Part shown: positions 1 to 64,000 of the stretch, piece after piece
How positions within the stretch are numbered: the first letter of the stretch is position 1
How the letters are laid out: the number at the start of each line of letters is the position of its first letter
NCBI GenBank assembly: GCA_024710905.1
Contig: JANJTV010000120.1
Coordinates: 1-64,000, forward strand
Direction: 5' to 3'
DNA from: Anaerolineales bacterium
GTDB lineage: Bacteria > Chloroflexota > Anaerolineae > Anaerolineales > Villigracilaceae
Length of the DNA stretch: 64,000 nt
Notes under the pieces: generated by a model
Database searches by the model: none
Told to the model about the DNA's origin: nothing
What the model saw: the letters and a program-made list of their open reading frames with translations, nothing else
Translations under genes and position numbers: made by a program

Positions 1-1
1 C

Positions 2-1021
2 TTTAACTTGGGCGGGGGCACCGACAAACCGCTTACTGACCTGATTCCTGAGGAGGCGGTCTGGGCCTGCACCTCCTGCGGCGCATGCGTGGATATTTGC
101 CCGGTCGGCAATGAGCCGATGCGCGACATCCTGGACATCCGACGCAACCTGGCAATGATGGATAGTAGTTTCCCGAAACAGCTCGAAACGGCCTTTAAGG
201 GCATGGAACGCAACCTGAATCCCTGGAATGTGCCGCAGGCGGACCGCATGAAATGGGCCGAGGGGCTGGCCGTGCCGACGATTGAGCAAAACCCGGAACC
301 GGAATTGCTCTGGTGGGTGGGCTGCGCCCCGGCCACCGACGCGCGCGCCCAGAAAACCGCCCAGGCCTTTGCAAAAATCCTGAATGCCGCCGGGGTGAAC
401 TTTGCCGTACTCGGCAAGAACGAAGCCTGCACCGGCGATTCGGCCCGCCGCGCGGGGCGCGAGGACATCTTTTTCGGGCTGGCCAGCCAGAACGTGGAGA
501 TTCTTAACGAGGTGGCCCCCAAACGAATTGTCACCACCTGCCCGCATTGCCTGCATACCATCAAGAACGAATACCCAGCCTTTGGCGGGGAGTACACCGT
601 CATCCACCACACCCAGCTGATTAACGAACTGGTTGGCGCGGGCAAGATCGCGCTCGAAACGACCAAAGACGACCTGAAAGTCACCTTCCACGACCCGTGT
701 TACCTGGGCCGCCACAATGGCGTGCTGGATGCGCCGCGCGAAGCGCTGCACACCGCCGGAGCAATGACAATCGAAATGCCGCGCCACGGGTCCAAATCCT
801 TCTGCTGTGGGGCGGGCGGCGCCCAGATGTGGAAAGAGGAGGAAGCCGGGGAGCAGAAGGTCAATGCCGCCCGTTTTGCCGAGGCCAAAACCACCGGCGC
901 GGAGACGGTGGCAGTGGGCTGCCCCTTCTGCATGACGATGATGACCGACGCCAGCAAGGCCGACGGCGGTAGCATCCAGGTAAAGGATGTGGCCGAGATC
1001 GTCGCCGAGCGGATGAAGTAA
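2..1021 (+). CDS. (Fe-S)-binding CCG-domain protein, HdrD/GlpC-like (5' partial)
   Basis: The reading frame is open through the left edge, so the N-terminus is missing; the in-frame TTG at 8 is probably internal. Counting from nt 8, a 4Fe-4S motif C21-x2-C24-x2-C27-x3-C31-P is followed by two cysteine-rich CCG domains (C106, C141, C178/C181 and C231, C266-C267, C305/C308). This is the layout of heterodisulfide-reductase HdrD-type and GlpC/LutA-type electron-transfer subunits, where the CCG cysteines hold a cubane or non-cubane cluster and pass electrons to a quinone or disulfide. A second ferredoxin motif is expected upstream of the window. A strong terminator follows 22 nt after the stop, so this is the last gene of its operon. 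The physiological partner cannot be told from here. Confidence 0.85.
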   Translation, partial: FNLGGGTDKPLTDLIPEEAVWACTSCGACVDICPVGNEPMRDILDIRRNLAMMDSSFPKQLETAFKGMERNLNPWNVPQADRMKWAEGLAVPTIEQNPEPELLWWVGCAPATDARAQKTAQAFAKILNAAGVNFAVLGKNEACTGDSARRAGREDIFFGLASQNVEILNEVAPKRIVTTCPHCLHTIKNEYPAFGGEYTVIHHTQLINELVGAGKIALETTKDDLKVTFHDPCYLGRHNGVLDAPREALHTAGAMTIEMPRHGSKSFCCGAGGAQMWKEEEAGEQKVNAARFAEAKTTGAETVAVGCPFCMTMMTDASKADGGSIQVKDVAEIVAERMK

Positions 1022-1042
1022 AACAGATTGCACCAAAATTCA

Positions 1043-1068
1043 GGGCGGGCCAATGGCCCGCCCTTTTA
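1043..1068 (+). terminator. Rho-independent terminator after the Fe-S protein
   Basis: A perfect 9-bp GC stem (1043-1051 with 1055-1063) has a 3-nt loop and is followed by TTTT. It ends the plus-strand transcript before the convergent GNAT gene. Confidence 0.85.
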
Positions 1069-1086
1069 TATTCAAAAACAACGTGT

Positions 1087-2193
1087 TTATTCCATACGGG
1101 CCATCAACAAGGCCCACTCTTCCGTGTTTTGCAAGGCTCGTAATGGCGGGCAATTCTCCATTTCAGACAGATCATCAAAACCCGCATCCAGGGCCTTACC
1201 CAAATTTTCAATGGCCAGGGTTGGGTTTCCCAGGCCCGCCCAGGATGCACCGGTTAAGAATTTTCCATATTGGTCAAGGATTTTTTCCCCTTTGGAAAGC
1301 ATGATTTCGGCAACCAAACGGGTTTGTTCAAACCGGCCAGCATCCAGGTGACTCCAGGCCAGGTTAATCAGGTAACCAACTTCAGGGAAGATAATGATGT
1401 ATTCTTTAGTCTCACGCAGCAGTTGTAATCCCAGTTTTTCGGCTGTTCGAATGGAACCAATATTCGAGTCGGCTACATCCCAGTCAATTTGCTGGAGGCC
1501 GAGAGCCAACCCGTGCCGAATGGCAGCATCTGATGTCGCCAGGGCCAGACCAAGCCTGCGATAATCCGGATGGGTCACCAGCCGAATCTCCCCCTCGTTA
1601 CCGACAATAAAATCAATCACAGCCCAGGCTGCACAGGTCCTCTCGTGAATGGCCGCAAACCCAAACGCCATCTGATCGGGTGTTACAGAACCTTTTCGTA
1701 AATCCAGTACTTTCTGAACATCGTCCGGCAGATCCCCATCCACCCTTTCCCGAATGGCGTCATCAATATAGTAGAGTATAAAACCTGTAGGAAGGACAGG
1801 CCGGGAGCCGAGATACGCCTGGGTGGCAACGTATAAAGAACGCGGTGTTTCAATCGGCTGGCGATTTTCCACCAGCAAGTTCAAAACATCTCGCCAGGCA
1901 TCTGTCGGGTTGATAAAAAAGAGCACATTGGTCTTTTCGCCAATAAACTCCTTATCTCTTAATGCGCGGCGCAAATCATCAACAAAAGATAACTCCGTCG
2001 GGTCGCCAAGCAGGTGACACCAAACATCCTTGATTAGAAGAGCCGATCGGGGATGAACAAGGTCATCAATGATGACCTTGCCAGGGTATTTCCCGGATAA
2101 AACACCGGCGCAATAAAGCGGTAGGGAGATACCGGCATCGATCAGCGGATTGACAAAAGAATATTGTTCAGGCGATAAAAGGGTGAGGCTCAT
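1087..2193 (-). CDS. GNAT-family N-acetyltransferase with C-terminal helical extension
   Basis: The protein has 368 aa. A GNAT core lies at about residues 170-262, with the acetyl-CoA loop Y-R-R-L-G-L-A (211-217) after the beta-4 segment and the motif N-x-G-S-I-R-x-A-E-K-L-G-L (244-256), which is typical of the last GNAT strand and helix. The first 165 residues resemble the substrate-side half of the larger GNAT_acetyltran group. The last 95 residues look like two TPR-like helical pairs (G-x-Y-L-I-N-L-A-W-S-H-L-x-A-G-x-F). The acceptor substrate is unknown. The start is an ATG with only a weak ribosome site. A consensus promoter (TTGACA, 17 nt, TAAAAT) lies upstream and shares a palindrome with the divergent ArsR operon, so co-regulation is likely. 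Confidence 0.75.
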   Translation of the reverse strand: MSLTLLSPEQYSFVNPLIDAGISLPLYCAGVLSGKYPGKVIIDDLVHPRSALLIKDVWCHLLGDPTELSFVDDLRRALRDKEFIGEKTNVLFFINPTDAWRDVLNLLVENRQPIETPRSLYVATQAYLGSRPVLPTGFILYYIDDAIRERVDGDLPDDVQKVLDLRKGSVTPDQMAFGFAAIHERTCAAWAVIDFIVGNEGEIRLVTHPDYRRLGLALATSDAAIRHGLALGLQQIDWDVADSNIGSIRTAEKLGLQLLRETKEYIIIFPEVGYLINLAWSHLDAGRFEQTRLVAEIMLSKGEKILDQYGKFLTGASWAGLGNPTLAIENLGKALDAGFDDLSEMENCPPLRALQNTEEWALLMARME

Positions 2194-2229
2194 GGCAGCT
2201 CTTTTGTGCTGTATAATTCTTCAAAAGAA

Positions 2230-2258
2230 ATTTTACTATCTGATTTGATAATTGTCAA
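2230..2258 (-). promoter_or_regulatory. Sigma70-type promoter of the GNAT gene
   Basis: On the minus strand the -35 box TTGACA (2253-2258) and -10 box TAAAAT (2230-2235) are separated by exactly 17 nt. The -35 box sits inside the palindrome at 2243-2260. Confidence 0.6.
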
Positions 2259-2260
2259 AT
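2243..2260. promoter_or_regulatory. Palindromic operator candidate between GNAT and ArsR genes
   Basis: The inverted repeat ATTTGA-N6-TCAAAT has the A/T-rich shape of ArsR/SmtB family operators. It covers the -35 box of the minus-strand promoter and abuts a TATAAT (2261-2266) facing the ArsR operon. Control by the neighbouring ArsR protein is inferred from position. Confidence 0.45.
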
Positions 2261-2308
2261 TATAATATTCTTTTCTATTGCTTTATTTTGTACAAGGAAT
2301 GGCAGCCC

Positions 2309-2560
2309 ATGGAAGACTTTAAGAACTTTGAACTGGAAAACGCACAATCGATGAATGAACATGAGCGCCTGGAAGCCATGTTTATGAAGATTACCAACAT
2401 AGCCATACAGCAACTGGAGAATGAACTGACGGTCGCCCAGACAATGAAAGATGATGAGGGCAAAAAACGCCTCAGCATCCAGATTAGCATGTATCGGCAT
2501 GCACAGGGCATCTTTAAATTTTCAAAGCAATTTGCAGCCGATAAACGGTGGAAAAAATGA
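2309..2560 (+). CDS. Small hypothetical protein, first gene of the ArsR operon
   Basis: This is an 83-aa charged protein with no signal peptide or membrane segment. It looks largely alpha-helical, with heptad-like spacing of Leu/Ile/Met in residues 15-60, so a coiled coil or helical bundle is plausible. The ATG at 2309 is chosen because AAGGA lies 10 nt upstream; the open frame extends to 2252, but that part has no ribosome site and overlaps the promoter. Its TGA overlaps the ATG of the ArsR gene (ATGA), so the two are translationally coupled. I do not recognise the family. It may be a partner or co-regulated target of the regulator. Confidence 0.6.
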   Translation: MEDFKNFELENAQSMNEHERLEAMFMKITNIAIQQLENELTVAQTMKDDEGKKRLSIQISMYRHAQGIFKFSKQFAADKRWKK

Positions 2561-3153
2561 CGGATCAAAACAATCAAACAAGCAGGGAAGACGATCTGGA
2601 AGCCAGGGCGCAATTGTTCAAAGCGCTTGGGCATCCCATGCGCCTGTTAATCATGAATCTGGTGATTTCCAAAGCCCGACATGGTGAGGAACTGGCCGCG
2701 CTATTGCAATTGAACCCAGCAACGGTTTCACATCATTTAAGCAAACTTGCGGAAGTTGGGCTTCTGGAAGTGAGAAAAGATCAGTATTATCACGTCTACT
2801 CGCTGGCTCAGAATATGTTGCAACGTTCCCTAGATGATGTCATTCGCCTCCCCCAGCCTGATTTACGGCAACAGGTAAAAACGGATGCCTATCGCGAAAA
2901 AGTCCTCCATGTCTTCTATAAGCGTGGCCGTTTGGTAAAGATTCCAGCCCAGCTCAAAAAACAGCGCATCGTCTTAGAGAAAATTGCGCGCGAGTTTGAA
3001 CCAGGCAAGGTGTATAGCGAGGCAGATGTCAACCGCATTTTGGTCGAATTTAATGACGATGTTGCCTGGCTGCGCCGCTCCCTGATTGAACATCAATTAC
3101 TAACGCGTAAAAATGGGGAGTATTGGTTAATACCCATAGATGACAATGTTTGA
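2557..3153 (+). CDS. ArsR-family winged-helix regulator with C-terminal DUF2087 domain
   Basis: The protein has 198 aa. Residues 15-85 form an ArsR winged helix, with recognition helix N-P-A-T-V-S-H-H-L-S-K-L (53-64) and a wing around 71-82. Residues 125-192 match the DUF2087 domain (K-I-P-x-Q, E-x-G-x-x-Y-S-E-x-x-V-N, D-D-V-A-x-L-R-R-x-L-I), which is often joined to ArsR or acetyltransferase modules. The usual metal motif ELCVCDL is absent, so the trigger is probably not arsenic or cadmium. The ATG at 2557 overlaps the stop of the upstream gene; a GTG at 2548 is possible but less likely. It probably binds the palindrome at 2243-2260 and controls its own operon and the divergent GNAT gene. 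Confidence 0.85.
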   Translation: MTDQNNQTSREDDLEARAQLFKALGHPMRLLIMNLVISKARHGEELAALLQLNPATVSHHLSKLAEVGLLEVRKDQYYHVYSLAQNMLQRSLDDVIRLPQPDLRQQVKTDAYREKVLHVFYKRGRLVKIPAQLKKQRIVLEKIAREFEPGKVYSEADVNRILVEFNDDVAWLRRSLIEHQLLTRKNGEYWLIPIDDNV

Positions 3154-3187
3154 TATGATTCGCCAACCCTGAATCCCGGAGCAATAT

Positions 3188-5275
3188 GTGCCCATTGAAA
3201 AACTAAAATCCGCATGGCAAACCCTGCTCACCAAACTGGAACCGCTGGGCGGCTTCCGCCTGTACATGCTGGCCCTGTTCGTCATCATGTTCCTGGCCTA
3301 CGATTCGCAGGTCTGGCGCATGGGCTTTTACTATGACGACTGGGAAGGCGTCTTCCTCTACAAGCAAAATTTCTCTCCCACGCAGATCTGGGAATACTTC
3401 CTAACGGACCGGCCATTCTCCTCGCTGGTGCACATCCTGTTCAATCCGCTCTTTGGGGCTTCCTCGGTGGCCTGGCACATTTTTGGATTGGTGCTCTACT
3501 GGGCGGCCATCCTGCTCTTCGTGCGCATGCTGCTGGAAATCTGGCCGCAGCGCGTGCCGGTCATCGGCTGGATTGGCCTGCTGCTGGCGCTCTACCCAGG
3601 CATCACCCGCCAGTTTGTCATCCGCACCAGCATGCCGCACTACACCGCCATGCTACTGTTCATGCTCTCGCTGCTGCTGCTGGTGCTGGCTTTCAAACAC
3701 CCGCGCCAGCGCGCCTGGCTGATCATTACATCCATTTTGCTCGGTTGCATGCACAGCCTGTTAATCGAATACTTCGGCGGGCTGGAGCTCATCCGCATCT
3801 TCCTGCTGTTCTACCTGTACCGGCGCGAAACCGGCCAGGCGCTGGAAGCATTGAAAATATCGGTGCTGGCCTGGCTGCCTTACCTCTCGATCTTCATCGT
3901 TTTTGTCGGTTACAAGTTCCTGCTGCTGCCGCGCCTGCAAATCGGCGGCGAAGCCCCCAAACACGAACTCAAACTGCTCGAACAACTGGCCCTCGACCCG
4001 GCCGGGACGCTGCTCAACTTTGCCAACCTGGTCACACAAGACATCACCCACGCCATCCTGTATGTCTGGACGCTGCCCATCACCCCGGGCAGCATCGAAC
4101 TGAACGCGCGGGCCTATAGCGTCTCCTGGGCGCTGGCCCTTGTCATCGCCATGCTGGCCGTTCTCGTCATGGAAGCCTGGGCGCACAACACGACTCCCGA
4201 CGACGCCCGCGAACCCTTCCCAGGCCTGATTGTGGCAACCGCCTTCATCGCCGTGCTATTGGGCGGGCTGCCCAGTTGGGCCATCGGCAGGCAGGCGCTT
4301 GGGGGCATGTGGTCCAGCCGATTCCTGTTCGGGCAAATCTTCGGGGCCGTTTCGCTGGTCGTGCTGGCCGTCGCCTGGCTGGCCGGGCAAAACCGCCGCG
4401 CCGCCCTGCACATCACCCTGGCGCTCCTGCTGGCAGGGGCCTTCTCATTGCAATTCAGGACGGGGAATGTCTACGCCCGCGACTGGGATTACCAGCGCAA
4501 CTTCTTCTGGCAGCTCAAGTGGCGGATCCCGGCGCTCGCCCCCCAGGCCTTCCTCGTCTCGCCCCAATCCGCCACCGCCCTGACGGTGGATTACCAGATG
4601 GCCTTCGCTGTAAATATCCTCTATGCTCCGGGCAACAACAGCACCGACTCACAGCACTGGTGGTTCAACGGTCCGGAGGAACTGCGCGGTGTCATGAACG
4701 CCGAACCCAACGCCCGCCATTTTGCCGGGCGGACCTTCCGTACCATCCAATTTGAATCAGACATGGATTACGCCGTGCCCATCTTGGGCAATCTCTCACG
4801 CCAGTGCCTGCTGGTGGCCGACCCTGTATATAAAGATACCCCCCTGCTGGGGGAAAACGAAAAACGCATGTTCCTGACCACCCACCCGCAGCACATCCTG
4901 CCGGACGCCGACCTGCCCATGCCCACAGACGTTTTCGGCCCCGAACTGCCGCACGGATGGTGTTACTATTTCCAAAAAGCTGACCTTGCCCGCCAGTTCC
5001 AACGCTGGGATCAGATTCCGGCCCTCTGGCAGCAGGCCCAATCCGCCGGGCAGATGCCCATGTTCGGCAACGAATACCTGCCATTCATCGAAGCCAACGC
5101 CCGCCTGGGTAATTGGCCCGAGGCCGCCCGCCTGACTGAACAGGCCAACACCCGCACGATTGAGATGAAACCCTTCCTATGCGGCAACTGGCAGCGTATC
5201 ATAGCCGATACGCCCGTCGCTCCTGAAAAAGACCAGGCCTGGGCACAGGTCAATGCACTGCTGGGATGTGAATAA
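3188..5275 (+). CDS. Large polytopic membrane protein, possibly a GT-C-type glycosyltransferase
   Basis: The protein has 695 aa. About ten hydrophobic segments fill residues 20-425, and a soluble C-terminal part of about 270 residues faces one side of the membrane. The first loop carries an acidic pair in the context F-Y-Y-D-D-W-E-G (about 50-57), where GT-C glycosyltransferases keep catalytic Asp residues, so a lipid-linked-sugar transferase or other cell-envelope role is plausible. The family is not certain. GTG at 3188 is used as the start because GGAG precedes it by 6 nt and the overlapping ATG at 3186 runs into a stop. Only 34 nt separate it from the ArsR gene, so read-through is possible. 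Confidence 0.6.
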   Translation: MPIEKLKSAWQTLLTKLEPLGGFRLYMLALFVIMFLAYDSQVWRMGFYYDDWEGVFLYKQNFSPTQIWEYFLTDRPFSSLVHILFNPLFGASSVAWHIFGLVLYWAAILLFVRMLLEIWPQRVPVIGWIGLLLALYPGITRQFVIRTSMPHYTAMLLFMLSLLLLVLAFKHPRQRAWLIITSILLGCMHSLLIEYFGGLELIRIFLLFYLYRRETGQALEALKISVLAWLPYLSIFIVFVGYKFLLLPRLQIGGEAPKHELKLLEQLALDPAGTLLNFANLVTQDITHAILYVWTLPITPGSIELNARAYSVSWALALVIAMLAVLVMEAWAHNTTPDDAREPFPGLIVATAFIAVLLGGLPSWAIGRQALGGMWSSRFLFGQIFGAVSLVVLAVAWLAGQNRRAALHITLALLLAGAFSLQFRTGNVYARDWDYQRNFFWQLKWRIPALAPQAFLVSPQSATALTVDYQMAFAVNILYAPGNNSTDSQHWWFNGPEELRGVMNAEPNARHFAGRTFRTIQFESDMDYAVPILGNLSRQCLLVADPVYKDTPLLGENEKRMFLTTHPQHILPDADLPMPTDVFGPELPHGWCYYFQKADLARQFQRWDQIPALWQQAQSAGQMPMFGNEYLPFIEANARLGNWPEAARLTEQANTRTIEMKPFLCGNWQRIIADTPVAPEKDQAWAQVNALLGCE

Positions 5276-5312
5276 ATTCTTGCTCGCCCATTGGATAAAA
5301 AGGAGAATCAGA

Positions 5313-5720
5313 ATGGAAAATTCAACCGCACCAATACAAAAGCCCGACAATATTCGCAGTTTCCTGCTTGGCTTTTTCGGGTGGTTTTTGTTTGTCACCC
5401 TGTACTGGGTGGCGGTCCGCGTGGCAGGCCAGTTCTTTATGAATCAACCGAATCCTGATTCTGGAATGGTGTTAATCCTTTGTCTGCCCGGCCCGCTTCT
5501 CATCAGTGGCATTGCGTTTATCGTGCTGCTTTTTACAAAACGACTTGCCGCGCTTGGTCTCTTTTCAGCCATTATGGCAAATTGGGTTGCCATCGCCATA
5601 TTCCACCTGATTGAAAACTCAAAATACTATTATCCCGATCCGTTCCCTGTCGGCGAATTGTTCTTAATGGTTCCTTTCTACTTCATGAAACCGTTTTTCG
5701 ACATTTTGTCCGTGATGTAA
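5313..5720 (+). CDS. Small membrane protein of unknown function
   Basis: The protein has 135 aa and three to four hydrophobic segments (about 20-42, 50-72, 78-98 and 112-132). The start is set at ATG 5313, which has AGGAG 8 nt upstream; the longer frame from 5253 would overlap the preceding gene without a ribosome site. It follows the large membrane protein by 37 nt and is probably in the same transcript, so it may be an accessory subunit. There is no recognisable motif. A bidirectional terminator follows. Confidence 0.65.
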   Translation: MENSTAPIQKPDNIRSFLLGFFGWFLFVTLYWVAVRVAGQFFMNQPNPDSGMVLILCLPGPLLISGIAFIVLLFTKRLAALGLFSAIMANWVAIAIFHLIENSKYYYPDPFPVGELFLMVPFYFMKPFFDILSVM

Positions 5721-5754
5721 CTTATTCAAATCCACCAACCATACTATGGATTAA

Positions 5755-5787
5755 CAAAAAAATCCGCCAAGTAGGCGGATTTTTTTG
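5755..5787. terminator. Bidirectional terminator between membrane gene and tRNA-Glu
   Basis: The stem AATCCGCC/GGCGGATT (5761-5768 with 5774-5781) is flanked by an A-run on the left and a T-run on the right. It can therefore end both the plus-strand operon and the minus-strand tRNA transcript. Confidence 0.85.
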
Positions 5788-5860
5788 TGCCCCCACGGGG
5801 ATACGAACCCCGGTCGTAGCCTTGAAAGGGCTGCGTCCTAGTCCACTAGACGATGGGGGC
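5788..5860 (-). tRNA. tRNA-Glu(UUC)
   Basis: This is a 73-nt cloverleaf. The acceptor stem GCCCCCA pairs with TGGGGGC, the anticodon stem-loop AGCC-CTTTCAA-GGCT gives anticodon TTC, and the T arm is CCGGG-GTTCGTAT-CCCCG, where the innermost pair of the stem is imperfect. The discriminator base is A. CCA is not encoded. Confidence 0.95.
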
Positions 5861-5924
5861 GAGCACTATTTGGTTAAGCGGGCGGTATTGTAACACCCCG
5901 CTGTTTGATGGTCAAGGGAATTTC

Positions 5925-6458
5925 TCAACTTTCCCGCTTTTGGTTTTGCAGGGCAGCCATGTGCACATGGCGCTTGTTGAACAGCATGGCCGGGCTTTCC
6001 ACCTTCAAGGCGGGAATCAGGATGCCGGTCAGGGTCACGTCGTAGGCGGGAGAGAAGTCGCGTGCGCCTTCCACCACCAGCGATGAGAAATCAAATCGAC
6101 CGGGCATCTCCAGCGCGCCGCTAATCTCATAATCGGCTGTGGTCAGCAGGGTCGGGTATTGCTGCATGTTGGTGAACCCGCCACGCACCACCGCCGCCGG
6201 ACCCATATCTTCACGGCGCGCCAGGCAAACAGCAATAATCTGGTGCTTGACCAGCCGGACGATTTCATAACTGCCCACCAGTTTGGTCGGCATGTGCGAA
6301 CGCGCGAGATGGGCATCGACGATATCAATCGAGGCCGAAAGCGTATCATTCAGCAAACCAATCAGCCCGGAGTTGGGAATCATCACCTTTCCCACCACCC
6401 GGTAACTGGAAGTAAAGAAATCGGCGTTGACCTGGCGCTGGGTTCCCGAGGGTTCCAT
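5925..6458 (-). CDS. Hypothetical protein
   Basis: The protein has 177 aa and is soluble, with no signal peptide. Its pattern suggests beta-rich halves: the N-terminal region V-G-K-V-M-I-P-N-S-G-L-I-G-L-L-N-D, and a C-terminal segment with D-V-T-L-T-G-I-L-I-P-A-L. I do not recognise the family. It is the last gene of a minus-strand run, 12 nt after the YgiT-type zinc-finger gene. Linkage to ALDH, deoC and lepB upstream suggests a housekeeping transcript, but gives no specific role. Confidence 0.55.
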   Translation of the reverse strand: MEPSGTQRQVNADFFTSSYRVVGKVMIPNSGLIGLLNDTLSASIDIVDAHLARSHMPTKLVGSYEIVRLVKHQIIAVCLARREDMGPAAVVRGGFTNMQQYPTLLTTADYEISGALEMPGRFDFSSLVVEGARDFSPAYDVTLTGILIPALKVESPAMLFNKRHVHMAALQNQKRES

Positions 6459-6470
6459 TTTTGGTTGTTC

Positions 6471-6761
6471 CTAGTCTGTAGAGGTGGGCCGCTGGGCGGG
6501 ACGTTTGCGGCTGGCCGTCGGGCGTACTCGCCGCGCAGGACGTTTGCCGTGCCCGGCGTTCGGGCTGAGCAGGGTGGTCATCCAGCTTACGGCCCGGCTG
6601 TCATATTCACGTTTGCCGCACATGTCGCATACCCAGGCCGGGAAGTTCGGCACAGTCACCAGTTCCTCACCCACCCAAGTGAAATACGTCAGCGAGCGCA
6701 AAGACATCACGCCCGCCTGGCATTCATTACAAGGAAAAGTGCTGAAAGGGAGACTGCTCAT
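6471..6761 (-). CDS. YgiT-type zinc-finger protein
   Basis: The protein has 96 aa. Two CxxC knuckles, C11/C14 and C45/C48, bracket a short beta hairpin with V-P-N-F-P-A-W-V-C, the signature of the YgiT/MqsA N-terminal zinc domain. The helix-turn-helix half found in MqsA antitoxins is absent. Instead the C-terminal 25 residues are Arg/Pro rich and probably disordered, which could bind nucleic acid. No MqsR-type toxin lies next to it. It is the sixth gene of a seven-gene minus-strand run, so an antitoxin role is not supported by context. Confidence 0.75.
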   Translation of the reverse strand: MSSLPFSTFPCNECQAGVMSLRSLTYFTWVGEELVTVPNFPAWVCDMCGKREYDSRAVSWMTTLLSPNAGHGKRPARRVRPTASRKRPAQRPTSTD

Positions 6762-6801
6762 AAAAAGATAACTGGATTATACCAACTCTGAAAGGTTATG
6801 G

Positions 6802-9168
6802 CTAAATCCCGTAGGGCGTCCAGATGTTCTTAATCTGCACAGCATGACGCAGGCATTCATCGGCCAGGTCGTCAGCCAGCCAGTTGTGCGGGGCATGCGC
6901 CCAGGTCTGTTTCAGGTTGCTGACCGATGCCTTCTCAACCAGCGCTACACCTTCGGCAGAACCAAAATACCAGATGCCGTCCACATCGTTATGCTCGGCC
7001 AGGGTCTTGATCAGGGCCTCGTGCCTGCCGGTGACAATATTCACCACGCCGCCGGGCAGGTCGCTGGTGTCAAAGACCTGATACAGGTCCGTCACCGCCA
7101 GCGGGTATTTTTCAGATGGGATAGCAATACAGGTATTGCCCATCGCAATGGCCGGGGCAATCATGGAGATAAATCCCAGTAGGGGCTGCTCGTCGGCGCA
7201 CACCAGGCCCAGTGTGCCGATGGCTTCGGGCATGGCCAGCGTGACCATACGGAAGGGCGTGTGGTGCACTGCGCCGTCATATTTATCCGCATAGGCCGCA
7301 TAAGTAAACAGCCGTTCGATGCTGGCCTGCACTTCCGCTTCACAGTCGGCCTGCGGTTGGCCGGTCAGGCTTGCAATGCGGCGGGCAAACTCCCCGGCAC
7401 GGGCCGAAAGGTTCTCAGCGACGTAATACAGGATTTGGGCACGGGCATGACCGGTGGTGTTGGCCCAACTACTGGCGCGGGCAGCTTCCACCGCGTTGCG
7501 AATGTCCTTGCGATTGCCCTCGCCGACCTCGCCCAGCAGGCGGCCCTCCGCGCTGTAGACCGGCAGGCTGTAGCCCGAATCTGGCCGGGCCTGCTTGCCG
7601 CCGATGTACAGTTTGGGCGTGCGGTCAATTTCCGGCAAACGGGTTTCGGCTGCGGAGGAGCCTGCCTTTGTTTTGGCCAGTTTAACAGCAGGCCGGGCCG
7701 GGGAAGGTTTCCGTTTCAGGTACTCGACCAGGCCCTCGCGGCCTCCCTCGCGGCCAAAGCCACTTTCGCGATATCCGCCAAATCCAGAGGCGGCATCAAA
7801 CATATTGGTGCTGTTGATCCACACCACGCCTGCCTTGACCTGGCGGGCAAGATCCAGCGCGGTATTAATGTCTTCGCTCCACACGCTGGCGGCCAGGCCA
7901 AAACGGGTGTTGTTGGCCAGGGCCACCGCTTCGGCAGGTGTACGGAAAGTGGTGCTGACCAGCACCGGGCCGAAGATTTCCTCCTGCGAGATGGTGGAGG
8001 CGGGCGAAACGTTGGTAAACAGGCTCGGCGGGTAGAAGTAGCCGTCGGTGGGACAGGCCCAGGAAGGCTGCCAGAGTTCCGCGCCTTCGTCCTGCCCCTG
8101 CTTGACCAACCGTTCAATTTTTTGCAACTGGGCCGGGGCGATGATTGCACCAATATCGACAGCCTTGTCGAGCGGGTCGCCAACACGCAGTTTTTCCATG
8201 CGGGCACGCAGTTTGTTGAGCAGTTTTTCAGCCACATTTTCCTGGACCAACAGGCGCGACCCGGCACAGCAAACCTGCCCCTGGTTGAACCAGATGGCAT
8301 CCACCACGCCTTCCACCACACTGTCCAGGTCGGCGTCTTCAAAAACAATGAACGGGGATTTACCGCCCAATTCGAGCGAGAGCTTTTTGCCGCTGCCCGC
8401 AGTTGCGCCGCGAATAATGCGCCCGACTTCGGTGGAGCCGGTGAAGGCGATTTTATTGATGTCCTTATGGCCGACAATGGCCGCGCCAACCTTGCCATCG
8501 CCAGTGATGATGTTAACCACGCCGGGCGGTAGGCCGACCGAGTCACAGATTTCGGCAAACAGCAGGGCAGTTAGCGAGGTCCATTCGGCGGGTTTGAGCA
8601 CGACCGTGTTACCGCAGGCCAGGGCCGGGGCGATCTTCCAGGCCAGCATGAGCATGGGAAAATTCCAGGGGATGATCTGGCCGACCACACCGACCGATTC
8701 GTAGTTGGGCAGTTCTTTTTCCAGCAACTGCGCCCAACCCGCATGGTGATAAAAATGCCGCGCCACCAGCGGGATGTCAATGTCGCGCGTCTCACGGATG
8801 GGTTTGCCGTTGTCCATCGTTTCCAGCACGGCAAACAGACGGCTGTGTTTCTGGAGCTGGCGCGCCAGGGCGTACAGGTAACGGGCGCGTACATGGCCGG
8901 GAGTCTGGCTCCAGGTCTTGTAGGCGCGGCGAGCGGCGGCAACAGCGGCGTTAATCTCTGCCGGGCTGGCCTGGGTGATTTTTGCCAGCGGCTGTTTGTT
9001 GGCCGGGTTAACCGTATCGAACTGGTCTGCACCCGGTTTAGTGAACTTCCCGTCAATATACAGGCCAAACGAGCGTTTGTGGGCATCCAGCCAGGCAATG
9101 GCCGGGCCTGATGATTCGGGAGCAGGACCGTAGGGCAGGGTTTTGTACAATTCGGCAGCTTTCGTCAT
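6802..9168 (-). CDS. ALDH16-type aldehyde dehydrogenase with second, catalytically incomplete ALDH domain
   Basis: The protein has 788 aa. Residues 1-490 form a complete NAD(P)-dependent aldehyde dehydrogenase: N169 in I-I-P-W-N-F, E266 in L-E-L-G-G-K, and the nucleophile C300 in G-Q-V-C-C-A-G. After a short linker, residues 525-788 repeat the ALDH coenzyme-binding half (V-Y-S-A-E-G-R-L-L-G-E-V, then P-G-G-V-V-N-I-V-T-G). They diverge before the nucleophile and end in W-T-P-Y-G-I. This is the architecture of the ALDH16 family. The start is 15 nt after the deoC stop, so the gene is coupled to deoC, whose product acetaldehyde is a plausible substrate (inference). An alternative is a broad aliphatic aldehyde dehydrogenase. 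Confidence 0.85.
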   Translation of the reverse strand: MTKAAELYKTLPYGPAPESSGPAIAWLDAHKRSFGLYIDGKFTKPGADQFDTVNPANKQPLAKITQASPAEINAAVAAARRAYKTWSQTPGHVRARYLYALARQLQKHSRLFAVLETMDNGKPIRETRDIDIPLVARHFYHHAGWAQLLEKELPNYESVGVVGQIIPWNFPMLMLAWKIAPALACGNTVVLKPAEWTSLTALLFAEICDSVGLPPGVVNIITGDGKVGAAIVGHKDINKIAFTGSTEVGRIIRGATAGSGKKLSLELGGKSPFIVFEDADLDSVVEGVVDAIWFNQGQVCCAGSRLLVQENVAEKLLNKLRARMEKLRVGDPLDKAVDIGAIIAPAQLQKIERLVKQGQDEGAELWQPSWACPTDGYFYPPSLFTNVSPASTISQEEIFGPVLVSTTFRTPAEAVALANNTRFGLAASVWSEDINTALDLARQVKAGVVWINSTNMFDAASGFGGYRESGFGREGGREGLVEYLKRKPSPARPAVKLAKTKAGSSAAETRLPEIDRTPKLYIGGKQARPDSGYSLPVYSAEGRLLGEVGEGNRKDIRNAVEAARASSWANTTGHARAQILYYVAENLSARAGEFARRIASLTGQPQADCEAEVQASIERLFTYAAYADKYDGAVHHTPFRMVTLAMPEAIGTLGLVCADEQPLLGFISMIAPAIAMGNTCIAIPSEKYPLAVTDLYQVFDTSDLPGGVVNIVTGRHEALIKTLAEHNDVDGIWYFGSAEGVALVEKASVSNLKQTWAHAPHNWLADDLADECLRHAVQIKNIWTPYGI

Positions 9169-9183
9169 GGTTTTTCCAGTGTC

Positions 9184-10149
9184 TTATCCGAGCGGGTGCC
9201 TGAAGGAGGCTGAGTACTGGCCAGTCAGGTAGTGTTCCAGTTGGCGCTCAATGTCGCCCAGCAGGGTGCTGGCCCCAAAACGGAACAGGTTGGGTGAGAG
9301 CCATTCGTCGCCGAGTTCTTCCTTCATCAGGATTAACCAGTCCAGCGATTGTTTGGCCGTGCGGATTCCGCCTGCCGGTTTAAAGCCCACTTTGTAACCA
9401 GTGGCTTCATGATACTCGCGCACCATGCGGGTCATCACCAGACTGAACGGCAGGGTGGCATTGACGTTTTCCTTGCCGGTGGAAGTCTTAATGAAATCGG
9501 CTCCGGCCATCATGCAAACCATGCTGGCGCGGGCCACATTGGTCAGGGTACCCAGCTCGCCGGTGGCAAGGATGGTCTTCATGTGCGCCTCGCCGCAAGC
9601 TGTGCGAAAGGCTTTCACTTCATTATATAAAGCCTGCCAGTCGCCGCCCAATGCCAGGTGGCGGCTGATGACAATATCTATTTCTTTTGCGCCATCGCGT
9701 ACGGAGGCGTCAATTTCCTTTAGCTTCAACGCCATCGGGTTCAGACCGGCCGGGAAACCGGTTGACACCGCCGCCACAGGGATGTTGCTGCCCTGCAACG
9801 CTTCAACCGCCGTGCCGACAAACTGGTGATAGACGCATACCGCGCCAACTGTCAGGCCGGGCAAGCCCAGCGACTCCAACAGGTCTGCCCGCACAGGCTG
9901 ACGCGCCTTGGCGCACAGGCGCAGTACGTTGGTCCTGGTGTCGTCACCGGAGAGGGTGGTCAGGTCCATACAGCGGATGGCGCGCATCAGCCAAGCCGCC
10001 TGCCAGTCCTTTTTCACCGTACGGCGGGCCGGCAAGGTGGCCGTGCGCCGTTCGATGGCACTTTTGTTCACCCGCAAGCTTTCCACCCAGCCCAAATCAA
10101 AGGCTGTGCCGGGGTTGCGTTCAATTTCAGGGAAGGTTAAGTCGTTCAT
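9184..10149 (-). CDS. deoC: Deoxyribose-phosphate aldolase
   Basis: The protein has 321 aa. It cleaves 2-deoxy-D-ribose 5-phosphate to glyceraldehyde 3-phosphate and acetaldehyde in deoxynucleoside breakdown. The Schiff-base lysine is K221 in D-F-I-K-T-S-T-G-K, with the second active-site lysine K257 in G-F-K-P-A-G-G-I-R and D158 in K-E-I-D-I-V. The N-terminal extension of about 50 residues makes it longer than the E. coli enzyme and resembles the long DeoC form found with ALDH genes. The ATG overlaps the lepB stop by 4 nt, and the ALDH16 gene follows at 15 nt. This suggests a pair that makes and then oxidises acetaldehyde. Confidence 0.92.
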   Translation of the reverse strand: MNDLTFPEIERNPGTAFDLGWVESLRVNKSAIERRTATLPARRTVKKDWQAAWLMRAIRCMDLTTLSGDDTRTNVLRLCAKARQPVRADLLESLGLPGLTVGAVCVYHQFVGTAVEALQGSNIPVAAVSTGFPAGLNPMALKLKEIDASVRDGAKEIDIVISRHLALGGDWQALYNEVKAFRTACGEAHMKTILATGELGTLTNVARASMVCMMAGADFIKTSTGKENVNATLPFSLVMTRMVREYHEATGYKVGFKPAGGIRTAKQSLDWLILMKEELGDEWLSPNLFRFGASTLLGDIERQLEHYLTGQYSASFRHPLG

Positions 10150-10760
10150 TCTTGAGCCGCCATGGCAACATCAGTATGATCAATCAACATCATTTTATTG
10201 AACGGGAAGTACACCAGCACCGCCTTACCGATCATGTTCTTCATTGGCACCGGCCCCCAGGAATGAGAATCGGATGAATCGTTCCGGTTGTCACCCAGCA
10301 CGAACAGGTGATCTTCAGGCACCATCCACTCAACTTCATACATAGGGATTGCGGCAATATAAGGCTCACTCAACTGCGCGCCATTCACATATACTTTACC
10401 ACCACTCACCACAACCGTATCACCGGGCAGGCCAATCACACGTTTGATCAAATCCTGGCCGGGGTCCAGCGGGTAATGAAAGACAACAATATCACCGTAG
10501 TGCGGTTTATCAAACTGGTACGCCAGCCGGTTGACCAGCACAAATTGTCCGTCTTCCAGGGTTGGCAGCATGCTAAAGCCATCCACGCGCACTCGCGCTG
10601 TCAGGGTATTGATCACAAGGAACAGCACCGCCGAAAGCAGCACCGTTTCGAGCACGTCCAAAAACAGCCGCAACCACTTGTTCTGTGGTGCAGGCGTCAC
10701 TTCATCCATCATTGCATCGACATCAGGGGGAATTTGTTCCAATAGAGCCTCCGCCGTCAT
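10146..10760 (-). CDS. lepB: Signal peptidase I
   Basis: The protein has 204 aa. It cleaves signal peptides from secreted proteins at the outer face of the membrane. One transmembrane helix (about 33-52) precedes the S26 catalytic dyad: S63 in G-F-S-M-L-P-T-L and K106 in L-I-K-R-V-I-G-L-P-G-D. The C-terminal box G-D-N-R-N-D-S-S-D-S-H-S-W-G is complete. The ATG at 10760 is used; a TTG at 10787 in the same frame would add nine residues and is nearer the preceding gene. The stop overlaps the deoC start. This is a normal housekeeping gene inside a mixed operon. Confidence 0.93.
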   Translation of the reverse strand: MTAEALLEQIPPDVDAMMDEVTPAPQNKWLRLFLDVLETVLLSAVLFLVINTLTARVRVDGFSMLPTLEDGQFVLVNRLAYQFDKPHYGDIVVFHYPLDPGQDLIKRVIGLPGDTVVVSGGKVYVNGAQLSEPYIAAIPMYEVEWMVPEDHLFVLGDNRNDSSDSHSWGPVPMKNMIGKAVLVYFPFNKMMLIDHTDVAMAAQE

Positions 10761-10790
10761 TATAAAACGGCTTAAGTGGCGTAGCAAGTT

Positions 10791-11531
10791 TCACCCGGCC
10801 CGCCCCAGTGCATAAAAGGTCGGTACAAACAACACCCGTTCACCCTGCTGGCGGGCTCGCAGGTCAATCTCTTTCATTTTCTGGAGGTCTGCCCCAGGGA
10901 TGTTCCCCGCCAAATCGGCAGCCAGCACCTCCCATTCGAGTCCCGTTTCAGCCAGCGCGGAGGCAGTCCACGCCCCGGCCATGACTCCCGTTTCGACATC
11001 CTTCAACCCGGCCTGCTGGAACAACCCGGCCAGCCTGCGGCCCATCTCCGGCTCGGCGCCCTGCCCACGCAATGCATCCGCCTGCCAGCGGCCCAGTACG
11101 GCCAGTTCAGCAGGGTAATCAATACGGCCGCCATAATCGGGCTCGGCCAGCGCCAGCACCCAGCCACCCGGTTTGCATAGGCGGGTCATTTCCCTTAAAG
11201 CGGTTAATGGCTCATCCAGCCATAACAGCAGGTAATGGCAAAAAACAATCCCAAAAACACCTGAGGCAAAAGGCAGGCCATGGGCATCTGCCCGGCTCAG
11301 GGCAGCAGCTGGCGCATGCCTGCGGGCCAATCGCAACGCCTCGCGGTCAATATCTAGGCCAACAATTTGCGTCGTGGCAGGCAGTTCAGCTAGGATGGCC
11401 CCCGTGCCGCAGCCAACCTCCAGAATGCGTGTGGCCTGCCCCATCCCGGCCCGATGAAGCAGATGTTCGCGCAGCAGGCGCGTCCAGCTAGCCTGCTGGG
11501 TATAACGGGCGTGCCAGTCGATCTTATTCAT
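10791..11531 (-). CDS. Class I SAM-dependent methyltransferase
   Basis: The protein has 246 aa. The Rossmann methyltransferase core shows motif I I-L-E-V-G-C-G-T-G (37-45), an acidic end of strand 2 (G-L-D-I-D), motif II A-D-A-H-G-L-P-F and the post-motif L-R-E-M-T-R-L-C-K-P-G-G. This is the UbiE/Methyltransf_11 type that usually acts on small molecules. The substrate is unknown. The ATG at 11531 overlaps the end of the phosphatase gene by 8 nt; the longer frame to 11552 lies wholly inside that gene and is not used. It is followed by lepB. Confidence 0.8.
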   Translation of the reverse strand: MNKIDWHARYTQQASWTRLLREHLLHRAGMGQATRILEVGCGTGAILAELPATTQIVGLDIDREALRLARRHAPAAALSRADAHGLPFASGVFGIVFCHYLLLWLDEPLTALREMTRLCKPGGWVLALAEPDYGGRIDYPAELAVLGRWQADALRGQGAEPEMGRRLAGLFQQAGLKDVETGVMAGAWTASALAETGLEWEVLAADLAGNIPGADLQKMKEIDLRARQQGERVLFVPTFYALGRAG

Positions 11532-12057
11532 CTTCCTGCCAGTTGCGCACAAAATTCATCTGTGCCTGGGTTTCAGGGGAATGGCTCATATGCACGTGCT
11601 TGGGAACCAATTGCCACCAGTCACTGAGCTGTTTCAACGCCGCATTGCCATCCCTGCCATGGCGCACCAGGTAACAGCCCACAGCTGTGCCTGTACGGCC
11701 CACACCGGCCCAGCAATGCAGGTAGATTTTCCGGTTTTCAGCAATGGATTGGTCGATAAAATCTAGTAGTTCTTTCATCTGTTCATGGCGCGGCAGGCCA
11801 AAATCGCCGATCGGGAAGCGCCGATACGTTACCTGGCGCTCGAAATAACCGGCCTGTTCGGACAGCAGGTCTTTATAGGTGGGCTCGTTTTCACCGGTCA
11901 GGTCGATGAACGTGTCAAACCCGGCCATCAGGAAAGCATCCAGCCGTGTGCGGGTGCGTTCAGTATGGCGAAGTGCACCGGGGTTTTCGCCAGCCAGGAA
12001 CCGGCCAGGGAGTACCCAGTACGCTTCAGGGATGGGCAGGGAGTGGTTGTCAGCCAT
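11524..12057 (-). CDS. Dual-specificity/tyrosine-type protein phosphatase
   Basis: The protein has 177 aa. It carries the cysteine-phosphatase signature H-C-x5-R: C115 in L-H-C-W-A-G-V-G-R-T-G-T, with R121. A likely general acid, D85, lies in I-G-D-F-G-L-P. The compact size and the segment A-G-x-x-P-G before the core match bacterial and archaeal dual-specificity-like phosphatases. It could act on phosphotyrosine, phosphoinositides or other phosphoesters; the substrate cannot be assigned. The ATG at 12057 is chosen over 12087 because the upstream extension has no ribosome site. It begins the seven-gene minus-strand run down to 5925. Confidence 0.82.
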   Translation of the reverse strand: MADNHSLPIPEAYWVLPGRFLAGENPGALRHTERTRTRLDAFLMAGFDTFIDLTGENEPTYKDLLSEQAGYFERQVTYRRFPIGDFGLPRHEQMKELLDFIDQSIAENRKIYLHCWAGVGRTGTAVGCYLVRHGRDGNAALKQLSDWWQLVPKHVHMSHSPETQAQMNFVRNWQEDE

Positions 12058-12120
12058 TGAATGATGATAACAGCAAATGCCCGCCATAGCGCAGCGGGCA
12101 TCCTGTCGGCCAGGTGGGGA

Positions 12121-12504
12121 TTATTTCAAAACGGAAGGCGGCGTGGGGTAGCCCGGCTGGTTGCGCTTAAATTCGTAGGTTTCAACAATCTGGTCGATCA
12201 ATTTTTTATGTTCTTTGGTGACATCAAAAAATTCAAAACCGATATTCTGGAAGGATGGGTCGAGGTCAGGTTTGCACCAGGCCACGCGGGCTTCAAAATC
12301 CACATGTGCCTGGTTGAAGATCGGGTCGGGCAGGTCGAGACGCAGGTGCAGGTGCTGCCCTTCGGGAAGGCTATCATCGCTGATAATCATCGCGCCGATG
12401 TGGTTCAGGTCGGCCAGGTAACCCAGCACACGGCCCGTGCCCCGGTCAAAGACGCGGGAGTACATGGCCAGATACACACGGGGGAGTTTTCTTCTTTCTT
12501 GCAT
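12121..12504 (-). CDS. PilZ-domain protein, probable cyclic-di-GMP binder
   Basis: The protein has 127 aa. The PilZ signature R-x3-R appears as E-R-R-K-L-P-R near the N-terminus, and the second half D/N-x-S-x-x-G as D-L-N-H-I-G, with Asn in place of the usual Ser. A six-stranded beta barrel pattern follows. Such proteins sense cyclic di-GMP and act on motility, secretion or polysaccharide machinery. The substitution may weaken ligand binding. The ATG at 12504 has GGAGG 5 nt upstream; a TTG at 12516 is less likely. It is a stand-alone gene between the phosphatase and tRNA-Ser. Confidence 0.75.
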   Translation of the reverse strand: MQERRKLPRVYLAMYSRVFDRGTGRVLGYLADLNHIGAMIISDDSLPEGQHLHLRLDLPDPIFNQAHVDFEARVAWCKPDLDPSFQNIGFEFFDVTKEHKKLIDQIVETYEFKRNQPGYPTPPSVLK

Positions 12505-12576
12505 GGCTGCCTCCAAAGTTATTGTAAGTGTACCTTTTTTTGAAGGGGCGAGTCAATGATGCAATGCTTTGAAAAT

Positions 12577-12606
12577 AAAAACACCCGCGTTTCTGCAGGT
12601 GTTTTT
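12577..12606 (-). terminator. Terminator downstream of tRNA-Ser
   Basis: The stem AAAAACACC/GGTGTTTTT (12577-12585 with 12598-12606) has a 12-nt loop. On the minus strand it ends in a T-run just after the tRNA 3' end. Confidence 0.8.
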
Positions 12607-12607
12607 G

Positions 12608-12697
12608 TGGCGGAGAGGGAGGGATTTGAACCCTCGATACCTTTCGGTATACACGCTTTCCAAGCGTGCGCACTCAGCCAGACTATGCGACCTCTCC
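12608..12697 (-). tRNA. tRNA-Ser(GGA)
   Basis: This is a 90-nt class II tRNA. The acceptor stem GGAGAGG pairs with CCTCTCC, the discriminator is G, and CCA is encoded. The anticodon loop CTTGGAAAG gives anticodon GGA. A long variable arm (ATACC-GAAA-GGTAT) is present, as expected for serine. Confidence 0.95.
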
Positions 12698-12761
12698 ATG
12701 TTGCCGTCTGGGCGAACGGCATTATAACACAATCTTTTTTCGGGGAGCTGTGTATTTGTCT

Positions 12762-13922
12762 TTATTTCCCCAGTTTGCCAGTGTTGCGAGGGGCAATGGC
12801 AGGCAGCTCCCGGGGGGTCAGCATGCCCCAGCGGCTTGCCCCAAGGTAGAGAATCTCCAGGATTAAATCTTCATAGGAGATGCCCTCGGCAGCGGCCTCC
12901 AGGCACAAGTCACTGTAGCCGGGGGTCAGGCCAGGCAGGGTGTTGATTTCGATCAGCACCGGCTCGCCCTGGGCGTTCAGGCGGATGTCGGAACGGGAGA
13001 CATCGATGGCTTTGATTGCCATGTGGGCGCGCACCACCAGGGTTTGGATCTTACGGGCCAGTTCCGGCGAAATATCCGCCGGGCAGATGTAGCCGGGAGC
13101 GCCTTCATCGCCGACGTCTTTGGATTTGGCCGCCTGGCTGTAAATGCCGGGCGTCACCGAACGGCTGCTATCCAATTCGAGCACGGGGAAGACATGATAG
13201 CCAAGCTTTTTGTCCTCGTACCACTGCGGGTTGCGTGAGTAACGCTGCGCATCCCAACGGCCAACCAGGCCACAGGTGAATTCGCGGCCCGAGAGGAAGG
13301 TCTCTACCAGCGCCGGTTGGCGGTAGTTACCAATAATGTGTTTCACCCGTTCTCTTAGCTCTGCTTCATTATTAACCACTGCGCGCACATCCACGCCCAT
13401 ACCGGTACCTTCGCGGGCCGGTTTGACGAACAACGGGAAGCGCAGTTCCGGACGCAGCGCTTCGTCGCCAATAATGAATTCCTGGAACGGGGCCACCGGC
13501 AGGCGGCGGTCACGCCAGATGCGTTTGGTCAGGGTTTTATCCAGCGAGATGGCATTGGCCATCACACGTGAATGGGTATACGGAATACGCAGCATTTCCA
13601 GCAGGGCCGGGACCTGCGCCTCGCGAGCATCGCCGCCCAGGCCTTCGGCGATGTTAAAGCAGATATCCGGTTTTACTTTTTTGATGGTATAGGGGAGATC
13701 ACGGTCCGCCTGGACGAAGATGGTTTCATGCCCATCTGTCTCGATGGCAGCGCGGATATGGTCAATCGTTTCAATATGGTCGAAGTCGGCCAGGGCATCA
13801 GCAGGGACATCCTGCGGCAGTTCGGCGTTGTCATCCTTTATGTTGGCGAGAACAGCCACCCGCCAGGGTTTCTCTGGCCGGACGATACTGGGAGGCAGGT
13901 CATCTGGGATGGTTTTGGGCAT
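12762..13922 (-). CDS. ATP-grasp ligase, D-alanine--D-alanine ligase-like
   Basis: The protein has 386 aa. The C-terminal two thirds is an ATP-grasp fold of the Dala_Dala_lig_C type: F-P-L-F-V-K-P-A-R-E-G-T-G-M-G-V (phosphate loop), R-S-D-I-R-L and the Mg site L-I-E-I-N-T-L-P-G-L-T-P. The N-terminal part (Y-T-I-K-K-V-K-P-D-I-C-F-N-I-A-E-G) matches Ddl more loosely. Within the family it resembles the long orphan ligases rather than a core cell-wall Ddl, so it may join other amino acids or peptides. The ATG at 13922 has GGAG upstream. It is transcribed away from the ATP synthase operon, and no cell-wall genes lie beside it. Confidence 0.78.
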   Translation of the reverse strand: MPKTIPDDLPPSIVRPEKPWRVAVLANIKDDNAELPQDVPADALADFDHIETIDHIRAAIETDGHETIFVQADRDLPYTIKKVKPDICFNIAEGLGGDAREAQVPALLEMLRIPYTHSRVMANAISLDKTLTKRIWRDRRLPVAPFQEFIIGDEALRPELRFPLFVKPAREGTGMGVDVRAVVNNEAELRERVKHIIGNYRQPALVETFLSGREFTCGLVGRWDAQRYSRNPQWYEDKKLGYHVFPVLELDSSRSVTPGIYSQAAKSKDVGDEGAPGYICPADISPELARKIQTLVVRAHMAIKAIDVSRSDIRLNAQGEPVLIEINTLPGLTPGYSDLCLEAAAEGISYEDLILEILYLGASRWGMLTPRELPAIAPRNTGKLGK

Positions 13923-14042
13923 TTTTTCTCCTTTTCGCTCAATGAACCAGCCGCAAAGTATAGTACTTTGCGGAAAAAACACAAGAGTTAAGTTAAAAAA
14001 GGATGAGTCGGGCAGCGAAAATCAATCCGTGATTTTTGTAAC

Positions 14043-14071
14043 TAGACAATGCTTTGCCTTTCGGGTATCAT
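14043..14071 (+). promoter_or_regulatory. Candidate promoter of the atpAGDC-mreB operon
   Basis: The boxes TAGACA (14043-14048) and TATCAT (14066-14071) are 17 nt apart and lie 108 nt upstream of atpA. The rest of the 256-nt gap holds a small 5-bp hairpin (14081-14094) in the leader and no gene. Confidence 0.45.
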
Positions 14072-14178
14072 TACGCCGTCCCGGCTTAGGCCGGAATAAT
14101 TTTGGTTTTAACCCACCTTGGTGAAAATTCGGCGCAAAATGCGCCAGGATTAATGAATTTCATGGTTGTGGAGGCGAA

Positions 14179-15834
14179 ATGTCTGACCTGATTAAGCAAA
14201 TTACCAGTGATTTCCAGAAACAAATTGAAACTTATAAACCAGAGGCAACCGTCAGCGATGTCGGTACTGTTCTCGAAGCCGGTGACGGCATTGCCCGTGT
14301 AAAGGGGCTGGCAAACATCAAATCGCAGGAGCTCGTGCAGTTTGCAAATGGGGTGATGGGGATTGCCTTCAACCTCGAAAAAGACTCGGTCGGTGTAATC
14401 ATCATGGGTGCCTTTGATGAAATTACCGAAGGCATGACTGTTCGCGCCACCGGCCGCATTGCTTCGGTTCCGGTTGGAGAAGGACTGGTTGGCCGAGTGG
14501 TCAATGCCCTGGGTGAGCCGATTGATGGCAAAGGTCCGATCCAGTTCAGCGGTTACCGCCCGATCGAGCGCATTGCTCCCGGTGTAGTGGCCCGCCAGGA
14601 TGTGGATACTCCGGTCCAGACCGGTATCAAGGCCATTGACGCGATGACCGCCATCGGGCGTGGCCAGCGCCAGCTCATCATTGGCGACCGCCAGACCGGC
14701 AAGTCGGCCATCGCAATCGACACAATCATCAACCAGAAGGGTAAGGATCTGGTCTGTATTTATGTGGCGATTGGCCAGAAGAAAGCCGCTATCGCCCGTA
14801 CGGTTGCCCTGCTGGAACGTCACGGCGCGATGGATCACACCATTGTGGTGGTGGCCGCTGCCGACGAGTCGGCAGCGTTGCAATACATTGCTCCTTATAG
14901 TGGCTGCGCCATGGGCGAAGAGTTCATGGAAAACGGCCGCGATGCACTTGTTGTCTACGATGACCTTTCCAAGCACGCCTGGGCCTACCGCCAGGTTTCC
15001 CTGTTGCTGCGCCGCCCACCGGGACGGGAAGCCTACCCAGGCGACCTGTTCTACCTGCACTCCCGCCTGCTAGAACGCGCCTCCCGCCTGTCTGTCAATT
15101 ACGCCGTGGTTAAGGCCAGTTTTGATGGCGAAGCCACCCAAAAAGACGCGGTGGACGGTAAGATTTATGCCGGACCGATGGCCGAACATGACGCCAAAGA
15201 AGCCCTCAAGGCCAAGGGGGATGGCTTTAAGATAGCCCGTGTGGCTAATAGCGGTGGTTCACTGACCGCTCTGCCGATCATTGAAACCCTGCTGGGCGAT
15301 GTTTCGGCTTATGTACCTACCAACGTAATCTCCATTACGGATGGTCAGATTTACCTCGAATCCAACCTGTTCAACGCCGGCATCCGCCCGGCTGTGAACG
15401 TGGGTATCTCCGTCTCCCGCGTGGGTGGCGCCGCCCAGACCAAGGCCATGCGCCAGGTGGCTGGCCGCCTGCGCCTGGATATGGCTGCCTACCGCGAACT
15501 GGCTGCCTTTGCACAATTCGGCTCCGATCTCGACAAATCAACCCAATTGCAGCTTAACCGTGGCCGCCGTATGCAGGAAGTGCTCAAGCAGCCGCAGTAC
15601 CAGCCAACCAGCCTCGAACACCAGGTTATGACCATTTTCGCCGCAACGAACGGTTTTGCCGATGATGTGCCGGTGGAAAAAGTGCGTGATTGGGAAACGG
15701 CCCTGACCAAGTTCATGGATGTCTCCTACCCCGAAGTGGGCAAGGACATTGTTGAAAAGAAACAGATTACGCCCGATAACGAAAAGAAACTCCGCGATGC
15801 ACTGGATGCCTTCAAGGCAACCTGGCAAGCCTAA
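14179..15834 (+). CDS. atpA: ATP synthase F1 subunit alpha
   Basis: The protein has 551 aa. This non-catalytic nucleotide-binding subunit of F1 has the P-loop G-D-R-Q-T-G-K-S (169-176) and the family signature region with P-G-R-E-A-Y-P-G-D. The arginine finger segment [13 protein letters not shown] is intact. It is longer than typical bacterial alpha (about 505-515 aa), mainly at the C-terminus. GGAGG lies 7 nt before the ATG. It heads an operon atpA-atpG-atpD-atpC. The delta subunit and the Fo genes that normally precede atpA are not here; the upstream gene is a ligase on the other strand. Confidence 0.97.
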
Positions 15835-15845
15835 GGTGAACAATC

Positions 15846-18177
<2,332 letters not shown>

Positions 18178-18191
18178 CCCGATATAAATAG

Positions 18192-18232
18192 TTACTGGAT
18201 ACGCAACGGAGATATTGTTGCGTATCCAGTAA
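18192..18232 (+). promoter_or_regulatory. Perfect 16-bp stem-loop between atpD and atpC
   Basis: Positions 18192-18207 pair without mismatch with 18217-18232 around a 9-nt loop. No T-run follows; the 3' arm ends exactly at the atpC ribosome site (AAGGA, 18232-18236). A role in mRNA processing or in lowering epsilon synthesis relative to beta is inferred. Confidence 0.7.
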
Positions 18233-18244
18233 AGGATGTAGTAC

Positions 18245-18688
18245 ATGCCTATTCGTTGCGAAATTGTTTCCCAAGACCGTAAAGTATTCGAAGGTGATGT
18301 TGATATCGTCACCCTGCCCGGTGCGGAGGGTGAAATGGGCATCCTGCCTCGCCACGCACCGCTGTTGACCACGCTGAAATACGGCATTGTCAAGGTTCGT
18401 ACCAACAACAAAGAAGAGATTTTTACGGTAGCAGGCGGTGTAGCCGAAATTCAACCCGAGATTGTAACCATCCTGGCAGATGCTGCTGAGAACGTACAAG
18501 AAATTGACGTAAACCGCGCCGAAACAGCCCGCAAACGCGCTGAAGAAGCCCTGGCCCAGACCAAACAGGATGGCGGCGACCTGGATTCTTACCTGGCCCT
18601 AGAAGCCGCCTTGCGCCGTTCCAACCTGCGCCTGGATGCTGCTAAACGCTTCCGTTCCGGCCGCCGGTCCGGACAGGGCGAGGAATAG
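18245..18688 (+). CDS. atpC: ATP synthase F1 subunit epsilon
   Basis: The protein has 147 aa. The N-terminal beta sandwich shows L-P-G-A-E-G-E-M-G-I-L-P-R-H-A-P-L (24-40), the hallmark of epsilon. The C-terminal helical hairpin is Ala/Arg rich and slightly extended (ends R-S-G-R-R-S-G-Q-G-E-E). It forms part of the rotor and inhibits ATP hydrolysis. The gap to atpD (67 nt) is unusually long for this operon and is almost filled by the hairpin. mreB follows 9 nt after the stop. Confidence 0.95.
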   Translation: MPIRCEIVSQDRKVFEGDVDIVTLPGAEGEMGILPRHAPLLTTLKYGIVKVRTNNKEEIFTVAGGVAEIQPEIVTILADAAENVQEIDVNRAETARKRAEEALAQTKQDGGDLDSYLALEAALRRSNLRLDAAKRFRSGRRSGQGEE

Positions 18689-18697
18689 CCCACATCT

Positions 18698-19705
18698 ATG
18701 GCTGGACTTACCCGTGACCTGGGCATAGACCTGGGCACCGTTTATACCCGCATTGCCGAGGGCGCTCAGGTGGTGATTGAGGAGCCTACCATTGTCGCGA
18801 TTGACGTTGCCGACCAAAAGGTGGTTGAAGTTGGTAAGGCGGCCCGCGACATGCTAGGGCGTGTTCCCGATAGCATTGAGGTGGTGCGCCCTTTGCAAAA
18901 CGGTGTCATCGCCGACTTTGAAATCACTGAAACCCTGCTAAATTACCTGATCAAGCGCACCAGCGGCCCGATTCAACTCTTTGGGCCGCATGTAATGATT
19001 ACTGTTCCCTATGGAGTCACCAGCGTGGAAAGCCGCGCTGTGCACGAAGCCGCCCTCCAGGCAGGCAGTCGGGATGTACTTTTAATTCAACAACCGCTGG
19101 CCGCAGCGCTGGGGGTCGACCTGCCCATTAGTTCCCCGTCTGGCAATATGGTAATCTGCCTTGGCGGCGGGTCCACCCAGGCAGCTGTGCTGGCCATGTA
19201 TGGGATTGTAGCTGCCGAAACCCAACGCGCTGGCGGCATGCAAATGGATGAGGCCATCAGCAATTACGTACGCCGTAAGTATGGCGTGATCATCTCCAAT
19301 GTGACGGCTGAAGTACTTAAGGTTAAGATCGGTGCAGCAGTGCCACAAGACACCGAGTTAAGCATGGAAGTTCAGGGCCAAGACCAGGTCACCGGCCTAC
19401 CCCGCCCGGTAACCATCACCACCGGTGAAATTGTCGAAGCCCTGCAAGAATCCCTCAAACAGGTTACAGAAACCTGCCGCCGAGTGCTCGAAAAAACACC
19501 CCCAGAACTGGTCTCCGATATTATTGATCGCGGGGCGGCCCTCACCGGCGGCGGCGCACTCCTACGCGGAATTGATAAACTGCTGACCAAATCCCTCGGC
19601 ATCCCCGCTTACCTGGTGGACAATCCGCTTACCTGTGTGGCCGAGGGCGCTGTGCGCGGCCTGGCAATGCAGAATATTTTACGCCGCAACCTTCCACCCG
19701 TCTAA
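18698..19705 (+). CDS. mreB: Rod-shape actin homolog MreB
   Basis: The protein has 335 aa and is a bacterial actin that organises cell-wall synthesis along the membrane. Phosphate loop 1 is D-L-G-I-D-L-G-T-V-Y-T-R, the connect and phosphate-2 region is C-L-G-G-G-S-T-Q-A-A, and the adenosine motif is L-T-G-G-G-A-L-L-R-G. The short N-terminus M-A-G-L-T-R-D lacks a long amphipathic helix. It sits 9 nt downstream of atpC and shares its transcript. mreC and mreD are not adjacent. A strong terminator follows. Confidence 0.9.
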   Translation: MAGLTRDLGIDLGTVYTRIAEGAQVVIEEPTIVAIDVADQKVVEVGKAARDMLGRVPDSIEVVRPLQNGVIADFEITETLLNYLIKRTSGPIQLFGPHVMITVPYGVTSVESRAVHEAALQAGSRDVLLIQQPLAAALGVDLPISSPSGNMVICLGGGSTQAAVLAMYGIVAAETQRAGGMQMDEAISNYVRRKYGVIISNVTAEVLKVKIGAAVPQDTELSMEVQGQDQVTGLPRPVTITTGEIVEALQESLKQVTETCRRVLEKTPPELVSDIIDRGAALTGGGALLRGIDKLLTKSLGIPAYLVDNPLTCVAEGAVRGLAMQNILRRNLPPV

Positions 19706-19725
19706 ATAAACATAGATGAAAGACG

Positions 19726-19752
19726 AACGCCCGGCTTCACCGGGCGTTTTTA
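19726..19752 (+). terminator. Terminator of the atp-mreB operon
   Basis: The stem AACGCCCGG/CCGGGCGTT (19726-19734 with 19740-19748) has a 5-nt loop and continues into a T-run. It overlaps the last codons of the convergent DedA gene. Confidence 0.9.
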
Positions 19753-20340
19753 TTCCCTGGTTTGTTGCCTGCGCCAGTACATCAATGCGCCAACCAGCAA
19801 GGCCAGCCCCAACACTAGGCCGCCAAAATCGCTCAGGAAGGTACTGACCAACTCCCATTCACTACCAAACAGGTATCCGAGGCCGCCGTACCCGAATACC
19901 CAGACCGTCTCGCCGAGCAGGGCAAAGACAAGAAAGCGTCGATAGGAATAATCACTGCTCCCAGCAATCAGGTTGACCGGCACTGCCGCCGCCGTAATCA
20001 GGAAGCGGGTCAGGAATACCGCCTGGCTGCCTCCCTTTTCGAAGGCCTGGGTGGCAGTTTGCCAGGTTGGACTGCCGCCAAAACGGTTTTCAGCCCAACT
20101 GCGTGCATGGTAACCCAGGCCAAACCCAATACTATCCCCAAGAACCGCACCCGCCAAGGCGATCGCTGCTGAAAACGGCCAATCGAGGAAACCCTGGCGG
20201 ACAAAAGCACCAGTAGCAATCACCAATAGGGAACCAGGTAACGGTAGCCCGGCAGCGCCGAGCAGCAGGAACAGACCCAGCATAGGCGGGCCATAGGTGA
20301 TCAACAACGGCAGGAGTATCTCAGACAGGGAGGTGCTCAT
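19750..20340 (-). CDS. DedA-family membrane protein (VTT domain)
   Basis: The protein has 196 aa and about five hydrophobic segments. The DedA/SNARE-associated signature is present: G-L-P-L-P-G-S-L-L-V-I-A-T-G (31-44), the acidic G-D-S-I-G-F-G-L-G-Y and the F-L-T-R-F-L-I motif near 110. Family members are lipid scramblases or flippases for undecaprenyl phosphate or phosphatidylethanolamine. The start overlaps the upstream gene stop by 4 nt, so it is the end of the iron-sulfur membrane operon described above it on the minus strand. Confidence 0.85.
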   Translation of the reverse strand: MSTSLSEILLPLLITYGPPMLGLFLLLGAAGLPLPGSLLVIATGAFVRQGFLDWPFSAAIALAGAVLGDSIGFGLGYHARSWAENRFGGSPTWQTATQAFEKGGSQAVFLTRFLITAAAVPVNLIAGSSDYSYRRFLVFALLGETVWVFGYGGLGYLFGSEWELVSTFLSDFGGLVLGLALLVGALMYWRRQQTRE

Positions 20341-20756
20341 GGGGCCGGCGTGGGGAAGTCGGGCTTTCCTGGCATAGGAGGTTCATCCGGCCGGGGCGGG
20401 CGGGAGCGTAAGGAAAACTCGCGCACGGCAACTTTAACTTTATTGAGGACATTAAGTTCATGCTCCGGGTAATATTCCACGGTCAGCTCAGCCAGACTTT
20501 TGGCTTCGTTGCCTTCGGGAGAAATTCCCACCTGTTCCCACAGATACTCTTCCGGGATGTTATACAGTTTTGCAACATATGGAATTGTCATCCAACCACG
20601 GATTTTTTCAATCTCACCGGCATCAGGCAAGGGGCGCATGGGAGCACTTCGCAGATGACGAAATGAGCTTACTGCACGCCAGCCAAATATCAGTACGAGC
20701 AAAATCCCCAGAATTACTATACTAATAAGCAACGTCGAGAACTTCCTTTGGGACAT
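20337..20756 (-). CDS. Membrane-anchored accessory protein with I-R-G-x-x-T module
   Basis: The protein has 139 aa. One N-terminal membrane helix (8-28) is followed by a small soluble domain with I-R-G-W-M-T-I-P-Y-V (52-61) and a Pro-rich tail. The same module occurs twice in the next gene of this operon. I do not know a named function. Genes of this shape sit beside NapH/NosR-like iron-sulfur membrane proteins, so it probably assists that electron-transfer complex on the outer face of the membrane (inference). It starts 5 nt after the upstream stop. Confidence 0.6.
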   Translation of the reverse strand: MSQRKFSTLLISIVILGILLVLIFGWRAVSSFRHLRSAPMRPLPDAGEIEKIRGWMTIPYVAKLYNIPEEYLWEQVGISPEGNEAKSLAELTVEYYPEHELNVLNKVKVAVREFSLRSRPPRPDEPPMPGKPDFPTPAP

Positions 20757-20761
20757 AAGGA

Positions 20762-21508
20762 TTATTTTAGTTTATCCACTTCAGATTGCAAAGCAAGCTT
20801 GATAGTTTCAAAATCTAACCCATTTTCGGAACAGTGATCCTTGATTTTCACCCCGTCATCCGGTATTGGAACACCAATGATTTTTTCTATAGTCTCTCTC
20901 GGAAGACCCCATGCGAGGATTTCTCCGTAGGTGGTCTTTCCCTTTATAACCCAATCACCAGAGTCATTTTCTTTAAGAGTTGCTTCTGATTCGGTGCCAG
21001 GTTCAGGTTCGGACGTACTCTGGGATTCTCCCAAAGTGTTATCCGCGATATGCTTCTGGACATATTCCCGCTGCTGGGTTGTAAGCGGGCGATCCATGAG
21101 AAGGTCCGCTGCCTGCCTGGGAAGATAAATGTCCGCATCGATGTTGATTGGTAATCCAAGATAAAAGGCCACAAATAAACGAACTGATGCAGTGCCAATT
21201 TCCAGATCACTGTCAGCATACTGAACTTCCAAATCCTTTATCGCGTACGATGCCGGGGCAGTGGTATTGACTTGAAAAGCCTGCGCAAGGACCTTGGCGC
21301 GAATACCAAAGTTTCGTTCGATATCGCCAAACGTATATGACCCGCGAATATCTGCCGGATTCGGCAAACCGGCATATTCTCCATCAGTAAAAAGGGCGAC
21401 TTCTTTGGTGGACTCAGTCTGCCACCATCCCATAAGACTTGTTATCAGAATTGCACCAAAAAGAATCACAAGGACAAGAAACGCCAGTGGCTTTGAAGTT
21501 AGGGTCAT
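20762..21508 (-). CDS. Membrane-anchored accessory protein with two I-[RK]-G-x-x-T modules
   Basis: The protein has 248 aa. It has a single N-terminal membrane helix (8-28). Two copies of the helical module follow: I-R-G-S-Y-T-F-G-D-I (54-63) and I-K-G-K-T-T-Y-G-E-I (about 184-193). Between them lie P-I-N-I-D-A-D-I-Y-L-P-R-Q-A-A-D and an acidic linker. The ATG at 21508 overlaps the iron-sulfur gene stop (ATGA) and has GGGAGG 7 nt upstream; the longer frame to 21589 is not used. It probably works with the NapH-like protein; the biochemical role is unknown. Confidence 0.62.
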   Translation of the reverse strand: MTLTSKPLAFLVLVILFGAILITSLMGWWQTESTKEVALFTDGEYAGLPNPADIRGSYTFGDIERNFGIRAKVLAQAFQVNTTAPASYAIKDLEVQYADSDLEIGTASVRLFVAFYLGLPINIDADIYLPRQAADLLMDRPLTTQQREYVQKHIADNTLGESQSTSEPEPGTESEATLKENDSGDWVIKGKTTYGEILAWGLPRETIEKIIGVPIPDDGVKIKDHCSENGLDFETIKLALQSEVDKLK

Positions 21509-22359
21509 TTTGTACCTCCCGTGGAAAACTGGACCGTCTTGACAACCGGGCAGATTGCTTCTGATGTGCATTCCAGACACGAAATGCACTGGTGATCGCG
21601 GACAACAATCTTATTATCAACAGCGATGTTCATCGGGCAGAGAATAGAGCAAGCGCCATCCGCCTTGCAAGTGGACTCATTACGGCGAATACTAAAAATG
21701 CGAAACAGATTGCTGATCCCCAACACGGCTCCATATGGGCAAGCATATTTACACCATGGGCGTTCAACAAACAAAGACAGCAGCAGGGTAAGTCCCAGGA
21801 TTGCAAGTCCACTGAGAGCAACCTCACTACTCCAAAAATTAAATAATGCAAAATACGGATCGTACTCCGAAAAAACCAATGTTCCGGTGACTGCAGTAAC
21901 ATAAATCACCCAAGCCAGCACAAGGTAGCGTAGATATCGCAAGACTGTGTCAAGCCTGGCAGGAATGAAATGATTAAATCGACGACGGAAGATTTTTTTG
22001 CCAAGCAGGCTGGCCCATTCCTGGACACTCCCCAATGGGCACACCCAACCACAAAATACTGGCCCAAACAGTATTGCTAAGAAAAAACCGACCACCATCA
22101 AAATGAATGCGGATTCATGGATCTTCTGCACAAAATTGCCCGACACAGCATACTGATATATGGTTACAACGCCACCGAATGGACATAGTGCATGTAGCGA
22201 AGCTGTACCCAGCCATGGAATAGCCTGACCTGTTTCTGCAAGGCTATGATTGATTGAAAGAAGGGTTACCATGGTAAAGAAAAATATCTGTACGACTTTT
22301 CGAATCCAAATGGTACGAGGACGAAATAGGGAATGCCGCCTTCCAAACAGTTTAATCAT
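21505..22359 (-). CDS. NapH/NosR-like polytopic 4Fe-4S membrane protein
   Basis: The protein has 284 aa and about four to five membrane helices. Two C-x3-C-P motifs typical of NapH, NosR and RnfC-like quinol electron carriers (C103-G-W-V-C107-P and C203-K-Y-A-C207-P) lie at membrane edges. Two 4Fe-4S ferredoxin clusters follow (C231, C237, C241-P and C258, C261, C264, C270-P). It should pass electrons between the quinone pool and an unknown acceptor. The ATG at 22359 is preferred: AGGAG lies 6 nt before it but directly abuts the ATG at 22365. A Rex-like site lies 34 nt upstream. Confidence 0.8.
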   Translation of the reverse strand: MIKLFGRRHSLFRPRTIWIRKVVQIFFFTMVTLLSINHSLAETGQAIPWLGTASLHALCPFGGVVTIYQYAVSGNFVQKIHESAFILMVVGFFLAILFGPVFCGWVCPLGSVQEWASLLGKKIFRRRFNHFIPARLDTVLRYLRYLVLAWVIYVTAVTGTLVFSEYDPYFALFNFWSSEVALSGLAILGLTLLLSLFVERPWCKYACPYGAVLGISNLFRIFSIRRNESTCKADGACSILCPMNIAVDNKIVVRDHQCISCLECTSEAICPVVKTVQFSTGGTK

Positions 22360-22392
22360 AGCCATCTCCTTTTTACAAAGTGTAATTTTTAT

Positions 22393-22410
22393 TTGTGAAA
22401 ATTATCTCAA
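22393..22410. promoter_or_regulatory. Rex-like operator upstream of the NapH-like operon
   Basis: TTGTGAAAATTATCTCAA keeps the full left half of the Rex consensus TTGTGAA-N4-TTCACAA and 5 of 7 bases of the right half. It lies in the presumed promoter of the 22359-19750 operon, beside rex itself. Confidence 0.5.
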
Positions 22411-22433
22411 GCAAAGGTGAAGAGTTGATAAAG

Positions 22434-22462
22434 AAAAAGCCCCGCCAACTTACTGGCGAGGC
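22434..22462 (-). terminator. Terminator of rex
   Basis: On the minus strand the stem GCC-U-CGCCA/UGGCG-G-GGC (one wobble pair, 6-nt loop, 22439-22462) is followed by TTTTT. Confidence 0.8.
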
Positions 22463-22482
22463 CAAAAATATCATTGTTCTGT

Positions 22483-23103
22483 TCAGGGCAAATAATAGGT
22501 CATGCGTTGTAAGCCGATGGCCGGGTCAATATACTGCACTTTCACCTCGGCGGGCACACTCAGACTGATTGGCGCATAATTCAATATCCCGCGCACTCCG
22601 GCTTCTACCAGCTTATCGGCTACTTCCTGCGCGGCAGCAGCAGGCACGCATAGCATAACTACCTTGATACCAGACTCGCGTAAATCCTTGATCAGGTTGC
22701 GCGTATCTCGCACTTCATACCCGGCAACTTTCTGCCCAATCTTAGTCGGATCGCTGTCAAAACACATCGCCACCTGGAAACCCCGATCACCGAAGCCCTG
22801 ATAACGAACAATGGCATGACCCATATCGCCCATACCAATTACGGCGACATCCCAGATCCGATCTACTTTCAGGATGGTGCGCAGTTTATCAATCAGGAAC
22901 GGGATGTAATACCCAGTGCCCTGCTTGCCAAACTCACCAAATTGAGAAAGGTCCTTACGAATTTGGGCTGCCGAAATACCCACCCGCTCCCCCAACTCCT
23001 GGGAGGACGTAGTAGTAATGCCACTGACGGACATGCGTTGCAGCGTGCGCAGGTAAACGGGCAGGCGGCTGACGATGATGTCTGGAATTTTCTGGGTATT
23101 CAT
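22483..23103 (-). CDS. rex: Redox-sensing transcriptional repressor Rex
   Basis: The protein has 206 aa. It senses the NADH/NAD+ ratio and represses fermentation and respiration genes when NADH is low. The N-terminal winged helix (residues 5-75) carries S-S-Q-E-L-G-E-R-V-G-I-S-A-A-Q-I-R-K-D-L, the Rex signature. The Rossmann domain has G-M-G-D-M-G-H-A (90-97). The ATG at 23103 has GGGAG upstream; the TTG at 23130 is unlikely. A near-consensus Rex operator covers its -35 box, so the gene is probably self-repressed, and a second site lies before the NapH-like operon. Confidence 0.95.
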   Translation of the reverse strand: MNTQKIPDIIVSRLPVYLRTLQRMSVSGITTTSSQELGERVGISAAQIRKDLSQFGEFGKQGTGYYIPFLIDKLRTILKVDRIWDVAVIGMGDMGHAIVRYQGFGDRGFQVAMCFDSDPTKIGQKVAGYEVRDTRNLIKDLRESGIKVVMLCVPAAAAQEVADKLVEAGVRGILNYAPISLSVPAEVKVQYIDPAIGLQRMTYYLP

Positions 23104-23141
23104 TGGCAATATCTCCCGGGCCGTTTGCAACAGATTGCACT

Positions 23142-23170
23142 AATCTACCATAAAACCATTTTTTGTGCAA
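23142..23170 (-). promoter_or_regulatory. Promoter of rex
   Basis: On the minus strand TTGCAC (-35, 23165-23170) and TAGATT (-10, 23142-23147) are 17 nt apart. The -35 box lies inside the Rex operator at 23163-23180. Confidence 0.55.
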
Positions 23171-23180
23171 TTCGCCACAA
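23163..23180. promoter_or_regulatory. Rex operator (autoregulatory)
   Basis: TTGTG-N8-CACAA matches both outer half-sites of the 18-bp Rex consensus. It overlaps the -35 box of the rex promoter, as in known self-regulated rex genes. Confidence 0.75.
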
Positions 23181-23190
23181 TAAATCTTGT

Positions 23191-25050
23191 CTAGATATTT
23201 AACGGTTGCAGTTGTTCTTCCGGGATTGCGCCCTTGCGCCCGAGCAGGCGGTATACATTGACTGGCTCAGTCTTGCCTTTGACCAGTACGCTTTCAATAA
23301 ATTCTGCGTCAAAGTACTCCTTAATCTGTAAGTAAGTACTTTCACTTAAAAGCACCGGCCAGCGGTAGGTTTTGGTCAGGTCTTGCAGGCGAGCAGCCAG
23401 GTTAACATTATCACCAATGGCTGTGTAATTGACCCTTTGAGCCGAACCCAGCAACCCGACAAAGGCTTCCCCGCTGTTCAGGCCGATACCAATTGAAAAT
23501 TTTTCGGTATACCGGCCTTCTTCTTCCCAGCGCTGACGCAAGGCTTTTAGTTCCTTTGCCATATCAAGGGCTGTCTCTGCGGCCCGGCGGGCATGGTCTT
23601 GATAGCGCACGGGTTCGCCATAAAAGGCCATGATGGCATCCCCTTCGTATTTATCCACCGTACCACCATGTTGATGAATAATCTGCGTCATTGCATCCAG
23701 ATAGGGATTAAGCAAACCAACCACTTCTTCAGGAGTCATTTTTTCAGCCAGGGTGGTAAACCCACGGATATCGCTGAACAAAACGGTGATGTTGGAGCGA
23801 CGATTGAGGCTATCAATATCGGAGGTTTCGAGCAACTGGTTTACCATATCCGGAGAGATAAAACGCGTAAACAGGGTACGGATGCGGCGTTTTTCAACTT
23901 CCTCTGCAAAGGCGCGTTCCACTTGCGGCAATACCACCCCGGCCAGCAGCATCAATAGCGGCGAAATGACCGGCAGGAAGAGGTTGAACTGGCTGAAGGT
24001 AAAAAAGCTGGCTACAAGGTAGGCCAGCATCCCGCCAAACAATGCCAGTAACGAGCGCCCTATAGTTTGGCTGCGTAAAATCAGCCAGGAAGCACCCGCC
24101 ATAACAAGGATCATGGCCAGGCTGACCCAGGGCGGGGAGATTTGCAAGTACCGGCCGGATAGGATGGTATCGATGGCATTGGCAACAACTTCCACGCCCG
24201 GGGTAGGAGATCGGGAATCGTACGGCGTGGGGTAGAGGTCTTGTAGGGTGGGGCTGGTCGCACCCACCAGCACAATTTTGCCGCGGAAGGCATCCGGGTT
24301 TTGTTGCAGGACATCCCCTTCAGCCACAGAGGCAATTGAGTACGTTGTATATGTGCCTGCAGGCCCATTGTAATTAATCAGCATTTGGCCGCCGCCTGTC
24401 AGCGGGATATCCCGCTGATTAAACGAGATGGAGCCCGGGGTGGGGCCAGCCGGTTCGGGCACACCCAGGTAAAGGCTGGCAACCTGGAAAGCCCAGTTAT
24501 AGTAGAAGGTATTATTGTAATTACTAAACTCATAGACCAAAATCGAGCGGGTGATTGCGTCTTCATCCCGCAGGACGGGGGTGATACCCATCCGGTCAAC
24601 AGCGCGGGTGATCGGCTGGACAGGCAGCATGAGCGTTTCGCTGTTGTTCTCGCGGAAAATCTGCATGACGACAACAGATGATTGCGATTCCTCAAGCGCT
24701 CGCGCCAGGGCGTTATCGCCTATAGGGTCAGAATCTAGCTCAAACAGCAGGATATCGAGCCCGACCACGCGCGCGCCGCCGCGATTCAACTCTTCCACCA
24801 CCCTGGCGAAATAAGCGCGCGGCCAGGGCCATTGATACCCGGTCCAGTTAAAGGAAAAATCGTCAATCGCAATGATAACAATCTCATCCGATGCCTGGGA
24901 GGCGTGCAAGCGCATGAACAGGTCGCGGGTGCCCAGCTCGAGGCGGCGCAGCAGAGCTGCCCCTGAGAAAACTGCTGTGAGCTCCAGAGCCAGCATGGCA
25001 ACCATAACAAACAGTAAAATCGTCACACGCATGTTGATATTTTTTAGCAT
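23191..25050 (-). CDS. CHASE2-domain class III adenylate cyclase
   Basis: The protein has 619 aa. An N-terminal helix (8-30) leads to an extracytoplasmic CHASE2 sensor domain (about 35-305). Three membrane helices (308-375), a short linker and a class III cyclase domain (418-605) follow. Metal-binding Asp residues are D427 (F-S-D-I-R-G-F) and D471 (Y-E-G-D-A), with transition-state residues N550 and R554. The substrate-selecting pair K467 and T543 (N-Y-T-A-I-G-D) points to ATP, hence cAMP. GGGAGA lies 6 nt before the ATG. The FecR lipoprotein upstream in the same direction is a frequent neighbour of CHASE2 cyclases and may be its outer partner (inference). Confidence 0.9.
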   Translation of the reverse strand: MLKNINMRVTILLFVMVAMLALELTAVFSGAALLRRLELGTRDLFMRLHASQASDEIVIIAIDDFSFNWTGYQWPWPRAYFARVVEELNRGGARVVGLDILLFELDSDPIGDNALARALEESQSSVVVMQIFRENNSETLMLPVQPITRAVDRMGITPVLRDEDAITRSILVYEFSNYNNTFYYNWAFQVASLYLGVPEPAGPTPGSISFNQRDIPLTGGGQMLINYNGPAGTYTTYSIASVAEGDVLQQNPDAFRGKIVLVGATSPTLQDLYPTPYDSRSPTPGVEVVANAIDTILSGRYLQISPPWVSLAMILVMAGASWLILRSQTIGRSLLALFGGMLAYLVASFFTFSQFNLFLPVISPLLMLLAGVVLPQVERAFAEEVEKRRIRTLFTRFISPDMVNQLLETSDIDSLNRRSNITVLFSDIRGFTTLAEKMTPEEVVGLLNPYLDAMTQIIHQHGGTVDKYEGDAIMAFYGEPVRYQDHARRAAETALDMAKELKALRQRWEEEGRYTEKFSIGIGLNSGEAFVGLLGSAQRVNYTAIGDNVNLAARLQDLTKTYRWPVLLSESTYLQIKEYFDAEFIESVLVKGKTEPVNVYRLLGRKGAIPEEQLQPLNI

Positions 25051-25068
25051 ATCAGTTCTCCCAAAACG

Positions 25069-25099
25069 ATACTGCCTGTAATCCGGTTACAGGCAGTAT
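25069..25099 (-). promoter_or_regulatory. Stem-loop between the FecR lipoprotein gene and the cyclase gene
   Basis: A perfect 13-bp stem (25069-25081 with 25087-25099) has a 5-nt loop. On the minus strand it is followed by CGTTTTGGGAGA, so a short T-run merges with the cyclase ribosome site. It could be a leaky terminator that lowers cyclase expression. Confidence 0.6.
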
Positions 25100-25130
25100 A
25101 CATCAGAGCAAATATTTTAATCGGTCAGGC

Positions 25131-26636
25131 TTAGGGGTTGCATGCCCCGGCGTAATTGACCGTGTACGGCGGGACACCGTCAATGGCAATGTAACTGGCG
25201 TTGTCATATGCTTCAAAAGCATAGTGAATCACATCCGAGCCGGTGACCGGGGCAATCAGCGAGATGGTTACCTCCCAGGTATCGCCAATAACATTATTCA
25301 TGGGCAGGCCCTGGCTCTGGAAGATGGGGGAGTTCAGCTCATGGCGCAGGAATACGTCTGTCACAGTTTCAGGGTCCGTAACATCCACCGTAAAGGTCAC
25401 CTGGCAGTCGGTTGGATAAGAAACAGTCCGATTACTGAAGCTGCTGGGCGAATCACAGGCTTCCGGGTATGGCTCGCTCAAAACAGTATCAATGGTCAGG
25501 TAACCGTTCGAATCATAGGCTTTGATGAAGTAAAACAACGTATCGCCATAAGCGCCTGCCGGTAGCGTGGCCGTCGATATGGTGTAAATCGACTGACCTT
25601 CCTCGCTCATTTGTACATATACCGGCGTGGTTACCGATTGGTTGTTCTTTTCAAAACCAACATAGACACTGCCAATCCCATCCGGGTCGGTCACAATCGC
25701 CTCGAAAACTCCCAAGCCACACAAAACTTCGTCGAAGACAAACGATACACTTGAGAAGATTGCCGGGCCGCTGTCTGCCGGGGTCGGAGCGGGTGAAAAA
25801 TCAGGTGTTTTTGTGGCAGTTGGCGGCGGCAGGAAAATGATTGGCGGCGGCGCAATTGTATTCGTAGCAGTCGCTGTCGGTTCAAGGGTGGGTGTGGAGG
25901 TCGGCAAGGGTGTGGCTGTGGCTGTCGATGTCAATATGGCAAACAAACCTGGCTGGTTCGTCTGCAACGCCGAAAGGGTTTGGCTGGCAACCGGCAGGAT
26001 CTCCACCGCCTCGGGTATGGACGACAACCATTCGGCAAAATCTTCTTCAGACATCAAGATTCCCTGGGGCGGCAGGGGCAATTGCCCGGCCTCGGCAGGG
26101 ATTAACATCGCCGCCTGCCCCGCCTGGAACTCCAGCGTACCGCTTTCATTTTTTACACCACAATTGCCTTCCAGGCAGGTGACATATACCTGCCCGGTCT
26201 CCGGGTCGCTGAAGACCATCATGTAACTACCACGCACAGTGGCAAGCCCGCTGGGCGTATCCACCTCGGCCTGGCCGCCCTGTAACACAATAAAAATTTG
26301 CCCAAATTCCAGTTGCAGGCGGGTCAGCAGGCCGTCATCGGCAGGTGTATTACTTTCCAGCGAAAAGAACGAACTGGGAGCCACACGGATGATCGTCCCA
26401 CTCGAAAGGTCCAGCCGGGCGCGGCCCGAACCATCCGTGCGCAACGCGCCGCCGCTTTCCAGTTTCATACCCAGTTGGGCAGGCGCAAAATCACCCTCAG
26501 CGGCCTGGCGCAACTCCACCCCGCCCGAAAATTCCATCAACTCGGCAGAAAGGTCAACTGCCTGCCCCTCAGTTGGAGCACCACAGGCAGTAAATATCAA
26601 CAAAAAACCAAGCAATAGCAGGGATTGCTTTTTCAT
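25131..26636 (-). CDS. FecR-domain lipoprotein with C-terminal beta-sandwich repeats
   Basis: The protein has 501 aa. A signal peptide ends in the lipobox F-T-A-C with C18. Residues 30-175 form a FecR-type beta domain (L-E-S-G-G-A-L-R-T-D-G-S-G-R-A-R-L-D-L, V-D-T-P-S-G-L-A-T-V-R-G). A Thr/Pro-rich linker spans about 235-295. Two Ig-like segments, each with paired Cys (for example V-L-C-G-L-G and A-C-D-S), fill the C-terminus. It would sit outside the membrane, anchored by lipid. The gene precedes the CHASE2 cyclase by 80 nt, so a sensor-effector pair is plausible. Confidence 0.82.
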   Translation of the reverse strand: MKKQSLLLLGFLLIFTACGAPTEGQAVDLSAELMEFSGGVELRQAAEGDFAPAQLGMKLESGGALRTDGSGRARLDLSSGTIIRVAPSSFFSLESNTPADDGLLTRLQLEFGQIFIVLQGGQAEVDTPSGLATVRGSYMMVFSDPETGQVYVTCLEGNCGVKNESGTLEFQAGQAAMLIPAEAGQLPLPPQGILMSEEDFAEWLSSIPEAVEILPVASQTLSALQTNQPGLFAILTSTATATPLPTSTPTLEPTATATNTIAPPPIIFLPPPTATKTPDFSPAPTPADSGPAIFSSVSFVFDEVLCGLGVFEAIVTDPDGIGSVYVGFEKNNQSVTTPVYVQMSEEGQSIYTISTATLPAGAYGDTLFYFIKAYDSNGYLTIDTVLSEPYPEACDSPSSFSNRTVSYPTDCQVTFTVDVTDPETVTDVFLRHELNSPIFQSQGLPMNNVIGDTWEVTISLIAPVTGSDVIHYAFEAYDNASYIAIDGVPPYTVNYAGACNP

Positions 26637-26707
26637 CTTGACCTCTCTTTCATAGAGACCGATTATAGGGCGGATTTGTCCGATAGAAGAAATTAATACC
26701 GGCCAGA

Positions 26708-27883
26708 TTATTGCAATATTGTTAATTTCAGAACATACTGCACAGAGACGGGCCCATCGCCTGGCTCCCCCGCAGCGATCTCCATCAAATAAACCACGCC
26801 CGGCTGGAAGGTAAATACCACTGCCTGGCTGGAGCAGGCGTCCAGCGGCCAGCCAGGCAGCAGATTGGCATCACCGCTGGCCGTAACACGGACATCCCCC
26901 ATGCCAGTGCAATTCAGCGAGAGTTGCACTTTTACAGGTTGCTGACCGTCAACAGTAAGCAGGATGGTGTCGCTGGCATCGCCCTGCGGCGCAGAAACCG
27001 CGTTCTGGAAGCTCACCAGGCGGCTGGTATACGGATTGATGGACAGGCTGGCAGCAGGCCGGGAGGCGGAATCAGAATCATTTGCCACGGGGCCAGGCGT
27101 GGGTGTGGCCTGCAAGTTGCCGCTTTCATCCAGCACGGTCAGCGGGTTGCCGTTTTGGTCCAGAAAAGGCAGGTCAGCAAGGTCATCCCCCAGACGCAGG
27201 TAGAGCGCGGCCACCCAGCCCCGCCCATCCGGCGACTCAGCATAAGCAATTTGCAGCCAGGTGCTGGTTTCATTCCGGCCTGTGATAGCCACAGTTTGCC
27301 CGGAAGCAATTTGCCCCAGGGTGTCATAAACCGTCCCGGGGCCAGAACGGACATTGACCTGCTGGGTGGTTTGGGCGCTGAGCGCGCCCGAAGGCGTGGG
27401 CATCTGTGTGACTGCACTGGTTGGGGTGGCGGCAACATAAGGCGGGATGTCCAGCACCGGCAGCCGGGATTGGTTTCCGGTGACAACCACATACTGAGAT
27501 GTGACCCAGCCCACGCCCAGCGGGGCGGTTTCGTATTGAACCAACAACCACTCACCAGTTGAGTCTTTCCCGACCACAAAAACGGTCGTGGCCGGGGGAA
27601 TCAGGCCCAGCGAATCATAGGACTGGCCGGGGCCGGAACGGACATTAATATTGCTGTTGACATAGCCCGATAAAGGCTGGATGGTTGGCTGCAGGGTGGG
27701 GGTAACTGTTTCCTGCTGCGGAATGATCAAATCTGGCCGCAGAGTGTAGGTCGGCGGCAGGGTGGCGGTTGAAAAGGCCGGCAGGGTGGCAGAGGGAACT
27801 AACTGTTGATTCGGGTCGTCCACCCGGCCAGAACAAGCGCTGACAGTAAAGAGCAGGAAAACCAGGAGCAATATTGTACGCAT
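26708..27883 (-). CDS. Lipoprotein with two SH3b domains
   Basis: The protein has 391 aa. The signal peptide ends in the lipobox V-S-A-C (C17). A Thr/Pro-rich stretch is followed by two bacterial SH3 domains (about 72-135 and 172-232), each marked by N-V-R-S-G-P-G-x-x-Y-D-x-L-G and a closing G-W-V. A C-terminal beta-rich domain (275-391) resembles pre-peptidase or sugar-binding sandwiches but is not clearly assigned. SH3b lipoproteins usually bind peptidoglycan or act as cell-surface adaptors. It follows the larger SH3b lipoprotein but is separated from it by a terminator. Confidence 0.8.
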   Translation of the reverse strand: MRTILLLVFLLFTVSACSGRVDDPNQQLVPSATLPAFSTATLPPTYTLRPDLIIPQQETVTPTLQPTIQPLSGYVNSNINVRSGPGQSYDSLGLIPPATTVFVVGKDSTGEWLLVQYETAPLGVGWVTSQYVVVTGNQSRLPVLDIPPYVAATPTSAVTQMPTPSGALSAQTTQQVNVRSGPGTVYDTLGQIASGQTVAITGRNETSTWLQIAYAESPDGRGWVAALYLRLGDDLADLPFLDQNGNPLTVLDESGNLQATPTPGPVANDSDSASRPAASLSINPYTSRLVSFQNAVSAPQGDASDTILLTVDGQQPVKVQLSLNCTGMGDVRVTASGDANLLPGWPLDACSSQAVVFTFQPGVVYLMEIAAGEPGDGPVSVQYVLKLTILQ

Positions 27884-27912
27884 GGGATGATTGTACTGCC
27901 AAGTATGCCAAC

Positions 27913-27951
27913 AAAAAAGGATGCCAGGCTATTATGCTGGCATCCTTTTTT
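27913..27951. terminator. Bidirectional terminator between the SH3b lipoprotein genes
   Basis: The stem AAAAAAGGATGCCAG/CTGGCATCCTTTTTT (27913-27927 with 27937-27951) has a 9-nt loop. T-runs occur on both strands. It ends the 30734-27966 transcript. Confidence 0.85.
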
Positions 27952-27965
27952 CTCCCTAGCAGGGA

Positions 27966-29069
27966 TTACGGGTTGAGCGGCATACCGGTATTGTCAAAAT
28001 AGGGCAGGTTGCGGAAGTCGCCAAGCGCACGAACATATTCCGAAGCCACCCAGGCGCGGCCATCCGGGCCATCAGCAAATTCAATCTGGTACCACAGTCC
28101 GCTCAGGGTAATACCCGTCACCGTAACTAGATCGCCGGGGTTGAGCATGGTCAGCGCTTCATAACTGCTGGCCGGTCCAACCCGCACATTAATCTGGGCA
28201 GTGACCTGCCCCTGCGGACCCGCCGGTTCAGGTGTTGGCGTTTCAGTTGGCGGCACAGGCTGGTTGGGGTCAAGCGTGGGGGTGGGCGGCTCCGGCGTTA
28301 CCGGCGTAGCCAGGATATTGTAATAAGGTAGGTCGCCAAAACCGTCCAGGGGCTTTATCACCTCGGTGGAGATCCACCCTTTGCCATCCGGGCCGGAGGG
28401 ATAATCAATTTGCACCCATTCGTTCTGGCCAAAACGGCCGGTCATGGTCACCACTTGGCCCACCTGCAGCGAGCCGATGGTCATGGAACCCAGGTTGGGG
28501 GCAACGCGCACATTGACAGCCTGGATCAACTCGGCCGGGCGGACGTTGTCCACTTGCGGCACAGGCGGGATGGGCAGGGGTTCGCCACTGATCGTCCACA
28601 GGAAGGGTGGCAGGAAGCTTACTTTGTTATTGGAATCGACAATAGCAATCGGCAGTTGGGTAATGTCCACATCCAGCAGGTTGACCGCATCCGCCAGCAC
28701 CCAGGCGCGGCCGGTGGGTGAATCGGCCCAGACAATGTAAAACCAGCGCGCCTGGTCATTGCGGGCAATAATCTGAACACCTTGGTTGCTGTAGATCCCG
28801 CCCAGGCTGGGGCTGCCACGGCGGGATTCGGCCCGTACGGTTACGTTCGACTGGGCGCGGCCCTGTACGGGGGCAGGCTCTGGCATCTGTGTGGGGGTGG
28901 CAGTTGGTTCAGGCGTGAAAGTAGGCGTCGGCTCAGGCGTGTTGGTCAGGGTGGGGGTAAGGGTGGCTTCCTGCGTGGCCGTTGGCGTGGCCGTTGGTTC
29001 CTCCAGGCCCGGCATGGCACAGGCAGTAAGCAAGATCATTAACAACAGCAATAAAATAATATTCTTCAT
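27966..29069 (-). CDS. Lipoprotein with three SH3b domains
   Basis: The protein has 367 aa. The lipobox is L-L-T-A-C (C17). A long Thr/Pro/Glu linker (22-68) leads to three SH3b domains at about 74-135, 180-245 and 285-350. The first has N-V-T-V-R-A-E in place of the more usual N-V-R-S-G-P. Each domain ends in G-x-A-W-V or G-W-I. It is an extracellular anchored protein, probably a cell-wall binder. The start is the ATG at 29069; the codon at 29072 is TTG. The gene is 3 nt from the stop of the upstream membrane gene, so it belongs to the 30734-27966 operon. Confidence 0.8.
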   Translation of the reverse strand: MKNIILLLLLMILLTACAMPGLEEPTATPTATQEATLTPTLTNTPEPTPTFTPEPTATPTQMPEPAPVQGRAQSNVTVRAESRRGSPSLGGIYSNQGVQIIARNDQARWFYIVWADSPTGRAWVLADAVNLLDVDITQLPIAIVDSNNKVSFLPPFLWTISGEPLPIPPVPQVDNVRPAELIQAVNVRVAPNLGSMTIGSLQVGQVVTMTGRFGQNEWVQIDYPSGPDGKGWISTEVIKPLDGFGDLPYYNILATPVTPEPPTPTLDPNQPVPPTETPTPEPAGPQGQVTAQINVRVGPASSYEALTMLNPGDLVTVTGITLSGLWYQIEFADGPDGRAWVASEYVRALGDFRNLPYFDNTGMPLNP

Positions 29070-29072
29070 CAA

Positions 29073-29603
29073 TCAACTCTCTTCCCGGTTTGGAGATCGC
29101 CAACCAATCAGGGCATATACCAGGCCAGCCAACAAAAGCAGGAATTTCATCCCAGCGCACAGGGCAGCCAAGGCTGGCATGGGGTCGGCTGCGCCAGTCA
29201 ACAGCATGCTGAACAATAATGCATTTTCGCTGGCGTCAAAAACAACCGCCAGCCAGGCGCCCCAGCCCAGCATTTTACCAGCAAATTGCCACACAGCCTC
29301 CTTGCGTCGCCAGGCAGCCATGAAAATACCCAGGCTGAGGGTGCTGGCATACACAGGCATGAAGAGATAATCCAATCCCAGGCCAAAAGCCAGCACTGCC
29401 CTAGCAGATGAATCCCAGCCTGCCAGCATGGCGGAGGCTTTTTCCACAGAGCCAGCCAGTTCGTACGAGACAATGCCGCTCGATGCGGGGGTTACCAGCC
29501 AGGCATCCAGCCAGGAGAAAACAGCAAAAAAGGCCAGGGTGAGCCAGAAAAGGGTCCAGAATATCGCTTTGTGGCGGGCAGGCGGCAGCCAATCCCAAGA
29601 CAT
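29073..29603 (-). CDS. Membrane protein of unknown function, four helices
   Basis: The protein has 176 aa. Hydrophobic segments lie at about 13-36, 70-95, 110-135 and 142-165. A conserved-looking F-D-A-S-E-N-A-L-L (about 120-128) sits within the third. The pattern resembles small DUF-type four-helix membrane proteins of Chloroflexota, but I cannot name the family. It starts exactly after the stop of the acyltransferase-like gene and ends 3 nt before the SH3b lipoprotein, so the three are one operon. Confidence 0.6.
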   Translation of the reverse strand: MSWDWLPPARHKAIFWTLFWLTLAFFAVFSWLDAWLVTPASSGIVSYELAGSVEKASAMLAGWDSSARAVLAFGLGLDYLFMPVYASTLSLGIFMAAWRRKEAVWQFAGKMLGWGAWLAVVFDASENALLFSMLLTGAADPMPALAALCAGMKFLLLLAGLVYALIGWRSPNREES

Positions 29604-30734
29604 TTAGAGCTCCTTGCGATACACGCGGTGATTCTTATATTCCACGCCGTTCAGGTTCTTCAGGTCGGCGCGCATTTGTTCGGTGGTTTCGGCCACTTGG
29701 GTCATTTCCACATGCCGAAACTGGCCGAACTGCAACAGGGTCTGGCCCATTTCATTGTAAAGAATGGCATTGCCACCGTGCCCCTGATGCTCCGGCAGGA
29801 TGCCCATGCCATTGACCGAGACGGTTTGGGTGCGGCGCATTTCAAGCAGCAGGTCGAGCAGGGAAAGCGGGTTTAGGCTGCCGCGCGCGCGTTGCAGGGC
29901 CGCCGAAACGTCGTGGAAGGCAAACAGGAAACCAACCACATCTTCGTTGTGGGTGATGATCTTAATCAGGCGGTGGTCGGCAATCGTCATGATGTTCTCG
30001 ACCACAAAATCGACCTCACGTTTGGTCAGCGGGTAGTATTCCCAGTTATGCACAAAAGCATTGTTATATGCCAGGCCAATTCGGTCAGCCCAGGAAAGCA
30101 GTTCTTTCTTGTTCTTAAAGCGCTTGACTTGCAAGTTGCCGCGCTGCAGGGCGCGTTCGGCAATTCGCGCCACCCGCTCGGGGATGTGGAATTTATCGGA
30201 CGGTACATAACATGAGACAAAATCCACTTCCTTGGTAAATCCCTGGGCCTCGACCAATTGTTGGTAGTAGGCGTGGTTGTAATTGAGCATGGTCATGGTC
30301 TGGCGGTGCTCGTGGCCAAACACCAGGATGCCGTATCCATCCAGCGGGCCAAGCCCTTTGGGGCCAATCAACGTATCCAGGCCGCGTTCGCGCGACCATT
30401 CAATGACCGTGTTGAATAAAGCCACCGCGGCCTCTGGGTCGTTTTCACACTCAAAAAAATAAAAATCGGCCGTTTTTTCGTTGTGATAGGCATTAAAGGG
30501 TTTGTTCTCAATCGCTGCAATCCGCCCGACATCCCGGGCATCGCGCACCGCCAGGAAGAAATCCACATCGGAGTGTTCGTGGAACGGGTGCTTCCGGCGG
30601 TTGAGCTGGTTGTAGGCGTCCACGTTGAGCGGCGGCACCCACTGCGGGCAATCCTTATAAATCCGGTGCGGCAATTCCACAAAGCGGCGCACTTGGCGTT
30701 TGTTGTTGGTATCCACTTTTTCGATAATCAGCAT
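29604..30734 (-). CDS. GNAT-like acyltransferase, YghO-type
   Basis: The protein has 376 aa. It has the layout of YghO-like N-acyltransferases. The first half begins with F-V-E-L-P-H-R-I-Y-K-D-C-P-Q-W-V-P-P-L and includes G-P-K-G-L-G-P-L-D-G-Y-G. The second half is a GNAT fold with M-G-I-L-P-E-H-Q-G-H-G-G-N-A-I-L. The acetyl-CoA loop Q-G-H-G-G-N-A fits the Q/R-x-x-G-x-G/A pattern. Substrates of this family are not established. It is the first gene of the operon leading to a membrane protein and an SH3b lipoprotein, which hints at an envelope role. Confidence 0.7.
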   Translation of the reverse strand: MLIIEKVDTNNKRQVRRFVELPHRIYKDCPQWVPPLNVDAYNQLNRRKHPFHEHSDVDFFLAVRDARDVGRIAAIENKPFNAYHNEKTADFYFFECENDPEAAVALFNTVIEWSRERGLDTLIGPKGLGPLDGYGILVFGHEHRQTMTMLNYNHAYYQQLVEAQGFTKEVDFVSCYVPSDKFHIPERVARIAERALQRGNLQVKRFKNKKELLSWADRIGLAYNNAFVHNWEYYPLTKREVDFVVENIMTIADHRLIKIITHNEDVVGFLFAFHDVSAALQRARGSLNPLSLLDLLLEMRRTQTVSVNGMGILPEHQGHGGNAILYNEMGQTLLQFGQFRHVEMTQVAETTEQMRADLKNLNGVEYKNHRVYRKEL

Positions 30735-30771
30735 GGCATTCTCCTCGGGCAGGATGCCTTAATATTAATCC

Positions 30772-30799
30772 AAAAACACCGCGCTGGCGGCCTGTGTTT
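30772..30799 (-). terminator. Terminator of the tetrapyrrole-associated operon
   Basis: On the minus strand AAACAC...GTGTTT with inner CCGC/GCGG forms a bulged stem followed by TTTTTGG. It lies 16 nt past the CoA-transferase stop. A 13-bp direct repeat flanks it (30747-30759 and 30804-30816). Confidence 0.6.
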
Positions 30800-30814
30800 G
30801 GATGGGCAGGATGC

Positions 30815-31987
30815 CTACGCCAAAATGTTGTTGGATTTAAGCGATTGAATTTCTGATTCGGAATACCCCAACTCGCGGAGCAAGCCCGGGGTGTGTTCCC
30901 CCACCTCAGGCAGGGAGGCCGCTTCCGGGCCGGTTTCCTGCTGCATTAAGAACGGCAGGCGCGGCAGGCGCGTTTCTTCGCCGGAAGGCAAGGTTGTGAG
31001 AATCAGGCTGCCGCCTGCGGCCAGTTGCGGGTCGTCGAACAGGTCTTCGGGGCGGGCAATCGGAGAGAAGGGCAGCTCGGCCTGCTCGCAACGGGAAATC
31101 ACTTCTGCCAGGGAAAGACCAGCCATCATCTCCCGCACGGCGGGCAGGAACCACTCCCGCTGCGAAATGCGGTCGTTGTTGGTTGCCAAGCGGGTGTCCG
31201 CCAGCCAGTCTGTACGGCCAAAGGCCTGGCAGAATTTTGCCCATTGTTTGTCGCTGGTAACGCCGACAAAAACCCGTTGGCCGTCAACTGTCTCAAATTG
31301 GTGATAAATGGCCCAGGCACTGACGCGTGCAGGCATGGGTGGCACCGGCTCACCGGAAACAGCCGAATAGGCCATGTGGTGGCCCATCAGGAAGGCGGAG
31401 GTTTCAAACAGGGCGCTTTGCACCAACTGGCCCTGGCCGGTTGAGTCGCGTTCGCGCAAGGCCAGCAAAACGGCCATCGCGCCCATCATGCCGGTGGTGA
31501 CATCAATGACCGATGCCCCGGCGCGCAACGGCTGGCCAACCGGGCCGGTCATATAGGCCAGGCCAGACATCATCTGCACCACTTCATCCAGCGCGGTTCG
31601 GGACTGATACGGCCCGGGCAGGAATCCTTTTAATTGGCAGTACACCAGCCGGGGGTAGCCCGCCGCAAGTTGTTCATATCCCAGGCCTAACCTTTCCATT
31701 GTGCCGGGGGCGTAGTTTTCGACCAGAACATCCGTTGTGGCAAGCAATTTTTGGATGATTTCCAGCCCCTGCGGGTCTTTCAGGTTGACGGCCAGGCTTT
31801 TCTTATTACGGTTGAAAAATGGGAAATAGCCCATGCCAAAGCCCTTCAGGCGGCGGGTCGGGTCGCCTTCGGGCGGTTCAATGCGGATGACCTCCGCGCC
31901 GAGATCGGCCAGGAACAGGCCAGTGGTAGGGCCCAGCACGGCGTGGGTAAATTCCAGCACGCGGGTGCCAGCCAGTGGGCGACTCAT
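30815..31987 (-). CDS. Family III CoA transferase (CaiB/BaiF type)
   Basis: The protein has 390 aa, usual for the family. The N-terminal signature L-A-G-T-R-V-L-E-F-T and L-G-A-E-V-I-R-I-E-P are present, and the acylating Asp is D162 in A-S-V-I-D-V-T-T-G-M. Such enzymes move CoA between carboxylic acids, for example succinyl-CoA to malate or citramalate. The ATG overlaps the dehydratase small subunit stop by 4 nt. With the dehydratase pair and the HMG-CoA-lyase-type enzyme upstream, it could activate a branched malate-type acid for cleavage (inference). It is the last gene of the 15-gene operon. Confidence 0.88.
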   Translation of the reverse strand: MSRPLAGTRVLEFTHAVLGPTTGLFLADLGAEVIRIEPPEGDPTRRLKGFGMGYFPFFNRNKKSLAVNLKDPQGLEIIQKLLATTDVLVENYAPGTMERLGLGYEQLAAGYPRLVYCQLKGFLPGPYQSRTALDEVVQMMSGLAYMTGPVGQPLRAGASVIDVTTGMMGAMAVLLALRERDSTGQGQLVQSALFETSAFLMGHHMAYSAVSGEPVPPMPARVSAWAIYHQFETVDGQRVFVGVTSDKQWAKFCQAFGRTDWLADTRLATNNDRISQREWFLPAVREMMAGLSLAEVISRCEQAELPFSPIARPEDLFDDPQLAAGGSLILTTLPSGEETRLPRLPFLMQQETGPEAASLPEVGEHTPGLLRELGYSESEIQSLKSNNILA

Positions 31988-32478
31988 TTGTAGCCGCCTT
32001 TCTGGTTCAGGAAATCCACCAGCCCCCCGGCGTTGAGAATCTCCAGCATGACATCCGGCATTTTGGTGGCCTGCCAGATCTGGCGGTTGCTGGAAACCGC
32101 GCCATTGAGGATATCCACTGTAACCTGCGCGCCGGGTTGGATGTCGTGCTGCGGGGCTTCAACCAAGAGCAGGCCAATGTTAATGGCATTGCGGAAGAAA
32201 ATGCGGGCAAACGAACGCGCCACCACCGCCGAAACCCCCGCCGCCTTGAGGGCAATCGGCGCCTGCTCACGGCTGGATCCACAGCCAAAGTTACTGCCTA
32301 CTACCAGCACATCCCCGGTGCGGACGGCGCTGGCAAAGGCTGGGTCGAGGTCTTCAAGTACGTGTGCGGCCAGGTCAGTTGTATCGAGTGTTTTGGTGTA
32401 TTTGCCGGGGATGATGCGGTCCGTATCAATGTTATCCACATTATAGACGTGGGCCTTGCCGGTGATGATGGTGGTCAT
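31984..32478 (-). CDS. Aconitase-family dehydratase, small subunit (LeuD/DmdB-like)
   Basis: The protein has 164 aa, the swivelling small subunit of a two-part hydro-lyase. Signature residues are D-T-D-R-I-I-P-G-K-Y (18-27) and G-S-N-F-G-C-G-S-S-R (61-70). The short length and the D-T-D-R-I-I form match the homoaconitase, citraconate and dimethylmaleate hydratase branch, which also contains isopropylmalate isomerase of archaea and Chloroflexota. It overlaps the large subunit by 4 nt. No other leucine genes (leuA, leuB) are near, so a catabolic hydratase is favoured, but a leucine role cannot be excluded. Confidence 0.85.
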   Translation of the reverse strand: MTTIITGKAHVYNVDNIDTDRIIPGKYTKTLDTTDLAAHVLEDLDPAFASAVRTGDVLVVGSNFGCGSSREQAPIALKAAGVSAVVARSFARIFFRNAINIGLLLVEAPQHDIQPGAQVTVDILNGAVSSNRQIWQATKMPDVMLEILNAGGLVDFLNQKGGYK

Positions 32479-33695
32479 AGGGCCTCCGGGTCGACGATTT
32501 CACCCGCCACAGCCGCGGCGGCCACCACGGCCGGGGAAGCAAGGAAAATACTGGCACGCGGGTTGCCCATGCGCCCCTGGAAGTTGCGGTTGGTGGAGGA
32601 AATGGTCACTTCGCCGTCGCCGGGCACGCCCAGGTGGGTGCCCACGCAAGGCCCACAGCCGGAGGTGATGAACACTGCCCCGGCCTCTGTCAGCGTCTGG
32701 ATGGTTCCATCGGCTAGGGCAGCCTCGAATACCGCTTTGGAAGCCGGGGCAATGATCAGGCGTACGGCCAGTTTACGGCCACGCAATACTTCGGCGACGG
32801 CCTGCAAGTCCTCGAGGCGGCTGTTGGTGCACGAGCCAATGAAGGCAGCATCCACTTTTTGGCCAAGTACTTCATCAATCGGGATGACATTATCCGGCGA
32901 GTGGGGAACGGCCACCTGCGGGCGCAGGGAGGAGACATCCACTTCGTAGCGAGCGCGGAAGTCGGCGCTTTCATCCACCAGCTGGTGCTCAAACGGTTCG
33001 TCCAGGCGCAGGCCGGTGGTGTCCACCAGCCCGGCTTTGGCGCCCATCTCGGCCACCATATTGGCCAGCACCATGCGGCTGGCAAGGGTCATTTGCTCCA
33101 CAACCGGGCCATTGAATTCAATGGATTCATAAACAGCGCCTTCCACTCCCATTCGCTGTACCAGATGCAGGATGATGTCTTTGGCGGTAATGCCTTTTGG
33201 CAGACGGCCGGTAAGCGTGAACAATACGGTCTGGGGAACTTTGAGCCAGGTTTGGCCAGTACGCAGCACCCCGGCCAGGTCCGTGGAACCAACGCCAACG
33301 GCAAATGCGCCCAGCGCGCCATAGGTTGGCGTGTGCGAATCCGCGCCGAGGAACAGGTCGCCGGGGCGGACGTGTCCGTTTTCCACCATCAACTGGTGGC
33401 AGATGCCCGCGCCCACGTCGTAGAGTTTGAGTCCCTGCTGACGGGCAAAATCGCGCATCATTTTATGCAAGTTGGCCACGCGCTCGTTCGGCGCCGGGGA
33501 GGCGTGGTCAATGACCAGAAAGGCTTTTTCGCGGTTCCAGACCGTTTTGCCGCCCATTTGTTCAAAGGCTTTAATCGCGAACGGCGCTGTGGCGTCGGTA
33601 GCCATCACGCCGTCCACATCCACAATGGCGATTTCACCAGCGCGGACGGGCTTCCTGGCGTGTTTGGAGATAATGCGTTCAGAAAGGGTTGCCAT
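32475..33695 (-). CDS. Aconitase-family dehydratase, large subunit (LeuC/DmdA-like)
   Basis: The protein has 406 aa. The 4Fe-4S ligands C289 (I-G-S-C-T-N-S-R), C347 and C350 (S-G-C-G-P-C) are all present, with G-A-D-S-H-T-P-T-Y-G (117-126). The compact length is that of the homoaconitase/dimethylmaleate hydratase branch rather than the longer LeuC of leucine operons. Likely chemistry is reversible hydration of a maleate- or citraconate-type acid. An ATG at 33707 would add four residues; the ATG at 33695 fits the family start M-A-T-L-S-E-R-I. It lies between the HMGL fusion gene and the small subunit in one operon. Confidence 0.85.
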   Translation of the reverse strand: MATLSERIISKHARKPVRAGEIAIVDVDGVMATDATAPFAIKAFEQMGGKTVWNREKAFLVIDHASPAPNERVANLHKMMRDFARQQGLKLYDVGAGICHQLMVENGHVRPGDLFLGADSHTPTYGALGAFAVGVGSTDLAGVLRTGQTWLKVPQTVLFTLTGRLPKGITAKDIILHLVQRMGVEGAVYESIEFNGPVVEQMTLASRMVLANMVAEMGAKAGLVDTTGLRLDEPFEHQLVDESADFRARYEVDVSSLRPQVAVPHSPDNVIPIDEVLGQKVDAAFIGSCTNSRLEDLQAVAEVLRGRKLAVRLIIAPASKAVFEAALADGTIQTLTEAGAVFITSGCGPCVGTHLGVPGDGEVTISSTNRNFQGRMGNPRASIFLASPAVVAAAAVAGEIVDPEAL

Positions 33696-33711
33696 GGGAT
33701 GAAACATAAAA

Positions 33712-35100
33712 TTAGTCTGTAACCAGTTTGTGCATTTTGGCGGGCAATTCCTTACCGAGCAAGGCCTCCATGCGCCGCGAGAGCGCCGCCACTTTGGGGA
33801 TGTCCACCCCGGTCTGGATGCTCATTTCGTGCAGCATGTAGGCCGTGTCCTCCGTGGCAACATTGCCTTTAGCGGTCTGGATGAACGGGCAACCGCCCAG
33901 CCCGCCAAAGGATGTGTCAAACGCAGTAACTCCGGATTTGAGTGCCGAGAGCAGGTTGGCCAGGCCCTGCCCGCGTGTGTCGTGCAGGTGCAGCACCACC
34001 GGCACACTGCCCGCCATCGGCAGGATCTCCTGTACGGTCTTGCGAATCAATTGCGGGTTGCCCAGCCCGGCCGAATCGGCCAGCGAGAGTTCATCAATGC
34101 CCATGGCGAGGAAACGACGGGACAGAGAAACCACTTTGGCGGTCTCAATGCGGCCCTCAAAGGCGCAGCCGAAGGCCACCTGCACCCCGGCGCGTACCTG
34201 CATACCGTATTCGCGGGCTTTTTGTACCATGGCGGACATTTCCTGCATGCCTTCCTCGATGCTGGTATTGGCGTTCTTCAGGGCCAGCGTTTCGGAGGCC
34301 GGTACACCCATATCCACCTTGCGGATGCCCGCTGCAGCGGCCCGTTCGAGGCCTTTCATGTTCAGCACCAGCGCGGAATAAGTCACGTCATCAAACTTCG
34401 GCAGGGAGGCACACAGCGCGTCAGCATCGGCCAGTTGCGGCACAATCCTCGGGTTGACAAACGAAGTAACTTGAATCTCTTTCAGACCTGCTTCAACCAG
34501 CCCGTGCACAAACTCAAGTTTGGTTTCGGTCGGGATGAATTTCTCCTCGCGCTGGATGCCGTCGCGCAGTCCAACTTCCACCAGCGAGACTTCTATCGGT
34601 ACGGTCGGAACTTCAAGGGCTTCGCTGCGCCGCCACAGGCGGTTGTGATACAGCAATGGGATGTCGAAATCAGAAACCGCCAGGTCTTTCACTTCACCAA
34701 CAAAAATCGTGTGATCGCCGCCGTCGTACATGGCCCAGACCGTACAATCCACCCAGGCCAGGCTGTCGGGCAGCAATGGCGCACCCGTGGCAGCAGTGGT
34801 GACATTCAGCCCGTCAAACCGGTCTTTAATTTCAGGTTTCATCCCGGCGAACCGCATGCCCAGGTCGAGTTGGCGAGCGCTGAGAACGTTCACGGCAAAA
34901 TAGCCGCTTTCGGCAATAACATTGTGGGTGAATAGGCGTTTATTTAGCGAGACCAGCACCAGCGGCGGCTCGAGGCTCAGGCTGGTAAACGAACTGGCTG
35001 TAATACCAATCGGCGTCTCACCATGCCGGGTGGTAACGACCGTTACCCCGGAAGCAAACTGGGACATGGCACGCTTGAAGTTATCGGGGGAATAGGCCAT
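33712..35100 (-). CDS. Fusion: flavin reductase domain plus HMG-CoA-lyase-type DRE-TIM lyase
   Basis: The protein has 462 aa in one uninterrupted frame. Residues 1-160 are a flavin reductase-like FMN domain (F-A-S-G-V-T-V-V-T-T, G-I-T-A-S-S-F-T-S-L-S-L-E-P-P, ending L-L-Y-H-N-R-L-W-R-R). Residues 168-462 are an HMG-CoA-lyase-type barrel with R179/D180 in V-G-L-R-D-G-I-Q, metal ligands H371 and H373 in H-L-H-D-T, catalytic C404 in G-L-G-G-C-P and N413 in K-G-N-V-A-T-E-D. The lyase half therefore looks active, splitting a 3-hydroxyacyl-CoA such as a citramalyl- or HMG-type thioester. The fusion is unusual; the reductase could feed FMNH2 to an oxygenase of this locus (inference). Confidence 0.88.
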   Translation of the reverse strand: MAYSPDNFKRAMSQFASGVTVVTTRHGETPIGITASSFTSLSLEPPLVLVSLNKRLFTHNVIAESGYFAVNVLSARQLDLGMRFAGMKPEIKDRFDGLNVTTAATGAPLLPDSLAWVDCTVWAMYDGGDHTIFVGEVKDLAVSDFDIPLLYHNRLWRRSEALEVPTVPIEVSLVEVGLRDGIQREEKFIPTETKLEFVHGLVEAGLKEIQVTSFVNPRIVPQLADADALCASLPKFDDVTYSALVLNMKGLERAAAAGIRKVDMGVPASETLALKNANTSIEEGMQEMSAMVQKAREYGMQVRAGVQVAFGCAFEGRIETAKVVSLSRRFLAMGIDELSLADSAGLGNPQLIRKTVQEILPMAGSVPVVLHLHDTRGQGLANLLSALKSGVTAFDTSFGGLGGCPFIQTAKGNVATEDTAYMLHEMSIQTGVDIPKVAALSRRMEALLGKELPAKMHKLVTD

Positions 35101-35106
35101 ACTGGG

Positions 35107-35904
35107 TTAATCTTCTTTGAACAGATCGCGCTTGATAAACGGGGCGGTCAGGAAACGCAGCATCAACCCGAAGCGCGAGAGATATTCAATATGTGCGCCA
35201 TTCTTCGGCCTGGAGAGCATTTGCTTCACAAGGAAAGGCACAACGTCCTCCACCCGGCTGGCGATGATATTAAAAATCGGTTTGAACCGCGCCCACTCGT
35301 CAGAATGCGGGTCAAATTGCCCCAGCACCATGTCCGTCTTGACCATGCCTGGCTGCAGGCTGCTAACCCGCACCTGCGTGCCCTCCAACTCGGCGGCCAG
35401 GGTCTTATTAATGAACGATACCGCCGCTTTCGACGAGCCATAAATGCCAATGCCGGGGCGCACACGGCCATTGGAGCCAAATCCTTCAAAATTAAAAATA
35501 TGCCCGAAGCCCTGCGCCAACATGCCCTTCACAGCCACACGCACGCCGTTCAGCAGGCCAAAGACATTTGCGCCAAAAATATTGTTGATGGTGGCCTGGT
35601 CCACTTCCCAGAGTTTAATTTGTGGATGCGCCAGCCCGGCGTTATTAATCCAGATGTCCACCCGTCCGAATTTGGCTACAGCGGAATCCCAGAGTTTTTG
35701 TACATCTTCCGGGCGGGTGACGTCGCAGGCGCACGAGGCGAGGCGTTCCGTACCGAAACGGGATTCCAGCTGACGGGCGGCCTGCTCCAGCGCCGCAGGG
35801 TTGCGCCCGCTGATGACGACGGAACACCCCTCGGCCAGGAATCCCCCGGCCAGACCCAATCCGATTCCCCTGGTAGAACCGGTAATGACAATCACCTTGC
35901 TCAT
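35107..35904 (-). CDS. Short-chain dehydrogenase resembling chlorophyll b reductase (NOL/NYC1)
   Basis: The protein has 265 aa. Standard SDR motifs are T-G-S-T-R-G-I-G (8-15), N-N-A-G (87-90), S144, Y155 and K159. Beyond these, three stretches recall plant NOL/NYC1 as I remember those sequences: V-D-I-W-I-N-N-A-G, H-I-F-N-x-x-G-x-G-S-x-G with Y-G-S-S-K, and P-G-M-V-x-T-x-x-x-L-G followed by F-N-I-I. NOL/NYC1 reduce the 7-formyl group of chlorophyll b. The gene overlaps the upstream barrel-protein gene by 4 nt and lies three genes from a Rieske oxygenase. A generic ketoreductase is the alternative. Confidence 0.8.
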   Translation of the reverse strand: MSKVIVITGSTRGIGLGLAGGFLAEGCSVVISGRNPAALEQAARQLESRFGTERLASCACDVTRPEDVQKLWDSAVAKFGRVDIWINNAGLAHPQIKLWEVDQATINNIFGANVFGLLNGVRVAVKGMLAQGFGHIFNFEGFGSNGRVRPGIGIYGSSKAAVSFINKTLAAELEGTQVRVSSLQPGMVKTDMVLGQFDPHSDEWARFKPIFNIIASRVEDVVPFLVKQMLSRPKNGAHIEYLSRFGLMLRFLTAPFIKRDLFKED

Positions 35905-36848
35905 GCCGCCACCCAGTTGAGCACGCCAAAGCTGGTGTATAGCATTTTGTCTGATTTGTAGAATTGCCAGACCACGCTCATGTTGAAGTTGTCGTCGATG
36001 ATGAATTCGCGGCCTTTGATTTTGAGCGACTCGCCGTAGAAGTGCTGGCTGGTGTAGAGCGCGCGGCCATAGCCAAAGGAATTGCCGAACAGGTCTGGCC
36101 CTTCAAAGAAATGGCGGTTGTTGTTGCGATAGCGATTGAACTTGTAGTTTTTGCTGAATACGCCGCTGATGGAAATGTTCATCTCGGCGTGCAGCAGGTC
36201 GAGCGGTTTGTAGTCCATGCGCACTTGGTTGGTGCCCAGTTTTCGCTGGTCTGCACCATACACCAGCATTTCACCCTGCCAGTGCCCGGATTTCTTGGAC
36301 GGCAGGATGTGTGGGTTGCGGCCATTGGTTTTTTCGGTTTCGCAGAAGGCGTCGATGCGGGTTTTGGTTTCAGCATTGGTGTGATAGTCAAACGCCACTT
36401 TGTAAATGCCGTTGAATACGGTGCAGATCTTTGGCCCGTCGTAAATGAGCGAAGAATAGACCTGGGTCTGGCCGTCGGGCAGGATGTGCACCATGGTGCG
36501 CAAGTCCCCCGTCCAGCCGGGGGAATAATAGTGCGCGTCTACTAGGCTGCCATAAGGATGTCCCGCGCCAATAAAATCCGGCCCGAGGTAAATGCGGTCC
36601 TGGTCGCTATCGATGACGCCAAATGAGAAGATATCCGAGACTTCAAAACGTGCCACCAACGGCCCGGCAGAATCCTGCAGGTGGGTGTTCATCGTATATG
36701 TGGTCGAGCCTTTTGCCTGGTCAAAGACAGACGAACGGTAGACCTTGTTGTAGCCGATGTGGTTGCCTTCGGTGTCGAAAATGGAAGGCAGGCCGTGCCA
36801 CTCGCCTTCAATGGATTTTTGCCAGTTGGAAGGTTGCGGGTTGCTCAT
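35901..36848 (-). CDS. Two-domain calycin-like (lipocalin/DUF3598-type) protein
   Basis: The protein has 315 aa with no signal peptide. Two copies of a barrel-start motif are seen: G-E-W-H-G near residue 15 and G-H-W-Q-G near 190. Each is followed by a Gly-rich turn and repeated beta strands, so two eight-stranded barrels in tandem are likely. The same motif occurs in three other proteins of this operon. Barrels of this type include bilin lyases (CpcS) and other tetrapyrrole carriers, which would fit the neighbours. Function is not proven. The ATG at 36848 has AGGAG upstream; the codon at 36851 is TTG. Confidence 0.65.
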   Translation of the reverse strand: MSNPQPSNWQKSIEGEWHGLPSIFDTEGNHIGYNKVYRSSVFDQAKGSTTYTMNTHLQDSAGPLVARFEVSDIFSFGVIDSDQDRIYLGPDFIGAGHPYGSLVDAHYYSPGWTGDLRTMVHILPDGQTQVYSSLIYDGPKICTVFNGIYKVAFDYHTNAETKTRIDAFCETEKTNGRNPHILPSKKSGHWQGEMLVYGADQRKLGTNQVRMDYKPLDLLHAEMNISISGVFSKNYKFNRYRNNNRHFFEGPDLFGNSFGYGRALYTSQHFYGESLKIKGREFIIDDNFNMSVVWQFYKSDKMLYTSFGVLNWVAA

Positions 36849-36865
36849 CAAATCTCCTTACAAGA

Positions 36866-37588
36866 CTATTTTTCAACCGATTGATTAATCAGGACGTGAC
36901 GCATTTTTTCGCTGGTTTCCGCGCCAACCAATCGCTCCACCTGCGCCCAGACCTTGTCCACGTTCGGGTCAAAAATGGCGGCGCGATTCAGTTGGTCGCG
37001 CCCGGCAAAGTCGGCGGCAGGCACCGCCCCGGTGGGAATGCCATTTTCGACCAGGTTAAACCAGTGTTCGAGATAGCCATTCACCGGGGCCTGGATCTGC
37101 CCAAACGCCGATTCGTTTGCGCGGTAAGCCAGCATCCACGGCGACATGAGCGCGTATTGCTTCGGCCCAAGCTGGGCGGGAGTCAGGCCTTCAATTTTCT
37201 TGGCTTCTTCAAAAATAGGCGTCAGGTCGTCAAAGATGGCGTTCAGGTAAGCCAGGTTGGCGCCCAGGTCGGCGCGCGGAATCAGGTCCAGGTGGAAGGC
37301 AAAGTACGGCCCGGCCAGCACCGAATCGAGGGTGAAATGCGGGATGTAGCTGCCCGGCGCAGTGAAGGCAAAGATCATGTGCGAATCCAGGCCGATCGGC
37401 GGGACGGCCAGGCCAATGTAAACCATCTTGTGAACCTTATCACCGCTAAACAGGCGCAGGCTGCCCACCGGGGCCGGGGACATCGGGCTGGTGAGGGTCA
37501 TGTACGGCGCGCCGATTTCGGTCAGGCCAAAGCGTTTCTGGATTTTTTCAAGCGTTCCAAGCGAAAGCTGGGCAGGCAGGGAGGACAT
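36866..37588 (-). CDS. Red chlorophyll catabolite reductase (RCCR) homolog A
   Basis: The protein has 240 aa. The core matches plant RCCR (Pfam RCC_reductase, related to ferredoxin-dependent bilin reductases): Y-I-P-H-F-T-L-D (81-88), then H-L-D-L-I-P-R-A-D-L (99-108) and the C-terminal R-D-Q-L-N-R-A-A-I-F-D-P-N-V-D (197-211). D88 aligns with Glu154 of Arabidopsis RCCR, and an Asp in 207-211 with Asp291, both reported active-site residues. RCCR reduces the C20/C1 double bond of the open tetrapyrrole with ferredoxin electrons. The gene lies 28 nt downstream of the Rieske oxygenase in the same operon. The substrate may differ from the plant one. Confidence 0.75.
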   Translation of the reverse strand: MSSLPAQLSLGTLEKIQKRFGLTEIGAPYMTLTSPMSPAPVGSLRLFSGDKVHKMVYIGLAVPPIGLDSHMIFAFTAPGSYIPHFTLDSVLAGPYFAFHLDLIPRADLGANLAYLNAIFDDLTPIFEEAKKIEGLTPAQLGPKQYALMSPWMLAYRANESAFGQIQAPVNGYLEHWFNLVENGIPTGAVPAADFAGRDQLNRAAIFDPNVDKVWAQVERLVGAETSEKMRHVLINQSVEK

Positions 37589-37616
37589 GGTGTACTTCTC
37601 CGTGATGGGAATAAAT

Positions 37617-38741
37617 CTAGTCGCCGGATTCCGGCTTGACAGTCGGCACTTCTTTCAACACCCAGGCCTTGGCCAGGTCGGGGTTGTCCTTGCGGGCCGG
37701 GGAGGGAATCACCACAGCATGCTGGCGGCCGTATTCCTGTTTGATGCGGTGAATATCAATCTGCCAACCCTTATCAATATATTTCTGGCGCATGCGGCGG
37801 TAAGCAATCTGGATGCCGTCTGATTTGACCGACAATTCCGCGCCAATGTCGTAGGGCAGCAGTTCCGGGCGCTGGGAGAGCACAATCGGGTAATCCTGAT
37901 TGAATATTTTCAGCACACGCTTGAGGGCGTCACCATCTGCCCAACTACCTTTGAAAAAGGTGCGCAGTTGCGTCCATTTTGTGATGGTTTTGTATTCATC
38001 CACCGGCAGGTGGAAGTTGAACAGAATCATCAGGCCCATCGGCAGGGTGACTTCCAGCAGGGTCATGCAGGGCATCCAGAAGGCGGCGCGGGTCTTTACA
38101 CCGGGACGATCTTCTTTATAAAGACTGCTCCACAGGCCCTTGATATTCTTCCTCGGCGGTTTGAGCGTCACCGTCATGCTGCCGCCGTAGGGATAATCCT
38201 CCACTTCGTAATCGGGGATGTCCGGCTCTTCGCGGTTGCCGAACGCGCCGCCATGCACAAACGGGGCGTGGGCGGCATCCAGGCTGTTTTCAAGGGCGCG
38301 CTCGTAGTACACATCCCACTCGAATGTGCCGCGCACCACCCGGAATTGCGGGTCGTCAAAGTAAGGCAATTCGGGCAGGGGCGGGCGTTCCGCTTCGGGC
38401 AGGTCACCCAGGAAGGCCCAGATATAGCCATATTTTTCGACCGTCGGGTACGAATCCACACGCGCCTTCTTGGGTGGGACAAGATCGGGGTGGGCAGGGA
38501 TTTTGACGCACGAACCATCAGCCTTGTATTCCCAGCCGTGGTACGGGCAGACAATACAGTCGCCGTTCATCCAGCCGTCTGAAAGTGCCCCGCCGCGATG
38601 CACGCACAGGTCACTCAGCACATGCGCCACACCGTCCGGCGTACGGTAGATGACGAATTCCTGTTCGAGAGCCGTCACCCGCAAGGGTTTGTCTTTGATG
38701 AGATGAGCAAATTCGAGCGGCCACCAAAAGTTCTTTAACAT
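37617..38741 (-). CDS. Rieske [2Fe-2S] oxygenase, pheophorbide a oxygenase/VanA-like
   Basis: The protein has 374 aa. The Rieske cluster ligands are C46-V-H48 and C65-P-Y-H68. The mononuclear iron site is N152-x2-D155-x2-H158-x4-H163 in E-N-S-L-D-A-A-H-A-P-F-V-H, the order found in pheophorbide a oxygenase (PaO), chlorophyll a oxygenase, TIC55 and vanillate demethylase. No membrane helices or C-terminal CxxC are obvious, unlike plant PaO. PaO opens the chlorin ring and gives the RCCR substrate; here the gene is flanked by two RCCR homologs (one directly, one across the hydrolase). The ATG at 38741 has AGGAG 8 nt upstream. Electron donors are not encoded here, apart from the flavin reductase fusion. 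Confidence 0.85.
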   Translation of the reverse strand: MLKNFWWPLEFAHLIKDKPLRVTALEQEFVIYRTPDGVAHVLSDLCVHRGGALSDGWMNGDCIVCPYHGWEYKADGSCVKIPAHPDLVPPKKARVDSYPTVEKYGYIWAFLGDLPEAERPPLPELPYFDDPQFRVVRGTFEWDVYYERALENSLDAAHAPFVHGGAFGNREEPDIPDYEVEDYPYGGSMTVTLKPPRKNIKGLWSSLYKEDRPGVKTRAAFWMPCMTLLEVTLPMGLMILFNFHLPVDEYKTITKWTQLRTFFKGSWADGDALKRVLKIFNQDYPIVLSQRPELLPYDIGAELSVKSDGIQIAYRRMRQKYIDKGWQIDIHRIKQEYGRQHAVVIPSPARKDNPDLAKAWVLKEVPTVKPESGD

Positions 38742-38757
38742 CTTCTTTTCTCCTTGT

Positions 38758-39723
38758 TTACCTGGTTTCAAACCGAGTAATGAACGGATTCTCCCTTGCG
38801 ATTTGGGCTAACGATTCAAAACTTTGCCTGCCAACTGCCGCCCGGATGAAAGCATCCACCAGTTCGACGAACACCTGCCGCAGGGCGGCCTGGTCGCCGC
38901 TTGCGGGCTGTTCCAGGAATCCGCGCCCGGTGGTGTCATCGTGTGGATGACAGGCCAGGAAGTGGTTGGCGCCCTCGAGGATGGCCAGCGCCGCCGGGTT
39001 TTTGGCCGCTTCGGCAAAAGTACGTTCCAGGAGCAGGGTGGGCGTTCCCTGCCCGTCGAGGGCATAACGATGGCTGGAGGCTTCCACCACCCCATCCTGC
39101 GCCCCACCTACAATCAGGAGCGGGTTTTCGGGCAGGGATAAAACCGTGCCAGCCGCATAGCCAAGCATGGTGCTGGCCCCGCTGTGTGCGCCGTAGGCGA
39201 ACGAACCCACCACCTGCGGGAACCATTCGCGGTTGGCGTTCAGCAGCGCGATGGTGCCACCCGCCGAATGACCACCGAGAATCACTTTGTTCACATCCAG
39301 CAGGCCTGCCAGCACGGAGCTTTCGTTCAGGCGGCTGAGTTCTTCCAGCATGGCGGGCAGGGCCGAGGCAGAGGGGCCGGAGCCGTAGGCATCCGCTTTA
39401 AGGGCGGCCAGATCCATGCCGGGGGTTAACGCCACCGAGCCGGGCAGGTCTTCCGCAATCCAACTCATCAGCATTGTCACCACACCGCGCCGGGCCAATT
39501 CCACGGCCAGCCAGGCATAAGATTCCATGCCGACGTTCACACCGGGCAGGAAGATCACCACCGGGTAGGGCGCGCGGTTGGTATCCGCCGGAATGACACC
39601 GGTGTTGCGTTCGTTGGGTGTATCGCCAAACACAGCCGGGTAGTACACCTTGAGCGTGATGGTGTCATACGGGGCTGTGGCGTTGGCCACCTTTGCAGCA
39701 CGGAAAAAAGCCCGAACCATCAT
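38758..39723 (-). CDS. Alpha/beta hydrolase, chlorophyllase-like esterase
   Basis: The protein has 321 aa. It has Y-P-V-V-I-F-L-P-G (53-61), the nucleophile elbow G-G-H-S-A-G-G with S153, acid D210 in G-G-A-Q-D and base H254 in G-A-N-H-F. The order and the elbow recall plant chlorophyllase (G-H-S-R-G-G), which removes phytol from chlorophyll, but PET-hydrolase and dienelactone-hydrolase-like esterases share these features. No signal peptide is clear. The ATG at 39723 overlaps the RCCR-B stop by 4 nt. The chlorophyllase assignment rests largely on context. Confidence 0.72.
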   Translation of the reverse strand: MMVRAFFRAAKVANATAPYDTITLKVYYPAVFGDTPNERNTGVIPADTNRAPYPVVIFLPGVNVGMESYAWLAVELARRGVVTMLMSWIAEDLPGSVALTPGMDLAALKADAYGSGPSASALPAMLEELSRLNESSVLAGLLDVNKVILGGHSAGGTIALLNANREWFPQVVGSFAYGAHSGASTMLGYAAGTVLSLPENPLLIVGGAQDGVVEASSHRYALDGQGTPTLLLERTFAEAAKNPAALAILEGANHFLACHPHDDTTGRGFLEQPASGDQAALRQVFVELVDAFIRAAVGRQSFESLAQIARENPFITRFETR

Positions 39724-40520
39724 TCTGGCCGCGGGTTTACCCGGTCGCCGCCCCACAGGCCGCGCACCAGTTTGTCGGCCATGTCCTTGCCAAAAAGTTG
39801 TTCGCCAACCACATTGGCCGGGTCGCGGTCTGCAATTGCGCGCCGGACAGCCAGGTCGCGGGCTGCCAGCGCGGGCCGTTCGCTGGCAGGGGTGGGCTCA
39901 GCTTCGTTGACGTTCTTCAGCCAGCCATCGAACATCCAGTGCGCCAGGTCGCGGATTTCGCTGACTGCCTTGTCCGTCGGCTGCACCAGGTAAACAAAAC
40001 CAGTCTGCGAGACAGACGTGCGCATGTACACATCGCGGCTGATGAACGGGCGGTAGTCCGGGTTGTCCTGGAATTCGCGCCACTTGTTGTTTACCGGCAG
40101 GTAATATTTATCCAGGTAATCCAGGTCCACCATTAAATCGACACGCGGGATGTAATCAAAATAGAAGAAAATATCGGGCATTGTGCCCATGGCCATGCCA
40201 AAATGCGGCGCCTTGACTTGCGGCCCGAGCCAGACGGTGAAATGCATGTTGGTAAAGCTGTGCTTCGGGTTGCCAATGTGGCTGTGCACCAGCCAGTCGA
40301 TCTCCGGCCCGGTGAACGTGTTCAGCGAGCCTTTGGCGTTGCCATCCAGCGAGGTGTAGCTGGCAAACGGCGCGGTGGAGGCGTCTGGTGTCAGCTCAAA
40401 GCGGGCGGCCAGTTTTTCGCTCAGTTCGCGGGTAATTTCCCACAGCTTGCCAAACCAGCCAGAGGTATCCACATTGGGCTGGGCGGCCAATAATTCCATC
40501 AGCGATTGCGTTGTAGCCAT
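39720..40520 (-). CDS. Red chlorophyll catabolite reductase (RCCR) homolog B
   Basis: The protein has 266 aa. It is the closer of the two to plant RCCR: K-A-P-H-F (103-107), F-D-Y-I-P-R-V-D-L (121-129), D-Y-L-D-K-Y-Y (134-140), S-R-D-V-Y-M-R-T (161-168) and R-D-L-A-V-R-R-A-I-A-D-R-D (221-233). D233 fits the place of Asp291, but the residue aligned with Glu154 is A110, whereas homolog A has Asp there. The two paralogs may therefore differ in stereochemistry or substrate, or act as a heteromer. The gene overlaps the hydrolase gene and follows a barrel-protein gene by 13 nt. Confidence 0.82.
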   Translation of the reverse strand: MATTQSLMELLAAQPNVDTSGWFGKLWEITRELSEKLAARFELTPDASTAPFASYTSLDGNAKGSLNTFTGPEIDWLVHSHIGNPKHSFTNMHFTVWLGPQVKAPHFGMAMGTMPDIFFYFDYIPRVDLMVDLDYLDKYYLPVNNKWREFQDNPDYRPFISRDVYMRTSVSQTGFVYLVQPTDKAVSEIRDLAHWMFDGWLKNVNEAEPTPASERPALAARDLAVRRAIADRDPANVVGEQLFGKDMADKLVRGLWGGDRVNPRPE

Positions 40521-40533
40521 ACAGTTCTCTCTC

Positions 40534-41373
40534 CTATTCAGGTGTCAGGTGGTAAAACTCAACGTGCGTCACGGCATGATCGGTGAACCACTTGCGCAGG
40601 CCGAGCAGGTGCCTGCCTGCCGGGTCCAGGACTTCCATGATTTCCAAAATCGTGTCGCCGCCTGCGGCCAGTTCGGCTTCAAACAGGTGGCCGGTTTGTT
40701 TGGATAAGCCGGTTAAATGGTCGCTGGTAATACGCCGGATTCCGTCCTGGGGAGCGGGTTCCAGCAGCCAGGACTGCTCCCCGCCGGAATCTGACCACCC
40801 GGAGGCGTGATACTGTCTCGATAAGGTGTTTTCCAATTCCACAATGCCCGCCGCGCTCACCCGTCGCAGGCTGCCAGACCAATTGGGTGCAACCTGCTCC
40901 GGCCGGGTCTGTGCGCCAAAGGTCGGGTAGTCCATGCCAGTGGTTTCCTCTAAAACAGCAATCCCGACAATATTGGCCCGAACCTCGCCCGCCGTGTGGA
41001 ATTTACCGCCGGTTAATTGCAGGTTGGGCCCGGCCAGCAGGCCAAAGGATGTGAAGTTGAAACCCAGGCGCGTCCAGAAACCACGCCCGGTGATGACTCC
41101 CTCGCCCCAGGCCAGGCCTGTGCCAATCACATCCGGGCCGTGGTAGCGGCGGGCGCGCCCATTCACCGAAAGGTCAAAGACCCACTCGCCCGCAAAACGA
41201 CCGAGCGCATGAGACTTCAATTGTTCATCCGGCAGGCAGACCTGCGTTACACGGATGCGGCCATCTTCCAGGCGGTGCAGACTGCGCCGCTGGCGATTAA
41301 TGCCTGCAAATGAGCCATCTGCGTTGTAAACGTACTCGCTAACCAGCCAAGAACCTAGAAAAGAAACAGACAT
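40534..41373 (-). CDS. Calycin-like protein, paralog 2
   Basis: The protein has 279 aa, beta-rich, with no signal peptide. It starts with L-G-S-W-L-V-S-E-Y, a variant of the G-x-W barrel motif, and has a second motif N-W-S-G-S-L near 170. The mid region G-L-L-A-G-P-N-L-Q-L-T-G-G is typical strand-turn sequence. It is a weak paralog of the products at 35901 and 41378. The ATG at 41373 lies 4 nt after the upstream stop; the frame extends to a TTG at 41391. A carrier or chaperone for a hydrophobic pigment is suggested by the operon only. Confidence 0.58.
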   Translation of the reverse strand: MSVSFLGSWLVSEYVYNADGSFAGINRQRRSLHRLEDGRIRVTQVCLPDEQLKSHALGRFAGEWVFDLSVNGRARRYHGPDVIGTGLAWGEGVITGRGFWTRLGFNFTSFGLLAGPNLQLTGGKFHTAGEVRANIVGIAVLEETTGMDYPTFGAQTRPEQVAPNWSGSLRRVSAAGIVELENTLSRQYHASGWSDSGGEQSWLLEPAPQDGIRRITSDHLTGLSKQTGHLFEAELAAGGDTILEIMEVLDPAGRHLLGLRKWFTDHAVTHVEFYHLTPE

Positions 41374-41377
41374 GGCA

Positions 41378-42280
41378 TCAGCGCGATTCAAACGTCAGGA
41401 TGCCGACCTGCGCGCCAATGCGCTGGCCGCCGCGATACCATAAATGCACAACGGCTTTCACGTCACCGGTGTGGGTGACCACCTCCCGCCGCCAGACTCG
41501 CAGGCTGGGCCGCAGGTGTTGGATGTGCCCACTGGAAGCCCGCCCGCCGCACAGGTTGTACGAACCGGCCAGATCGCCGGGGCCGGACCAAGCCTGGAAG
41601 CCGTTGGTTTTCCATTTAACGGTGGTAGGCTGCGGATCGTACGCCATCCCGGAATAACTGATTTCAACCTGGTTCCCGTTCGTTTCAACGGTCTCCACAT
41701 ATTCGTTGGCGGAAATCTCGTTCAATTTTTCATCCAGCACGGCCAGCCTGCCGCGCCACACGCCTTTGCGGTGTAATAGGATTTCGCCGCGCCCGGCGGC
41801 CGGGTCATTTTTTAGGTCGTGTTCGCTGCCATCCACCAGGCCGGGGATACCTTCGAAGGCATCCTCCACACGCTGGTTTTCGCCAACCACACTGTAGATT
41901 AACTGGTCGCCGCGCGAAAGTTGGGCCAGGCTGAGCTGGGTTTTCCCGTCTGGCAGCACCATCAGGAAAAAACGCTGGCTCATGCCAATCGCCGCCCAGT
42001 AGGAGTTTGAATCGACCAGGGTTTCAGTGAGCGGTTCGGCGTAGCCGACATTCACCGGGCCCTGGTACAAGCGCTCAGTCTTGCGGTCTTCAATGAAATA
42101 ATGACCCGAAAACTTGAACGGGCCGAGGAAAGAAAGGTCGATGCGAATGCGGTTTTCGGCCACCTGCTGCACATTGCGGCGGTCGGTGCCATTGCCCAAA
42201 AAGCAGCCTTCGCCGGAGTACACCTCGGCGCACCCGGCCCATTTGCCGGCCGCTTTGCTGAAACCTTCGCTGCGCGACAT
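41378..42280 (-). CDS. Calycin-like protein, paralog 3 (two domains)
   Basis: The protein has 300 aa. Two barrel motifs are seen: G-K-W-A-G-C-A-E-V-Y (12-21) and G-V-W-R-G-R-L-A-V-L (about 175-184). Strand patterns match the protein at 35901, including the bridging D-S-N-S-Y-W and L-P-D-G-K-T-Q segments, where the paralog has D-A-H-Y-Y-S and L-P-D-G-Q-T-Q. There is no signal peptide or membrane segment. It is separated from the DUF3891 gene by 2 nt. A tetrapyrrole-binding role is inferred. Confidence 0.62.
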   Translation of the reverse strand: MSRSEGFSKAAGKWAGCAEVYSGEGCFLGNGTDRRNVQQVAENRIRIDLSFLGPFKFSGHYFIEDRKTERLYQGPVNVGYAEPLTETLVDSNSYWAAIGMSQRFFLMVLPDGKTQLSLAQLSRGDQLIYSVVGENQRVEDAFEGIPGLVDGSEHDLKNDPAAGRGEILLHRKGVWRGRLAVLDEKLNEISANEYVETVETNGNQVEISYSGMAYDPQPTTVKWKTNGFQAWSGPGDLAGSYNLCGGRASSGHIQHLRPSLRVWRREVVTHTGDVKAVVHLWYRGGQRIGAQVGILTFESR

Positions 42281-42282
42281 GC

Positions 42283-43098
42283 CTAACCTGCCACCAACCG
42301 GTAAGACTGCACCTGCCGGGGCGTGGTCTGGAAAATGTGGGCAAAATCCGCGCCCTGCGGCTGGGGGGTGATGAAACGGCCTTCAACGCGGACTTCAATC
42401 GATTCGTCTTCAAAGGGGAAGGGGCTGAGCGCATAGCTGCCATCGCCGCGCGGGGCAATTTGCAGCATCAGGTTGTTGCCCTGGCCATCCGGCACATTGA
42501 GGAAGGAAGCTTCCTTGCGGGCTTCGGCATGAGTCATGTGGAAGTACAGCGAAAGGGTGTCGAAGAATTGCAATAACTTGTAATTATTGAACAGGGCGGT
42601 TTGCTCGACCCAGGCGGCGGTCTCCGGGTCAGCGGCCAGGGCAGCCTTGAGCCGTTCCTGGCGGGCCAGTTCGTCGGCCAGCATTTGCTGCGCGGCAGCC
42701 TTGTGCTCCTCGGCAATTTTGTCAATAAAAATGAAATCAGACATGCCATAGCGGCCATTAAACAGTCCGTAGGTATGCATGGAGGAAAGTAGGCCACAGT
42801 AGGCATGGTGTTTCTCATTAAAATCCGGCGATCCCTTAGAGGTGCGAATCAGGTACGGCAGGGGCGTCTGGGTCAGGTGGTGTGGCAGGCCGGTGGCCGG
42901 GGATTGTTCACGCAGGCCATCCACAGGCTGCCAGCCTTCATCATGATGCGACACAATATAAACCATCAGGTCATGCGGAACGGGTTTTGCAAATTGCCGG
43001 TTGCCAAACTGGCTGGCAAACTGCCCGCTCATGCGAGCGTGGTCGGCCTGTTCTATCGCAAAATGGGGCTGGCCCTCGGCGGCGGTCTGGATGATCAT
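42283..43098 (-). CDS. DUF3891-family protein
   Basis: The protein has 271 aa. It begins with Q-A-D-H-A-R-M-S-G-Q-F-A and has conserved His/Asp clusters S-H-H-D-E-G-W (50-56), S-S-M-H-T-Y-G-L (about 104-111) and F-N-N-Y-K-L-L-Q-F-F-D-T-L-S-L. These fit DUF3891, an uncharacterised helical family whose His/Asp pattern recalls HD-type metal enzymes. A metal-dependent hydrolase or a dechelatase-like role is conceivable in this operon, but there is no direct evidence. It lies 11 nt after the small barrel gene and 2 nt before the next. Confidence 0.75.
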   Translation of the reverse strand: MIIQTAAEGQPHFAIEQADHARMSGQFASQFGNRQFAKPVPHDLMVYIVSHHDEGWQPVDGLREQSPATGLPHHLTQTPLPYLIRTSKGSPDFNEKHHAYCGLLSSMHTYGLFNGRYGMSDFIFIDKIAEEHKAAAQQMLADELARQERLKAALAADPETAAWVEQTALFNNYKLLQFFDTLSLYFHMTHAEARKEASFLNVPDGQGNNLMLQIAPRGDGSYALSPFPFEDESIEVRVEGRFITPQPQGADFAHIFQTTPRQVQSYRLVAG

Positions 43099-43109
43099 GA
43101 TCGGCTCCT

Positions 43110-43565
43110 TTAGGGCTGCTGCACGCGCACAAAGTCTTGAATCTGGAATATTAACGTCTTGCCATCGCGCACCTTGTGGGTGATGATGCGGCGGTTATTC
43201 GGGTCAATGAAATAATGGTTGTTATAGACCGTGGACTGCGAGACGTTGCTCTCAATAGTAAAGACATAATTGTAGGGGGTCAGTTCCGTTCCGTGCAGCT
43301 GGACCATCTCATTGCCGCCTGAGCAATACTTGCCATCCACTTTGACGTCTGTGTGATAGACCGCCGGGCCATAGCCGTACAGCTTCTCAAAATCCTCGTG
43401 CAGGTGCCAAGTGTTCTCGTCAATCCAGTACACATCCATGTGCACCGCGCTGGCCTCCAGGAAATTCCCCTGACCATCAAAGGTTTTGCACAACCCTTCC
43501 CAGCGCCCCATAAAGCACTGGTACGAACGGGTGGATTTCGGATCACCGTAATTTTTCTCGCTCAT
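43110..43565 (-). CDS. Small single-domain calycin-like protein, paralog 4
   Basis: The protein has 151 aa, the length of one barrel. G-R-W-E-G-L-C-K-T-F-D-G-Q-G (20-33) matches the DUF3598/CpcS-like barrel start and the motif repeated in three larger proteins of this operon. It is the first structural gene after gntR (11 nt apart). Candidate roles are binding or delivery of a tetrapyrrole or its breakdown products. There is no catalytic signature. Confidence 0.65.
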   Translation of the reverse strand: MSEKNYGDPKSTRSYQCFMGRWEGLCKTFDGQGNFLEASAVHMDVYWIDENTWHLHEDFEKLYGYGPAVYHTDVKVDGKYCSGGNEMVQLHGTELTPYNYVFTIESNVSQSTVYNNHYFIDPNNRRIITHKVRDGKTLIFQIQDFVRVQQP

Positions 43566-43576
43566 TGAAAAGACTC

Positions 43577-44296
43577 CTAAATATTGAGTTGGAACTTGAA
43601 GCGATCGCCCCGGTAGTTGGCCCGCAGGAACTCAAGCGGTTTGCCCGCTGAATCCGAATACACCACCTGGATGGACAGCACCGGTTCACCCGGCTTGATT
43701 TTCAACAGACCGGCTTCGGTCGTCCCGGCAGGCACGGCCTGCACCGTGCGGCGGATGCGGATGCCGTCCCGGTCGGGCAGTTCACGCATGTAGTCGCGCA
43801 GGGCTTCGTCGCTGGCATTTTCAGGGTCAAATTTGCCATGGCGGGTAAGGGCCACAAAGTGCCGCCCAATCGGTTCGCCATTGGCGCGCAGCAACAACTC
43901 CACCAGATAGACCTTTTCATCTTCCGGGATGCCCAGCGCCTCCTGCACCTGCTGGAAGGGCACGCCATTGCCACGGCTGAGGAATTGCCATTCCGGCTCA
44001 ATGCCCTGCTGGCGCATCAAGGCAGTGATGCTGATGCGCTCCATCGGGTCGTGTACGATCTCACGTGCGGCCACAAACGTACCCTGCCCGCGATGGCGGG
44101 TGAAACGGCCTTCAAAGGTCAGTTCGGCCAGGGCCTGGCGCACGGTGGTCCGGCTGAGTCCGTAGGTTTCCTGCAATTCCTGTTCGCTGGGCACCAGGTC
44201 GCCGGGCTTCCATTCGCCGGAGTCAAGCTTGTCAACAATCAATTGTTTGAGCTGGTAATACAGGGGGAGGGGGGATTCGCGGTCAATTGTGATCAT
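43577..44296 (-). CDS. GntR/HutC-family transcriptional regulator with UTRA domain
   Basis: The protein has 239 aa. The N-terminal winged helix (residues 5-75) carries P-S-E-Q-E-L and the recognition helix L-S-R-T-T-V-R-Q-A-L. Residues 90-237 form the UTRA ligand-binding domain (R-x-x-x-G-x-P with L-V-E-L-L-L-R-A-N-G-E-P-I). Such regulators release DNA when a pathway metabolite binds. The ATG at 44296 is used; the frame extends to a TTG at 44320. It heads the 15-gene minus-strand operon and is divergent from the amidohydrolase operon. The perfect palindrome at 44332-44349 overlaps both promoters and is the expected operator. Confidence 0.92.
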   Translation of the reverse strand: MITIDRESPLPLYYQLKQLIVDKLDSGEWKPGDLVPSEQELQETYGLSRTTVRQALAELTFEGRFTRHRGQGTFVAAREIVHDPMERISITALMRQQGIEPEWQFLSRGNGVPFQQVQEALGIPEDEKVYLVELLLRANGEPIGRHFVALTRHGKFDPENASDEALRDYMRELPDRDGIRIRRTVQAVPAGTTEAGLLKIKPGEPVLSIQVVYSDSAGKPLEFLRANYRGDRFKFQLNI

Positions 44297-44312
44297 GGTT
44301 TTCACCAAAGTA

Positions 44313-44340
44313 TTGTACAAAGAAAAAGAAATGTTATAAT
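44313..44340 (+). promoter_or_regulatory. Promoter of the amidohydrolase operon
   Basis: TTGTAC (44313-44318) and a perfect TATAAT (44335-44340) are 16 nt apart. The -10 box lies inside the GntR palindrome. Confidence 0.6.
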
Positions 44341-44349
44341 GTTATAACA
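44332..44349. promoter_or_regulatory. GntR operator palindrome
   Basis: TGTTATAATGTTATAACA is a perfect inverted repeat with 8-bp arms and a 2-bp centre. It covers the plus-strand -10 box and the expected minus-strand start point, so binding would shut both operons. Confidence 0.75.
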
Positions 44350-44378
44350 ATCATACTTATAAAGTACATTGTTGTCAA
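44350..44378 (-). promoter_or_regulatory. Promoter of gntR and the 15-gene operon
   Basis: On the minus strand a perfect TTGACA (44373-44378) and TATGAT (44350-44355) are 17 nt apart. The predicted start point falls within the palindrome. Confidence 0.75.
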
Positions 44379-44397
44379 GCACAAGGAGAATTACCGC

Positions 44398-45858
44398 ATG
44401 CTCGACCTGCTGATCAAAAACGTCCGGCTCGTCCGCCCCAACCAGGCGGATGTCCCCACAGTTGATATTGGCATCCGCGACGGCAAATTTGCCCGCATTG
44501 CCCCGTCCATTGAGTCCAGCGAAGCAAAAGAAGTACACGACGGCCAGGGCCGGCTGGCCTTCCCAGGCTTGGTGGATGCCCACATGCACGTAGGTATTTA
44601 CCAGCCGCTGGCACAGGATGCCGTCACCGAGAGCAAAGCTGCCGCCATGGGCGGCGTGACCAGCGCCATTACTTACTTCCGTACCGGCGAGTATTACCTG
44701 AACAAAGGCGGCGCATACAAGGATTTCTACCCCGAAGTATTGGATATTTCCTCTGGCCGCTACTGGGTGGATTATGCCTACCATCTCGCGCCAATCAACA
44801 AAAGCCATATCGATGAAATGCCCGCCCTGCTCAGTCAACACGGCGTTTCTTCTTTTAAAATCTTCATGTTCTACGGCGGGCACGGCCTGCATGGCAAGTC
44901 TGACCAGCAGCACAACTTCCTGAAACTGGCCGAAGATGAAAAATACGACTTTGCCCATTTTGAATTCATCATGCGCCAGCTCAGCGCGATGCTAAAAGCC
45001 AACCCGCAGCAGGCGCCCTACATCAGCCTGAGCCTGCACTGCGAGGTGGCAGATATTCTTAACGCCTACACCACCATCGTGCAGAAGGAAGGCAAACTCA
45101 AGGGCCTGCACGCCTACAGCGCCGCCCGACCGCCGCACAGCGAGGGGCTGGCCGTTTTTATTGCCTCCTACCTGGCGCATGAGACCAACTGCGCCAACAT
45201 CAATCTGTTGCATCTCACTTCGCGCAAGGCGCTTGAAGCCGCCCTGATGATGCGTGACCTGTTCCCGCACATCAACTTCCGCCGCGAGGTGACCATCGGC
45301 CACCTGCTGCTGGATACCGACGAGCCCAACGGCGTGCTGGCCAAGGTCAACCCGCCCATCCGACCGCGCGCCGATGTGGAATTCCTGTGGGAGAAAGTGC
45401 TCTCCGGCGATGTGGACTGGGTGGTCAGCGACCACGCCTGCTGCTCCAGCGAGCAAAAATACAACGCCGCCCACCCGGACGACATCTGGATGGCCAAAAG
45501 CGGCTTCGGCGGCACGGAGTACATGCTCTCCGGCCTGCACAGCGAAGGCCGCAAACGCGGACTGTCGCTTAACCGTATGGCCGAGCTGGTGAGCTGGAAC
45601 CCCGCCCAGCGCTACGGCCTGCTCGCCAAAGGCGATGTCACCGAAGGGTACGACGCCGACCTGGTGCTCTTTGACCCGAATGAGACCTTCATCGTGCGTG
45701 CCACCGAATCGGAATCATTCCAGGGCTATACGCCCTTTGAAGGCCACGAACTGAACGGGCGCGTCAAGATCACCTACCTGCGCGGCCAGAAAATTTACGA
45801 AAACGGCAAGGTGCTCGGCCCGGCCAACGGGCAGTACATCAAACGTCCCGGCGCATGA
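44398..45858 (+). CDS. Hydantoinase/dihydropyrimidinase-type cyclic amidohydrolase
   Basis: The protein has 486 aa. The full binuclear metal site is present: H62 and H64 (D-A-H-M-H), the carboxylated lysine K154 (S-S-F-K-I-F-M-F), H214 (S-L-H-C-E), H272 (L-L-H-L-T-S-R) and D345 (V-S-D-H). Enzymes of this branch open cyclic imides, hydantoins and dihydropyrimidines. Beside tetrapyrrole genes, a maleimide- or lactam-type ring from pyrrole breakdown is an attractive substrate (inference). Pyrimidine catabolism is the alternative, but no other pyrimidine genes are near. AAGGAG lies 9 nt before the ATG, and the stop overlaps the LLM gene. Confidence 0.87.
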   Translation: MLDLLIKNVRLVRPNQADVPTVDIGIRDGKFARIAPSIESSEAKEVHDGQGRLAFPGLVDAHMHVGIYQPLAQDAVTESKAAAMGGVTSAITYFRTGEYYLNKGGAYKDFYPEVLDISSGRYWVDYAYHLAPINKSHIDEMPALLSQHGVSSFKIFMFYGGHGLHGKSDQQHNFLKLAEDEKYDFAHFEFIMRQLSAMLKANPQQAPYISLSLHCEVADILNAYTTIVQKEGKLKGLHAYSAARPPHSEGLAVFIASYLAHETNCANINLLHLTSRKALEAALMMRDLFPHINFRREVTIGHLLLDTDEPNGVLAKVNPPIRPRADVEFLWEKVLSGDVDWVVSDHACCSSEQKYNAAHPDDIWMAKSGFGGTEYMLSGLHSEGRKRGLSLNRMAELVSWNPAQRYGLLAKGDVTEGYDADLVLFDPNETFIVRATESESFQGYTPFEGHELNGRVKITYLRGQKIYENGKVLGPANGQYIKRPGA

Positions 45859-46772
45859 AATTCGGCATCCATTCCCCCTCCTGGCTGTACCCCGGCAACC
45901 CCTTCGACGGCATCCGCGAAAAAGCCCTGCGCCTCGAAGAACTGGGCTTTGCCTGGCTCTCGGTCATGGATCACATGATGCAAATCCCCGTGCACGGCCC
46001 GCCGGACGAGCCTTTCATGGAAGGTTGGACCACCCTCTCGGCGCTGGCCGCCGTCACCAGCAAAATCCGCCTTGCCACGCTGGTTTCGTCCACCTCCTAC
46101 CGCAACCCGGCCCTGCTGGCCAAAATGGCCGCCACGGTGGATGTCATCAGCAAGGGCCGCCTGACGCTGGGCATTGGCGCGGGCTGGTTCGAAGATGAAT
46201 ACCAGCAATACAATTGGGAATTCCTGCCCAAACCAGCCGACCGCATCCACCGTCTGGAAGACGCCATCAAATTGATTAAAGCCATGTGGATGGAAGAACG
46301 GGGTGACTACCGAGGCCGCTTTTATTCCGTTAAAGAGGCCATTCTCCAGCCCAAACCGATCCAAAAACCGCACCCACCCATCCTGGTGGGCGGCGCGGGC
46401 GAGCAACTGACCTTGCGAGTGGTGGCCCGTCACGGCAACGCCTGCAACCTGATTGGCAGCCCGCAGGAAGTGCGCCATAAATTTGATGTACTGGAACAAC
46501 ACTGTGAAAACGAAGACCGCAATTACAAGGATATTGAAAAAACAGCCCTGCTGAACGTGCTGGTTGCAAGGGATGAGAGCAACCTCTCAGCCCGCATGGC
46601 GCAGCTCGACGCGGGAACGCACTTCAGGGGGCACCCGCTGACCATCCCCCAGGCAGCAGACCTGTTTGGGCAATATCAGCAGGCCGGGGTACAGCTGCTG
46701 ATCATCAGCATTTATCGCAACGATGAAGACAGCCTGCAAGCCATTGCCGAAATGATGGGAAATTTTTCGTAA
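45855..46772 (+). CDS. LLM-class flavin-dependent oxidoreductase (F420/FMN)
   Basis: The protein has 305 aa in a luciferase-like TIM barrel. It has S-V-M-D-H-M near residue 36, I-R-L-A-T-L-V-S-S-T-S-Y-R-N-P (about 72-86), G-R-L-T-L-G-I-G-A-G-W and P-I-L-V-G-G-A-G. Members use F420H2 or reduced FMN for reductions or monooxygenations. The cofactor cannot be told from sequence. It overlaps the amidohydrolase gene by 4 nt. In this operon it may reduce or oxygenate a heterocyclic intermediate. Confidence 0.85.
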   Translation: MKFGIHSPSWLYPGNPFDGIREKALRLEELGFAWLSVMDHMMQIPVHGPPDEPFMEGWTTLSALAAVTSKIRLATLVSSTSYRNPALLAKMAATVDVISKGRLTLGIGAGWFEDEYQQYNWEFLPKPADRIHRLEDAIKLIKAMWMEERGDYRGRFYSVKEAILQPKPIQKPHPPILVGGAGEQLTLRVVARHGNACNLIGSPQEVRHKFDVLEQHCENEDRNYKDIEKTALLNVLVARDESNLSARMAQLDAGTHFRGHPLTIPQAADLFGQYQQAGVQLLIISIYRNDEDSLQAIAEMMGNFS

Positions 46773-46790
46773 TCGCCAAGGAGATTCCGC

Positions 46791-48068
46791 ATGACTAAAT
46801 TGACCGCCGAATTTTTATTTGACGACCTGACCCCCGCCGAGCGCGCCCGCGCCGAACGGGTGGAGGCCATCCTGCCCGAATTGCGCGCCCGTGCCGAGGA
46901 AGCTGACCGGCTGGGGCAATTCTATGCGCCGCATCGCGACACCCTCAGCCAGTCTGGCCTGCTGGGGCTGGTCATCCCGGAAGAATACGGCGGGTTGGGC
47001 GGCAACCTGCGCGACCTGGCCGCCGCGACCTTTGCCATGGGCACGGCCTGCCCGAGCACCGCGCTGGCTTATTTCTTCCACTGTTCCACGTCCTCGCGCG
47101 GATTGCTGGCCCTGGATGGGATCGCCGAAGGCAAGTTTAGCGAGCAGGAAATCCCGCAGGTGCGTGCATTTGGCGAGAAAGTGCTGCATAAAATGGGCAC
47201 CCAGGGGCAGTTCCTGGGCAATTTTGCCAGCGAATCGGCCAAGTCCTCCCAGAGCGCGGTACACATCACCACCGAGGCCGAGACTGTGGATGGCGGCTGG
47301 AAGTTGAACGGGGTCAAGTCTTTTGGCTGTAACACGGGTGTGGCCGACGCCTACCTAGTGGCCGCCAAACTGAAAGGCTACGAAACCGCCGAAGGGCTGG
47401 CAATGTTCTTTGTTAATCGCGACGCGGAAGGCGTGAGCGAGCGCCCCGGTTGGGACGCGCTGGGCATGCGCGCCACGGCCAGCCACGGGATCGTGTTAAA
47501 GGATGTCTTTGTACCAGACGAAGACGCACTAGGCGTGCCGGGCGCATTCGTTAAAATGATGCAATCCAGCCGCGGCTCGCTGATGGGCAACCAGCCTGCC
47601 ATCACCGCCATTTACCTCGGCGCGGCCAAGCAGGCCTACGATTTTGCGCTCGACTTCACCACCAAAATGAAATTTGAAGACACTGGCAAGCCCATCAACA
47701 CCAGCCCATTCCACCAGGAATTGATTGGCAAAATGACGGTTGAAATGGAAACCGCCCGACTGTGGCTGAAATACCAGATTGACCTGGAAACCTGTGAGCC
47801 GCCCATCAAGCCCAAGACCGAAGTCGTGCAGCACTGGCGCATGGCCAAAGGTGTGGCCTCCGAAGGCGCGTTTGAAGTGGCCCAACTGGCCATGAAGATG
47901 TGCGGCACCAGCAACACTGGCAACAGCGGCGTGATTTCGCGTATGCTGCGCGACATTGCCATGAGCCTGGTGATGGCCTTCCCCGCCGAACGCGGCCGCC
48001 TCGAAGCCGCCAAGAGCATCACCGACGGCGCAGAAACCAAGTCCTTTACCGTATCTGAGAGCAAATAA
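46791..48068 (+). CDS. Acyl-CoA dehydrogenase-family flavoprotein
   Basis: The protein has 425 aa. The acyl-CoA dehydrogenase fold is clear: G-L-L-G-L-V-I-P-E-E-Y-G-G-L-G-G (57-72), W-K-L-N-G-V-K-S-F-G, W-D-A-L-G-M-R-A-T-A-S and the C-terminal helices M-C-G-T-S-N-T-G-N-S-G. The usual catalytic Glu is not obvious, and the sequence leans toward the oxygenase-like subgroup (DszC/HpaB-related). Either dehydrogenation of an acyl-CoA or flavin monooxygenation is possible. It is third in the plus-strand operon, 18 nt after the LLM gene. Confidence 0.82.
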   Translation: MTKLTAEFLFDDLTPAERARAERVEAILPELRARAEEADRLGQFYAPHRDTLSQSGLLGLVIPEEYGGLGGNLRDLAAATFAMGTACPSTALAYFFHCSTSSRGLLALDGIAEGKFSEQEIPQVRAFGEKVLHKMGTQGQFLGNFASESAKSSQSAVHITTEAETVDGGWKLNGVKSFGCNTGVADAYLVAAKLKGYETAEGLAMFFVNRDAEGVSERPGWDALGMRATASHGIVLKDVFVPDEDALGVPGAFVKMMQSSRGSLMGNQPAITAIYLGAAKQAYDFALDFTTKMKFEDTGKPINTSPFHQELIGKMTVEMETARLWLKYQIDLETCEPPIKPKTEVVQHWRMAKGVASEGAFEVAQLAMKMCGTSNTGNSGVISRMLRDIAMSLVMAFPAERGRLEAAKSITDGAETKSFTVSESK

Positions 48069-48090
48069 TCCCCATTCAGGAGAACCCAAC

Positions 48091-49566
48091 ATGGCTTTCC
48101 CGCAAATCACCCCCCCGCCGCTCGACGAAGTAAAAGCCCGCTTCGAGTTGTTCGATTATATTGACGGTGAACGGCTGGCCCCAGAAATTGAAATGGACGG
48201 ATGGGTCAGCAACCCGAACACGGGAGAACGAATCGCCCGCCAGATGGCCACCAGCCCGGCGAAGATTGAAAAAGCCCTGTCTGTGGCCCAGCGCCTGCAC
48301 CAGTCCGGGGCATGGGCCAATACCCCGCCTGAAAAACGCGCGGACATCCTTGACGCAGCCGCCAACGCCCTGATGGGCCTTGTCCCGGCGATTGCCGCCG
48401 TGGAATCCTATAACACTGGGATTGTCTTCAGCACCAGCAGTTTTGTCAACAACATCGTCTGGCTGGCCTTCAAAGCGGCGGCAGGCGTGCTGCGCAGCGG
48501 ATATGCCGTCTCGAAGGTGCCCGGCCCGCACGGTGACGTGGAAATCCTGCGCAAGCCACTGGGTGTGGCGGTGTGCATCGTGCCATGGAATTCCCCGGCG
48601 GCGCTGGCAGCCCACAAAGTGGCCAACGCCTTGGCGGCGGGCTGCCCGGTGATTCTCAAGCCAACCGAATGGGCGCCATACTCCTGCCTGTTGCTAGCCG
48701 ATGGATTGGAAGCCGCCGGGCTGCCGAAAGGCCTGTTCCAGATCGTGAACGGCGGCGCGGAAGTGGGCCAAAAACTGGTCAGCGACAAACGCGTGCGGGC
48801 GGTTTCCTTCACCGGCGGCCTGAATGGCGGCCAGGCGGTGGCGGCAGCCTGCGCGGCGGATTTCAAATCGCTGCAACTGGAATTGGGCGGCAACAATGCC
48901 ATGGTGGTACTGCCGGATGCCGATATAGAGAAAGTGGCCGAAGGCATTGTGGCCGGAATGACCACCCTTAACGGTCAGTGGTGCCGCGCCCTCGGGCGGC
49001 TGGTGGTGCACGAATCGATCCAGGAGCAGGTGCTCAATGCGGCCATTGAGAAGTTCAAGCAGGTGCAGGCCGGGGATGCCCTCTCGCTGGAAAGCCAGCT
49101 CGGCCCGCTGGCCAATGAAGCCCACAAAGGCCGCATCGAAAGCGCCATCCGCGCTCTGGAGCAAAAAGGCGGCAAAAGGCATGCCGCAACTGCAACGCCA
49201 ACCGACGGCTATTACCTGCCGCCGACCATCATCACCGGCGTCGCGCCCGATGAAACGCTGGAGGAGATCTTCGGCCCGGTGGCTACGCTGCATACTTTCA
49301 AAACCGACGAGGAAGCCGTGGCGCTCGCCAACCAGACCCCGTATGGCCTGGGCGGGTATGTTTATGGCAGCAATGAAGAACATGCCCTGAAAGTTGCCCG
49401 CCAGATGAACACCGGCGGCGTGAAGATCAACGGCGTCAGCCTGCTGGAGTTAAATGTGGACGCGCCGCGCCCGGCCTGGGGTCTGAGCGGTTTCGGCGAG
49501 GAAGGTACGCTGGAAACCTTTGATGTCTTCTGCGGCAAGAGCGTGGTAGGCGTGGCCGGGAAGTAA
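48091..49566 (+). CDS. NAD(P)-dependent aldehyde dehydrogenase
   Basis: The protein has 491 aa. Catalytic residues are N167 (I-V-P-W-N-S-P), E264 (L-E-L-G-G-N) and the nucleophile C298 in G-Q-W-C-R-A, where the residues around Cys are atypical (usually G-Q-x-C-x-A/S). It oxidises an aldehyde to an acid. Candidates in this locus are semialdehydes from ring fragments or the aldehyde of phytol (inference). It starts 22 nt after the flavoprotein gene. It is not closely similar to the ALDH16 protein at 6802. Confidence 0.9.
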   Translation: MAFPQITPPPLDEVKARFELFDYIDGERLAPEIEMDGWVSNPNTGERIARQMATSPAKIEKALSVAQRLHQSGAWANTPPEKRADILDAAANALMGLVPAIAAVESYNTGIVFSTSSFVNNIVWLAFKAAAGVLRSGYAVSKVPGPHGDVEILRKPLGVAVCIVPWNSPAALAAHKVANALAAGCPVILKPTEWAPYSCLLLADGLEAAGLPKGLFQIVNGGAEVGQKLVSDKRVRAVSFTGGLNGGQAVAAACAADFKSLQLELGGNNAMVVLPDADIEKVAEGIVAGMTTLNGQWCRALGRLVVHESIQEQVLNAAIEKFKQVQAGDALSLESQLGPLANEAHKGRIESAIRALEQKGGKRHAATATPTDGYYLPPTIITGVAPDETLEEIFGPVATLHTFKTDEEAVALANQTPYGLGGYVYGSNEEHALKVARQMNTGGVKINGVSLLELNVDAPRPAWGLSGFGEEGTLETFDVFCGKSVVGVAGK

Positions 49567-49712
49567 GCCGGACGAAAAAACACATTTCCTTGTGGGGCGG
49601 ATGCTCTCTGGGCGCACGGCTGCATCGTGTCCTGTGGGTATTCGTCCCTACTGTTTTAACAGGGGATTGTATTTGGTTGGGAATTTGCTAGAATGAAATG
49701 AAGGAAGACTCC

Positions 49713-50096
49713 ATGTCCCCCATCCGAATGTCAAAAATAGAAGATTCCATGCGCGTGGTGATGGCCTTTCACGAGGCCCTCAATCGACGCGACATGCCCG
49801 GCATGCTGGACTATATGGGCGAGGATGTCCTGTTCGAGAACACCTATCCCGCGCCGGACGGCACACCCTACCGGGGCAAAGCCGCCAATGCGCAGTTCTG
49901 GCAGGATTTCTTCGACCAGGCGGAACAGTTTCATTTTGAAATTGAAGACCTGTTCGGCCTTAACCAGCACTGCGTGCTACGCTGGAAATATACCTGGGTG
50001 GATGCGAACGGCCAGCCCGGCCATGTGCGCGGCGTGGATATTTTCCTGGTCCGCGAGGGGCTGATTCGTGAGAAGTTGTCGTATGTAAAGGGATAA
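49713..50096 (+). CDS. SnoaL-like (NTF2-fold) protein
   Basis: The protein has 127 aa. The start of the fold is typical: A-F-H-E-A-L-N-R-R-D-M-P-G-M-L-D-Y-M, then F-E-N-T-Y-P-A-P-D-G-T-P-Y-R-G and a C-terminal W-x-W/Y strand with V-R-G-V-D-I-F-L-V-R-E-G. NTF2-fold proteins of this kind act as small cyclases, isomerases or binding proteins. The ATG at 49713 has AAGGAA 6 nt upstream. A gap of 146 nt from the ALDH gene suggests it may have its own promoter, but it ends the plus-strand set before the terminator. Confidence 0.75.
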   Translation: MSPIRMSKIEDSMRVVMAFHEALNRRDMPGMLDYMGEDVLFENTYPAPDGTPYRGKAANAQFWQDFFDQAEQFHFEIEDLFGLNQHCVLRWKYTWVDANGQPGHVRGVDIFLVREGLIREKLSYVKG

Positions 50097-50123
50097 ACGA
50101 CTAGCACCGGAACTTCCTATAGT

Positions 50124-50169
50124 TGTAGGGTAAAGACAGTGTATTTTGGCTGCTTTTACCCTACATTTT
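50124..50169 (+). terminator. Terminator of the amidohydrolase operon
   Basis: The 11-bp stem TGTAGGGTAAA/TTTACCCTACA (50124-50134 with 50155-50165) has a 20-nt loop and is followed by TTTTT. Confidence 0.7.
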
Positions 50170-50184
50170 TATAAAGTTTCTGCA

Positions 50185-50901
50185 CTAGAGCGGCTTGCGG
50201 GCCGGGATGCCCGGCTTGCGCGGGTAAGCAGGCGGCGTGGCGGCAGTTTTTTCCACCAGCACCAGGTAACGCTCCTCGACCACGCCCGGCAGCGTGACGT
50301 GCGCCAGTTGGCGCAGGTGACCCCCCAGCAACCTGATCGCTTTCTCGGCAACCTGCGCCTCAGCCGGGCCGCTTTCCCCTTTTTGGGCCAGCATCCAGCC
50401 GCCCACTTTTACCAGCGGCAGCAGGTATTCGCTCAACACAGGCAGGTGGGCCACCGCGCGCGCCACGGCCCAATCGTACTGCTCGCGATGCTCCCTGAGG
50501 TGCCCCACCTCTTCAGCGCGCAGGGGCAACACCTCCACATCTTTCAGTTCCAGCGCCTCGGCAATGTGGGTGCAGAACCCGGCTTTCTTGCCAACCGACT
50601 CAACCAACGTAAGTCGCATGGCCGGGAAGATGATTTTAAGCACCAGGCCGGGGAAGCCCGCGCCGGTACCGACATCCACCAGGCGTTTGGGCGGGCGCTC
50701 GCGCAGGGCCGGGACGCAGGACAGCGAGTCTAAGAAATGCTTGCTGCGGATGCCCTCTTCGTCGCGGATGGCGGTCAGGTTGATGCGGTTGTTCCAGTCC
50801 TGGAGTTCGCGGGCATAGGTGACCACCTGCGCCGACTGCCGGGCGGTCAGGGTCACGCCGAACAACTGGCGGGCTTCGAGGCCGAGTTTCTCAACATCCA
50901 T
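50185..50901 (-). CDS. rsmG: 16S rRNA (guanine-527-N7)-methyltransferase
   Basis: The protein has 238 aa. RsmG/GidB methylates G527 of 16S rRNA. It shows N-L-T-A-I-R-D (41-47), the partner helix H-F-L-D-S-L, the SAM loop V-D-V-G-T-G-A-G-F-P-G (75-85), A-R-A-V-A-H-L and Q-K-G. The C-terminal tail is Pro-rich. It stands alone here rather than with gidA. A GC-rich inverted repeat lies just upstream. Confidence 0.95.
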   Translation of the reverse strand: MDVEKLGLEARQLFGVTLTARQSAQVVTYARELQDWNNRINLTAIRDEEGIRSKHFLDSLSCVPALRERPPKRLVDVGTGAGFPGLVLKIIFPAMRLTLVESVGKKAGFCTHIAEALELKDVEVLPLRAEEVGHLREHREQYDWAVARAVAHLPVLSEYLLPLVKVGGWMLAQKGESGPAEAQVAEKAIRLLGGHLRQLAHVTLPGVVEERYLVLVEKTAATPPAYPRKPGIPARKPL

Positions 50902-50914
50902 AATGGGCGAAATT

Positions 50915-50942
50915 ATACCCCTCCCGTTTTGGGGAGGGGTAT
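50915..50942. repeat. GC-rich inverted repeat between DUF4349 gene and rsmG
   Basis: An 11-bp perfect stem (50915-50925 with 50932-50942) has a 6-nt loop. No T-run follows on the minus strand, so it is not a clear terminator. Confidence 0.55.
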
Positions 50943-50960
50943 GTCTTTAAAAACGGTCGC

Positions 50961-51911
50961 TTACTTCTTTTCAGGCGCGGGGTCGGCTTTTTTGTCCTTG
51001 CGGCGCTTCCACCAGGCGCGGATGACCAGGAAGACCAGCAGGAAGGGCAGCAGCATCAGCGTAAAGGATGGCAGGATGAAGAGCACCAGCCAGATCATGA
51101 AGTCAACAAAACCCTGGAAGAAGTTGACCAGCGCCTGGATGGCATCGCGGGCCACCCCTTCGGGCCGCCAGCCTGCCACCTCGATCGGCTGGATGGTTTC
51201 CTCGGCGGTCAGCTGGATGGTGATGGCCGAAAGCGCGGCAGACTGTTCAAAATATTGCATCTGGCCTTTGGTCACTTCAATTTGCTCGCGGTAATAGACC
51301 AACTGGTTGAAGACGGCGATCACATCCTCGGGGTCTTCGGCGCGGGTCATCAGTTCCTGCAGTTCTGCTTCGGCGGCTTCGAGGTTTTTCAAGCGCGAGG
51401 CCAGGTCAGTGTACTGCTGGGTGACGTCCTGCCCGGAGCGATTCTCAGACTGGATCTCCACTGCGCCAGCCTTAATCTCGGCCAGGGCTTCTTCCAGCCG
51501 TTCGGCAGGCACACGAATGGTGAGCGTCCCGGCGGGAATCGGCTCGCCGCTGGCGCTGTAGTTCTGGTACAGGTTGGAGGAAACCACAAACCCGCCCAGG
51601 CGGGTGGCCAGCGCGGTAATGGCCTCCAGGCTGTTTTTCGGGTCTTGCACCACTAGGCTCAGGTTGGCGTTCTGGATGACCATACGCTGCTGGCCTGTAT
51701 TGGCAGTGCTGGTATCGTAATAAACCGCGGTGGCCATTGGCATGGCATCCGATTCCATGGCAATGGCAGGCGCTCCGGCGCGTTCCTCGACAAAGTCAGA
51801 AGCGCCGCCCAACGGCATTTCGTATTCGTAGGAAGCCGGTGCAAGCGGGCTGCTGGCACAGGCACCCAGCAACAGGGTAGTAACAACAAGTAACATCAGG
51901 GCATTTTTCAT
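50961..51911 (-). CDS. DUF4349-domain lipoprotein
   Basis: The protein has 316 aa. The lipobox is L-L-G-A-C (C18). A beta domain around 80-150 (I-Q-N-A-N-L-S-L-V-V, then G-G-F-V-V-S-S-N) is followed by a long coiled coil (about 165-220) with Q-Q-Y-T-D-L-A-S-R-L-K-N-L-E-A-A-E. A C-terminal membrane helix (270-300) and a Lys-rich tail close the protein. This is the DUF4349 layout, anchored at both ends of the molecule. The function is unknown. The gene is on the same strand as rsmG. Confidence 0.85.
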   Translation of the reverse strand: MKNALMLLVVTTLLLGACASSPLAPASYEYEMPLGGASDFVEERAGAPAIAMESDAMPMATAVYYDTSTANTGQQRMVIQNANLSLVVQDPKNSLEAITALATRLGGFVVSSNLYQNYSASGEPIPAGTLTIRVPAERLEEALAEIKAGAVEIQSENRSGQDVTQQYTDLASRLKNLEAAEAELQELMTRAEDPEDVIAVFNQLVYYREQIEVTKGQMQYFEQSAALSAITIQLTAEETIQPIEVAGWRPEGVARDAIQALVNFFQGFVDFMIWLVLFILPSFTLMLLPFLLVFLVIRAWWKRRKDKKADPAPEKK

Positions 51912-51980
51912 CTCTTCCTCCTTCAGGAAAAAACAAGGGTCTTGTATAAGAGACGCCTCTCGGGCGGGATTGGTTCCTTA

Positions 51981-52011
51981 AAGAATACAGGGACACTTGA
52001 AGGTGTCCCTG
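51981..52011 (-). terminator. Probable terminator after the phosphoesterase gene
   Basis: The 9-bp stem CAGGGACAC/GTGTCCCTG (51988-51996 with 52003-52011) is followed on the minus strand by the T-rich TATTCTTTAA. Confidence 0.55.
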
Positions 52012-52020
52012 GGCATTTGC

Positions 52021-52752
52021 TTACCAGCCTTCGGCCAGTCGGGCGGCATGCTTGTCTGGCAGGCCCGCATCGCGGATGCGTTTCTGCACTGCGAGGATGT
52101 CATACTCTACCCGGCGTGGCTCCCAGGTTTGTTTCTCCACATCGTAAATGGCATATGCGGCGCGTGGGTCACGGTCACGCGGCTGGCCAACCGAGCCGGG
52201 GTTAAAAATAGCCCGTGAGGTCATTTCAAGCACGACACCCGGCTTGGGAATCTCCAACGAAACCCGGTCACGTTTGGTATCCAGCTTAAACATACACTGG
52301 TTGTGGGTGTGGCCCACAAAACAAAAATCGGTTTCAAAGGCGGCAAAGTTCAGCCGCGCCACCAGCGTATTCAGGATGTACTCCCAAACCGGGTCACGCG
52401 GGCTACCATGCACCAGCGAAACGCCCTGCTTGATAATGGTCTGGTCGGGCAGGCTTTTCAGGTAATTCAGGGTATCTTCTGTAATGGTTTTCTTCTGCCA
52501 TTGCAGGCTGCGACGCGCCTCAGTATTGAAGACTTCCATCTCCATGCCACCCATGGCGGCCACATCATGGTTGCCAAGCATACAGGTCAGGTGCGGCATG
52601 GCGCGCATCCGCTCGACGACTTCATTGGGGTCGGGGCCATAACCCACCAGGTCGCCCAGGCACCAGATTTCGTCAGTATCCCCGGCGTCGGCCAGTACGG
52701 CCTCCAGGGCGGTCAGGTTGGCATGAATGTCCGAAAGCACCAAAACGCGCAT
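52021..52752 (-). CDS. Calcineurin-like metallophosphoesterase
   Basis: The protein has 243 aa. Metal ligands follow the family order: S-D-I-H (D8, H10), G-D-L-V-G (D34), G-N-H-D (N61, H62), V-H-G-S-P and G-H-T-H. The size and the G-Y-G-P-D-P-N segment fit the YfcE/MJ0936-like group that hydrolyses small phosphodiesters. The substrate is unknown. The start overlaps the coaBC stop by 1 nt, so it is transcribed with coaBC. Confidence 0.87.
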   Translation of the reverse strand: MRVLVLSDIHANLTALEAVLADAGDTDEIWCLGDLVGYGPDPNEVVERMRAMPHLTCMLGNHDVAAMGGMEMEVFNTEARRSLQWQKKTITEDTLNYLKSLPDQTIIKQGVSLVHGSPRDPVWEYILNTLVARLNFAAFETDFCFVGHTHNQCMFKLDTKRDRVSLEIPKPGVVLEMTSRAIFNPGSVGQPRDRDPRAAYAIYDVEKQTWEPRRVEYDILAVQKRIRDAGLPDKHAARLAEGW

Positions 52753-53966
52753 TATCGCTCCAGCAATGCCTGAATGTGAGAGAGTACAGCCTGCGCCACC
52801 TCGTCCTTGCCCATCAGGGGCAGGTTTTCCTGGTGGCCATCGGCAAACAACAACGTTACACGGTTCTCGTCCACCGCAAAACCGGCATCCGTGGCCGAAA
52901 TATCGTTGGCAACGATCAGGTCCAGTTTTTTGGAAGCCAGTTTGGCTTTTGCGTTCTCAAGCAGGTTACGGCTCTCTGCAGCGAATCCTACCACAAGTTT
53001 GAGTCGGGGCAGGCTCCCCCGGGCCTTTGCCACCGTTGCCAGGACGTCCGGCGCAGTTGTCAGCCGAATCTTCGGGATGCCGTCCTGTTTCTTGAGTTTG
53101 TGTTCGGCAACAGTCTCGACCCTGAAATCGGCCAGCGCAGCCGCCATGATCAACCCGTCGGCGTCAGGCAGTACCTCCATCACGGCGTCCAGCATCTCCT
53201 GCACCGTACGGACGGTGTGCACGGCGGCCCCGTAGGGCGGAACCAGGGCCGTCGGGTGGGCAAACAAAGTCACTCGTGCGCCCGCTTCCAGGGCGGCCTG
53301 GGCCAGGGCATAACCCTGTTTGCCGGAAGAACGGTTCGAGATAAAACGCACCGGGTCAATCGGTTCCTGCGAGCCACCCGCTGTAATTACCAAATGCCTG
53401 CCCTTGAGCGGGCCAGCCTGCCCCAGCGCCTGGCGAATTCCACCCAGCAGTTCGGCAGGCTCAAGCATGCGCCCCAGCCCCTGCATACCAGAGGCCATGC
53501 GCCCGGCTGCCGGGCCAAGGAAAGTTGCGCCGCGCGCCTGTAGGTTTTGCACATTAGCCTGTGTGGCAGGGTTGTCATACATGCCGGCGTCCATGGCCGG
53601 GGCAAGGACAAGCGGACATTGCGCCGCCAGGGCAGTAATGGCCAGCAGGTTGTCGGCCTGGCCGTGTGCCAGTTTGGCGAGCGTGTTGGCAGTGCAGGGG
53701 GCAATCACCAGCAGGTCGGCTTGGTGACCCAGACCCACATGCAGCACATGCGCCTGCCCACCCCACAGGTCGGCGTCTGTAAAGGCTTTGCGTCCTGTGA
53801 CCGATTGGAAGGTTAACGGGGTGATGAATTGTTCGGCAGCGGCAGTCAGGATGACATCCACCATGGCGCCTGCCTGCGTAAGCTTGGAGGCCAGGTCGGC
53901 GGCTTTGTAGCAGGCGATGCTGCCGGTGACGCCGAGCAGGATGTGTTTGCCGGAGAGGATGCTCAT
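52752..53966 (-). CDS. coaBC: Bifunctional phosphopantothenoylcysteine decarboxylase/phosphopantothenate-cysteine ligase
   Basis: The protein has 404 aa and carries out two steps of coenzyme A synthesis. The N-terminal CoaC flavoprotein half shows G-V-T-G-S-I-A-C-Y-K-A, an active-site His in A-H-V-L-H-V and A-P-C-T-A-N-T-L-A-K. The usual P-x-M-N motif reads P-A-M-D-A-G-M (D126). The CoaB half starts near 185 with V-I-T-A-G-G-S-Q-E-P-I-D-P-V-R and has N-R-S-S-G-K-Q-G-Y-A. Both activities look intact; the Asn-to-Asp change is a point to check. Confidence 0.94.
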   Translation of the reverse strand: MSILSGKHILLGVTGSIACYKAADLASKLTQAGAMVDVILTAAAEQFITPLTFQSVTGRKAFTDADLWGGQAHVLHVGLGHQADLLVIAPCTANTLAKLAHGQADNLLAITALAAQCPLVLAPAMDAGMYDNPATQANVQNLQARGATFLGPAAGRMASGMQGLGRMLEPAELLGGIRQALGQAGPLKGRHLVITAGGSQEPIDPVRFISNRSSGKQGYALAQAALEAGARVTLFAHPTALVPPYGAAVHTVRTVQEMLDAVMEVLPDADGLIMAAALADFRVETVAEHKLKKQDGIPKIRLTTAPDVLATVAKARGSLPRLKLVVGFAAESRNLLENAKAKLASKKLDLIVANDISATDAGFAVDENRVTLLFADGHQENLPLMGKDEVAQAVLSHIQALLER

Positions 53967-54103
53967 ATCCCCAGTATAGTTTTGTTTTAAGTTTTTGGGG
54001 ATGGGAAGAAAGTCTCCCAGGGCAATCTTTGAATATATTCCTGCGACACAAAAACAACAGTAATTACGACTAAATAAATGTAAATACAGATTTCTGTTTT
54101 GCT

Positions 54104-54140
54104 TGTTGTATTTCTTCTACCAACATGCTTTAATACAACA
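54104..54140. repeat. Inverted repeat upstream of the acidic FecR lipoprotein gene
   Basis: TGTTGTATT (54104-54112) pairs with AATACAACA (54132-54140) across 19 nt. It lies in the 206-nt gap between coaBC and the lipoprotein and may be an operator. Nothing else recognisable is in this gap. Confidence 0.4.
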
Positions 54141-54172
54141 TGTACTATCCATATACTCTCAATTGGAGGCTT

Positions 54173-55171
54173 ATGAAAAAGAATTCGGCAATTGCACTTG
54201 GTTTTGCATTGGTTTTAATGTTGTTGCTTTCTGCATGTGGCTCGAACCCTGCCCCCGGCGGAACTGGCGCTGATTTTTACCTGCAAATTGCCACGGTGCG
54301 CGGCACAGTGGAAGTCCGCCAATCCAGTTCAGATACTTTTGCCCCCGCGGTTGAAGGACAACGCTTGCGTGAAGGCGCTGAAATTCGTACTGGCGCAGAC
54401 GGCATTGTCGCCCTGTACCGTGATTCAAGAACGATGGTCATCATTGACAACAACTCCCAGGCGGTTGTAAAAACCCTGGGAGGCAGCAAAGATGTACCGG
54501 TCACGGAAATCCTGCTCACCAGCGGCGCTGCGGCCCTTGAACACCGCGAAACAAAATTGCCAGAAGGCGCGGTTTTCCAGGTGAGCACTCCTGATGGTGA
54601 CGCTTCCGGCATCGTTGGCTCTACAGTGCGGGTTGCATATAATCCCGACACAAAGGTATTAACAGCCACCTGCCTGACCGGCGAATGCAATTTTGTGCGT
54701 GGCGATCAAAAACTGACCCTGCAGCAGGGCCAGGCTGTAGATGTTAAGGGCCTCGCCCCAATTCCCGGCGCACCCAGTGAAATGACTGTGGACCAGGCCA
54801 ACCAGTTCCTGGCCATGGGCCTCCAGTTGTGTGGAGGCTGCCCGATTAGTATTGAGCAGATTCGTGATGGCGGGCTTGGCGAGACTGCCCCTCCGCCAGA
54901 TGATGTTGAAACTCCTTCAGAACAATACACGGATCCTGAAGAAGGTGGTGGCGAATCTGAAAGCTCGGAGAGCGATGACACATCCAGTGAAAGTGATGAT
55001 GACTCGTCCGGCAGCGAGGGCGACGACTCCGCCAGCGAAAGCAGTGACGACTCGTCCGGCAGTGAGGGCGACGACTCATCGAGCGAAGGCGGTGACGATT
55101 CGTCCGGCAGCGAGGGTGACGACTCGTCCGGTGGTGAAGATGATTCATCCGGCAGCGAAGGCGATGACTAA
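54173..55171 (+). CDS. FecR-domain lipoprotein with Ser/Asp/Glu-rich repeat tail
   Basis: The protein has 332 aa. The signal peptide ends in L-L-S-A-C. A FecR-type domain (about 35-190) has L-R-E-G-A-E-I-R-T-G-A-D-G-I-V-A-L-Y and V-S-T-P-D-G-D-A-S-G-I-V-G-S, similar to the lipoprotein at 25131. Residues 255-332 are a low-complexity tail built on D-D-S-S-G-S-E-G repeats and carry a strong negative charge. Such tails may bind calcium or act as a flexible spacer through the cell wall. GGAGG lies 3 nt before the ATG at 54173. It is a single gene with its own upstream region. Confidence 0.82.
   Translation: MKKNSAIALGFALVLMLLLSACGSNPAPGGTGADFYLQIATVRGTVEVRQSSSDTFAPAVEGQRLREGAEIRTGADGIVALYRDSRTMVIIDNNSQAVVKTLGGSKDVPVTEILLTSGAAALEHRETKLPEGAVFQVSTPDGDASGIVGSTVRVAYNPDTKVLTATCLTGECNFVRGDQKLTLQQGQAVDVKGLAPIPGAPSEMTVDQANQFLAMGLQLCGGCPISIEQIRDGGLGETAPPPDDVETPSEQYTDPEEGGGESESSESDDTSSESDDDSSGSEGDDSASESSDDSSGSEGDDSSSEGGDDSSGSEGDDSSGGEDDSSGSEGDD
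54997..55171 (+). repeat. Tandem coding repeat for D-D-S-S-G-S-E-G
   Basis: About seven imperfect 24-nt units (consensus GACGACTCGTCCGGCAGCGA with a short variable end) make up the acidic tail of the FecR lipoprotein. Such tracts often vary in copy number. Confidence 0.75.
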
Positions 55172-55316
55172 TTGATGCTCCCGGCCCGTTTGTTGGTGGA
55201 GATTCATTGGTTATTTGCTCAGCAGCATAATAACTGTTGAAGATTTACCGGATACCACAAAGTATTGTGTTTAAAGAAAAATAAAAAGAATCGTTACAAC
55301 CCTGTACGGCTGGCAG

Positions 55317-55817
55317 CTACCCCTTTGCCAGCCGTACATCGATTTCATCCAGGTGTTCAGCCTCGTGCAAGGCCAGAGAACGCGCCCGCCAGTAGACCGT
55401 CTCGGCGCGTTTCTTGCCGGGTACGTGCAGGCAATTCTCCCATTGCAACGGCTTGAGCGCTTCCAGCACCCTCAGCAGGGCCATGCGCCGCAAACGGAAG
55501 TAAGCCATCAGCTCAATAAAGGGAAATTGCCCCAATTTCAACAACCTGCCCAGATCGCGTTCCGGGTGAATATCCTGGTCGGTTGCGCCATTACGCATCA
55601 ATGCCAGGTAAATAAAACCCGCTGAGATGGCCTCGCAGTGCAGCAGATGGGCCAACATTTCAGTGGCAGAGCGTTCGCCCGAGGCTAGCGGGGCAGTTAA
55701 TCGCTCCGGAGGTTGTGCTGCCAGCCGGGCCAGCCGGTTGGGGCTTTCGGTCAGCACTTCCAGTACACGAAGAATGTTGGCCGGGGTAAGTTCGGTCGGG
55801 ATGGATTTGGTCATCAT
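55317..55817 (-). CDS. DinB-like four-helix protein
   Basis: The protein has 166 aa. The DinB/YfiT-like pattern is present: L-A-S-G-E-R-S-A-T-E-M-L-A-H-L-L-H-C-E (about 45-63) with the first metal His, and H-E-A-E-H-L-D-E-I (about 151-159) with the other two. Family members are metal-dependent, thiol-transfer or unknown enzymes. The ATG at 55817 (or 55814) is used, since the longer frame to 55877 lacks a ribosome site. The gap of 145 nt to the FecR lipoprotein gene on the opposite strand holds no recognisable element. Confidence 0.75.
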   Translation of the reverse strand: MMTKSIPTELTPANILRVLEVLTESPNRLARLAAQPPERLTAPLASGERSATEMLAHLLHCEAISAGFIYLALMRNGATDQDIHPERDLGRLLKLGQFPFIELMAYFRLRRMALLRVLEALKPLQWENCLHVPGKKRAETVYWRARSLALHEAEHLDEIDVRLAKG

Positions 55818-55967
55818 TGAGTATCGTTCTTCCAGAACCACACGCCCTGCCAAACGGAAAGATGCAAGCCCCCCCATTTGTTGATCGGCATAGTGTTATC
55901 TCCTCCTGTGGGCTGACCTTGAGCGATTTGCCGCCCGACACGTCGATCTTTTATAAATCGGTATAAC

Positions 55968-56147
55968 CTAATCCGTTAAATCATCGCCTTTGCGCACCTG
56001 ATTAAAAGCGAGCACACAACCCACCAGTAGGAAGATGACCCCGGCGAGTTGAAACCCGCCATTTTCAGTATGTATGCCAGTGATAAGCACAAGCAAGGCC
56101 GCAATGAAAACTGCAATGGTGCTGGATGAAATACGTTTTAGATTCAT
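55968..56147 (-). CDS. Small two-helix membrane protein
   Basis: The protein has 59 aa. Two hydrophobic helices (about 10-26 and 33-49) are joined by a short polar loop, and the ends are charged. The ATG at 56147 has AGGAGG 6 nt upstream; the in-frame ATG at 56153 directly abuts that ribosome site. The function is unknown. Confidence 0.6.
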   Translation of the reverse strand: MNLKRISSSTIAVFIAALLVLITGIHTENGGFQLAGVIFLLVGCVLAFNQVRKGDDLTD

Positions 56148-56213
56148 GTCCATCCTCCTTGGTTTTGATAAAGTGTTGATTCGACCCCCCGGGGCCACCA
56201 AGCCCTTCACCTT

Positions 56214-56843
56214 CTAATAACTCACCAGCGGCAATTTCTGGAGCCACTGGTTTTCTGTTAACTCCTTCAACAAAAAATCAGCCCCATCGGCGCGGGAGAG
56301 TTGCGTGCCCGAGTCTTTACCCATATAGCCGACCCGGTATTTGCGGGTATGCTCACCATCCACCAGGCGCGGGTAGCGCGCAATGGTCCAATCCAACCCG
56401 GAGGCCTGGATCACCTTTACATTTTCAGCCGAATCCAGGACAACTTCCTTTGCTAGCAGGTTCAGCAGGAAGCTGATCAAATGATCGGCAAAATTGGGCT
56501 GATCTTCCGGCTGGCGCACCCCGGCGCCGGTGGTCAAGACCAGGCGGCGCAGGCCGTGCTTTTTCATACCTGCCACAATGTTTTGTGCCGATACTTCCAT
56601 CATATGCGCGACGGGCGGGCGGCTGGGCCCCAACGCACTGATGACCGCCTCCTGCCCGGCCATCGCGCTTTCGACGGCGGCGGCATCCATCGAATCGCCT
56701 TTGAACAAGGCCAGTTTCGGGTTTTTCAGATTTAACTTTTCAGGCGAACGGACAAAAGCCGTCACGCTATGTCCTGCTTCCAGGGCCTGCTTAACAACCT
56801 GGTAACCAACCCCGCCAGAAGCACCGAAGACAATAATTTTCAT
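56214..56843 (-). CDS. NAD(P)-binding atypical SDR (NmrA/YwnB-like)
   Basis: The protein has 209 aa. The N-terminal nucleotide loop is G-A-S-G-G-V-G (7-13). V-R-S-P-E-K-L (about 32-38) is followed by a G-D-x-x-D segment, A-V-I-S-A-L-G and the C-terminal W-T-I-A-R-Y-P-R-L. It lacks the classical Y-x3-K pair, as do NmrA-like redox sensors and flavin reductase-like members. The ATG at 56843 has GGAGAG upstream. The role is unclear; it is perhaps a quinone or flavin reductase. Confidence 0.8.
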   Translation of the reverse strand: MKIIVFGASGGVGYQVVKQALEAGHSVTAFVRSPEKLNLKNPKLALFKGDSMDAAAVESAMAGQEAVISALGPSRPPVAHMMEVSAQNIVAGMKKHGLRRLVLTTGAGVRQPEDQPNFADHLISFLLNLLAKEVVLDSAENVKVIQASGLDWTIARYPRLVDGEHTRKYRVGYMGKDSGTQLSRADGADFLLKELTENQWLQKLPLVSY

Positions 56844-56878
56844 TTTTCTCTCCATCATAATATTATTACCGTAAGGAC

Positions 56879-57334
56879 TTAATAAAAATGCACTTCATGG
56901 CCCAACATCTCCTCTTCGGCATACTGGAAACGCGCCGAAAAAATACGCCCCTGTGAAAGCCAGGGCAGGAAGACCCGGTCACTGGGCCACAGGTGCAGCC
57001 GGTCAAAATCGGCATCTGCCACCCAGGCCAGTTCGCCCTCAGGTGAGTCGATCGGGCTGCCGCTGAACTGCTCGGCGCTGAAAACCCACACGTACCAGTC
57101 CTCCCCTTTGAAATTGGCAAACACCAGCAGGCCGTGGTAGCGCGGCGACTCGATCAACAACCCGGCTTCCTCGCGCACCTCACGGATAACACACTGTTCC
57201 GGCGATTCGCCCGCCTCGAGTTTGCCACCCAGCCCGTTCCATTTTCCCTGGTGAATGTCGCCGGCCTTCTTCACCCGGTGCAACATGAGCGTCTGGCCGG
57301 GGCGTTTCACATAACACAGTGTGGCCAGTTTCAT
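56879..57334 (-). CDS. Nudix hydrolase, MutT/8-oxo-dGTP diphosphatase-like
   Basis: The protein has 151 aa. The full Nudix box is present (G-G-K-L-E-A-G-E at 36-43, then R-E-V-R-E-E-A-G-L). The segment L-H-R-V-K-K-x-x-D-x-H-x-G-K-W-N-G-L-G matches the 8-oxo-dGTP diphosphatase group. The ATG at 57334 overlaps the stop of the esterase gene (ATGA); the much longer frame up to 57589 runs inside that gene and is a shadow. It probably cleans oxidised nucleotides. Confidence 0.88.
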   Translation of the reverse strand: MKLATLCYVKRPGQTLMLHRVKKAGDIHQGKWNGLGGKLEAGESPEQCVIREVREEAGLLIESPRYHGLLVFANFKGEDWYVWVFSAEQFSGSPIDSPEGELAWVADADFDRLHLWPSDRVFLPWLSQGRIFSARFQYAEEEMLGHEVHFY

Positions 57335-58344
57335 ACGCCAAACAGGTATTGCAGGCCGTCCACAGCCGCGTTGCGCCAGGTGGTCTGGTTGTGTGCGCCG
57401 CCGTTTTCTTGATAATGGAAGGTGTAGCCCCGTTTCCTGAGCTGGGAGGCCATCTTGCGGTTGGACTCTAACAGGAAATCCATTGCGCCGCAGTCCAACC
57501 ACAGGCGTACTTCCGGCTTCTGGAAATGCTTCACCATCCCGTAGGTGATCGTCTCCTGCCCCCAGATGTCGTAGGCCCCCGCCTGGCACAACGCCCGGCC
57601 AAAGATATGCGGCAGGCGCAGGGCCGTGTACAGGGACATTAATCCGCCCATTGAGGAGCCCATCACGCCAAATGCGCCAGGGTGTTTTTCCACATCCAGT
57701 AGGTTGAGTTGCTCTTTTGCCAGGGACAGCACCGGGTGAGTCAGTAATCCCAGCGTCGGTTCGGAGCAGCCATATTCCACCATCCGCCCGGCCTGCCCGG
57801 CATTTTGCAGGAAGGCAATCGTGATCGGCCTGATTTTTTGAGCGGCGATCAGGTTATCCACAATTTCGGCCAGCCTGCCGCGCCGGAAGTAATCCAGCCC
57901 GTCGTAGACGACCAGCAGCGGCGCGGGCGCATCGGTTGGCGGGTGGTAAAGAGTTACACTGCGTTCGGCGCTGGTGGTCACGCCGCGCGCTTCAATTTTA
58001 TGGCGCGAGATTTTGCCGCGCAGGCCGCCGGGGCCGAGGCGGGTGTAGGGAGTGGCCGTCGCGCCGGGCATGTAAAAGTAGTGGTTGTGGCCGCCCACGC
58101 CGTTGTACAGGCTTTTGGGGTTAAGCGGATCAGGGTAACGGGTTTTGGTCTGCGGGTCGAAGAAGGCATATTCAAGATAGGCATTGTCTGGCAGGTCAAA
58201 GGAAATCTGCCAGCGGCCAGGGCTGGTTTCTGCCAGTGGCCGGGGGTTGTTCTCCCACTGGTGCAGGTCGCTGATGAAATGCGGGGCGGTTTTACCCTGC
58301 CAGGTGATGGTGACGGTATTGCCTGAAATGGTCGGGTTTTTCAT
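57331..58344 (-). CDS. Esterase, enterochelin-esterase (Fes)-like
   Basis: The protein has 337 aa. An N-terminal early-set beta domain (about 5-100; F-I-S-D-L-H-Q-W-E, L-E-Y-A-F-F-D) precedes an esterase D-type alpha/beta hydrolase. The nucleophile is in G-S-S-M-G-G, with an acid in L-D-C-G-A-M-D and the base in G-G-A-H-N. This is the fold order of Fes/IroD siderophore esterases, but many relatives act on other esters. The ATG at 58344 has AGGA 9 nt upstream. It is translationally coupled to the Nudix gene. Confidence 0.8.
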   Translation of the reverse strand: MKNPTISGNTVTITWQGKTAPHFISDLHQWENNPRPLAETSPGRWQISFDLPDNAYLEYAFFDPQTKTRYPDPLNPKSLYNGVGGHNHYFYMPGATATPYTRLGPGGLRGKISRHKIEARGVTTSAERSVTLYHPPTDAPAPLLVVYDGLDYFRRGRLAEIVDNLIAAQKIRPITIAFLQNAGQAGRMVEYGCSEPTLGLLTHPVLSLAKEQLNLLDVEKHPGAFGVMGSSMGGLMSLYTALRLPHIFGRALCQAGAYDIWGQETITYGMVKHFQKPEVRLWLDCGAMDFLLESNRKMASQLRKRGYTFHYQENGGAHNQTTWRNAAVDGLQYLFGV

Positions 58345-58399
58345 GGGCATCTTTCCTGTTTTGTCCAATATCTAACATCCTATCTCTAATGGCTAACAC

Positions 58400-59638
58400 C
58401 TAAAATCTCTTCATCAATGCTTCCCCGAACGCCCCCGGCTCACTGCGCTCGATGTGCAGGTTAGTTGCCTCGTGGAAGGTCATAAAATCCTTGAGCGCGG
58501 CGGCCACGTCGGTCACCAGTTCATTTGTCAGCGGCGCGCCAGGCTCTAGGTGCAGGGCGCGCAGACGCAGCAGCCCGGTTTTACGTTCCAGTTTTGGGTC
58601 CAGACGGCCCACTAGGTTGCCCCGGTGCAGGATGGGCATCAGGTAATAACCATAGATGCGTTTTGGCTCGGGCACATAGACTTCGATCAGGTGCTTGAAG
58701 CCCCACAATACCTCGTCGCGGTCCTGCGGCCACCAGAAGTTATCCCAAGGGTTGAGGAAGGTCGTGCGTTGTGGCATAAGTTCCCCACTGGCAGCTTTCT
58801 CCAGCAGTGGCAGGTTGTCACGGTGAATCACCAGCGGCTGCACGCCCGTAACCGTCTCACCCTGGATTTCGAGCAGTGTGCCTTCCTTGAGCAATTCCCG
58901 GACGATCGGCCTGCTGGTGGTGATGTTCATCCAGGTGTAATCGCCGGGGTTGCGGTGCAGGCCCACGCCCATGGCTTTTGCCCCACGCTCGACAAAGAAT
59001 CGGTTTCGTTCTTCGGCAGTCGGCTCAGTGCGATCGGCCCAGGCGGGCAGCACGCGCTCTGTCAGATCGTAGACGCGGTGAAAAGCAGGGCGGCTGGAAA
59101 CCATCAGCTCCCCGTAGGCATAGGCATATTCCAGGGCTACTTTGGCAGGTTTCCAATCCCACCAGCTGCCGCGTTTATGTTCCGGGTTCTCAAAATCCTT
59201 GGTGCGCAGCCCACCCTCCGCGCGGATTCGTTCAATCACCGCCTGCACCATATCGCGGTTGCCCGGCTCGTGAATCCAGCGTGCGTACCAGCTGTGGCCG
59301 TCTTCACGCACCCGCCTGAAACGGGGCGTCTGGTATCTGTACTCGTGGGTAGGGATGAAACAGGCGGCGTGATACCAGCCCTCGAACAGGCGCCGGTCGG
59401 CCGGGTCGAAAGCCAGGGCGTCGAAATCGGCGCGGTTGTAACTCCCCAGGCGGCTCCAGATGGTTAAATAATGAGCGCGCGAGACCATTTGTAGGGTGTC
59501 TATTTGCACTGCTCCCAGTTGGTTGGCAATCTCGTAAACGGAATCGCGGCCGGCGGGGAGTTCGCCTCCGTTGGGTGTGTCCAGCAGGGTGGTGTGTAGG
59601 GCCAGGGCGCGCAGTGCATTCAGCGGGTAGGTGGTCAT
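58400..59638 (-). CDS. YcaQ/AlkZ-family DNA glycosylase (HTH_42)
   Basis: The protein has 412 aa. The family has tandem winged helices and a beta barrel. The catalytic Q-x-D motif is Q-I-D (45-47) in A-V-Q-I-D-T-L-Q. Further conserved stretches are R-A-H-Y-L-T-I-W-S-R-L and L-N-P-W-D-N-F-W-W-P-Q-D-R near 295-307. Members remove alkylated or cross-linked bases. AGGAG stands upstream of the ATG. It lies next to, but is not overlapped by, the esterase gene. Confidence 0.86.
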   Translation of the reverse strand: MTTYPLNALRALALHTTLLDTPNGGELPAGRDSVYEIANQLGAVQIDTLQMVSRAHYLTIWSRLGSYNRADFDALAFDPADRRLFEGWYHAACFIPTHEYRYQTPRFRRVREDGHSWYARWIHEPGNRDMVQAVIERIRAEGGLRTKDFENPEHKRGSWWDWKPAKVALEYAYAYGELMVSSRPAFHRVYDLTERVLPAWADRTEPTAEERNRFFVERGAKAMGVGLHRNPGDYTWMNITTSRPIVRELLKEGTLLEIQGETVTGVQPLVIHRDNLPLLEKAASGELMPQRTTFLNPWDNFWWPQDRDEVLWGFKHLIEVYVPEPKRIYGYYLMPILHRGNLVGRLDPKLERKTGLLRLRALHLEPGAPLTNELVTDVAAALKDFMTFHEATNLHIERSEPGAFGEALMKRF

Positions 59639-59696
59639 CCATCTCCTTACGAATTGGCAAATTATACAACCCGAGCAAGTGTTTTACCGCCAGCCC

Positions 59697-59724
59697 TTAA
59701 ATAAAAAAGGGCCTTGCGGCCCTT
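59697..59724 (-). terminator. Terminator of the ferritin gene
   Basis: The 7-bp stem AAGGGCC/GGCCCTT (59707-59713 with 59718-59724) is followed on the minus strand by a T-rich run. Confidence 0.75.
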
Positions 59725-59728
59725 GATG

Positions 59729-60223
59729 TTACTCTGCCGAGCGCTTGCTCAGGCGGTGATCCAGCATCAGGATGGCTGTGTCGCGCGCCTCAATGCGCTG
59801 CATGTTTTCAAGGATGGCAGCGGCACTGGCCTCCTCCTCAACCTGTTCACTGATGAACCAGTGCAGCATGACCTGGGCCGGGTAATCTTTTTCCGTTTGG
59901 GCGGTTTCGTACAGGTCATGGATGGATTTGGTCACCTTCTGCTCGTGAGCCAGCACCTCGGTCACGGCTTCCAGCGCATTTTTCCACTCGGTTTGCGGCG
60001 CGGCAATGGCCTTGAGTTGCACCTTGCCGCCGCGTTCCAGCAAGTGGTCATAGAGTTTCATGGCGTGTTCGCGTTCTTCCTCCGCCTGGAGGCGCAGCCA
60101 GTTGCCAAAACCGGGCAGGTTCTGGCCCTCGAACCAGGCCGCCATAGAGAGGTACAAGTATGAAGAGAAGGTTTCTTTGTTGATCTGGTCGTTGATGGCA
60201 TCTTGCATGGTTTTGCTGATCAT
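59729..60223 (-). CDS. Non-heme ferritin
   Basis: The protein has 164 aa, the FtnA length. The ferroxidase ligands fall at the same numbers as in E. coli FtnA: E17, E50, H53, E94, Q127 and E130. It stores iron as a 24-mer shell and protects against Fenton chemistry. The ATG at 60223 has AGGAGG 5 nt upstream; the open frame continues far into the divergent gene as a shadow. A TATAAT (plus-strand ATTATA at 60254-60259) is a possible -10 box, with a poor -35. Confidence 0.94.
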   Translation of the reverse strand: MISKTMQDAINDQINKETFSSYLYLSMAAWFEGQNLPGFGNWLRLQAEEEREHAMKLYDHLLERGGKVQLKAIAAPQTEWKNALEAVTEVLAHEQKVTKSIHDLYETAQTEKDYPAQVMLHWFISEQVEEEASAAAILENMQRIEARDTAILMLDHRLSKRSAE

Positions 60224-60288
60224 GGTTCCTCCTATTTTGGGATCGATAATTCCATTATACAACTTAACACTTTGGCCTTTTCCGCCCA

Positions 60289-60316
60289 TTGCAAGCCTGC
60301 CGAAACATTCTATAAT
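60289..60316 (+). promoter_or_regulatory. Promoter of the CASTOR/POLLUX-like gene
   Basis: TTGCAA (60289-60294) and a perfect TATAAT (60311-60316) are 16 nt apart, about 30 nt before the start codon. Confidence 0.6.
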
Positions 60317-60347
60317 GTGAGCATCTATCGCCTCAAAGGAGAGTGCA

Positions 60348-62246
60348 ATGCATAATCGCCCCACCTTGTTACAACGCCTGCAATACCAGTTCGACAACCT
60401 GATGGCCGCCGGGACCCCCGCCATGATTGGCATGCTGGCTGTTTTTTCCTTGCTGATTGTTTCCGCGGCCGGGCTGCTCATTTCCCTGTTCAGCATTGCC
60501 CAGGATGGCGGCGAACAGGAGAGCTTTTTTGAGGCCACCTGGGCGGCCCTGATGCGTACCCTGGATGCCGGAACGATGGGCGGGGATACCGGTTTTGGCT
60601 ACCGGCTGATCATGCTGTTGGTCACTCTGGGTGGCATCTTCATCGTCTCCAGCCTGATCGGCGTGTTGAGCGCCGGGGTTGAATCCAAGCTGGATGAATT
60701 ACGCAAAGGCCGCTCGCTGGTACTCGAGAGCGGCCATACCGTTATCCTCGGCTGGTCGCCACAGATTTTCACTGTCATTCCCGAAATTGTCATTTCCAAT
60801 GAAAATGAGAAGAATCCGGTCATTGTGGTGCTGGCGGACAAAGATAAAGTTGAAATGGAAGACGAAGTGAAGGCCCGCGTGCCTGACACCAGGAACACCC
60901 GCGTTATCTTCCGCTCTGGCAACCCATTTGACCCGACCGACCTGGAGATTGCCAGCCCGCACGAGGCCAGCGCCATCATCATCCTACGCCCCGAAGGCGA
61001 GGATGCCGACTCGTTTGTTATCAAGACCATCCTGGCCATTACCAACAACCCGAACCGCCACGACGAGCCCTATAACATTGTCACATCCATCGACTCGGAG
61101 AAAAGCCTGTCGCTGATCAAAATGATTGGCGCAAACGACAACCTGCAGGCCCTGCTGACCAGCGACCTAATCGCCCGCGTCACTGCTCAGACCAGCCGAC
61201 AGTCTGGCCTGTCGGTTGTGTATACCGAGTTGCTCGATTTTGGCGGGGATGAAATTTACTTCAAAGAAGAACCTGCCCTGTCTGGTCGCACTTACAAAGA
61301 CGCGCTGATGGAATATGAAGAATCGACCGTGTTGGGCATTTACACCGGCGAAGGCGCCACCCTGATTAACCCGGCCATGTCCACCCGCCTGCAACCCGGC
61401 GACAAGTTGATTGCCATTTCGCAGGATGATGACACCATTCACCGCACCGGGTTGTCCAGCTTACCGGTCGATGACGGTGCCATTCATCTGCCCGGCAAGG
61501 AAGCCAAGCCGAAGCCAGAAAAAGCCCTGTTGCTCGGCTGGAACGACGGCGGCAAGACCATTGTCCGCGAGTTGGACCATTATGTGGCCAAAGGCTCACT
61601 GGTACATATTGTGGCTGACGAACCATTTGAAGGCGATGTAAAAAACCTGCCAAAGTTTGCCAACCAGAAACTAACCTTCCAGGCTGGCGATACCACCGAC
61701 CGTGACCTGCTCGATCATCTGGGAGTTATGGATTACGACCACGTGATTGTGCTCTCCGATTCGCGCATGGATGTCCAGGCAGCTGACGCCCGCACGCTAA
61801 TCACCCTGCTGCATTTACGCGACATTGCCGAAAAAGACGAAACACCGTTCTCCATCGTCAGCGAAATGCTCGACCTGCGCAACCGGGAACTGGCCGAGGT
61901 GGCCAAAGTGGACGATTTCATCGTCAGCGACCACCTGATCAGCCTGATGCTGGCCCAGCTTTCCGAAAACAGCATGCTCTACGGCGTATTCATGGACCTG
62001 TTCGACCCGGAAGGCGCGGAGGTTTACCTCAAACCGATTACCGATTATGTCGACATCTCCAAACCGATTAACTTCTACACCCTGGTCGAATCTGCCAGCC
62101 AGCGCGGCCATACGGCGATTGGGTATCGCATTGTGGCCAGTGCGCGGGATGCAAGCGCCAGTTACGGCGTGGTGACCAACCCGAAAAAATCGGCCAGCGT
62201 GCAATTCAGCCCCGAAGACCGGCTGATCGTCCTGGCGAATGATTGA
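60348..62246 (+). CDS. CASTOR/POLLUX-type ion channel with RCK-like domains
   Basis: The protein has 632 aa. Two membrane helices (about 24-50 and 85-108) bracket a pore-loop segment A-L-M-R-T-L-D-A-G-T-M-G-G-D. Two tandem NAD-binding-like RCK modules follow: V-I-L-G-W-S-P-Q-I-F near 132 and L-L-L-G-W-N-D-G-G-K near 395. This matches the CASTOR/POLLUX/SYM8 family; plant members gate calcium or potassium at the nuclear envelope. Bacterial ones are predicted cation channels; the ion is not defined here. It is divergent from ferritin. Confidence 0.88.
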   Translation: MHNRPTLLQRLQYQFDNLMAAGTPAMIGMLAVFSLLIVSAAGLLISLFSIAQDGGEQESFFEATWAALMRTLDAGTMGGDTGFGYRLIMLLVTLGGIFIVSSLIGVLSAGVESKLDELRKGRSLVLESGHTVILGWSPQIFTVIPEIVISNENEKNPVIVVLADKDKVEMEDEVKARVPDTRNTRVIFRSGNPFDPTDLEIASPHEASAIIILRPEGEDADSFVIKTILAITNNPNRHDEPYNIVTSIDSEKSLSLIKMIGANDNLQALLTSDLIARVTAQTSRQSGLSVVYTELLDFGGDEIYFKEEPALSGRTYKDALMEYEESTVLGIYTGEGATLINPAMSTRLQPGDKLIAISQDDDTIHRTGLSSLPVDDGAIHLPGKEAKPKPEKALLLGWNDGGKTIVRELDHYVAKGSLVHIVADEPFEGDVKNLPKFANQKLTFQAGDTTDRDLLDHLGVMDYDHVIVLSDSRMDVQAADARTLITLLHLRDIAEKDETPFSIVSEMLDLRNRELAEVAKVDDFIVSDHLISLMLAQLSENSMLYGVFMDLFDPEGAEVYLKPITDYVDISKPINFYTLVESASQRGHTAIGYRIVASARDASASYGVVTNPKKSASVQFSPEDRLIVLAND

Positions 62247-62249
62247 CAG

Positions 62250-62286
62250 AAAATCCCCGGCAAAATAACCGGGGATTTTCTTTTTT
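62250..62286 (+). terminator. Terminator of the channel gene
   Basis: The 11-bp stem AAAATCCCCGG/CCGGGGATTTT (62250-62260 with 62269-62279) has an 8-nt loop and is followed by a T-run. Confidence 0.9.
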
Positions 62287-62303
62287 ATTAAGCATCCTGT
62301 CTG

Positions 62304-62792
62304 CTAGGATCCGCCGACGGGCGCCATCACGATCAGGAAAACCACAGCGCTCATGGCAACTGTCATAAAACAGATGCAGAGCACAGCCGCAGCAATCATC
62401 CCGATTAAGATTTTTGGCAGTGCAGAAGGGGGACCTGCCGGACGGGGTTCAGGCATGGGTTCGTCTGGCAGGTCTGGCGCATTCCTGCGGGCTTCCTCGA
62501 TCAGGTTTATCCAGAAATCCACCCGGGAGTTCAGCCCAAAATGGATCGAATCTCCGTTGTCAAAGGTTACATTCAGTAATTTGAAGCTGATCAGCATGGC
62601 GGGGGCTTCCGTTTCCGAAACCTGCGTAACCCGCGAGAGCGGGTAGGCGGATGTCCCGCCCAGGAAAGCCTCTACAATCAATCGCTGGTTGGTCAGGGTC
62701 AGCCAGGCGCTGCTGCGACCGCCAGACCGATACAACCTCCCGCCTTCCTTGCGAATGACCTGCTCATCGGGTTTTATTTGTACGCTACTCAT
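62304..62792 (-). CDS. PH/GRAM-like domain protein with C-terminal membrane anchor
   Basis: The protein has 162 aa. Residues 5-100 show a GRAM/bacterial PH pattern (L-T-N-Q-R-L-I-V-E, then Y-P-L-S-R-V-T-Q-V). A Pro-rich linker and one long hydrophobic segment (125-155) follow. It would be tail-anchored with the domain in the cytoplasm. The function is unknown. It is convergent with the channel gene and divergent from terC. Confidence 0.65.
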   Translation of the reverse strand: MSSVQIKPDEQVIRKEGGRLYRSGGRSSAWLTLTNQRLIVEAFLGGTSAYPLSRVTQVSETEAPAMLISFKLLNVTFDNGDSIHFGLNSRVDFWINLIEEARRNAPDLPDEPMPEPRPAGPPSALPKILIGMIAAAVLCICFMTVAMSAVVFLIVMAPVGGS

Positions 62793-62914
62793 ACGGCATC
62801 TCCATCATGAAAACAATACCATCATTATAGCGATTTCCCCCCTGTCAAAGCGAATTAACTCTTGATATCATTGCTCCCGTTTGGCCCATTCATCTTCGTT
62901 CGAGGAGAAACCCC

Positions 62915-63688
62915 ATGTTTGACTGGCTTACCAACCCTGAAGCCTGGATCGCCTTCCTGACTCTTGTCGCCCTGGAATTGGTGCTCGGCGTCGACAACGT
63001 CATCTTCATCTCCATCCTGGCGGGCAAATTGCCCAAAGAACAGCAGCCGCGCGCCCGTACACTCGGCATCGCCATGGCAGTCATCACCCGCATCCTGCTG
63101 CTACTCTCCCTGTCATGGATCATCAGCCTTGAAGAATCGCTCTTTAGCCTCCTCACATTCAACATCTCCGGGCGCGACCTGATCCTGATCGGGGGCGGCC
63201 TGTTCCTGCTTGCAAAAAGCACCTTCGAAATTCATGAAAAACTGGAAGGCGCCGAAGGTCATGCCTCCGCCAAAGTGGCCGCCTCATTCATCAGCGTTAT
63301 CATCCAGATTATGCTGCTGGATATTGTCTTCTCGCTCGACTCGGTCATCACCGCTGTCGGCATGGTCGATGAACTTGCCATCATGGTCATCGCCGTCATT
63401 GTGGCTGCCGTCGTCATGATTGTCGCTGCCACGCCCATCAGCGAATTCGTCGACCGTCATCCCACCGTCAAAATGCTGGCGCTTTCCTTCTTGCTGCTGA
63501 TTGGCTTCACCCTGATTGTTGAAGGCCTGCACCAGCACATCCCCAAGGGTTATATCTACTTTGCCATGGGCTTCTCTATTTTTGTGGAGATGCTCAACCT
63601 GCGCCTGCGCAGCAAATCTGAGCCAGTCAAGCTGCACACGCGATACACCCGCAACGGGAAAAAGAAAGCGGGCTCGGCCGAAGCCTGA
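62915..63688 (+). CDS. TerC-family integral membrane protein
   Basis: The protein has 257 aa and seven to eight membrane helices. The TerC signature L-E-L-V-L-G-V-D-N-V-I-F-I-S (20-33) and the second acidic motif L-L-D-I-V-F-S-L-D-S-V-I-T-A (134-147) are present; these Asp residues bind metal. Relatives export manganese and support metal loading of secreted proteins. No yybP-ykoY manganese riboswitch was recognised in the 122 nt upstream. GGAG lies 8 nt before the ATG. Confidence 0.9.
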   Translation: MFDWLTNPEAWIAFLTLVALELVLGVDNVIFISILAGKLPKEQQPRARTLGIAMAVITRILLLLSLSWIISLEESLFSLLTFNISGRDLILIGGGLFLLAKSTFEIHEKLEGAEGHASAKVAASFISVIIQIMLLDIVFSLDSVITAVGMVDELAIMVIAVIVAAVVMIVAATPISEFVDRHPTVKMLALSFLLLIGFTLIVEGLHQHIPKGYIYFAMGFSIFVEMLNLRLRSKSEPVKLHTRYTRNGKKKAGSAEA

Positions 63689-64000
63689 TTCCCGCTTTCC
63701 TGGCCTTTGCCCGGCAATGGGTCCAGCAAAAACGGCAAAAATCCTGACTGTTATTTACAAAATTGTCAACACCCCCTGACAGGCCTTCCCAGGCTTGTAG
63801 GGGGTGTTTGATGATTCGTGAATAAAATACCCAAATTTTTGCATTAAGAACAAGAAAACCAGCCCGACTTATCGTTTGGTGAATTTTCAACCCTCAAACA
63901 GCAGGTGCATACACCCTTTACATGCGGGGTATATGATGTAATATTGACGCCGTTGGCGTTTTTTCGGTCTCGCCAGGCCGGAGGAGCGCCGCCAATCTTT
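63689..64000. other. Intergenic right end: hairpin and outward promoter, no gene seen
   Basis: These 312 nt contain no convincing coding frame. A stem at 63768-63777 with 63799-63808 probably ends terC, although only TTT follows it. TTTACA (63917-63922) and TAATAT (63939-63944), 16 nt apart, look like a promoter reading out of the window to the right. Confidence 0.45.

Follow-up and report, generated by a model that had tools for sequence, protein, structure and literature searches.

A GntR-controlled regulon of uncultured Chloroflexota that may serve the catabolism of open-chain tetrapyrroles

Gene organisation and conservation of the locus

The window, a stretch of 64,000 nucleotides from an Anaerolineales bacterium (family Villigracilaceae, contig JANJTV010000120.1), contains two divergent, tightly packed gene runs, one on the minus strand from 44320 down to 30815 and one on the plus strand from 44398 to 49566. 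The first-pass annotation had described this layout and had read it as a tetrapyrrole degradation system. About 20 Chloroflexota genomes from several families carry the cluster in the same order, with protein identities of about 34-88 %, while the genes that flank the cluster in the window were not found in these genomes. The cluster is therefore not a product of chance, and its gene content is real. Throughout the copies, the genes for the Rieske oxygenase, the hydrolase and RCCR consistently lie together.

The plus run opens with a cyclic amidohydrolase of the hydantoinase/allantoinase-like type (44398..45858; PF01979, 1.2e-11), a putative imide-ring hydrolase with intact metal ligands, whose matches to allantoinases and D-hydantoinases stay below the equivalog cut-offs. 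It is followed by a luciferase-like (LLM) oxidoreductase (45855..46772; PF00296, 1.6e-45; above the NCBIfam cut-off of TIGR03560), considered accessory, and by two genes that are conserved in other clusters. These encode an acyl-CoA-dehydrogenase-like flavoprotein (46791..48068; PF02770 and PF08028) and an aldehyde dehydrogenase (48091..49566; PF00171, 1e-116). The flavoprotein matches ACADs, DszC and HsaA, all below the NCBIfam cut-offs, and the region of the usual catalytic Glu is unrecognisable in its C-terminus; it is possibly an FMN-dependent monooxygenase. A SnoaL-like small protein (49698..50096, plus strand; PF12680, 4e-20) is encoded beyond a 131-bp gap after the end of the run. Neither its gene nor the LLM gene was found in any other cluster copy, and the SnoaL-like gene, which is not conserved with the cluster, probably lies outside it.

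The distal part of the minus run encodes enzymes of acid metabolism: a family III CoA-transferase (30815..31987; PF02515, 2.5e-108), for which the best NCBIfam model is succinate-glutarate CoA-transferase, below its cut-off; the small (31984..32478; PF00694, 2e-21) and large (32475..33707; TIGR01343, 516 bits against 386) subunits of an aconitase-type hydratase of the IPMI/homoaconitase family; and a flavin reductase-HMG-CoA-lyase-type fusion (33712..35100; PF01613, 6e-46; PF00682, 5e-42). The lyase part of the fusion scores 312 bits as HMG-CoA lyase (cut-off 246), matches PDB 2cw6 at 8e-68 and has its motifs RDGxQ, HxH and GGLGGCP intact. In the hydratase, the Fe-S cysteines are present in the large subunit (GSCTNS and CGPC), and the small subunit is closest to isopropylmalate/citramalate isomerase and homoaconitase. 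Like these, the enzyme is a two-subunit hydratase of the aconitase type; however, its substrate-loop motif is YTKT, invariant in 10 of 10 clusters, instead of YLVY (isopropylmalate/citramalate isomerase, 3vba) or YLRT (homoaconitase, 2pkp). Together with the cyclic amidohydrolase, these proteins confirm the set of acid and imide enzymes announced by the first-pass annotation. Amidohydrolase, CoA-transferase and lyases are nevertheless generic families, which are also used by other acid pathways.

Closer to the head of the minus run, a Rieske non-haem iron oxygenase of the VanA_C type (37617..38771, likely start near 38735; PF00355, 2.6e-21; PF19112, 2.3e-25) retains all ligands of its Rieske centre and mononuclear iron (CxH..CxxH and NxxDxxHxxxxH). 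Its closest solved relatives are SxtDIOX, NdmA, SxtT and DdmC. Its ligand order had been likened to that of PaO, an assignment we reject since only Rieske and VanA_C domains are found and the PaO domain PF08417 is not listed at E<=10. A ferredoxin or reductase partner was not identified in the operon. The adjacent and conserved alpha/beta hydrolase (38758..39756, minus strand, start codon uncertain) matches Abhydrolase_5 and polyester hydrolases/cutinases weakly, and neither Pfam nor the PDB sequences give a match to a chlorophyllase. An SDR oxidoreductase (35107..35904, minus strand; PF00106, 2.7e-42), considered accessory, is generic in NCBIfam and occurs at 8 loci only, being absent from many cluster copies. 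The earlier labels "chlorophyllase-like" and "chlorophyll b reductase-like" thus find no support past the superfamily level. No gene of the cluster could be recognised as encoding a haem oxygenase, PaO or a chlorophyllase.

Two RCCR relatives and the barrel proteins

Two RCCR homologs had been proposed, both on the minus strand. RCCR1 (39720..40520) belongs to the RCC_reductase family (PF06405, 1.7e-17; 63.9 bits, cut-off 24.9). Its profile retrieves plant RCCR (Arabidopsis structures 2zxk/3agb) at 1.1e-18, with an alignment that spans 221 profile positions, and the bilin reductase GtPEBB at 2.3e-7. RCCR2 (36866..37588) has no Pfam match even at E<=10, PF06405 included, and its profile retrieves no FDBR; it is linked to the RCCR1 profile by hhalign (probability 98.6 %, E 1.3e-15), which places it as a remote superfamily relative of RCC_reductase, outside the Pfam family. 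The two proteins are found together in nearly all cases: RCCR2 is present in 15 of the 16 RCCR1-bearing genomes tested, and 13 genomes have both, 5 have one and 378 have neither (Fisher 4e-20). In the genomes compared, each is accompanied by the Rieske and hydrolase genes. The two outcomes that the first-pass annotation had named as refuting its reading, a lack of any significant RCC_reductase match and homologs never accompanied by these genes, thus do not occur. In seven genomes (G001, G080, G194, G265, G279, G284 and G396) the main cluster is without RCCR1 and an RCCR homolog is found in a second operon type. The main cluster is also without RCCR1 in G247, G260 and G372, where no RCCR was found elsewhere by a search that missed the one in G396.

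The active sites of the two proteins differ. RCCR1 carries A109 in place of the first acid of the catalytic pair and keeps the second, D232. The corresponding carboxylates of plant RCCR are Glu154 and Asp291, and Ala109 stands where the plant enzyme carries Glu. Since RCCR1 lacks one active-site carboxylate, its activity may differ. In RCCR2, profile alignment via RCCR1 indicates that both acidic positions are kept, as D87 and D210. They coincide with Asp-99/Asp-219, the acid pair of bilin reductases that is indispensable in GtPEBB (PMC6755814); of this pair RCCR1 matches the second Asp only. RCCR1 thus shares with plant RCCR the Pfam family and the second Asp, but it has a remote paralog in the same cluster, lacks a PaO partner and is embedded in an acid-catabolism regulon. 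The FDBRs (PebA/PebB/PcyA) belong to the same superfamily, and RCCR2 retains both acids of their pair. In trees of bilin reductases, bacterial RCCR homologs have so far served as an outgroup (PMC10151467). The BBAG globins, V4R and Fe-S proteins of the pre-PcyA clusters described in the same work are absent from the present cluster.

Four barrel proteins had also been claimed, and three of them hold together. BarA (35901..36851, minus strand) appears as a two-part calycin-like barrel in a low-confidence model (pLDDT 51, the C-terminal half modelled best), for which Foldseek finds DUF3598 (2o62, 1.3e-5), BFA1, nitrobindin and Ycf58 (3bdr). It is this model that would link the barrels to tetrapyrrole-binding calycins. 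BarC (41378..42280, minus strand) is related to BarA (hhalign 2.3e-14), with a weak DUF3598_N match (E 0.076), and BarB (40534..41391, minus strand) to BarC (5.7e-8); both are conserved in other clusters. The fourth, a conserved protein of 150 aa (43110..43565, minus strand), is 65-74 % identical in 7 other clusters and has no Pfam match above cut-off. Its profile link to BarA is weak (E 0.0016, probability 16 %), and a lipocalin-like barrel is possible. Between these genes lies that of a DUF3891 protein (42283..43098, minus strand; PF13030, 1.4e-41), in which a set of His, HisAsp, His, His and Asp residues is largely conserved. The first 12 fold matches of its AF2 model (pLDDT 84.5) are HD-domain proteins, with Z only <=5.3, and it is possibly an HD-domain-like metalloprotein.

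A common palindrome and its operons

The minus run is headed by the gene for a GntR/HutC-type repressor with a UTRA domain (43577..44320; PF00392, 1.1e-18; PF07702, 1.9e-19), which is conserved at the cluster head in other genomes. Between the divergent operons lies a near-perfect palindrome of 18 bp, TGTTATAATGTTATAACA (44332..44349), a putative GntR operator that recurs, conserved, ahead of the GntR gene in other clusters. It is situated directly downstream of a sigma-70 promoter-like site, TTGACA-17-TATGAT (44350..44378, minus strand; 11/12 matches), which reads into GntR and the minus operon. The genome contains only 3 such palindromes at <=1 mismatch, as opposed to 0 for a reversed-pattern control. 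The two others both head operons of a second gene set whose functions complement those of the cluster, one encoding an FAD monooxygenase, an ALDH and an MFS protein, the other a maleate-isomerase-like protein, an amidase, a CoA-transferase, an aldolase and a nitrilase. In 19 cluster-bearing genomes all exact sites (37/37) adjoin genes of the two sets, and the palindrome occurs in 11 of 12 cluster genomes compared with 8 of 286 others (p 2.6e-14). The second operon type of one genus also carries a methylisocitrate-lyase-family protein above cut-off.

The GntR control suggested earlier is borne out as far as the regulator gene and a palindrome present at all operons and rare elsewhere are concerned; binding is predicted. 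The locus would be the chief part of a catabolic regulon under GntR control that is spread over three loci. A conserved DNA switch unites a set of about 18 genes, which is scattered among Chloroflexota.

A proposed route of tetrapyrrole catabolism

Gene families, active-site motifs, gene order and the common palindrome with its two other operons can be read from the DNA; from these we infer a substrate and reactions. RCCR relatives are here paired with imide and maleate-type-acid enzymes, and the whole therefore looks like an undescribed bacterial route for consuming tetrapyrroles. We estimate the probability at about one half that the regulon catabolises a tetrapyrrole, most likely open-chain, via maleimides to CoA metabolism. 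As a substrate, chlorophyll fits no better than an open-chain pigment of the bilin type. Degradation of a tetrapyrrole followed by acid catabolism, as first proposed, is still the best reading and has gained a shared operator; the stepwise chain of plant chlorophyll breakdown is unsupported.

In the proposed aerobic route, the MFS protein of the second locus would import the tetrapyrrole, most likely an open-chain bilin type, or a chlorophyll catabolite, and the calycin/nitrobindin-like barrels would hold the pigment. Double bonds of the bridges or rings may be reduced by the two RCCR/FDBR-superfamily reductases, of which RCCR2 would use the two-acid active site of bilin reductases. Oxidative cleavage of the chain into single rings would then fall to the Rieske oxygenase, to the ACAD-like flavoprotein, which the flavin reductase domain would supply, and, from the second locus, to the FAD monooxygenase. 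The products would probably be substituted maleimides such as hematinic acid and methyl-ethyl- or methyl-vinyl-maleimide, compounds that have been listed as arising from chlorophyll or heme by oxidative breakdown (PMC7318184). The hydantoinase-like enzyme could open the imide and the isochorismatase-type amidase take off the nitrogen to give substituted maleates. Ring-opened hematinic acid is 2-methyl-cis-homoaconitate, which would suit an aconitase/homoaconitase-type hydratase with a loop of its own, YTKT. CoA-transferases would activate the hydrated acids, and the HMG-CoA-lyase-type and HpcH-type lyases split the resulting CoA thioesters into oxo-acids and acyl-CoA. Pigment or an intermediate would relieve GntR repression. 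That three co-regulated loci of uncultured Chloroflexota encode this pathway in full, from open-chain tetrapyrroles through maleimides and methyl-homoaconitate-type acids to CoA metabolism, is a tentative proposal, for which we set the chances somewhat short of even.

Alternatively, the RCCR-fold proteins could have been taken over to act on a compound other than a tetrapyrrole, conjugated or N-heterocyclic, which the regulon would degrade via an imide or a maleate-type acid as in nicotinate or pyrimidine pathways. Amidase, isomerase, FAD monooxygenase and hydantoinase families indeed serve other N-heterocycle catabolism, and RCCR1 is without one catalytic acid. The likeness to those pathways (maleamate amidase, maleate isomerase, RutB, hydantoinase) lies in the kinds of enzymes that open N-rings and handle maleate-type acids; however, the present members do not reach the cut-offs curated for the known enzymes, and they occur together with RCCR, Rieske and HMG-CoA-lyase-type genes. 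Some other common reason would also have to be found for two separate RCCR-superfamily proteins and for several barrel-like proteins, including one whose model comes close to nitrobindin and the Ycf58 calycin, and we consider this explanation rather unlikely. Still less likely is breakdown along plant lines, with the Rieske enzyme as pheophorbide oxygenase, the hydrolase taking off phytol or a methyl ester, the SDR reducing chlorophyll b, the RCCRs reducing red chlorophyll catabolite and the products being mineralised. It draws on a homology that is stronger to the plant chlorophyll enzyme than to bilin reductases, on the constant association of Rieske, hydrolase and RCCR genes, and on a Mg-dechelatase homolog (SGR homolog) from the same class, Anaerolineae, that acts on chlorophyll (PMC8531759). 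However, Mg-dechelatase (Staygreen, PF12638), found in 11 of 396 genomes of the class, is absent from G000 and the other cluster-bearing genomes of the sample, its carriers being distinct from those of the regulon, and the features of the Rieske enzyme, hydrolase, SDR and RCCR1 Ala109 described above all weigh against this chain.

Two further explanations have little to recommend them. Synthesis of a pyrrole-containing secondary metabolite or a modified bilin would agree with a weak match of the ACAD-like protein to PigA and with FDBR relatives of other bacteria that make bilins (PMC10151467), but assembly enzymes are absent, and the sharing of one palindrome by two CoA-transferases, two lyases, a hydratase, an amidohydrolase, an amidase and a nitrilase speaks for breakdown, which makes synthesis very improbable. 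That pigment and acid-degradation operons lie side by side by chance is scarcely credible: the acid branch (acnL-acnS-CoAT3-AmidoH) does occupy a separate contig in G151, but it is preceded there by the same palindrome, and many genomes preserve the order.

Besides chlorophyll, haem and phycobilins contribute to tetrapyrrole turnover, and to our knowledge breakdown in plants and animals largely ends at open-chain tetrapyrroles. For chlorophyll alone, production and degradation reach a scale of 10^12 kg per year (PMC7318184). In the open literature we found no described bacterial pathway that takes tetrapyrrole rings to central metabolism. If catabolism of a tetrapyrrole is the true function, the regulon would yield candidate enzymes and a testable regulator, assign a function to bacterial RCCR homologs, bear on an origin of plant chlorophyll breakdown in bacteria, as already proposed for the Mg-dechelatase of this class (PMC8531759), and provide a route by which the pyrrole rings of the pigments of life are mineralised.

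A conserved unit and its palindrome

RCC_reductase matches were gathered across 61 relatives as well as 396 genomes belonging to the class, and all window genes were mapped onto their fetched surroundings. The first-pass annotation had joined the RCC_reductase genes and their neighbours into one locus, and this association recurs, the same gene order being regained in related loci of the class: GntR (43577-44320) - small protein - DUF3891 - BarC (41378-42280, minus strand) - BarB (40534-41391, minus) - (RCCR1) - hydrolase - Rieske - RCCR2 - BarA (35901-36851, minus) - (SDR) - HMGL - hydratase large subunit - hydratase small subunit - CoA-transferase - amidohydrolase - ACAD-like - ALDH. Main-cluster proteins share roughly 34-88% identity between copies. 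The genes flanking the cluster in the window occur in none of the other loci examined, and an LLM gene (45855-46772) and a SnoaL-like gene (49698-50096), which here are located within or after the plus operon, are in no other main-cluster copy; the conserved unit is therefore 30815-49566 minus the LLM gene.

Among the 396 genomes, RCCR1 was found in 14, RCCR2 in 17, both in 13 and neither in 378 (Fisher 4e-20; related genomes are not independent, and carriers span six or more families of the class). For RCCR1 these numbers are minimum values, the RCCR homolog of G396 (L086, G396:C5) having escaped the PF06405 genome search. In a sample of 400 genomes across the phylum, RCCR2 was detected solely in members of this class, and a narrow scan of genome contigs gave four loci, 4/4 in Chloroflexi. 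Spread via plasmids or phages was rejected, as no relative of RCCR1 or RCCR2 was found in plasmids or viral contigs. A bacterial RCCR catabolic locus is not described in the open literature found by our search.

Upstream of GntR in the clusters lies the palindrome TGTYRYRAYRTTRYRACA, a putative operator, which in the window (44332-44349) directly follows a promoter-like site, TTGACA-17-TATGAT. At one mismatch or less, the organism's own genome (a 3.43-Mb Chloroflexota metagenome-assembled genome, with the window on a 91-kb contig) carries it here and twice on another contig, C34, and nowhere else; a reversed-pattern control gave 0 sites. The two C34 sites took no part in deriving the pattern, and both head operons of a second type, namely FAD monooxygenase-ALDH-MFS transporter and a divergent pair, Amdase-family gene / hydrolase-membrane proteins-amidase-CoA-transferase-PCC-HpcH-nitrilase. 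These second and third regulon loci lie outside the window at L075:10119-14180 and L075:18078 to L076:7060; they include, besides the MFS transporter, two small membrane proteins without assigned family.

In 19 cluster-bearing genomes including this one, all 37 exact palindrome sites adjoin a gene of either set; an exact site is lacking in G080 and G404. Across 298 sampled genomes of the class, the palindrome is present in 11/12 carriers versus 8/286 others (p 2.6e-14), an enrichment that is partly circular because the pattern was taken from GntR-proximal sites, the second-type sites being independent. In G151, acnL-acnS-CoA-transferase-amidohydrolase form a separate operon under the palindrome, an arrangement that links the acid and RCCR branches independently of adjacency. 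That the conserved unit and its regulon are real is practically beyond doubt.

The second operon type

In six genomes, another operon type includes an RCCR homolog (about 35% identity with RCCR1), together with a PCC-domain protein, an HpcH/HpaI aldolase, a CoA-transferase, an isochorismatase-type amidase and two membrane proteins, as well as a hydrolase, a maleate-isomerase/EutA/Amdase-family protein, an FAD monooxygenase and a nitrilase-type hydrolase. It adjoins the main cluster in G284 and lies elsewhere in G265 and G194; in G404, G265 and G247, too, the main cluster is bordered by second-type genes, here without an RCCR. RCCR1 is missing from the main cluster of G001, G080, G194, G265, G279 and G284, each of which has the second-type RCCR, and G396, initially scored as devoid of RCCR1, is the same case. 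No RCCR1 was found in G247, G260 and G372 by the PF06405 genome search, which undercounts. Since the second-type RCCR is present in seven genomes whose main cluster has no RCCR1, both operon types appear to serve one common pathway. In one genus, the second type has an added methylisocitrate-lyase-family protein.

The RCCR pair and the accompanying enzymes

Pfam and NCBIfam served to assign families to the genes of both divergent runs. RCCR1 (39720-40520, minus) matches RCC_reductase in Pfam (E 1.7e-17), and a profile of its aligned relatives finds plant RCCR structures at 1.1e-18, then ferredoxin-dependent bilin reductases at 2.3e-7. For RCCR2 (36866-37588, minus) the Pfam search gave no family; the RCCR1 profile matched it over 218 columns (E 1.3e-15, profile-profile alignment). 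Because of these matches both are placed by sequence in the RCCR/FDBR superfamily, so that the earlier claim of two RCCR homologs stands for RCCR1 as a Pfam RCC_reductase and for RCCR2 solely as a superfamily relative.

Aspartates 99 and 219 are essential in GtPEBB (PMC6755814). Their columns hold Ala109 and Asp232 in RCCR1 (HMMER alignment), where Asp232 is kept in all 17 sequences aligned, while 16 of them have Ala and one has Val at position 109. In RCCR2 the profile alignment places Asp87 and Asp210 there, both unchanged across 6 aligned sequences, and the PHFTLD motif containing Asp87 was found in 19/19 copies checked. As RCCR2 retains the acid pair and RCCR1 has Ala at the first position, RCCR2 resembles an acid-pair reductase, and RCCR1 seems to be a variant form. 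In plant RCCR, the active-site residues are numbered Glu154/Asp291.

The Rieske protein has intact ligands and a VanA_C catalytic domain; its proposed membership of PaO was rejected, no PaO domain being found by Pfam at E<=10. In some loci (L046, L061, L062, L063, L064, also L035 and L026), from one genus plus a few others, two paralogs either side of the hydrolase gene share out the parts of the Rieske oxygenase: the first retains the Rieske cluster motif and has lost the mononuclear iron site, the second retains the iron site and has lost the Rieske motif; such a pair could work through electron transfer between subunits.

Catalytic motifs are retained in the lyase, hydratase and amidohydrolase, as is the VID motif in the CoA-transferase. 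The gene at 33712-35100 fuses a flavin reductase to an HMG-CoA-lyase-type enzyme; the lyase homolog of one genus and that of G404 lack the reductase part. In the acyl-CoA-dehydrogenase-like protein the catalytic Glu motif was not recognisable in the region near the C-terminus, and we therefore suspect a flavin monooxygenase, supplied by the lyase-fused flavin reductase.

The barrel proteins are akin to one another by profile comparison. The BarA model, which is weak and poor in its N-terminal half, has DUF3598, BFA1, nitrobindin and Ycf58 as nearest folds. In DUF3891 (42283-43098) a His/HisAsp/His/His/Asp set is mostly conserved in the alignment; its AF2 model is confident, Foldseek found no significant fold match for it, and HD-domain proteins are nearest, with weak support, in a VIA comparison. 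The protein could be a metalloenzyme of HD type, a hydrolase or oxygenase; no paper found in the open literature names it.

Substrate and proposed pathway

The first-pass annotation had compared these genes with the plant chain of chlorophyll degradation and inferred a similar ring opening, with further breakdown of the products. The stepwise analogy did not hold up: neither a PaO domain nor, in carriers, Mg-dechelatase was found, the RCCR1 active site is altered, the SDR is generic and dispensable, and the hydrolase was rejected as a chlorophyllase, searches giving no match. Mg-dechelatase occurs in 0/18 carriers versus 11/378 other genomes of the class, and its link to the cluster was rejected; these counts demonstrate independence, not exclusion. 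The Staygreen/Mg-dechelatase homologs are in G066, G102, G133, G191, G223, G293, G301, G313, G322 and G335 (weakly in G108), none of them carriers. A chlorophyll catabolite is a possible substrate. A self-made pigment is unlikely, since no type II reaction-centre gene was found in the organism's own genome, and its own photosynthesis was rejected as the reason for the cluster. Among the readings, an open-chain tetrapyrrole from the environment leaves the fewest missing steps, and a tetrapyrrole substrate would probably be open-chain rather than macrocyclic.

A catabolic function is very probable, and we put the probability that the substrate is a tetrapyrrole at about 0.6-0.7. In the proposed pathway a large conjugated molecule would first be reduced and oxygenated, after which imide rings would be opened with loss of nitrogen, a maleate-type double bond hydrated, and the acid activated with CoA and cleaved by a lyase. 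By structure, ring-opened hematinic acid is 2-methyl-cis-homoaconitate, and hydration of the latter gives the one-carbon homolog of 2-methylisocitrate. Hematinic acid itself is an oxidative breakdown product of chlorophyll and haem pigments, and alkylmaleimides are also named (PMC7318184). The regulon hydratase belongs to the citramalate-isomerase/homoaconitase family and has a distinct substrate loop. Two CoA-transferases and two lyases would suit two kinds of ring, with propionate versus ethyl/vinyl side chains. What would be new here is the proposed pathway, not the protein folds.

Follow-up and report, generated by a model that had tools for sequence, protein, structure and literature searches.

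In the anaerobic fermentation of nicotinate, 2,3-dimethylmaleate hydratase (DmdAB) acts together with 2,3-dimethylmalate lyase, a member of the isocitrate-lyase superfamily that takes the free acid as its substrate. Chloroflexus activates and cleaves citramalate by means of succinyl-CoA:citramalate CoA transferase and R-citramalyl-CoA lyase, and aerobic nicotinate catabolism employs the maleamate amidase NicF and the maleate isomerase NicE. Background on citramalyl-CoA is given in PMC5592240, and PMC7318184 regards linear tetrapyrroles as end products in plants.

Here we analyse a 64,000-nucleotide stretch of Anaerolineales DNA (the window) in which genes of the hydratase, CoA transferase and lyase types are found in one run with genes for proteins of the red chlorophyll catabolite reductase (RCCR) family. 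We argue that this gene block probably encodes the lower steps of a route that degrades linear tetrapyrroles, or the pyrrole fragments derived from them, via alkylmaleates.

Results

The initial annotation had placed an aconitase-family pair, a CoA transferase and a lyase side by side, with a hydantoinase-type gene in the divergent run, and the open reading frames and Pfam matches bear this out. The final four genes of one minus-strand run encode the class III CoA transferase CaiB (30815..31987), the LeuD/DmdB-type hydro-lyase small subunit LeuD2 (31984..32478), the large Fe-S subunit LeuC2 (32475..33707) and the lyase (33712..35100), all on the minus strand; CaiB/LeuD2 and LeuD2/LeuC2 each overlap by 4 bases, and a 4-base gap separates LeuC2 from the lyase. 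CaiB, the putative alkylmalate-activating enzyme, matches Pfam PF02515 CoA_transf_3 (2.6e-108) and reaches the equivalog cut-off of no NCBIfam model.

LeuC2, putatively the large subunit of an alkylmaleate hydratase, matches the Pfam aconitase family at 2.3e-96 and exceeds the cut-offs of NCBIfam NF001614 and TIGR02086; LeuD2 matches aconitase-C at 1.9e-21 and exceeds that of TIGR02087. Both lie below the NCBIfam LeuC/LeuD equivalog cut-offs. In the tree, LeuC2 forms a monophyletic clade of 10 rows with 100/100 support, and the motif IDTDRIIPGKYTKTLD is present in all 10 aligned LeuD2 sequences and absent from the aligned canonical LeuD of the same genome and from the Oligoflexaceae LeuD. Since the genome encodes a separate canonical LeuCD, the objection that the dehydratase could be its sole isopropylmalate isomerase fails: canonical LeuC and LeuD lie elsewhere, together with IlvE, on contigs C51 and C146, which share one LeuC stretch at their ends.

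The lyase gene had been described as that of a DRE-TIM lyase. Its HMGL-like character stands, but a fused flavin reductase had been overlooked: Pfam assigns residues 12-154 to a flavin reductase (PF01613) and residues 171-442 to HMGL (PF00682, 4.5e-42). This putative alkylmalyl-CoA lyase aligns with human HMG-CoA lyase at 8.4e-68, scores above the cut-off of the HMG-CoA lyase subfamily model in NCBIfam and keeps, both in the alignment with the human enzyme and in a 12-row alignment, the catalytic and metal-binding residues of HMG-CoA lyase. The genome encodes no other HMGL, so that a role in HMG-CoA cleavage is possible.

The same run also encodes two RCCR-family proteins, a Rieske oxygenase and DUF3598-like lipocalins. 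Next to the lyase lie a short-chain dehydrogenase (35107..35904, minus; Pfam adh_short 2.7e-42), conserved in position, and DUFa (35901..36851, minus), a DUF3598-like double lipocalin and possible pigment carrier (AlphaFold2 pLDDT 91; best PDB match 2o62 DUF3598, E 1.3e-08). RCCRa (39720..40520, minus) belongs to the RCC reductase family, matching PF06405 at 1.7e-17 with 63.9 bits against a curated cut-off of 24.9, and PDB RCCR at 8.2e-15 with a 4-row profile. RCCRb (36866..37588, minus) has no Pfam match by sequence; its AlphaFold2 model (pLDDT 91) has the RCCR/bilin reductase fold, the best PDB matches in Foldseek being RCCR (TM 0.73-0.79; E 2.1e-12) with bilin reductases next. By hand count in the RCCR alignments, the position of Arabidopsis RCCR Glu154, which is catalytic together with Asp291, is Ala in RCCRa and Asp in RCCRb, and that of Asp291 is Asp in RCCRa and Asn in RCCRb, so that neither protein carries the catalytic residue pair of RCC reductase.

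The Rieske oxygenase (37617..38771, minus), putatively ring-opening or demethylating, has SxtDIOX, NdmA, SxtT and DdmC as its best PDB matches; at E <= 0.001 it contains the Pfam domains Rieske and VanA_C only, the C-terminal domain of pheophorbide a oxygenase (PaO) being absent. The adjacent alpha/beta hydrolase (38758..39756, minus) matches Abhydrolase_5 (1.9e-05) and no chlorophyllase Pfam family, and its PDB matches are generic hydrolases only. Mg-dechelatase (PF12638) was matched in 0 of 14 genomes, and the control likewise in none. The missing PaO domain and the generic esterase speak against chlorophyll specifically, and so would the lack of a Mg-dechelatase match were the control not equally silent. 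The role of bacterial Mg-dechelatase homologues is called unknown in PMC8531759, and RCCRs appear only as an outgroup of bilin reductases in PMC10151467.

The remaining minus-strand genes encode DUFb (40534..41391), a relative of DUFc by tblastn similarity at the places of DUFc and conserved in position; DUFc itself (41378..42280), which is DUF3598-like (20-25% when aligned with the DUFa family; a weak match to Pfam DUF3598_N, 0.071, below cut-off); a DUF3891 protein (42283..43098; PF13030, 6.8e-42), also conserved in position; DUFd (43110..43565), a small conserved protein with 67-74% identity in relatives and no Pfam family above cut-off; and a GntR/UTRA regulator (43577..44320; Pfam GntR and UTRA) between the two runs.

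Divergent from the regulator gene, the plus strand encodes the cyclic amidohydrolase HYD (44398..45858), a putative alkylmaleimide hydrolase (imidase). It matches allantoinase 3e74 at 1.8e-44, and its metal ligands (four His, a carbamylated Lys and an Asp) align with those of this enzyme by eye. The best NCBIfam model, allantoinase (1.4e-67), gives 228.4 bits against a cut-off of 357.85, and no dihydropyrimidinase or allantoinase equivalog cut-off is reached. HYD is followed by a luciferase-like, F420-type oxidoreductase (45855..46772, plus; TIGR03560 above cut-off), which was not found at the other mapped loci, an acyl-CoA-dehydrogenase-fold flavoprotein (46791..48068, plus) and an aldehyde dehydrogenase (48091..49566, plus; Pfam Aldedh 9.6e-117). 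By sequence, the flavoprotein appears closest to two-component flavin monooxygenases: 5gj7, 3m9v, the nitrososynthase 3mxl and DszC are among its best PDB matches. The metal-ligand set of cyclic amidohydrolases is described in PMC9863593, which places imidases in this family and lists one reference whose title concerns maleimide hydrolysis.

We mapped 14 genomes, 12 of which encode this LeuC2. LeuC2, LeuD2 and CaiB are contiguous in all 12, the lyase lies directly upstream in 10 and is fused to the flavin reductase in 7; the amidohydrolase is present in 10 (not detected in G401 and G274 at the limits used) and immediately follows CaiB in 4. RCCRb, Rieske and lipocalin genes share the run of the module in G000, G112, G325, G401, G402, G403 and G404. 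In the one-contig genome G112, this run comprises genes of the maleate-isomerase and maleamate-amidase types, those for CaiB2, GntR, lipocalin, esterase, Rieske and RCCRb, and also those for the fusion lyase, LeuC2, LeuD2, CaiB, the amidohydrolase, an ACAD-fold protein and ALDH. Synteny across the mapped genomes thus rejects the reading of the locus as an isolated curiosity. An apparent absence of the cluster from the genomes first matched by RCCR proved wrong for G112 and G325, where the module lies elsewhere in the genome; the third first-match genome is G134. Contigs L060 and L100 of G403 could not be taken to abut, their overlap being just 90% over 781 bases and L100 lacking RCCRa.

Across an even sample of 400 Chloroflexota genomes, the amidohydrolase was found in 4 at E <= 1e-120, all of which carry the module (hypergeometric 4.8e-9, uncorrected for kinship). 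The Acidimicrobiaceae genome G407 encodes RCCRa, Rieske, RCCRb and the amidohydrolase, with no LeuC2 orthologue and no match to the lyase. A plasmid search with LeuC2 gave 76 records, all below 60% identity.

An Oligoflexaceae genome holds the same set made up of LeuCD of another type (31/33%), CaiB (30%) and lyase (38%), adjoining genes of the isochorismatase (maleamate-amidase) and maleate-isomerase families. The genome from which the window comes has orthologues of the latter two at a second locus (76% and 89%, respectively, against the L041 genes), the maleamate-amidase-family protein being encoded on contig C34. RCCR clusters of a second type combine maleamate-amidase-family, maleate-isomerase-family, FAD monooxygenase and CaiB2 genes. 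Judged by family membership, the amidase and isomerase genes, beside the module elsewhere and at the genome's own second locus, lend independent support to the alkylmaleate chemistry suggested earlier.

Discussion

The proposal that the module serves tetrapyrrole breakdown has fared well in one respect: conserved synteny strongly supports the link between module, amidohydrolase and tetrapyrrole genes, while the maleimides originally named are plausible candidates. From the gene content and order, protein families, phylogeny, conservation and two folds observed here, we infer every reaction, the step order and the substrates. The tetrapyrrole would be handled by the RCCR-family reductases, the Rieske oxygenase, the esterase and the lipocalins, and the freed pyrroles would be oxidised to maleimides by a two-component flavin monooxygenase, in which the flavin reductase domain would supply the ACAD-fold protein, together with aldehyde dehydrogenases. 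The amidohydrolase may then open the alkylmaleimide ring to an alkylmaleamate, which the C34 maleamate-amidase-family protein, or self-hydrolysis, would turn into the alkylmaleate. LeuC2D2 would add water to give the alkylmalate, CaiB would form its CoA ester, and the lyase would split the alkylmalyl-CoA into a 2-oxo acid and an acyl-CoA; ethylmethylmaleate could thus yield pyruvate and butyryl-CoA, or 2-oxobutyrate and propionyl-CoA. PMC7318184 describes methyl-ethyl-maleimide, methyl-vinyl-maleimide and hematinic acid as oxidative products of chlorophyll and heme, but maleimides were undetected in the leaf samples of that study, which counts against the proposal. The substituted residues of RCCRa and RCCRb weigh against it too, as do G407, where LeuC2 and the lyase are missing, G240, discussed below, the amidohydrolase undetected in G401 and G274 at the limits used, and the sole-copy status of the lyase.

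The module could instead degrade alkylmaleates or citraconate derived from another N-heterocycle or dicarboxylate, in a nicotinate-like manner, with the RCCR genes co-regulated or recruited otherwise. The nicotinate-catabolism-like gene set of the second-type RCCR clusters is in line with this, as is G240, which combines module and amidohydrolase with a Liv-type transporter and, over the stretch read, lacks any relative of RCCR or Rieske; other maleate sources are therefore possible. However, RCCRb, Rieske and lipocalin genes stand in the module's own run in the seven genomes named above, and we regard this explanation as unlikely.

Still less credible is isoprenoid or leucine-type catabolism, in which the esterase would free phytol, the lyase would be a true HMG-CoA lyase and LeuC2D2 a spare isopropylmalate isomerase. 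The subfamily assignment of the lyase, its good alignment with the human enzyme and its status as sole copy fit such a route, but a canonical LeuCD is present, LeuC2 forms a clade of its own that goes with CaiB and the lyase, and to our knowledge the route has no place for an aconitase-type hydratase and a CoA transferase. Least of all do we expect the breakdown of pyrimidines, hydantoin or purines centred on a dihydropyrimidinase or allantoinase: although the amidohydrolase matches allantoinase and hydantoinase best in NCBIfam and the PDB, its score falls below every equivalog cut-off, and its few occurrences in the phylum survey always coincide with the module.

Building on the tetrapyrrole reading, we tentatively suggest, with more doubt than confidence, that some heterotrophic Chloroflexota, and convergently a lineage of Oligoflexia, can subsist on what is left of chlorophyll or heme through a complete pathway, which would open the tetrapyrrole, release its single rings, convert these to alkylmaleimides and pass them via alkylmaleate, alkylmalate and alkylmalyl-CoA to central metabolism. 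If true, the rings would end as acyl-CoA and keto acids, closing the carbon and nitrogen cycle at this point, and the genes would be a source of enzymes for pyrrole and maleimide chemistry. Literature titles and abstract openings, in a search beyond which most subscription papers lie, yielded no description of a bacterial RCCR-LeuCD-CaiB-HMGL pathway.

Compared with the plant PaO/phyllobilin pathway, the locus shares the RCCR family (by sequence and fold), a Rieske oxygenase and an esterase, but its Rieske protein is of the VanA_C type, its esterase is generic, and Mg-dechelatase was not found in the 14 genomes, where the control was silent too. As in the DmdAB route, aconitase-family hydration of a disubstituted maleate would be followed by C-C cleavage, and LeuD2 belongs to an NCBIfam family that bears the name LeuD/DmdB; the lyase there acts on the free acid, whereas here a CoA transferase accompanies an HMGL-type lyase. 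The Chloroflexus citramalate step likewise pairs a class III CoA transferase with an HMGL-type lyase to give a 2-oxo acid and an acyl-CoA, but includes neither hydratase nor amidohydrolase and has no tie to tetrapyrrole genes. With aerobic nicotinate catabolism, finally, the linked clusters share maleamate-amidase- and maleate-isomerase-family genes; these two lie outside the window, which for its part adds the hydratase, the CoA transferase and the lyase.

Results

The initial annotation had placed an aconitase-family dehydratase pair, a CoA transferase and a lyase next to one another, with a hydantoinase-type hydrolase in a divergent operon, and these positions proved correct. On the minus strand, 4-base overlaps join the genes for CaiB (class III CoA transferase), LeuD2 and LeuC2 (small and large hydro-lyase subunits), and 4 bases separate the start of LeuC2 from the end of a 462-residue flavin reductase-HMGL lyase ORF (33712-35100). 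Upstream, in the same direction, lie genes for a short-chain dehydrogenase, DUFa (a double-lipocalin DUF3598-like protein), the red chlorophyll catabolite reductase (RCCR) family protein RCCRb, a Rieske oxygenase, an alpha/beta hydrolase and a second family member, RCCRa, followed by DUFb, the related DUF3598-like DUFc, a DUF3891 protein, the small conserved protein DUFd and a GntR/UTRA regulator. The amidohydrolase gene (44398-45858) starts on the other strand, 77 bases past the regulator, and precedes genes for an F420-type luciferase-like protein, an acyl-CoA-dehydrogenase-fold (ACAD-fold) protein and an aldehyde dehydrogenase. Relatives lack the luciferase-like gene (45855-46772) at this place in the divergent run, and in G403 and G112 an MFS transporter occupies it. 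Far from the cluster, at 6802-9168, tblastn revealed a protein of 788 residues whose two halves both resemble aldehyde dehydrogenases.

We considered whether the dehydratase could be the only isopropylmalate isomerase of the genome, the case named initially as refuting the pathway. Canonical genes are present elsewhere: LeuC runs to the end of contig C51 and resumes on C146, where LeuD and IlvE accompany it. In a LeuC tree of 42 rows, which included this canonical LeuC as a partial row of 255 residues, the 10 LeuC2 rows formed one clade apart from it (support 100/100). LeuD2 carries the motif IDTDRIIPGKYTKTLD in 10/10 aligned copies; the same place reads YLKV in the genome's own canonical LeuD and YLRT in the LeuD of the Oligoflexaceae genome. 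Neither LeuC2 nor LeuD2 reached the NCBIfam LeuC and LeuD equivalog cut-offs. Judged by sequence, LeuC2D2 is not the housekeeping enzyme.

RCCRa matched Pfam RCC_reductase above cut-off (1.7e-17), and a PDB search with a four-row RCCRa profile retrieved Arabidopsis RCCR (8.2e-15), then ferredoxin bilin reductase (6.5e-4). RCCRb had no match in a Pfam search by sequence; the best fold matches of its predicted model (pLDDT 91) were RCCR (2.1e-12, TM 0.73-0.79 by query length), followed by bilin reductases and coproporphyrinogen oxidase. By hand count on the alignments, each protein keeps only half of the RCCR catalytic pair. The predicted DUFa model (pLDDT 91) matched the cyanobacterial DUF3598 structure 2o62 (1.3e-08) and BFA1. 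The Rieske protein is of VanA_C type, with SxtDIOX, NdmA, SxtT and DdmC as best PDB matches, and the alpha/beta hydrolase (esterase) gave generic matches only. Mg-dechelatase was found in none of 14 genomes searched, where the control was also silent. These family assignments and predicted folds make a good case for a tetrapyrrole link of the cluster, with chlorophyll as a candidate substrate.

An RCCR-alignment scan of GTDB genomes yielded 24 loci, nine of them window-type by identity and neighbours (L020-L028, 42-84% identity): seven from Chloroflexota, one from Oligoflexaceae and one from Acidimicrobiaceae. Fourteen genomes were mapped; most of those compared, G403 included, are draft bins. 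LeuC2, LeuD2 and CaiB are contiguous and co-directional in all 12 genomes with LeuC2, although in G400 the contig bearing this run begins inside LeuC2, and the lyase and LeuC2 start lie on another. The lyase directly precedes LeuC2 in 10/12 (exceptions G406 and G408), and seven of the 12 share the flavin reductase-lyase fusion; in G240 the reductase is separate, near the lyase. The amidohydrolase is present in 10/12: in G112, G325, G400 and G403 its gene directly follows CaiB, and in G408 it comes after the lyase. No copy was found in G401 (E <= 1e-40) or G274 (E <= 1e-120). By this conserved gene order, the lower module (LeuC2, LeuD2, CaiB and lyase) is part of the tetrapyrrole-type cluster. 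G407 (Acidimicrobiaceae) has RCCR, Rieske and amidohydrolase genes but no LeuC2 or lyase, and G240 has the module with no RCCR or Rieske gene on the stretch read; therefore, neither half strictly needs the other. G403 also holds a second copy of the lipocalin region (L100 1-2067), 90% identical and without RCCRa.

A survey of 400 Chloroflexota genomes, drawn evenly, took its start from genes other than RCCR. In it, LeuC2 had three relatives at 64-69% (G112, G240 and G274), the next reaching <=51% among the matches listed; all three lie within a lyase-LeuC2-LeuD2-CaiB run. A fourth, in G325 (66-67%), is split between two frames (L167 13254-14463) amid intact neighbours, reflecting a sequencing error or a decayed gene. 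At E <= 1e-120 the amidohydrolase occurs in 4/400 (the window's genome G000, G112, G240 and G325), each with the module. The hypergeometric probability of this co-occurrence is 4.8e-9, or 1.5e-6 with G325 left out of the LeuC2 set, both values ignoring kinship. RCCR also occurs in four of the 400 (G000, G112, G134 and G325). In G112, a one-contig genome, the whole run from maleate-isomerase gene to aldehyde dehydrogenase lies within 24.7 kb.

The Oligoflexaceae genome G405 carries, on a single contig, Rieske (44%), aldehyde dehydrogenase (42%), ACAD-fold (58%), lyase (38%) and CaiB (30%) genes together with an isochorismatase-family hydrolase, a maleate-isomerase-family protein, LeuD (33%) and LeuC. 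This LeuC passes two subfamily cut-offs of ordinary bacterial LeuC and groups with ordinary LeuC in the tree; therefore, the G405 set was assembled separately. Best PDB matches of the hydrolase were N-carbamoylsarcosine amidohydrolase (1.4e-51) and the maleamate amidase 3ot4/3uao (2.7e-40). For the isomerase, four PDB entries were matched (2xed, 4fq5, 2xec and 4fq7), every one a maleate isomerase. Orthologues of the pair occur in other Chloroflexota RCCR clusters, alongside genes for CaiB2, FAD monooxygenase and CN-hydrolase, and in L041, L149 and L100 they precede the GntR-DUFd part of a window-type cluster. In G408 the isomerase gene is followed directly by LeuC2-LeuD2-CaiB, and the window's own genome has the pair at C34:58078-58818 and 61764-62381, inside a second-type RCCR cluster. 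Amidase-type and isomerase-type genes each occur in 8/10 genomes searched (G000 and G400-G408). Maleamate and maleate are substrates of these two families, matching the alkylmaleate chemistry guessed initially from other genes.

The second RCCR-family cluster type in Chloroflexota (L014, L016-L019, L029-L043) holds CN-hydrolase, FAD monooxygenase and CaiB2 genes and also maleate-isomerase- and maleamate-amidase-family genes. In Roseilinea-type genomes it includes a gene that exceeds the NCBIfam cut-off of the methylisocitrate-lyase family (L016 18756-19649, L029-L031).

Discussion

From sequence and predicted folds we infer a pathway in which an alkylmaleimide would be hydrolysed through the maleamate to the alkylmaleate, hydrated, converted to a CoA ester and cleaved. 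Dialkylmaleamates readily self-hydrolyse, a possible reason that an adjoining amidase is missing from some clusters. The closest matches to the ACAD-fold protein are two-component flavin monooxygenases. A natural partner for it would be the flavin reductase domain, whose best NCBIfam match, HsaB, was under cut-off; such a pairing would account for a reductase in the run. As for the source of the substrate, PMC7318184 describes the natural oxidation of chlorophyll to maleimides and hematinic acid and, in its leaf samples, reports hematinic acid and no maleimides.

The amidohydrolase keeps its metal ligands in alignment to allantoinase, and its family includes imidases, one described, in work cited by PMC9863593, as hydrolysing maleimide. 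The lyase keeps the human HMG-CoA lyase residues in alignments, and the proposed products, a 2-oxo acid and an acyl-CoA, would follow from retro-Claisen cleavage.

Follow-up and report, generated by a model that had tools for sequence, protein, structure and literature searches.

Two divergent RCCR homologs in a conserved bacterial operon with a possible role in tetrapyrrole catabolism

Two RCCR homologs within one operon

The window analysed here, a 64,000-nucleotide stretch of an Anaerolineales bacterium (contig JANJTV010000120.1), contains two minus-strand genes for RCCR homologs, A (36866..37588, 240 aa) and B (39720..40520, 266 aa). An earlier reading made from the letters alone (the sequence-only reading) had placed both correctly, leaving their strand unmentioned; the plus-strand frame across B is interrupted by two stops and that across A by none. 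It had also recognized the RCCR core motifs, which are indeed present (DLIPRADL and RDQLNRAAIFD in A, DYIPRVDL and RDLAVRRAIAD in B), and had called the proteins divergent paralogs, in agreement with the 24% identity between them (BLASTP, E 1e-12). Profile-profile comparison of A with B gave a probability of 98.7 and an E value of 1.6e-16; judged from these sequence comparisons, the likeness exceeds chance and A and B are homologous.

B matches the Pfam family PF06405 (RCC_reductase) at E 1.7e-17, with 63.9 bits against a curated cut-off of 24.9. It finds Arabidopsis RCCR in a single-sequence search of the PDB (E 1.5e-8), and the B profile finds plant RCCR at E 1.8e-21 and bilin reductases at E 1.1e-7 and 7e-5, the weakest at 0.003. 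The window's A has no match to PF06405 at E ≤ 1, and hence lies below the curated cut-off; a single-sequence PDB search with it yielded no RCCR match, and the A profile found neither RCCR nor any other relative in the PDB, its sole match there, RimM at E 1.3, being dismissed as chance. PF06405 is touched at E ≤ 1 by 23 of 32 A relatives (best 5.4e-5). On the strength of its homology with B, these relatives and its predicted fold, A is a relative within the RCCR/FDBR superfamily and not a member of PF06405. The A alignment comprised the window's A, the A of genome G112 and 30 of 79 readable RCCR_A genes, and the B alignment the window's B and 28 of 58.

The two genes belong to one operon, as had been proposed, with intergenic gaps of -14 to +28 bases from the GntR/HutC-type gene (44320) through the CaiB-type gene (30815). 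Occurrences out of 80 given below refer to the best 80 of 163 loci, a set weighted to Nocardia and Anaerolineae, with genes counted by tblastn and taxon groups labelled by hand; because several loci end at contig ends, absences in loci are lower bounds. Between A and B, on the same strand, lie genes for a VanA_C-type Rieske non-haem iron oxygenase (37617..38771; Rieske E 2.6e-21, VanA_C E 2.3e-25; 76/80), with its cluster motif (CVHR, CPYH) and iron-site motif NSLDAAHAPFVH intact, and for an alpha/beta serine hydrolase, a candidate ester hydrolase (38758..39723; GHSAGG; 66/80), whose Ser153, Asp210 and His254 are invariant in 16 aligned members. Beyond A, the minus strand continues with a conserved core protein nicknamed lipo4 (35901..36851; 75/80), a short-chain dehydrogenase/reductase (SDR; 35107..35904; adh_short E 2.7e-42; 66/80) and a fusion of an HsaB/RutF-like flavin reductase with an HMG-CoA-lyase-like domain (33712..35100; NF004283 at 312 bits, cut-off 246; HsaB model at E 4.2e-40, below cut-off). 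These are followed by the large subunit of an aconitase-superfamily hydratase (32475..33707), which is over cut-off for TIGR01343 and TIGR02086 and keeps four Cys in 18 of 18 members; assignment as a LeuC equivalog was rejected, LEU2 TIGR02083 being below cut-off. The small subunit, of the LeuD/DmdB family (31984..32478; TIGR02087 at 189.2 bits, cut-off 108.95), and a class III (CaiB-type) CoA-transferase (30815..31987), whose nearest model, succinate-glutarate CoA-transferase, is below cut-off, complete the series.

On the other side of B, also on the minus strand, are lipo3 (40534..41391; 17 of the best 80 loci, Chloroflexota only), lipo2 (41378..42280; DUF3598_N at just E 0.071; 17/80), a DUF3891 protein (42283..43098; PF13030 E 6.8e-42; 16/80), the small protein lipo1 (43110..43565; 15/80) and the GntR/HutC-type protein (43577..44320; 17/80, all Chloroflexota), a probable local regulator whose true start is probably a few codons further in. 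We had guessed by eye that lipo1-4, which belong to no assigned family, were lipocalin/calycin pigment binders, an idea dropped since lipo4 has no PDB profile match at E ≤ 10 and no convincing Pfam match. The divergent promoter region carries a perfect palindrome, TGTTATAACA (44340..44349, no strand), a candidate operator. From there the plus strand encodes a cyclic amidohydrolase of the hydantoinase/allantoinase superfamily, a candidate imidase (44398..45858; all equivalogs below cut-off), with metal-ligand motifs and with the hydantoinase-like metal-bridging Lys replaced by Glu in 4 of 12; an LLM-class F420/flavin oxidoreductase (45855..46772; TIGR03560 over cut-off), placed outside the conserved core because it occurs in 1 of the best 80 loci; an acyl-CoA-dehydrogenase-fold flavoenzyme (46791..48068; 36/80); and an aldehyde dehydrogenase (48091..49566; 55/80). 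A GNAT gene adjoining the operon was seen in none of the best 80 loci and is not core.

Fold, active-site columns and pairing of A and B

Structure prediction, the check proposed in the sequence-only reading, gave the RCCR/FDBR alpha-beta-alpha fold for both proteins (AlphaFold2 pLDDT 96.3 for A and 94.2 for B), so a fold unlike that of RCCR or PcyA did not arise. The top Foldseek match was plant RCCR in each case (2zxk for A, E 3.2e-12, TM 0.76; 3agc for B, E 1.4e-16, TM 0.75), and all matches at E ≤ 0.001 were RCCR or bilin reductases except two chains of a Ycf2/Orf2971-FtsHi complex. VIA-align placed A and B as close to bilin reductases as to RCCR by structural Z; because of this tie, the substrate is not readable from the fold.

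The residue assignments of the sequence-only reading also stood. A Asp88 and B Ala110 both align with the column of Arabidopsis Glu154, and A Asp211 and B Asp233 with the Asp290/291 column, plant numbers here assuming, by inference, that PDB chain and precursor numbering differ by 43; a separate column holds the RD-x3-R Asp (Arabidopsis residue 280 by our count). Glu154 and Asp291 are functional carboxylates of the plant RCCR active site. With A, B and a third group, C, assigned by best tblastn query, all 58 A proteins have an acid in the Glu154 column (57 Asp, 1 Glu), whereas the acid is absent from all 63 B/C proteins (38 Ala and 11 Val among 49 B, Ala in 14 of 14 C). The acid is likewise present in all 25 A proteins of a sample collected by profile search, of which 20 have neither scan peptide. 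At the Asp290/291 column, Asp is found in 53 of 58 A proteins (the others being 4 Asn and 1 Thr), in 47 of 49 B (2 gaps) and in 14 of 14 C, as well as in HY2 and PebB. The difference between A and B/C at the Glu154 column is thus a fixed split across bacteria.

The A-B pair recurs in several unrelated bacterial groups, and cultured strains with the operon include Hamadaea, Catellatospora and Microbulbifer. Among 296 Actinomycetes genomes, A occurs in 11 and B/C in the identical 11, none having one alone; once the centre genome, picked for carrying A, is excluded, the two sets are the same 10 of 295 genomes, an overlap with a chance of 1/C(295,10) = 8e-19 if relatedness and linkage are ignored. 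Twenty A-carrying genomes, chosen mostly because B was not seen beside A, all gave a match; in one (G407) the only match was its own A gene, leaving a separate strong B/C gene in 19. C is often encoded elsewhere, in an operon that has an oxygenase and an amidase of its own, and one genome (G134) carries C without A. B/C are closer than A to plant RCCR in sequence, and a tree with one plant sequence, modest support and just two FDBR sequences, both partial, suggests that plant RCCR branches within a bacterial family.

The sequence-only reading had suggested a catalytic copy beside one that is non-catalytic or altered in specificity, or else a heterodimer. Altered specificity fits better: B/C have invariant residues of their own, kept across phyla in the alignment, and this conservation, the separate C loci and the genome carrying C without A disfavour a dead copy.

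Conserved gene order and pathway markers

Across the best 80 of 163 loci the conserved order is (B)-hydrolase-Rieske oxygenase-A-lipo4-SDR, with B present in 58, after which comes either of two dissimilar gene sets. In high-GC loci, picking ORFs by length produced shadow ORFs, with RCCR_A in 51 of these 80 loci, compared with 56 using a codon-position score. The Chloroflexota set is DmdAB/CaiB/HMGL/hydantoinase; the other, mostly outside Chloroflexota, includes a CN-hydrolase (44/80), an Amdase-type protein (52/80) and an FAD monooxygenase (40/80). In the PDB the Amdase-type protein matches maleate isomerase (E 3.3e-8), tied with arylmalonate decarboxylase (4e-8), and the Amdase, hydantoinase and CaiB proteins lie below every equivalog cut-off. 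Both sets look like routes for degrading maleates or substituted maleimides, the fragments that a tetrapyrrole would be expected to yield.

Searches for markers of known chlorophyll breakdown count against the chlorophyll route considered below. The window's Rieske protein has the motifs for the Rieske cluster and mononuclear iron site needed for pheophorbide a oxygenase (PaO), but none of 15 Rieske members matches PF08417, the PaO C-terminal family, at E ≤ 1. The window's hydrolase matches Chlorophyllase PF07224 weakly (E 0.11, 11.6 bits, cut-off 26), and 7 of 16 relatives do so at E ≤ 0.01. Staygreen Mg-dechelatase was found in none of 24 carriers (the host and 23 others) by a search that was positive in 3 of 400 Chloroflexota.

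A possible route, its rivals and known systems

We consider the chances roughly even that A and B are two functional RCCR/FDBR-superfamily reductases, each with its own step in a single aerobic pathway that degrades chlorophyll-type tetrapyrroles. We infer the substrate, every reaction, the step order and the electron donor of such a route. The serine hydrolase would remove an ester (phytyl or methyl), and the Rieske enzyme would oxygenate and open the macrocycle. For A, which keeps both plant active-site carboxylates, we propose the plant RCCR reaction, reduction of the red open-chain product; B (or C), which lacks the first carboxylate, would reduce a different double bond or an intermediate further along the route. 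Cleavage of the chain by oxygenases may follow, yielding 2-methyl-3-alkyl maleimides. For Chloroflexota we propose that the hydantoinase-like imidase opens the maleimide ring, the DmdAB-like hydratase adds water, the CaiB transferase activates the product and the HMG-CoA-lyase-like domain splits it into pyruvate and an acyl-CoA; in Actinomycetota and Gammaproteobacteria the amidase and the maleate-isomerase/arylmalonate-decarboxylase relative could do the corresponding work. More tentatively, and at somewhat less than even confidence, we propose that a wide range of non-phototrophic bacteria use one operon to mineralise chlorophyll or the open-chain compounds derived from it (ester removal, Rieske opening, successive reductions by A and B/C, maleimides, either maleate module), in which case plant RCCR would descend from the B/C branch of an A-B duplication that took place earlier in bacteria.

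The operon might instead degrade a non-tetrapyrrole (e.g. steroid-, terpenoid- or pyrrole-like) compound, its RCCR-fold proteins having been recruited for another substrate. The Rieske enzyme is VanA/KshA-like, resembling demethylases and KshA, the flavin reductase domain is HsaB-like, the acyl-CoA-dehydrogenase-like protein is weakly HsaA-like, and many carriers are versatile Actinomycetota; given the near-exclusive Foldseek matches to RCCR and bilin reductases and the hits of the B profile to the same two families, we regard this as unlikely. Haem-derived bilins (biliverdin, bilirubin) would suit a fold common to bilin reductases, and haem oxygenase PF01126 occurs in 5 of 24 carriers, including the Actinomycetota G417-G419. 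However, a search with PF01126 alone, whose positive control matched in 3 of 14, found it in none of the other 19, the host among them, and the conserved ester hydrolase and Rieske oxygenase have no obvious haem role, making a haem route very unlikely.

Detoxification of a phototoxic pigment, as opposed to feeding on it, is plausible where pigment turnover is, as in the 6 of 24 carriers with reaction-centre genes. Yet 18 carriers have no detected reaction centre (Photo_RC is absent from the host; the positive control was detected), and carbon use is suggested because the operon runs on into CoA-transferase, lyase and dehydrogenase genes; we think detoxification quite unlikely. That B is a non-catalytic partner in a heterodimer with A would accord with their strict co-occurrence and with the acid missing from B/C, but C is often found in its own operon and once without A, and B/C keep the second carboxylate column except for two gaps. 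Tomato phytochromobilin synthase, moreover, is catalytically active with Asn in the Glu154 column, and we see the heterodimer as a slim prospect. Returning to two reductases in a chlorophyll route, a literature search found no description of the A-B pair or the operon, and no bacterial gene set taking the chlorophyll ring to central metabolites. Chlorophyll is produced and destroyed on a vast scale. If the proposal is true, the operon provides named, testable chlorophyll-breakdown genes in cultured strains such as those listed above. The contrast between acid-bearing A and acid-less B/C enzymes offers a natural experiment on double-bond choice by RCCR-type enzymes.

Similarity with plant RCCR (Arabidopsis, PDB 2zxk/3aga) extends to the fold, the PF06405 score of B, the Asp at the 290/291 column and the adjoining Rieske oxygenase gene, the plant pathway pairing RCCR with PAO. 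Unlike the plant system, there are at least two copies per genome, the setting is a bacterial catabolic operon, Glu154 is replaced by Asp (A) or Ala/Val (B, C), and A is distant in sequence. Nicotinate-type maleamate/maleate and dimethylmaleate routes handle maleates with an amidase, a maleate isomerase or an aconitase-type hydratase, as both gene sets here might, but the present enzymes score below equivalog cut-offs and are linked to tetrapyrrole-type reductases. The ferredoxin-dependent bilin reductases (HY2, PebA, PebB, PcyA) share the fold, with structural Z equal to that of RCCR, but their sequence likeness is weak for the B profile and nil for A. Heterotrophic bacteria are known to have members of the bilin-reductase superfamily (pre-PcyA), some in gene clusters that also encode V4R proteins and bilin-binding globins; in the accessible part of that paper RCCR relatives serve as outgroup, and neither a Rieske/hydrolase operon nor an A-B pair is mentioned (Rockwell et al. 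2023, PMC10151467). According to the accessible part of another study, the phototroph Nostoc punctiforme has two adjacent, highly similar RCCR-like genes, possibly a duplication (Thomas et al. 2009, PMC2716323). Thus, paired prokaryotic RCCR-family genes occur in both cases, those of Nostoc being highly similar and A and B only 24% identical.

Fold and active-site residues of the two RCCR homologs

The window carries two RCCR-type genes, A (36866-37588, 240 aa) and B (39720-40520, 266 aa), both on the minus strand and both where the sequence-only reading had placed them. As that reading proposed, their products are divergent homologs, with 24% identity by BLASTP (E 1e-12) and a probability of 98.7 in profile-profile comparison. 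B is a member of the Pfam family RCC_reductase (PF06405, E 1.7e-17); a search of the window's own A sequence against PF06405 at E<=1 gave no match, and 23 of 32 A relatives touched the family at this threshold. AlphaFold2 models built from alignments of relatives were confident (pLDDT 96.3 for A and 94.2 for B), and the top Foldseek match in the PDB for both was Arabidopsis RCCR, with ferredoxin-dependent bilin reductases and then, weakly, coproporphyrinogen oxidase at lower ranks. VIA-align scored both models at Z ~21 to 25, equally for RCCR, HY2, PebA/PebB and PcyA. The predicted structures agree with the RCCR/PcyA-type fold expected for A and B, and neither model had an unlike fold.

The proposed difference in active-site residues (Asp88 in A, Ala110 in B, at the column of Arabidopsis Glu154) also held across a single alignment of 151 sequences, reduced to 124 by removing near duplicates, with an acid in A and Ala or Val in B. 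This column is Asp in 57/58 and Glu in 1/58 A proteins, Ala in 38/49 and Val in 11/49 B proteins, and Ala in 14/14 members of C, a third RCCR group found in other genomes; the references have Glu (Arabidopsis), Asn (tomato HY2) and Asp (Guillardia PebB). Because the peptides used to scan the genome collection for A contain the Asp of this column, 25 Actinomycetes A proteins found by profile were checked separately: 24 had Asp and one Glu, and a scan peptide was present in only 5 of the 25. The Asp290/291 column is Asp in 53/58 A proteins (4 Asn, 1 Thr), 47/49 B proteins (2 gaps) and 14/14 C proteins. In this alignment, A keeps the plant enzyme's acid pair in nearly all cases, and the first acid of the pair was lost from, or never present in, B and C. 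In a FastTree phylogeny (LG+gamma, 258 columns; rooted on two partial bilin reductase sequences), A formed one group (support 0.918) and B and C another (0.933), with C nested inside it (1.0) and plant RCCR adjoining it (0.903). With a single plant sequence, incomplete outgroup sequences and only one tree-building method behind it, this tree is a lead only.

A conserved operon

The sequence-only reading put A and B in one operon, and the gene spacing agrees: a run of 16 genes opens with a GntR regulator (44320) and closes with a GNAT protein (29604), and neighbouring genes in it are separated by -14 to +28 bases, except for 80 bases ahead of the GNAT gene. A divergent transcription unit starting at 44398 encodes a hydantoinase, an LLM oxidoreductase, an acyl-CoA-dehydrogenase-like protein and an aldehyde dehydrogenase, and the perfect palindrome TGTTATAACA lies between the two units. 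Downstream of the core genes are an HMG-CoA-lyase-like domain fused with a flavin reductase (33712-35100), parts that appear separately in some relatives, an aconitase-type hydratase pair (DmdAB/LeuCD-like; over subfamily cut-offs and under LEU2 cut-offs) and a CaiB-type transferase. Elsewhere in the window, an ORF unrelated to the operon (54140-55171) has a long acidic Ser/Asp/Gly repeat at its C-terminus.

Scanning the genome collection with A yielded 163 loci, the best 80 of which, with group labels assigned by hand from record titles, comprise 27 Chloroflexota, 46 Actinomycetota, 5 Gammaproteobacteria, 1 Myxococcales and 1 Acidobacteria. Near A, these 80 loci encode a Rieske protein (37617-38771 in the window; 76/80), a conserved protein nicknamed lipo4 (35901-36851, minus strand; 75/80), the serine hydrolase (38758-39723; 66/80) and an SDR (35107-35904; 66/80). 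B is near A in 58/80 (Actinomycetota 46/46, Chloroflexota 10/27, Gammaproteobacteria 1/5, Myxococcales 1/1, Acidobacteria 0/1). The two DmdAB-like genes occur only in Chloroflexota (18/27 and 17/27), and CN-hydrolase (44/80), Amdase (52/80) and FAD monooxygenase (40/80) mainly outside that phylum. Two loci encode tandem Rieske proteins (L040, 6706-7758 and 8819-9880; L042, 6840-7928 and 8899-10017). The first protein keeps the iron-site motif and is missing both cluster motifs, and the second keeps the cluster motifs and is missing the iron-site motif; these complementary losses suggest a two-subunit oxygenase split by function.

Group C and the genomes that carry RCCR-type genes

Genomes G112 and G325 have an A operon without B and a C gene elsewhere (35 and 37% identical to B), with neighbours that include CN-hydrolase, FAD monooxygenase, aldehyde dehydrogenase and Amdase; genome G134 has C and lacks A. 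The C-type locus L110 (RCCR_C, G406:C4:39152-39934) contains one in-frame TAG. A separate B or C gene was present in 19 of 20 chosen A carriers. Of 296 Actinomycetes genomes drawn evenly, 11 carried A and the identical 11 carried B/C; without the centre genome, which was chosen for carrying A, A and B/C each occurred in 10/295, all coincident. This coincidence owes part to shared ancestry and linkage. Among 400 Chloroflexota genomes, PF06405 was found in four, three of which clearly have A. Six Actinomycetes-class genomes of only 1.0-1.7 Mb (G423, G451, G469, G486, G502 and G515; loci such as L203, L204, L206 and L208) each contain between 2 and 5 genes of the A type alongside B/C, a large load for genomes of this size, and several have Rieske, CN-hydrolase or FAD monooxygenase genes nearby.

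A putative route for chlorophyll-type pigments

To our knowledge, every RCCR-type enzyme or bilin reductase characterised so far acts on an open-chain tetrapyrrole. Chlorophyll pyrroles bear one methyl and one ethyl, vinyl or propionate group and give methyl-alkyl maleimides on oxidative cutting. If the operon cut a chlorophyll-type chain oxidatively to such maleimides, these would pass through an imidase, a hydratase of the maleate type, a CoA-transferase and a lyase to yield pyruvate and acyl-CoA; elsewhere the same job would fall to an amidase together with a relative of maleate isomerase. We infer a chlorophyll-type pathway mainly because these two unlike gene sets fit one kind of product. 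Lipo4, for which PDB profile and Pfam searches gave no recognisable family, is a candidate for a missing enzyme or a pigment carrier of the route.

The pigment could be the cell's own in some carriers: reaction-centre genes are present in 6 of 24 (G325, G134, G407, G412, G413 and G414), so turnover of their own bacteriochlorophyll is possible in these six. No reaction-centre gene was found in the host, whose assembly scores 100% for completeness and 6.84% for contamination, and the positive control matched. Judged by the relatives nearest to it in the locus scan, the host is probably a member of the Chloroflexota of Anaerolineae type. Among the 24 carriers, haem oxygenase of family PF01126 was absent from the host and 18 others, and Staygreen from all 24, host included; the Staygreen control detected genes in 3/400 Chloroflexota (L228, L229 and L230), none among the RCCR carriers from the same phylum search.

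The open-access literature searched yielded no description of a bacterial RCCR/Rieske operon. Bacterial RCCR-like sequences serve as an outgroup in Rockwell et al. 2023 (PMC10151467), RCCR genes of Nostoc and Anabaena are mentioned by Thomas et al. 2009 (PMC2716323), and a review (PMC4950323) covers plants. The Rieske protein is not a member of the C-terminal family of pheophorbide a oxygenase (PAO), which none of 15 Rieske proteins of the operon type matched in Pfam at E<=1, and the serine hydrolase matches the Chlorophyllase family only weakly. Even so, the linkage of a Rieske oxygenase with a serine hydrolase is reminiscent of the PAO and esterase steps in plants.
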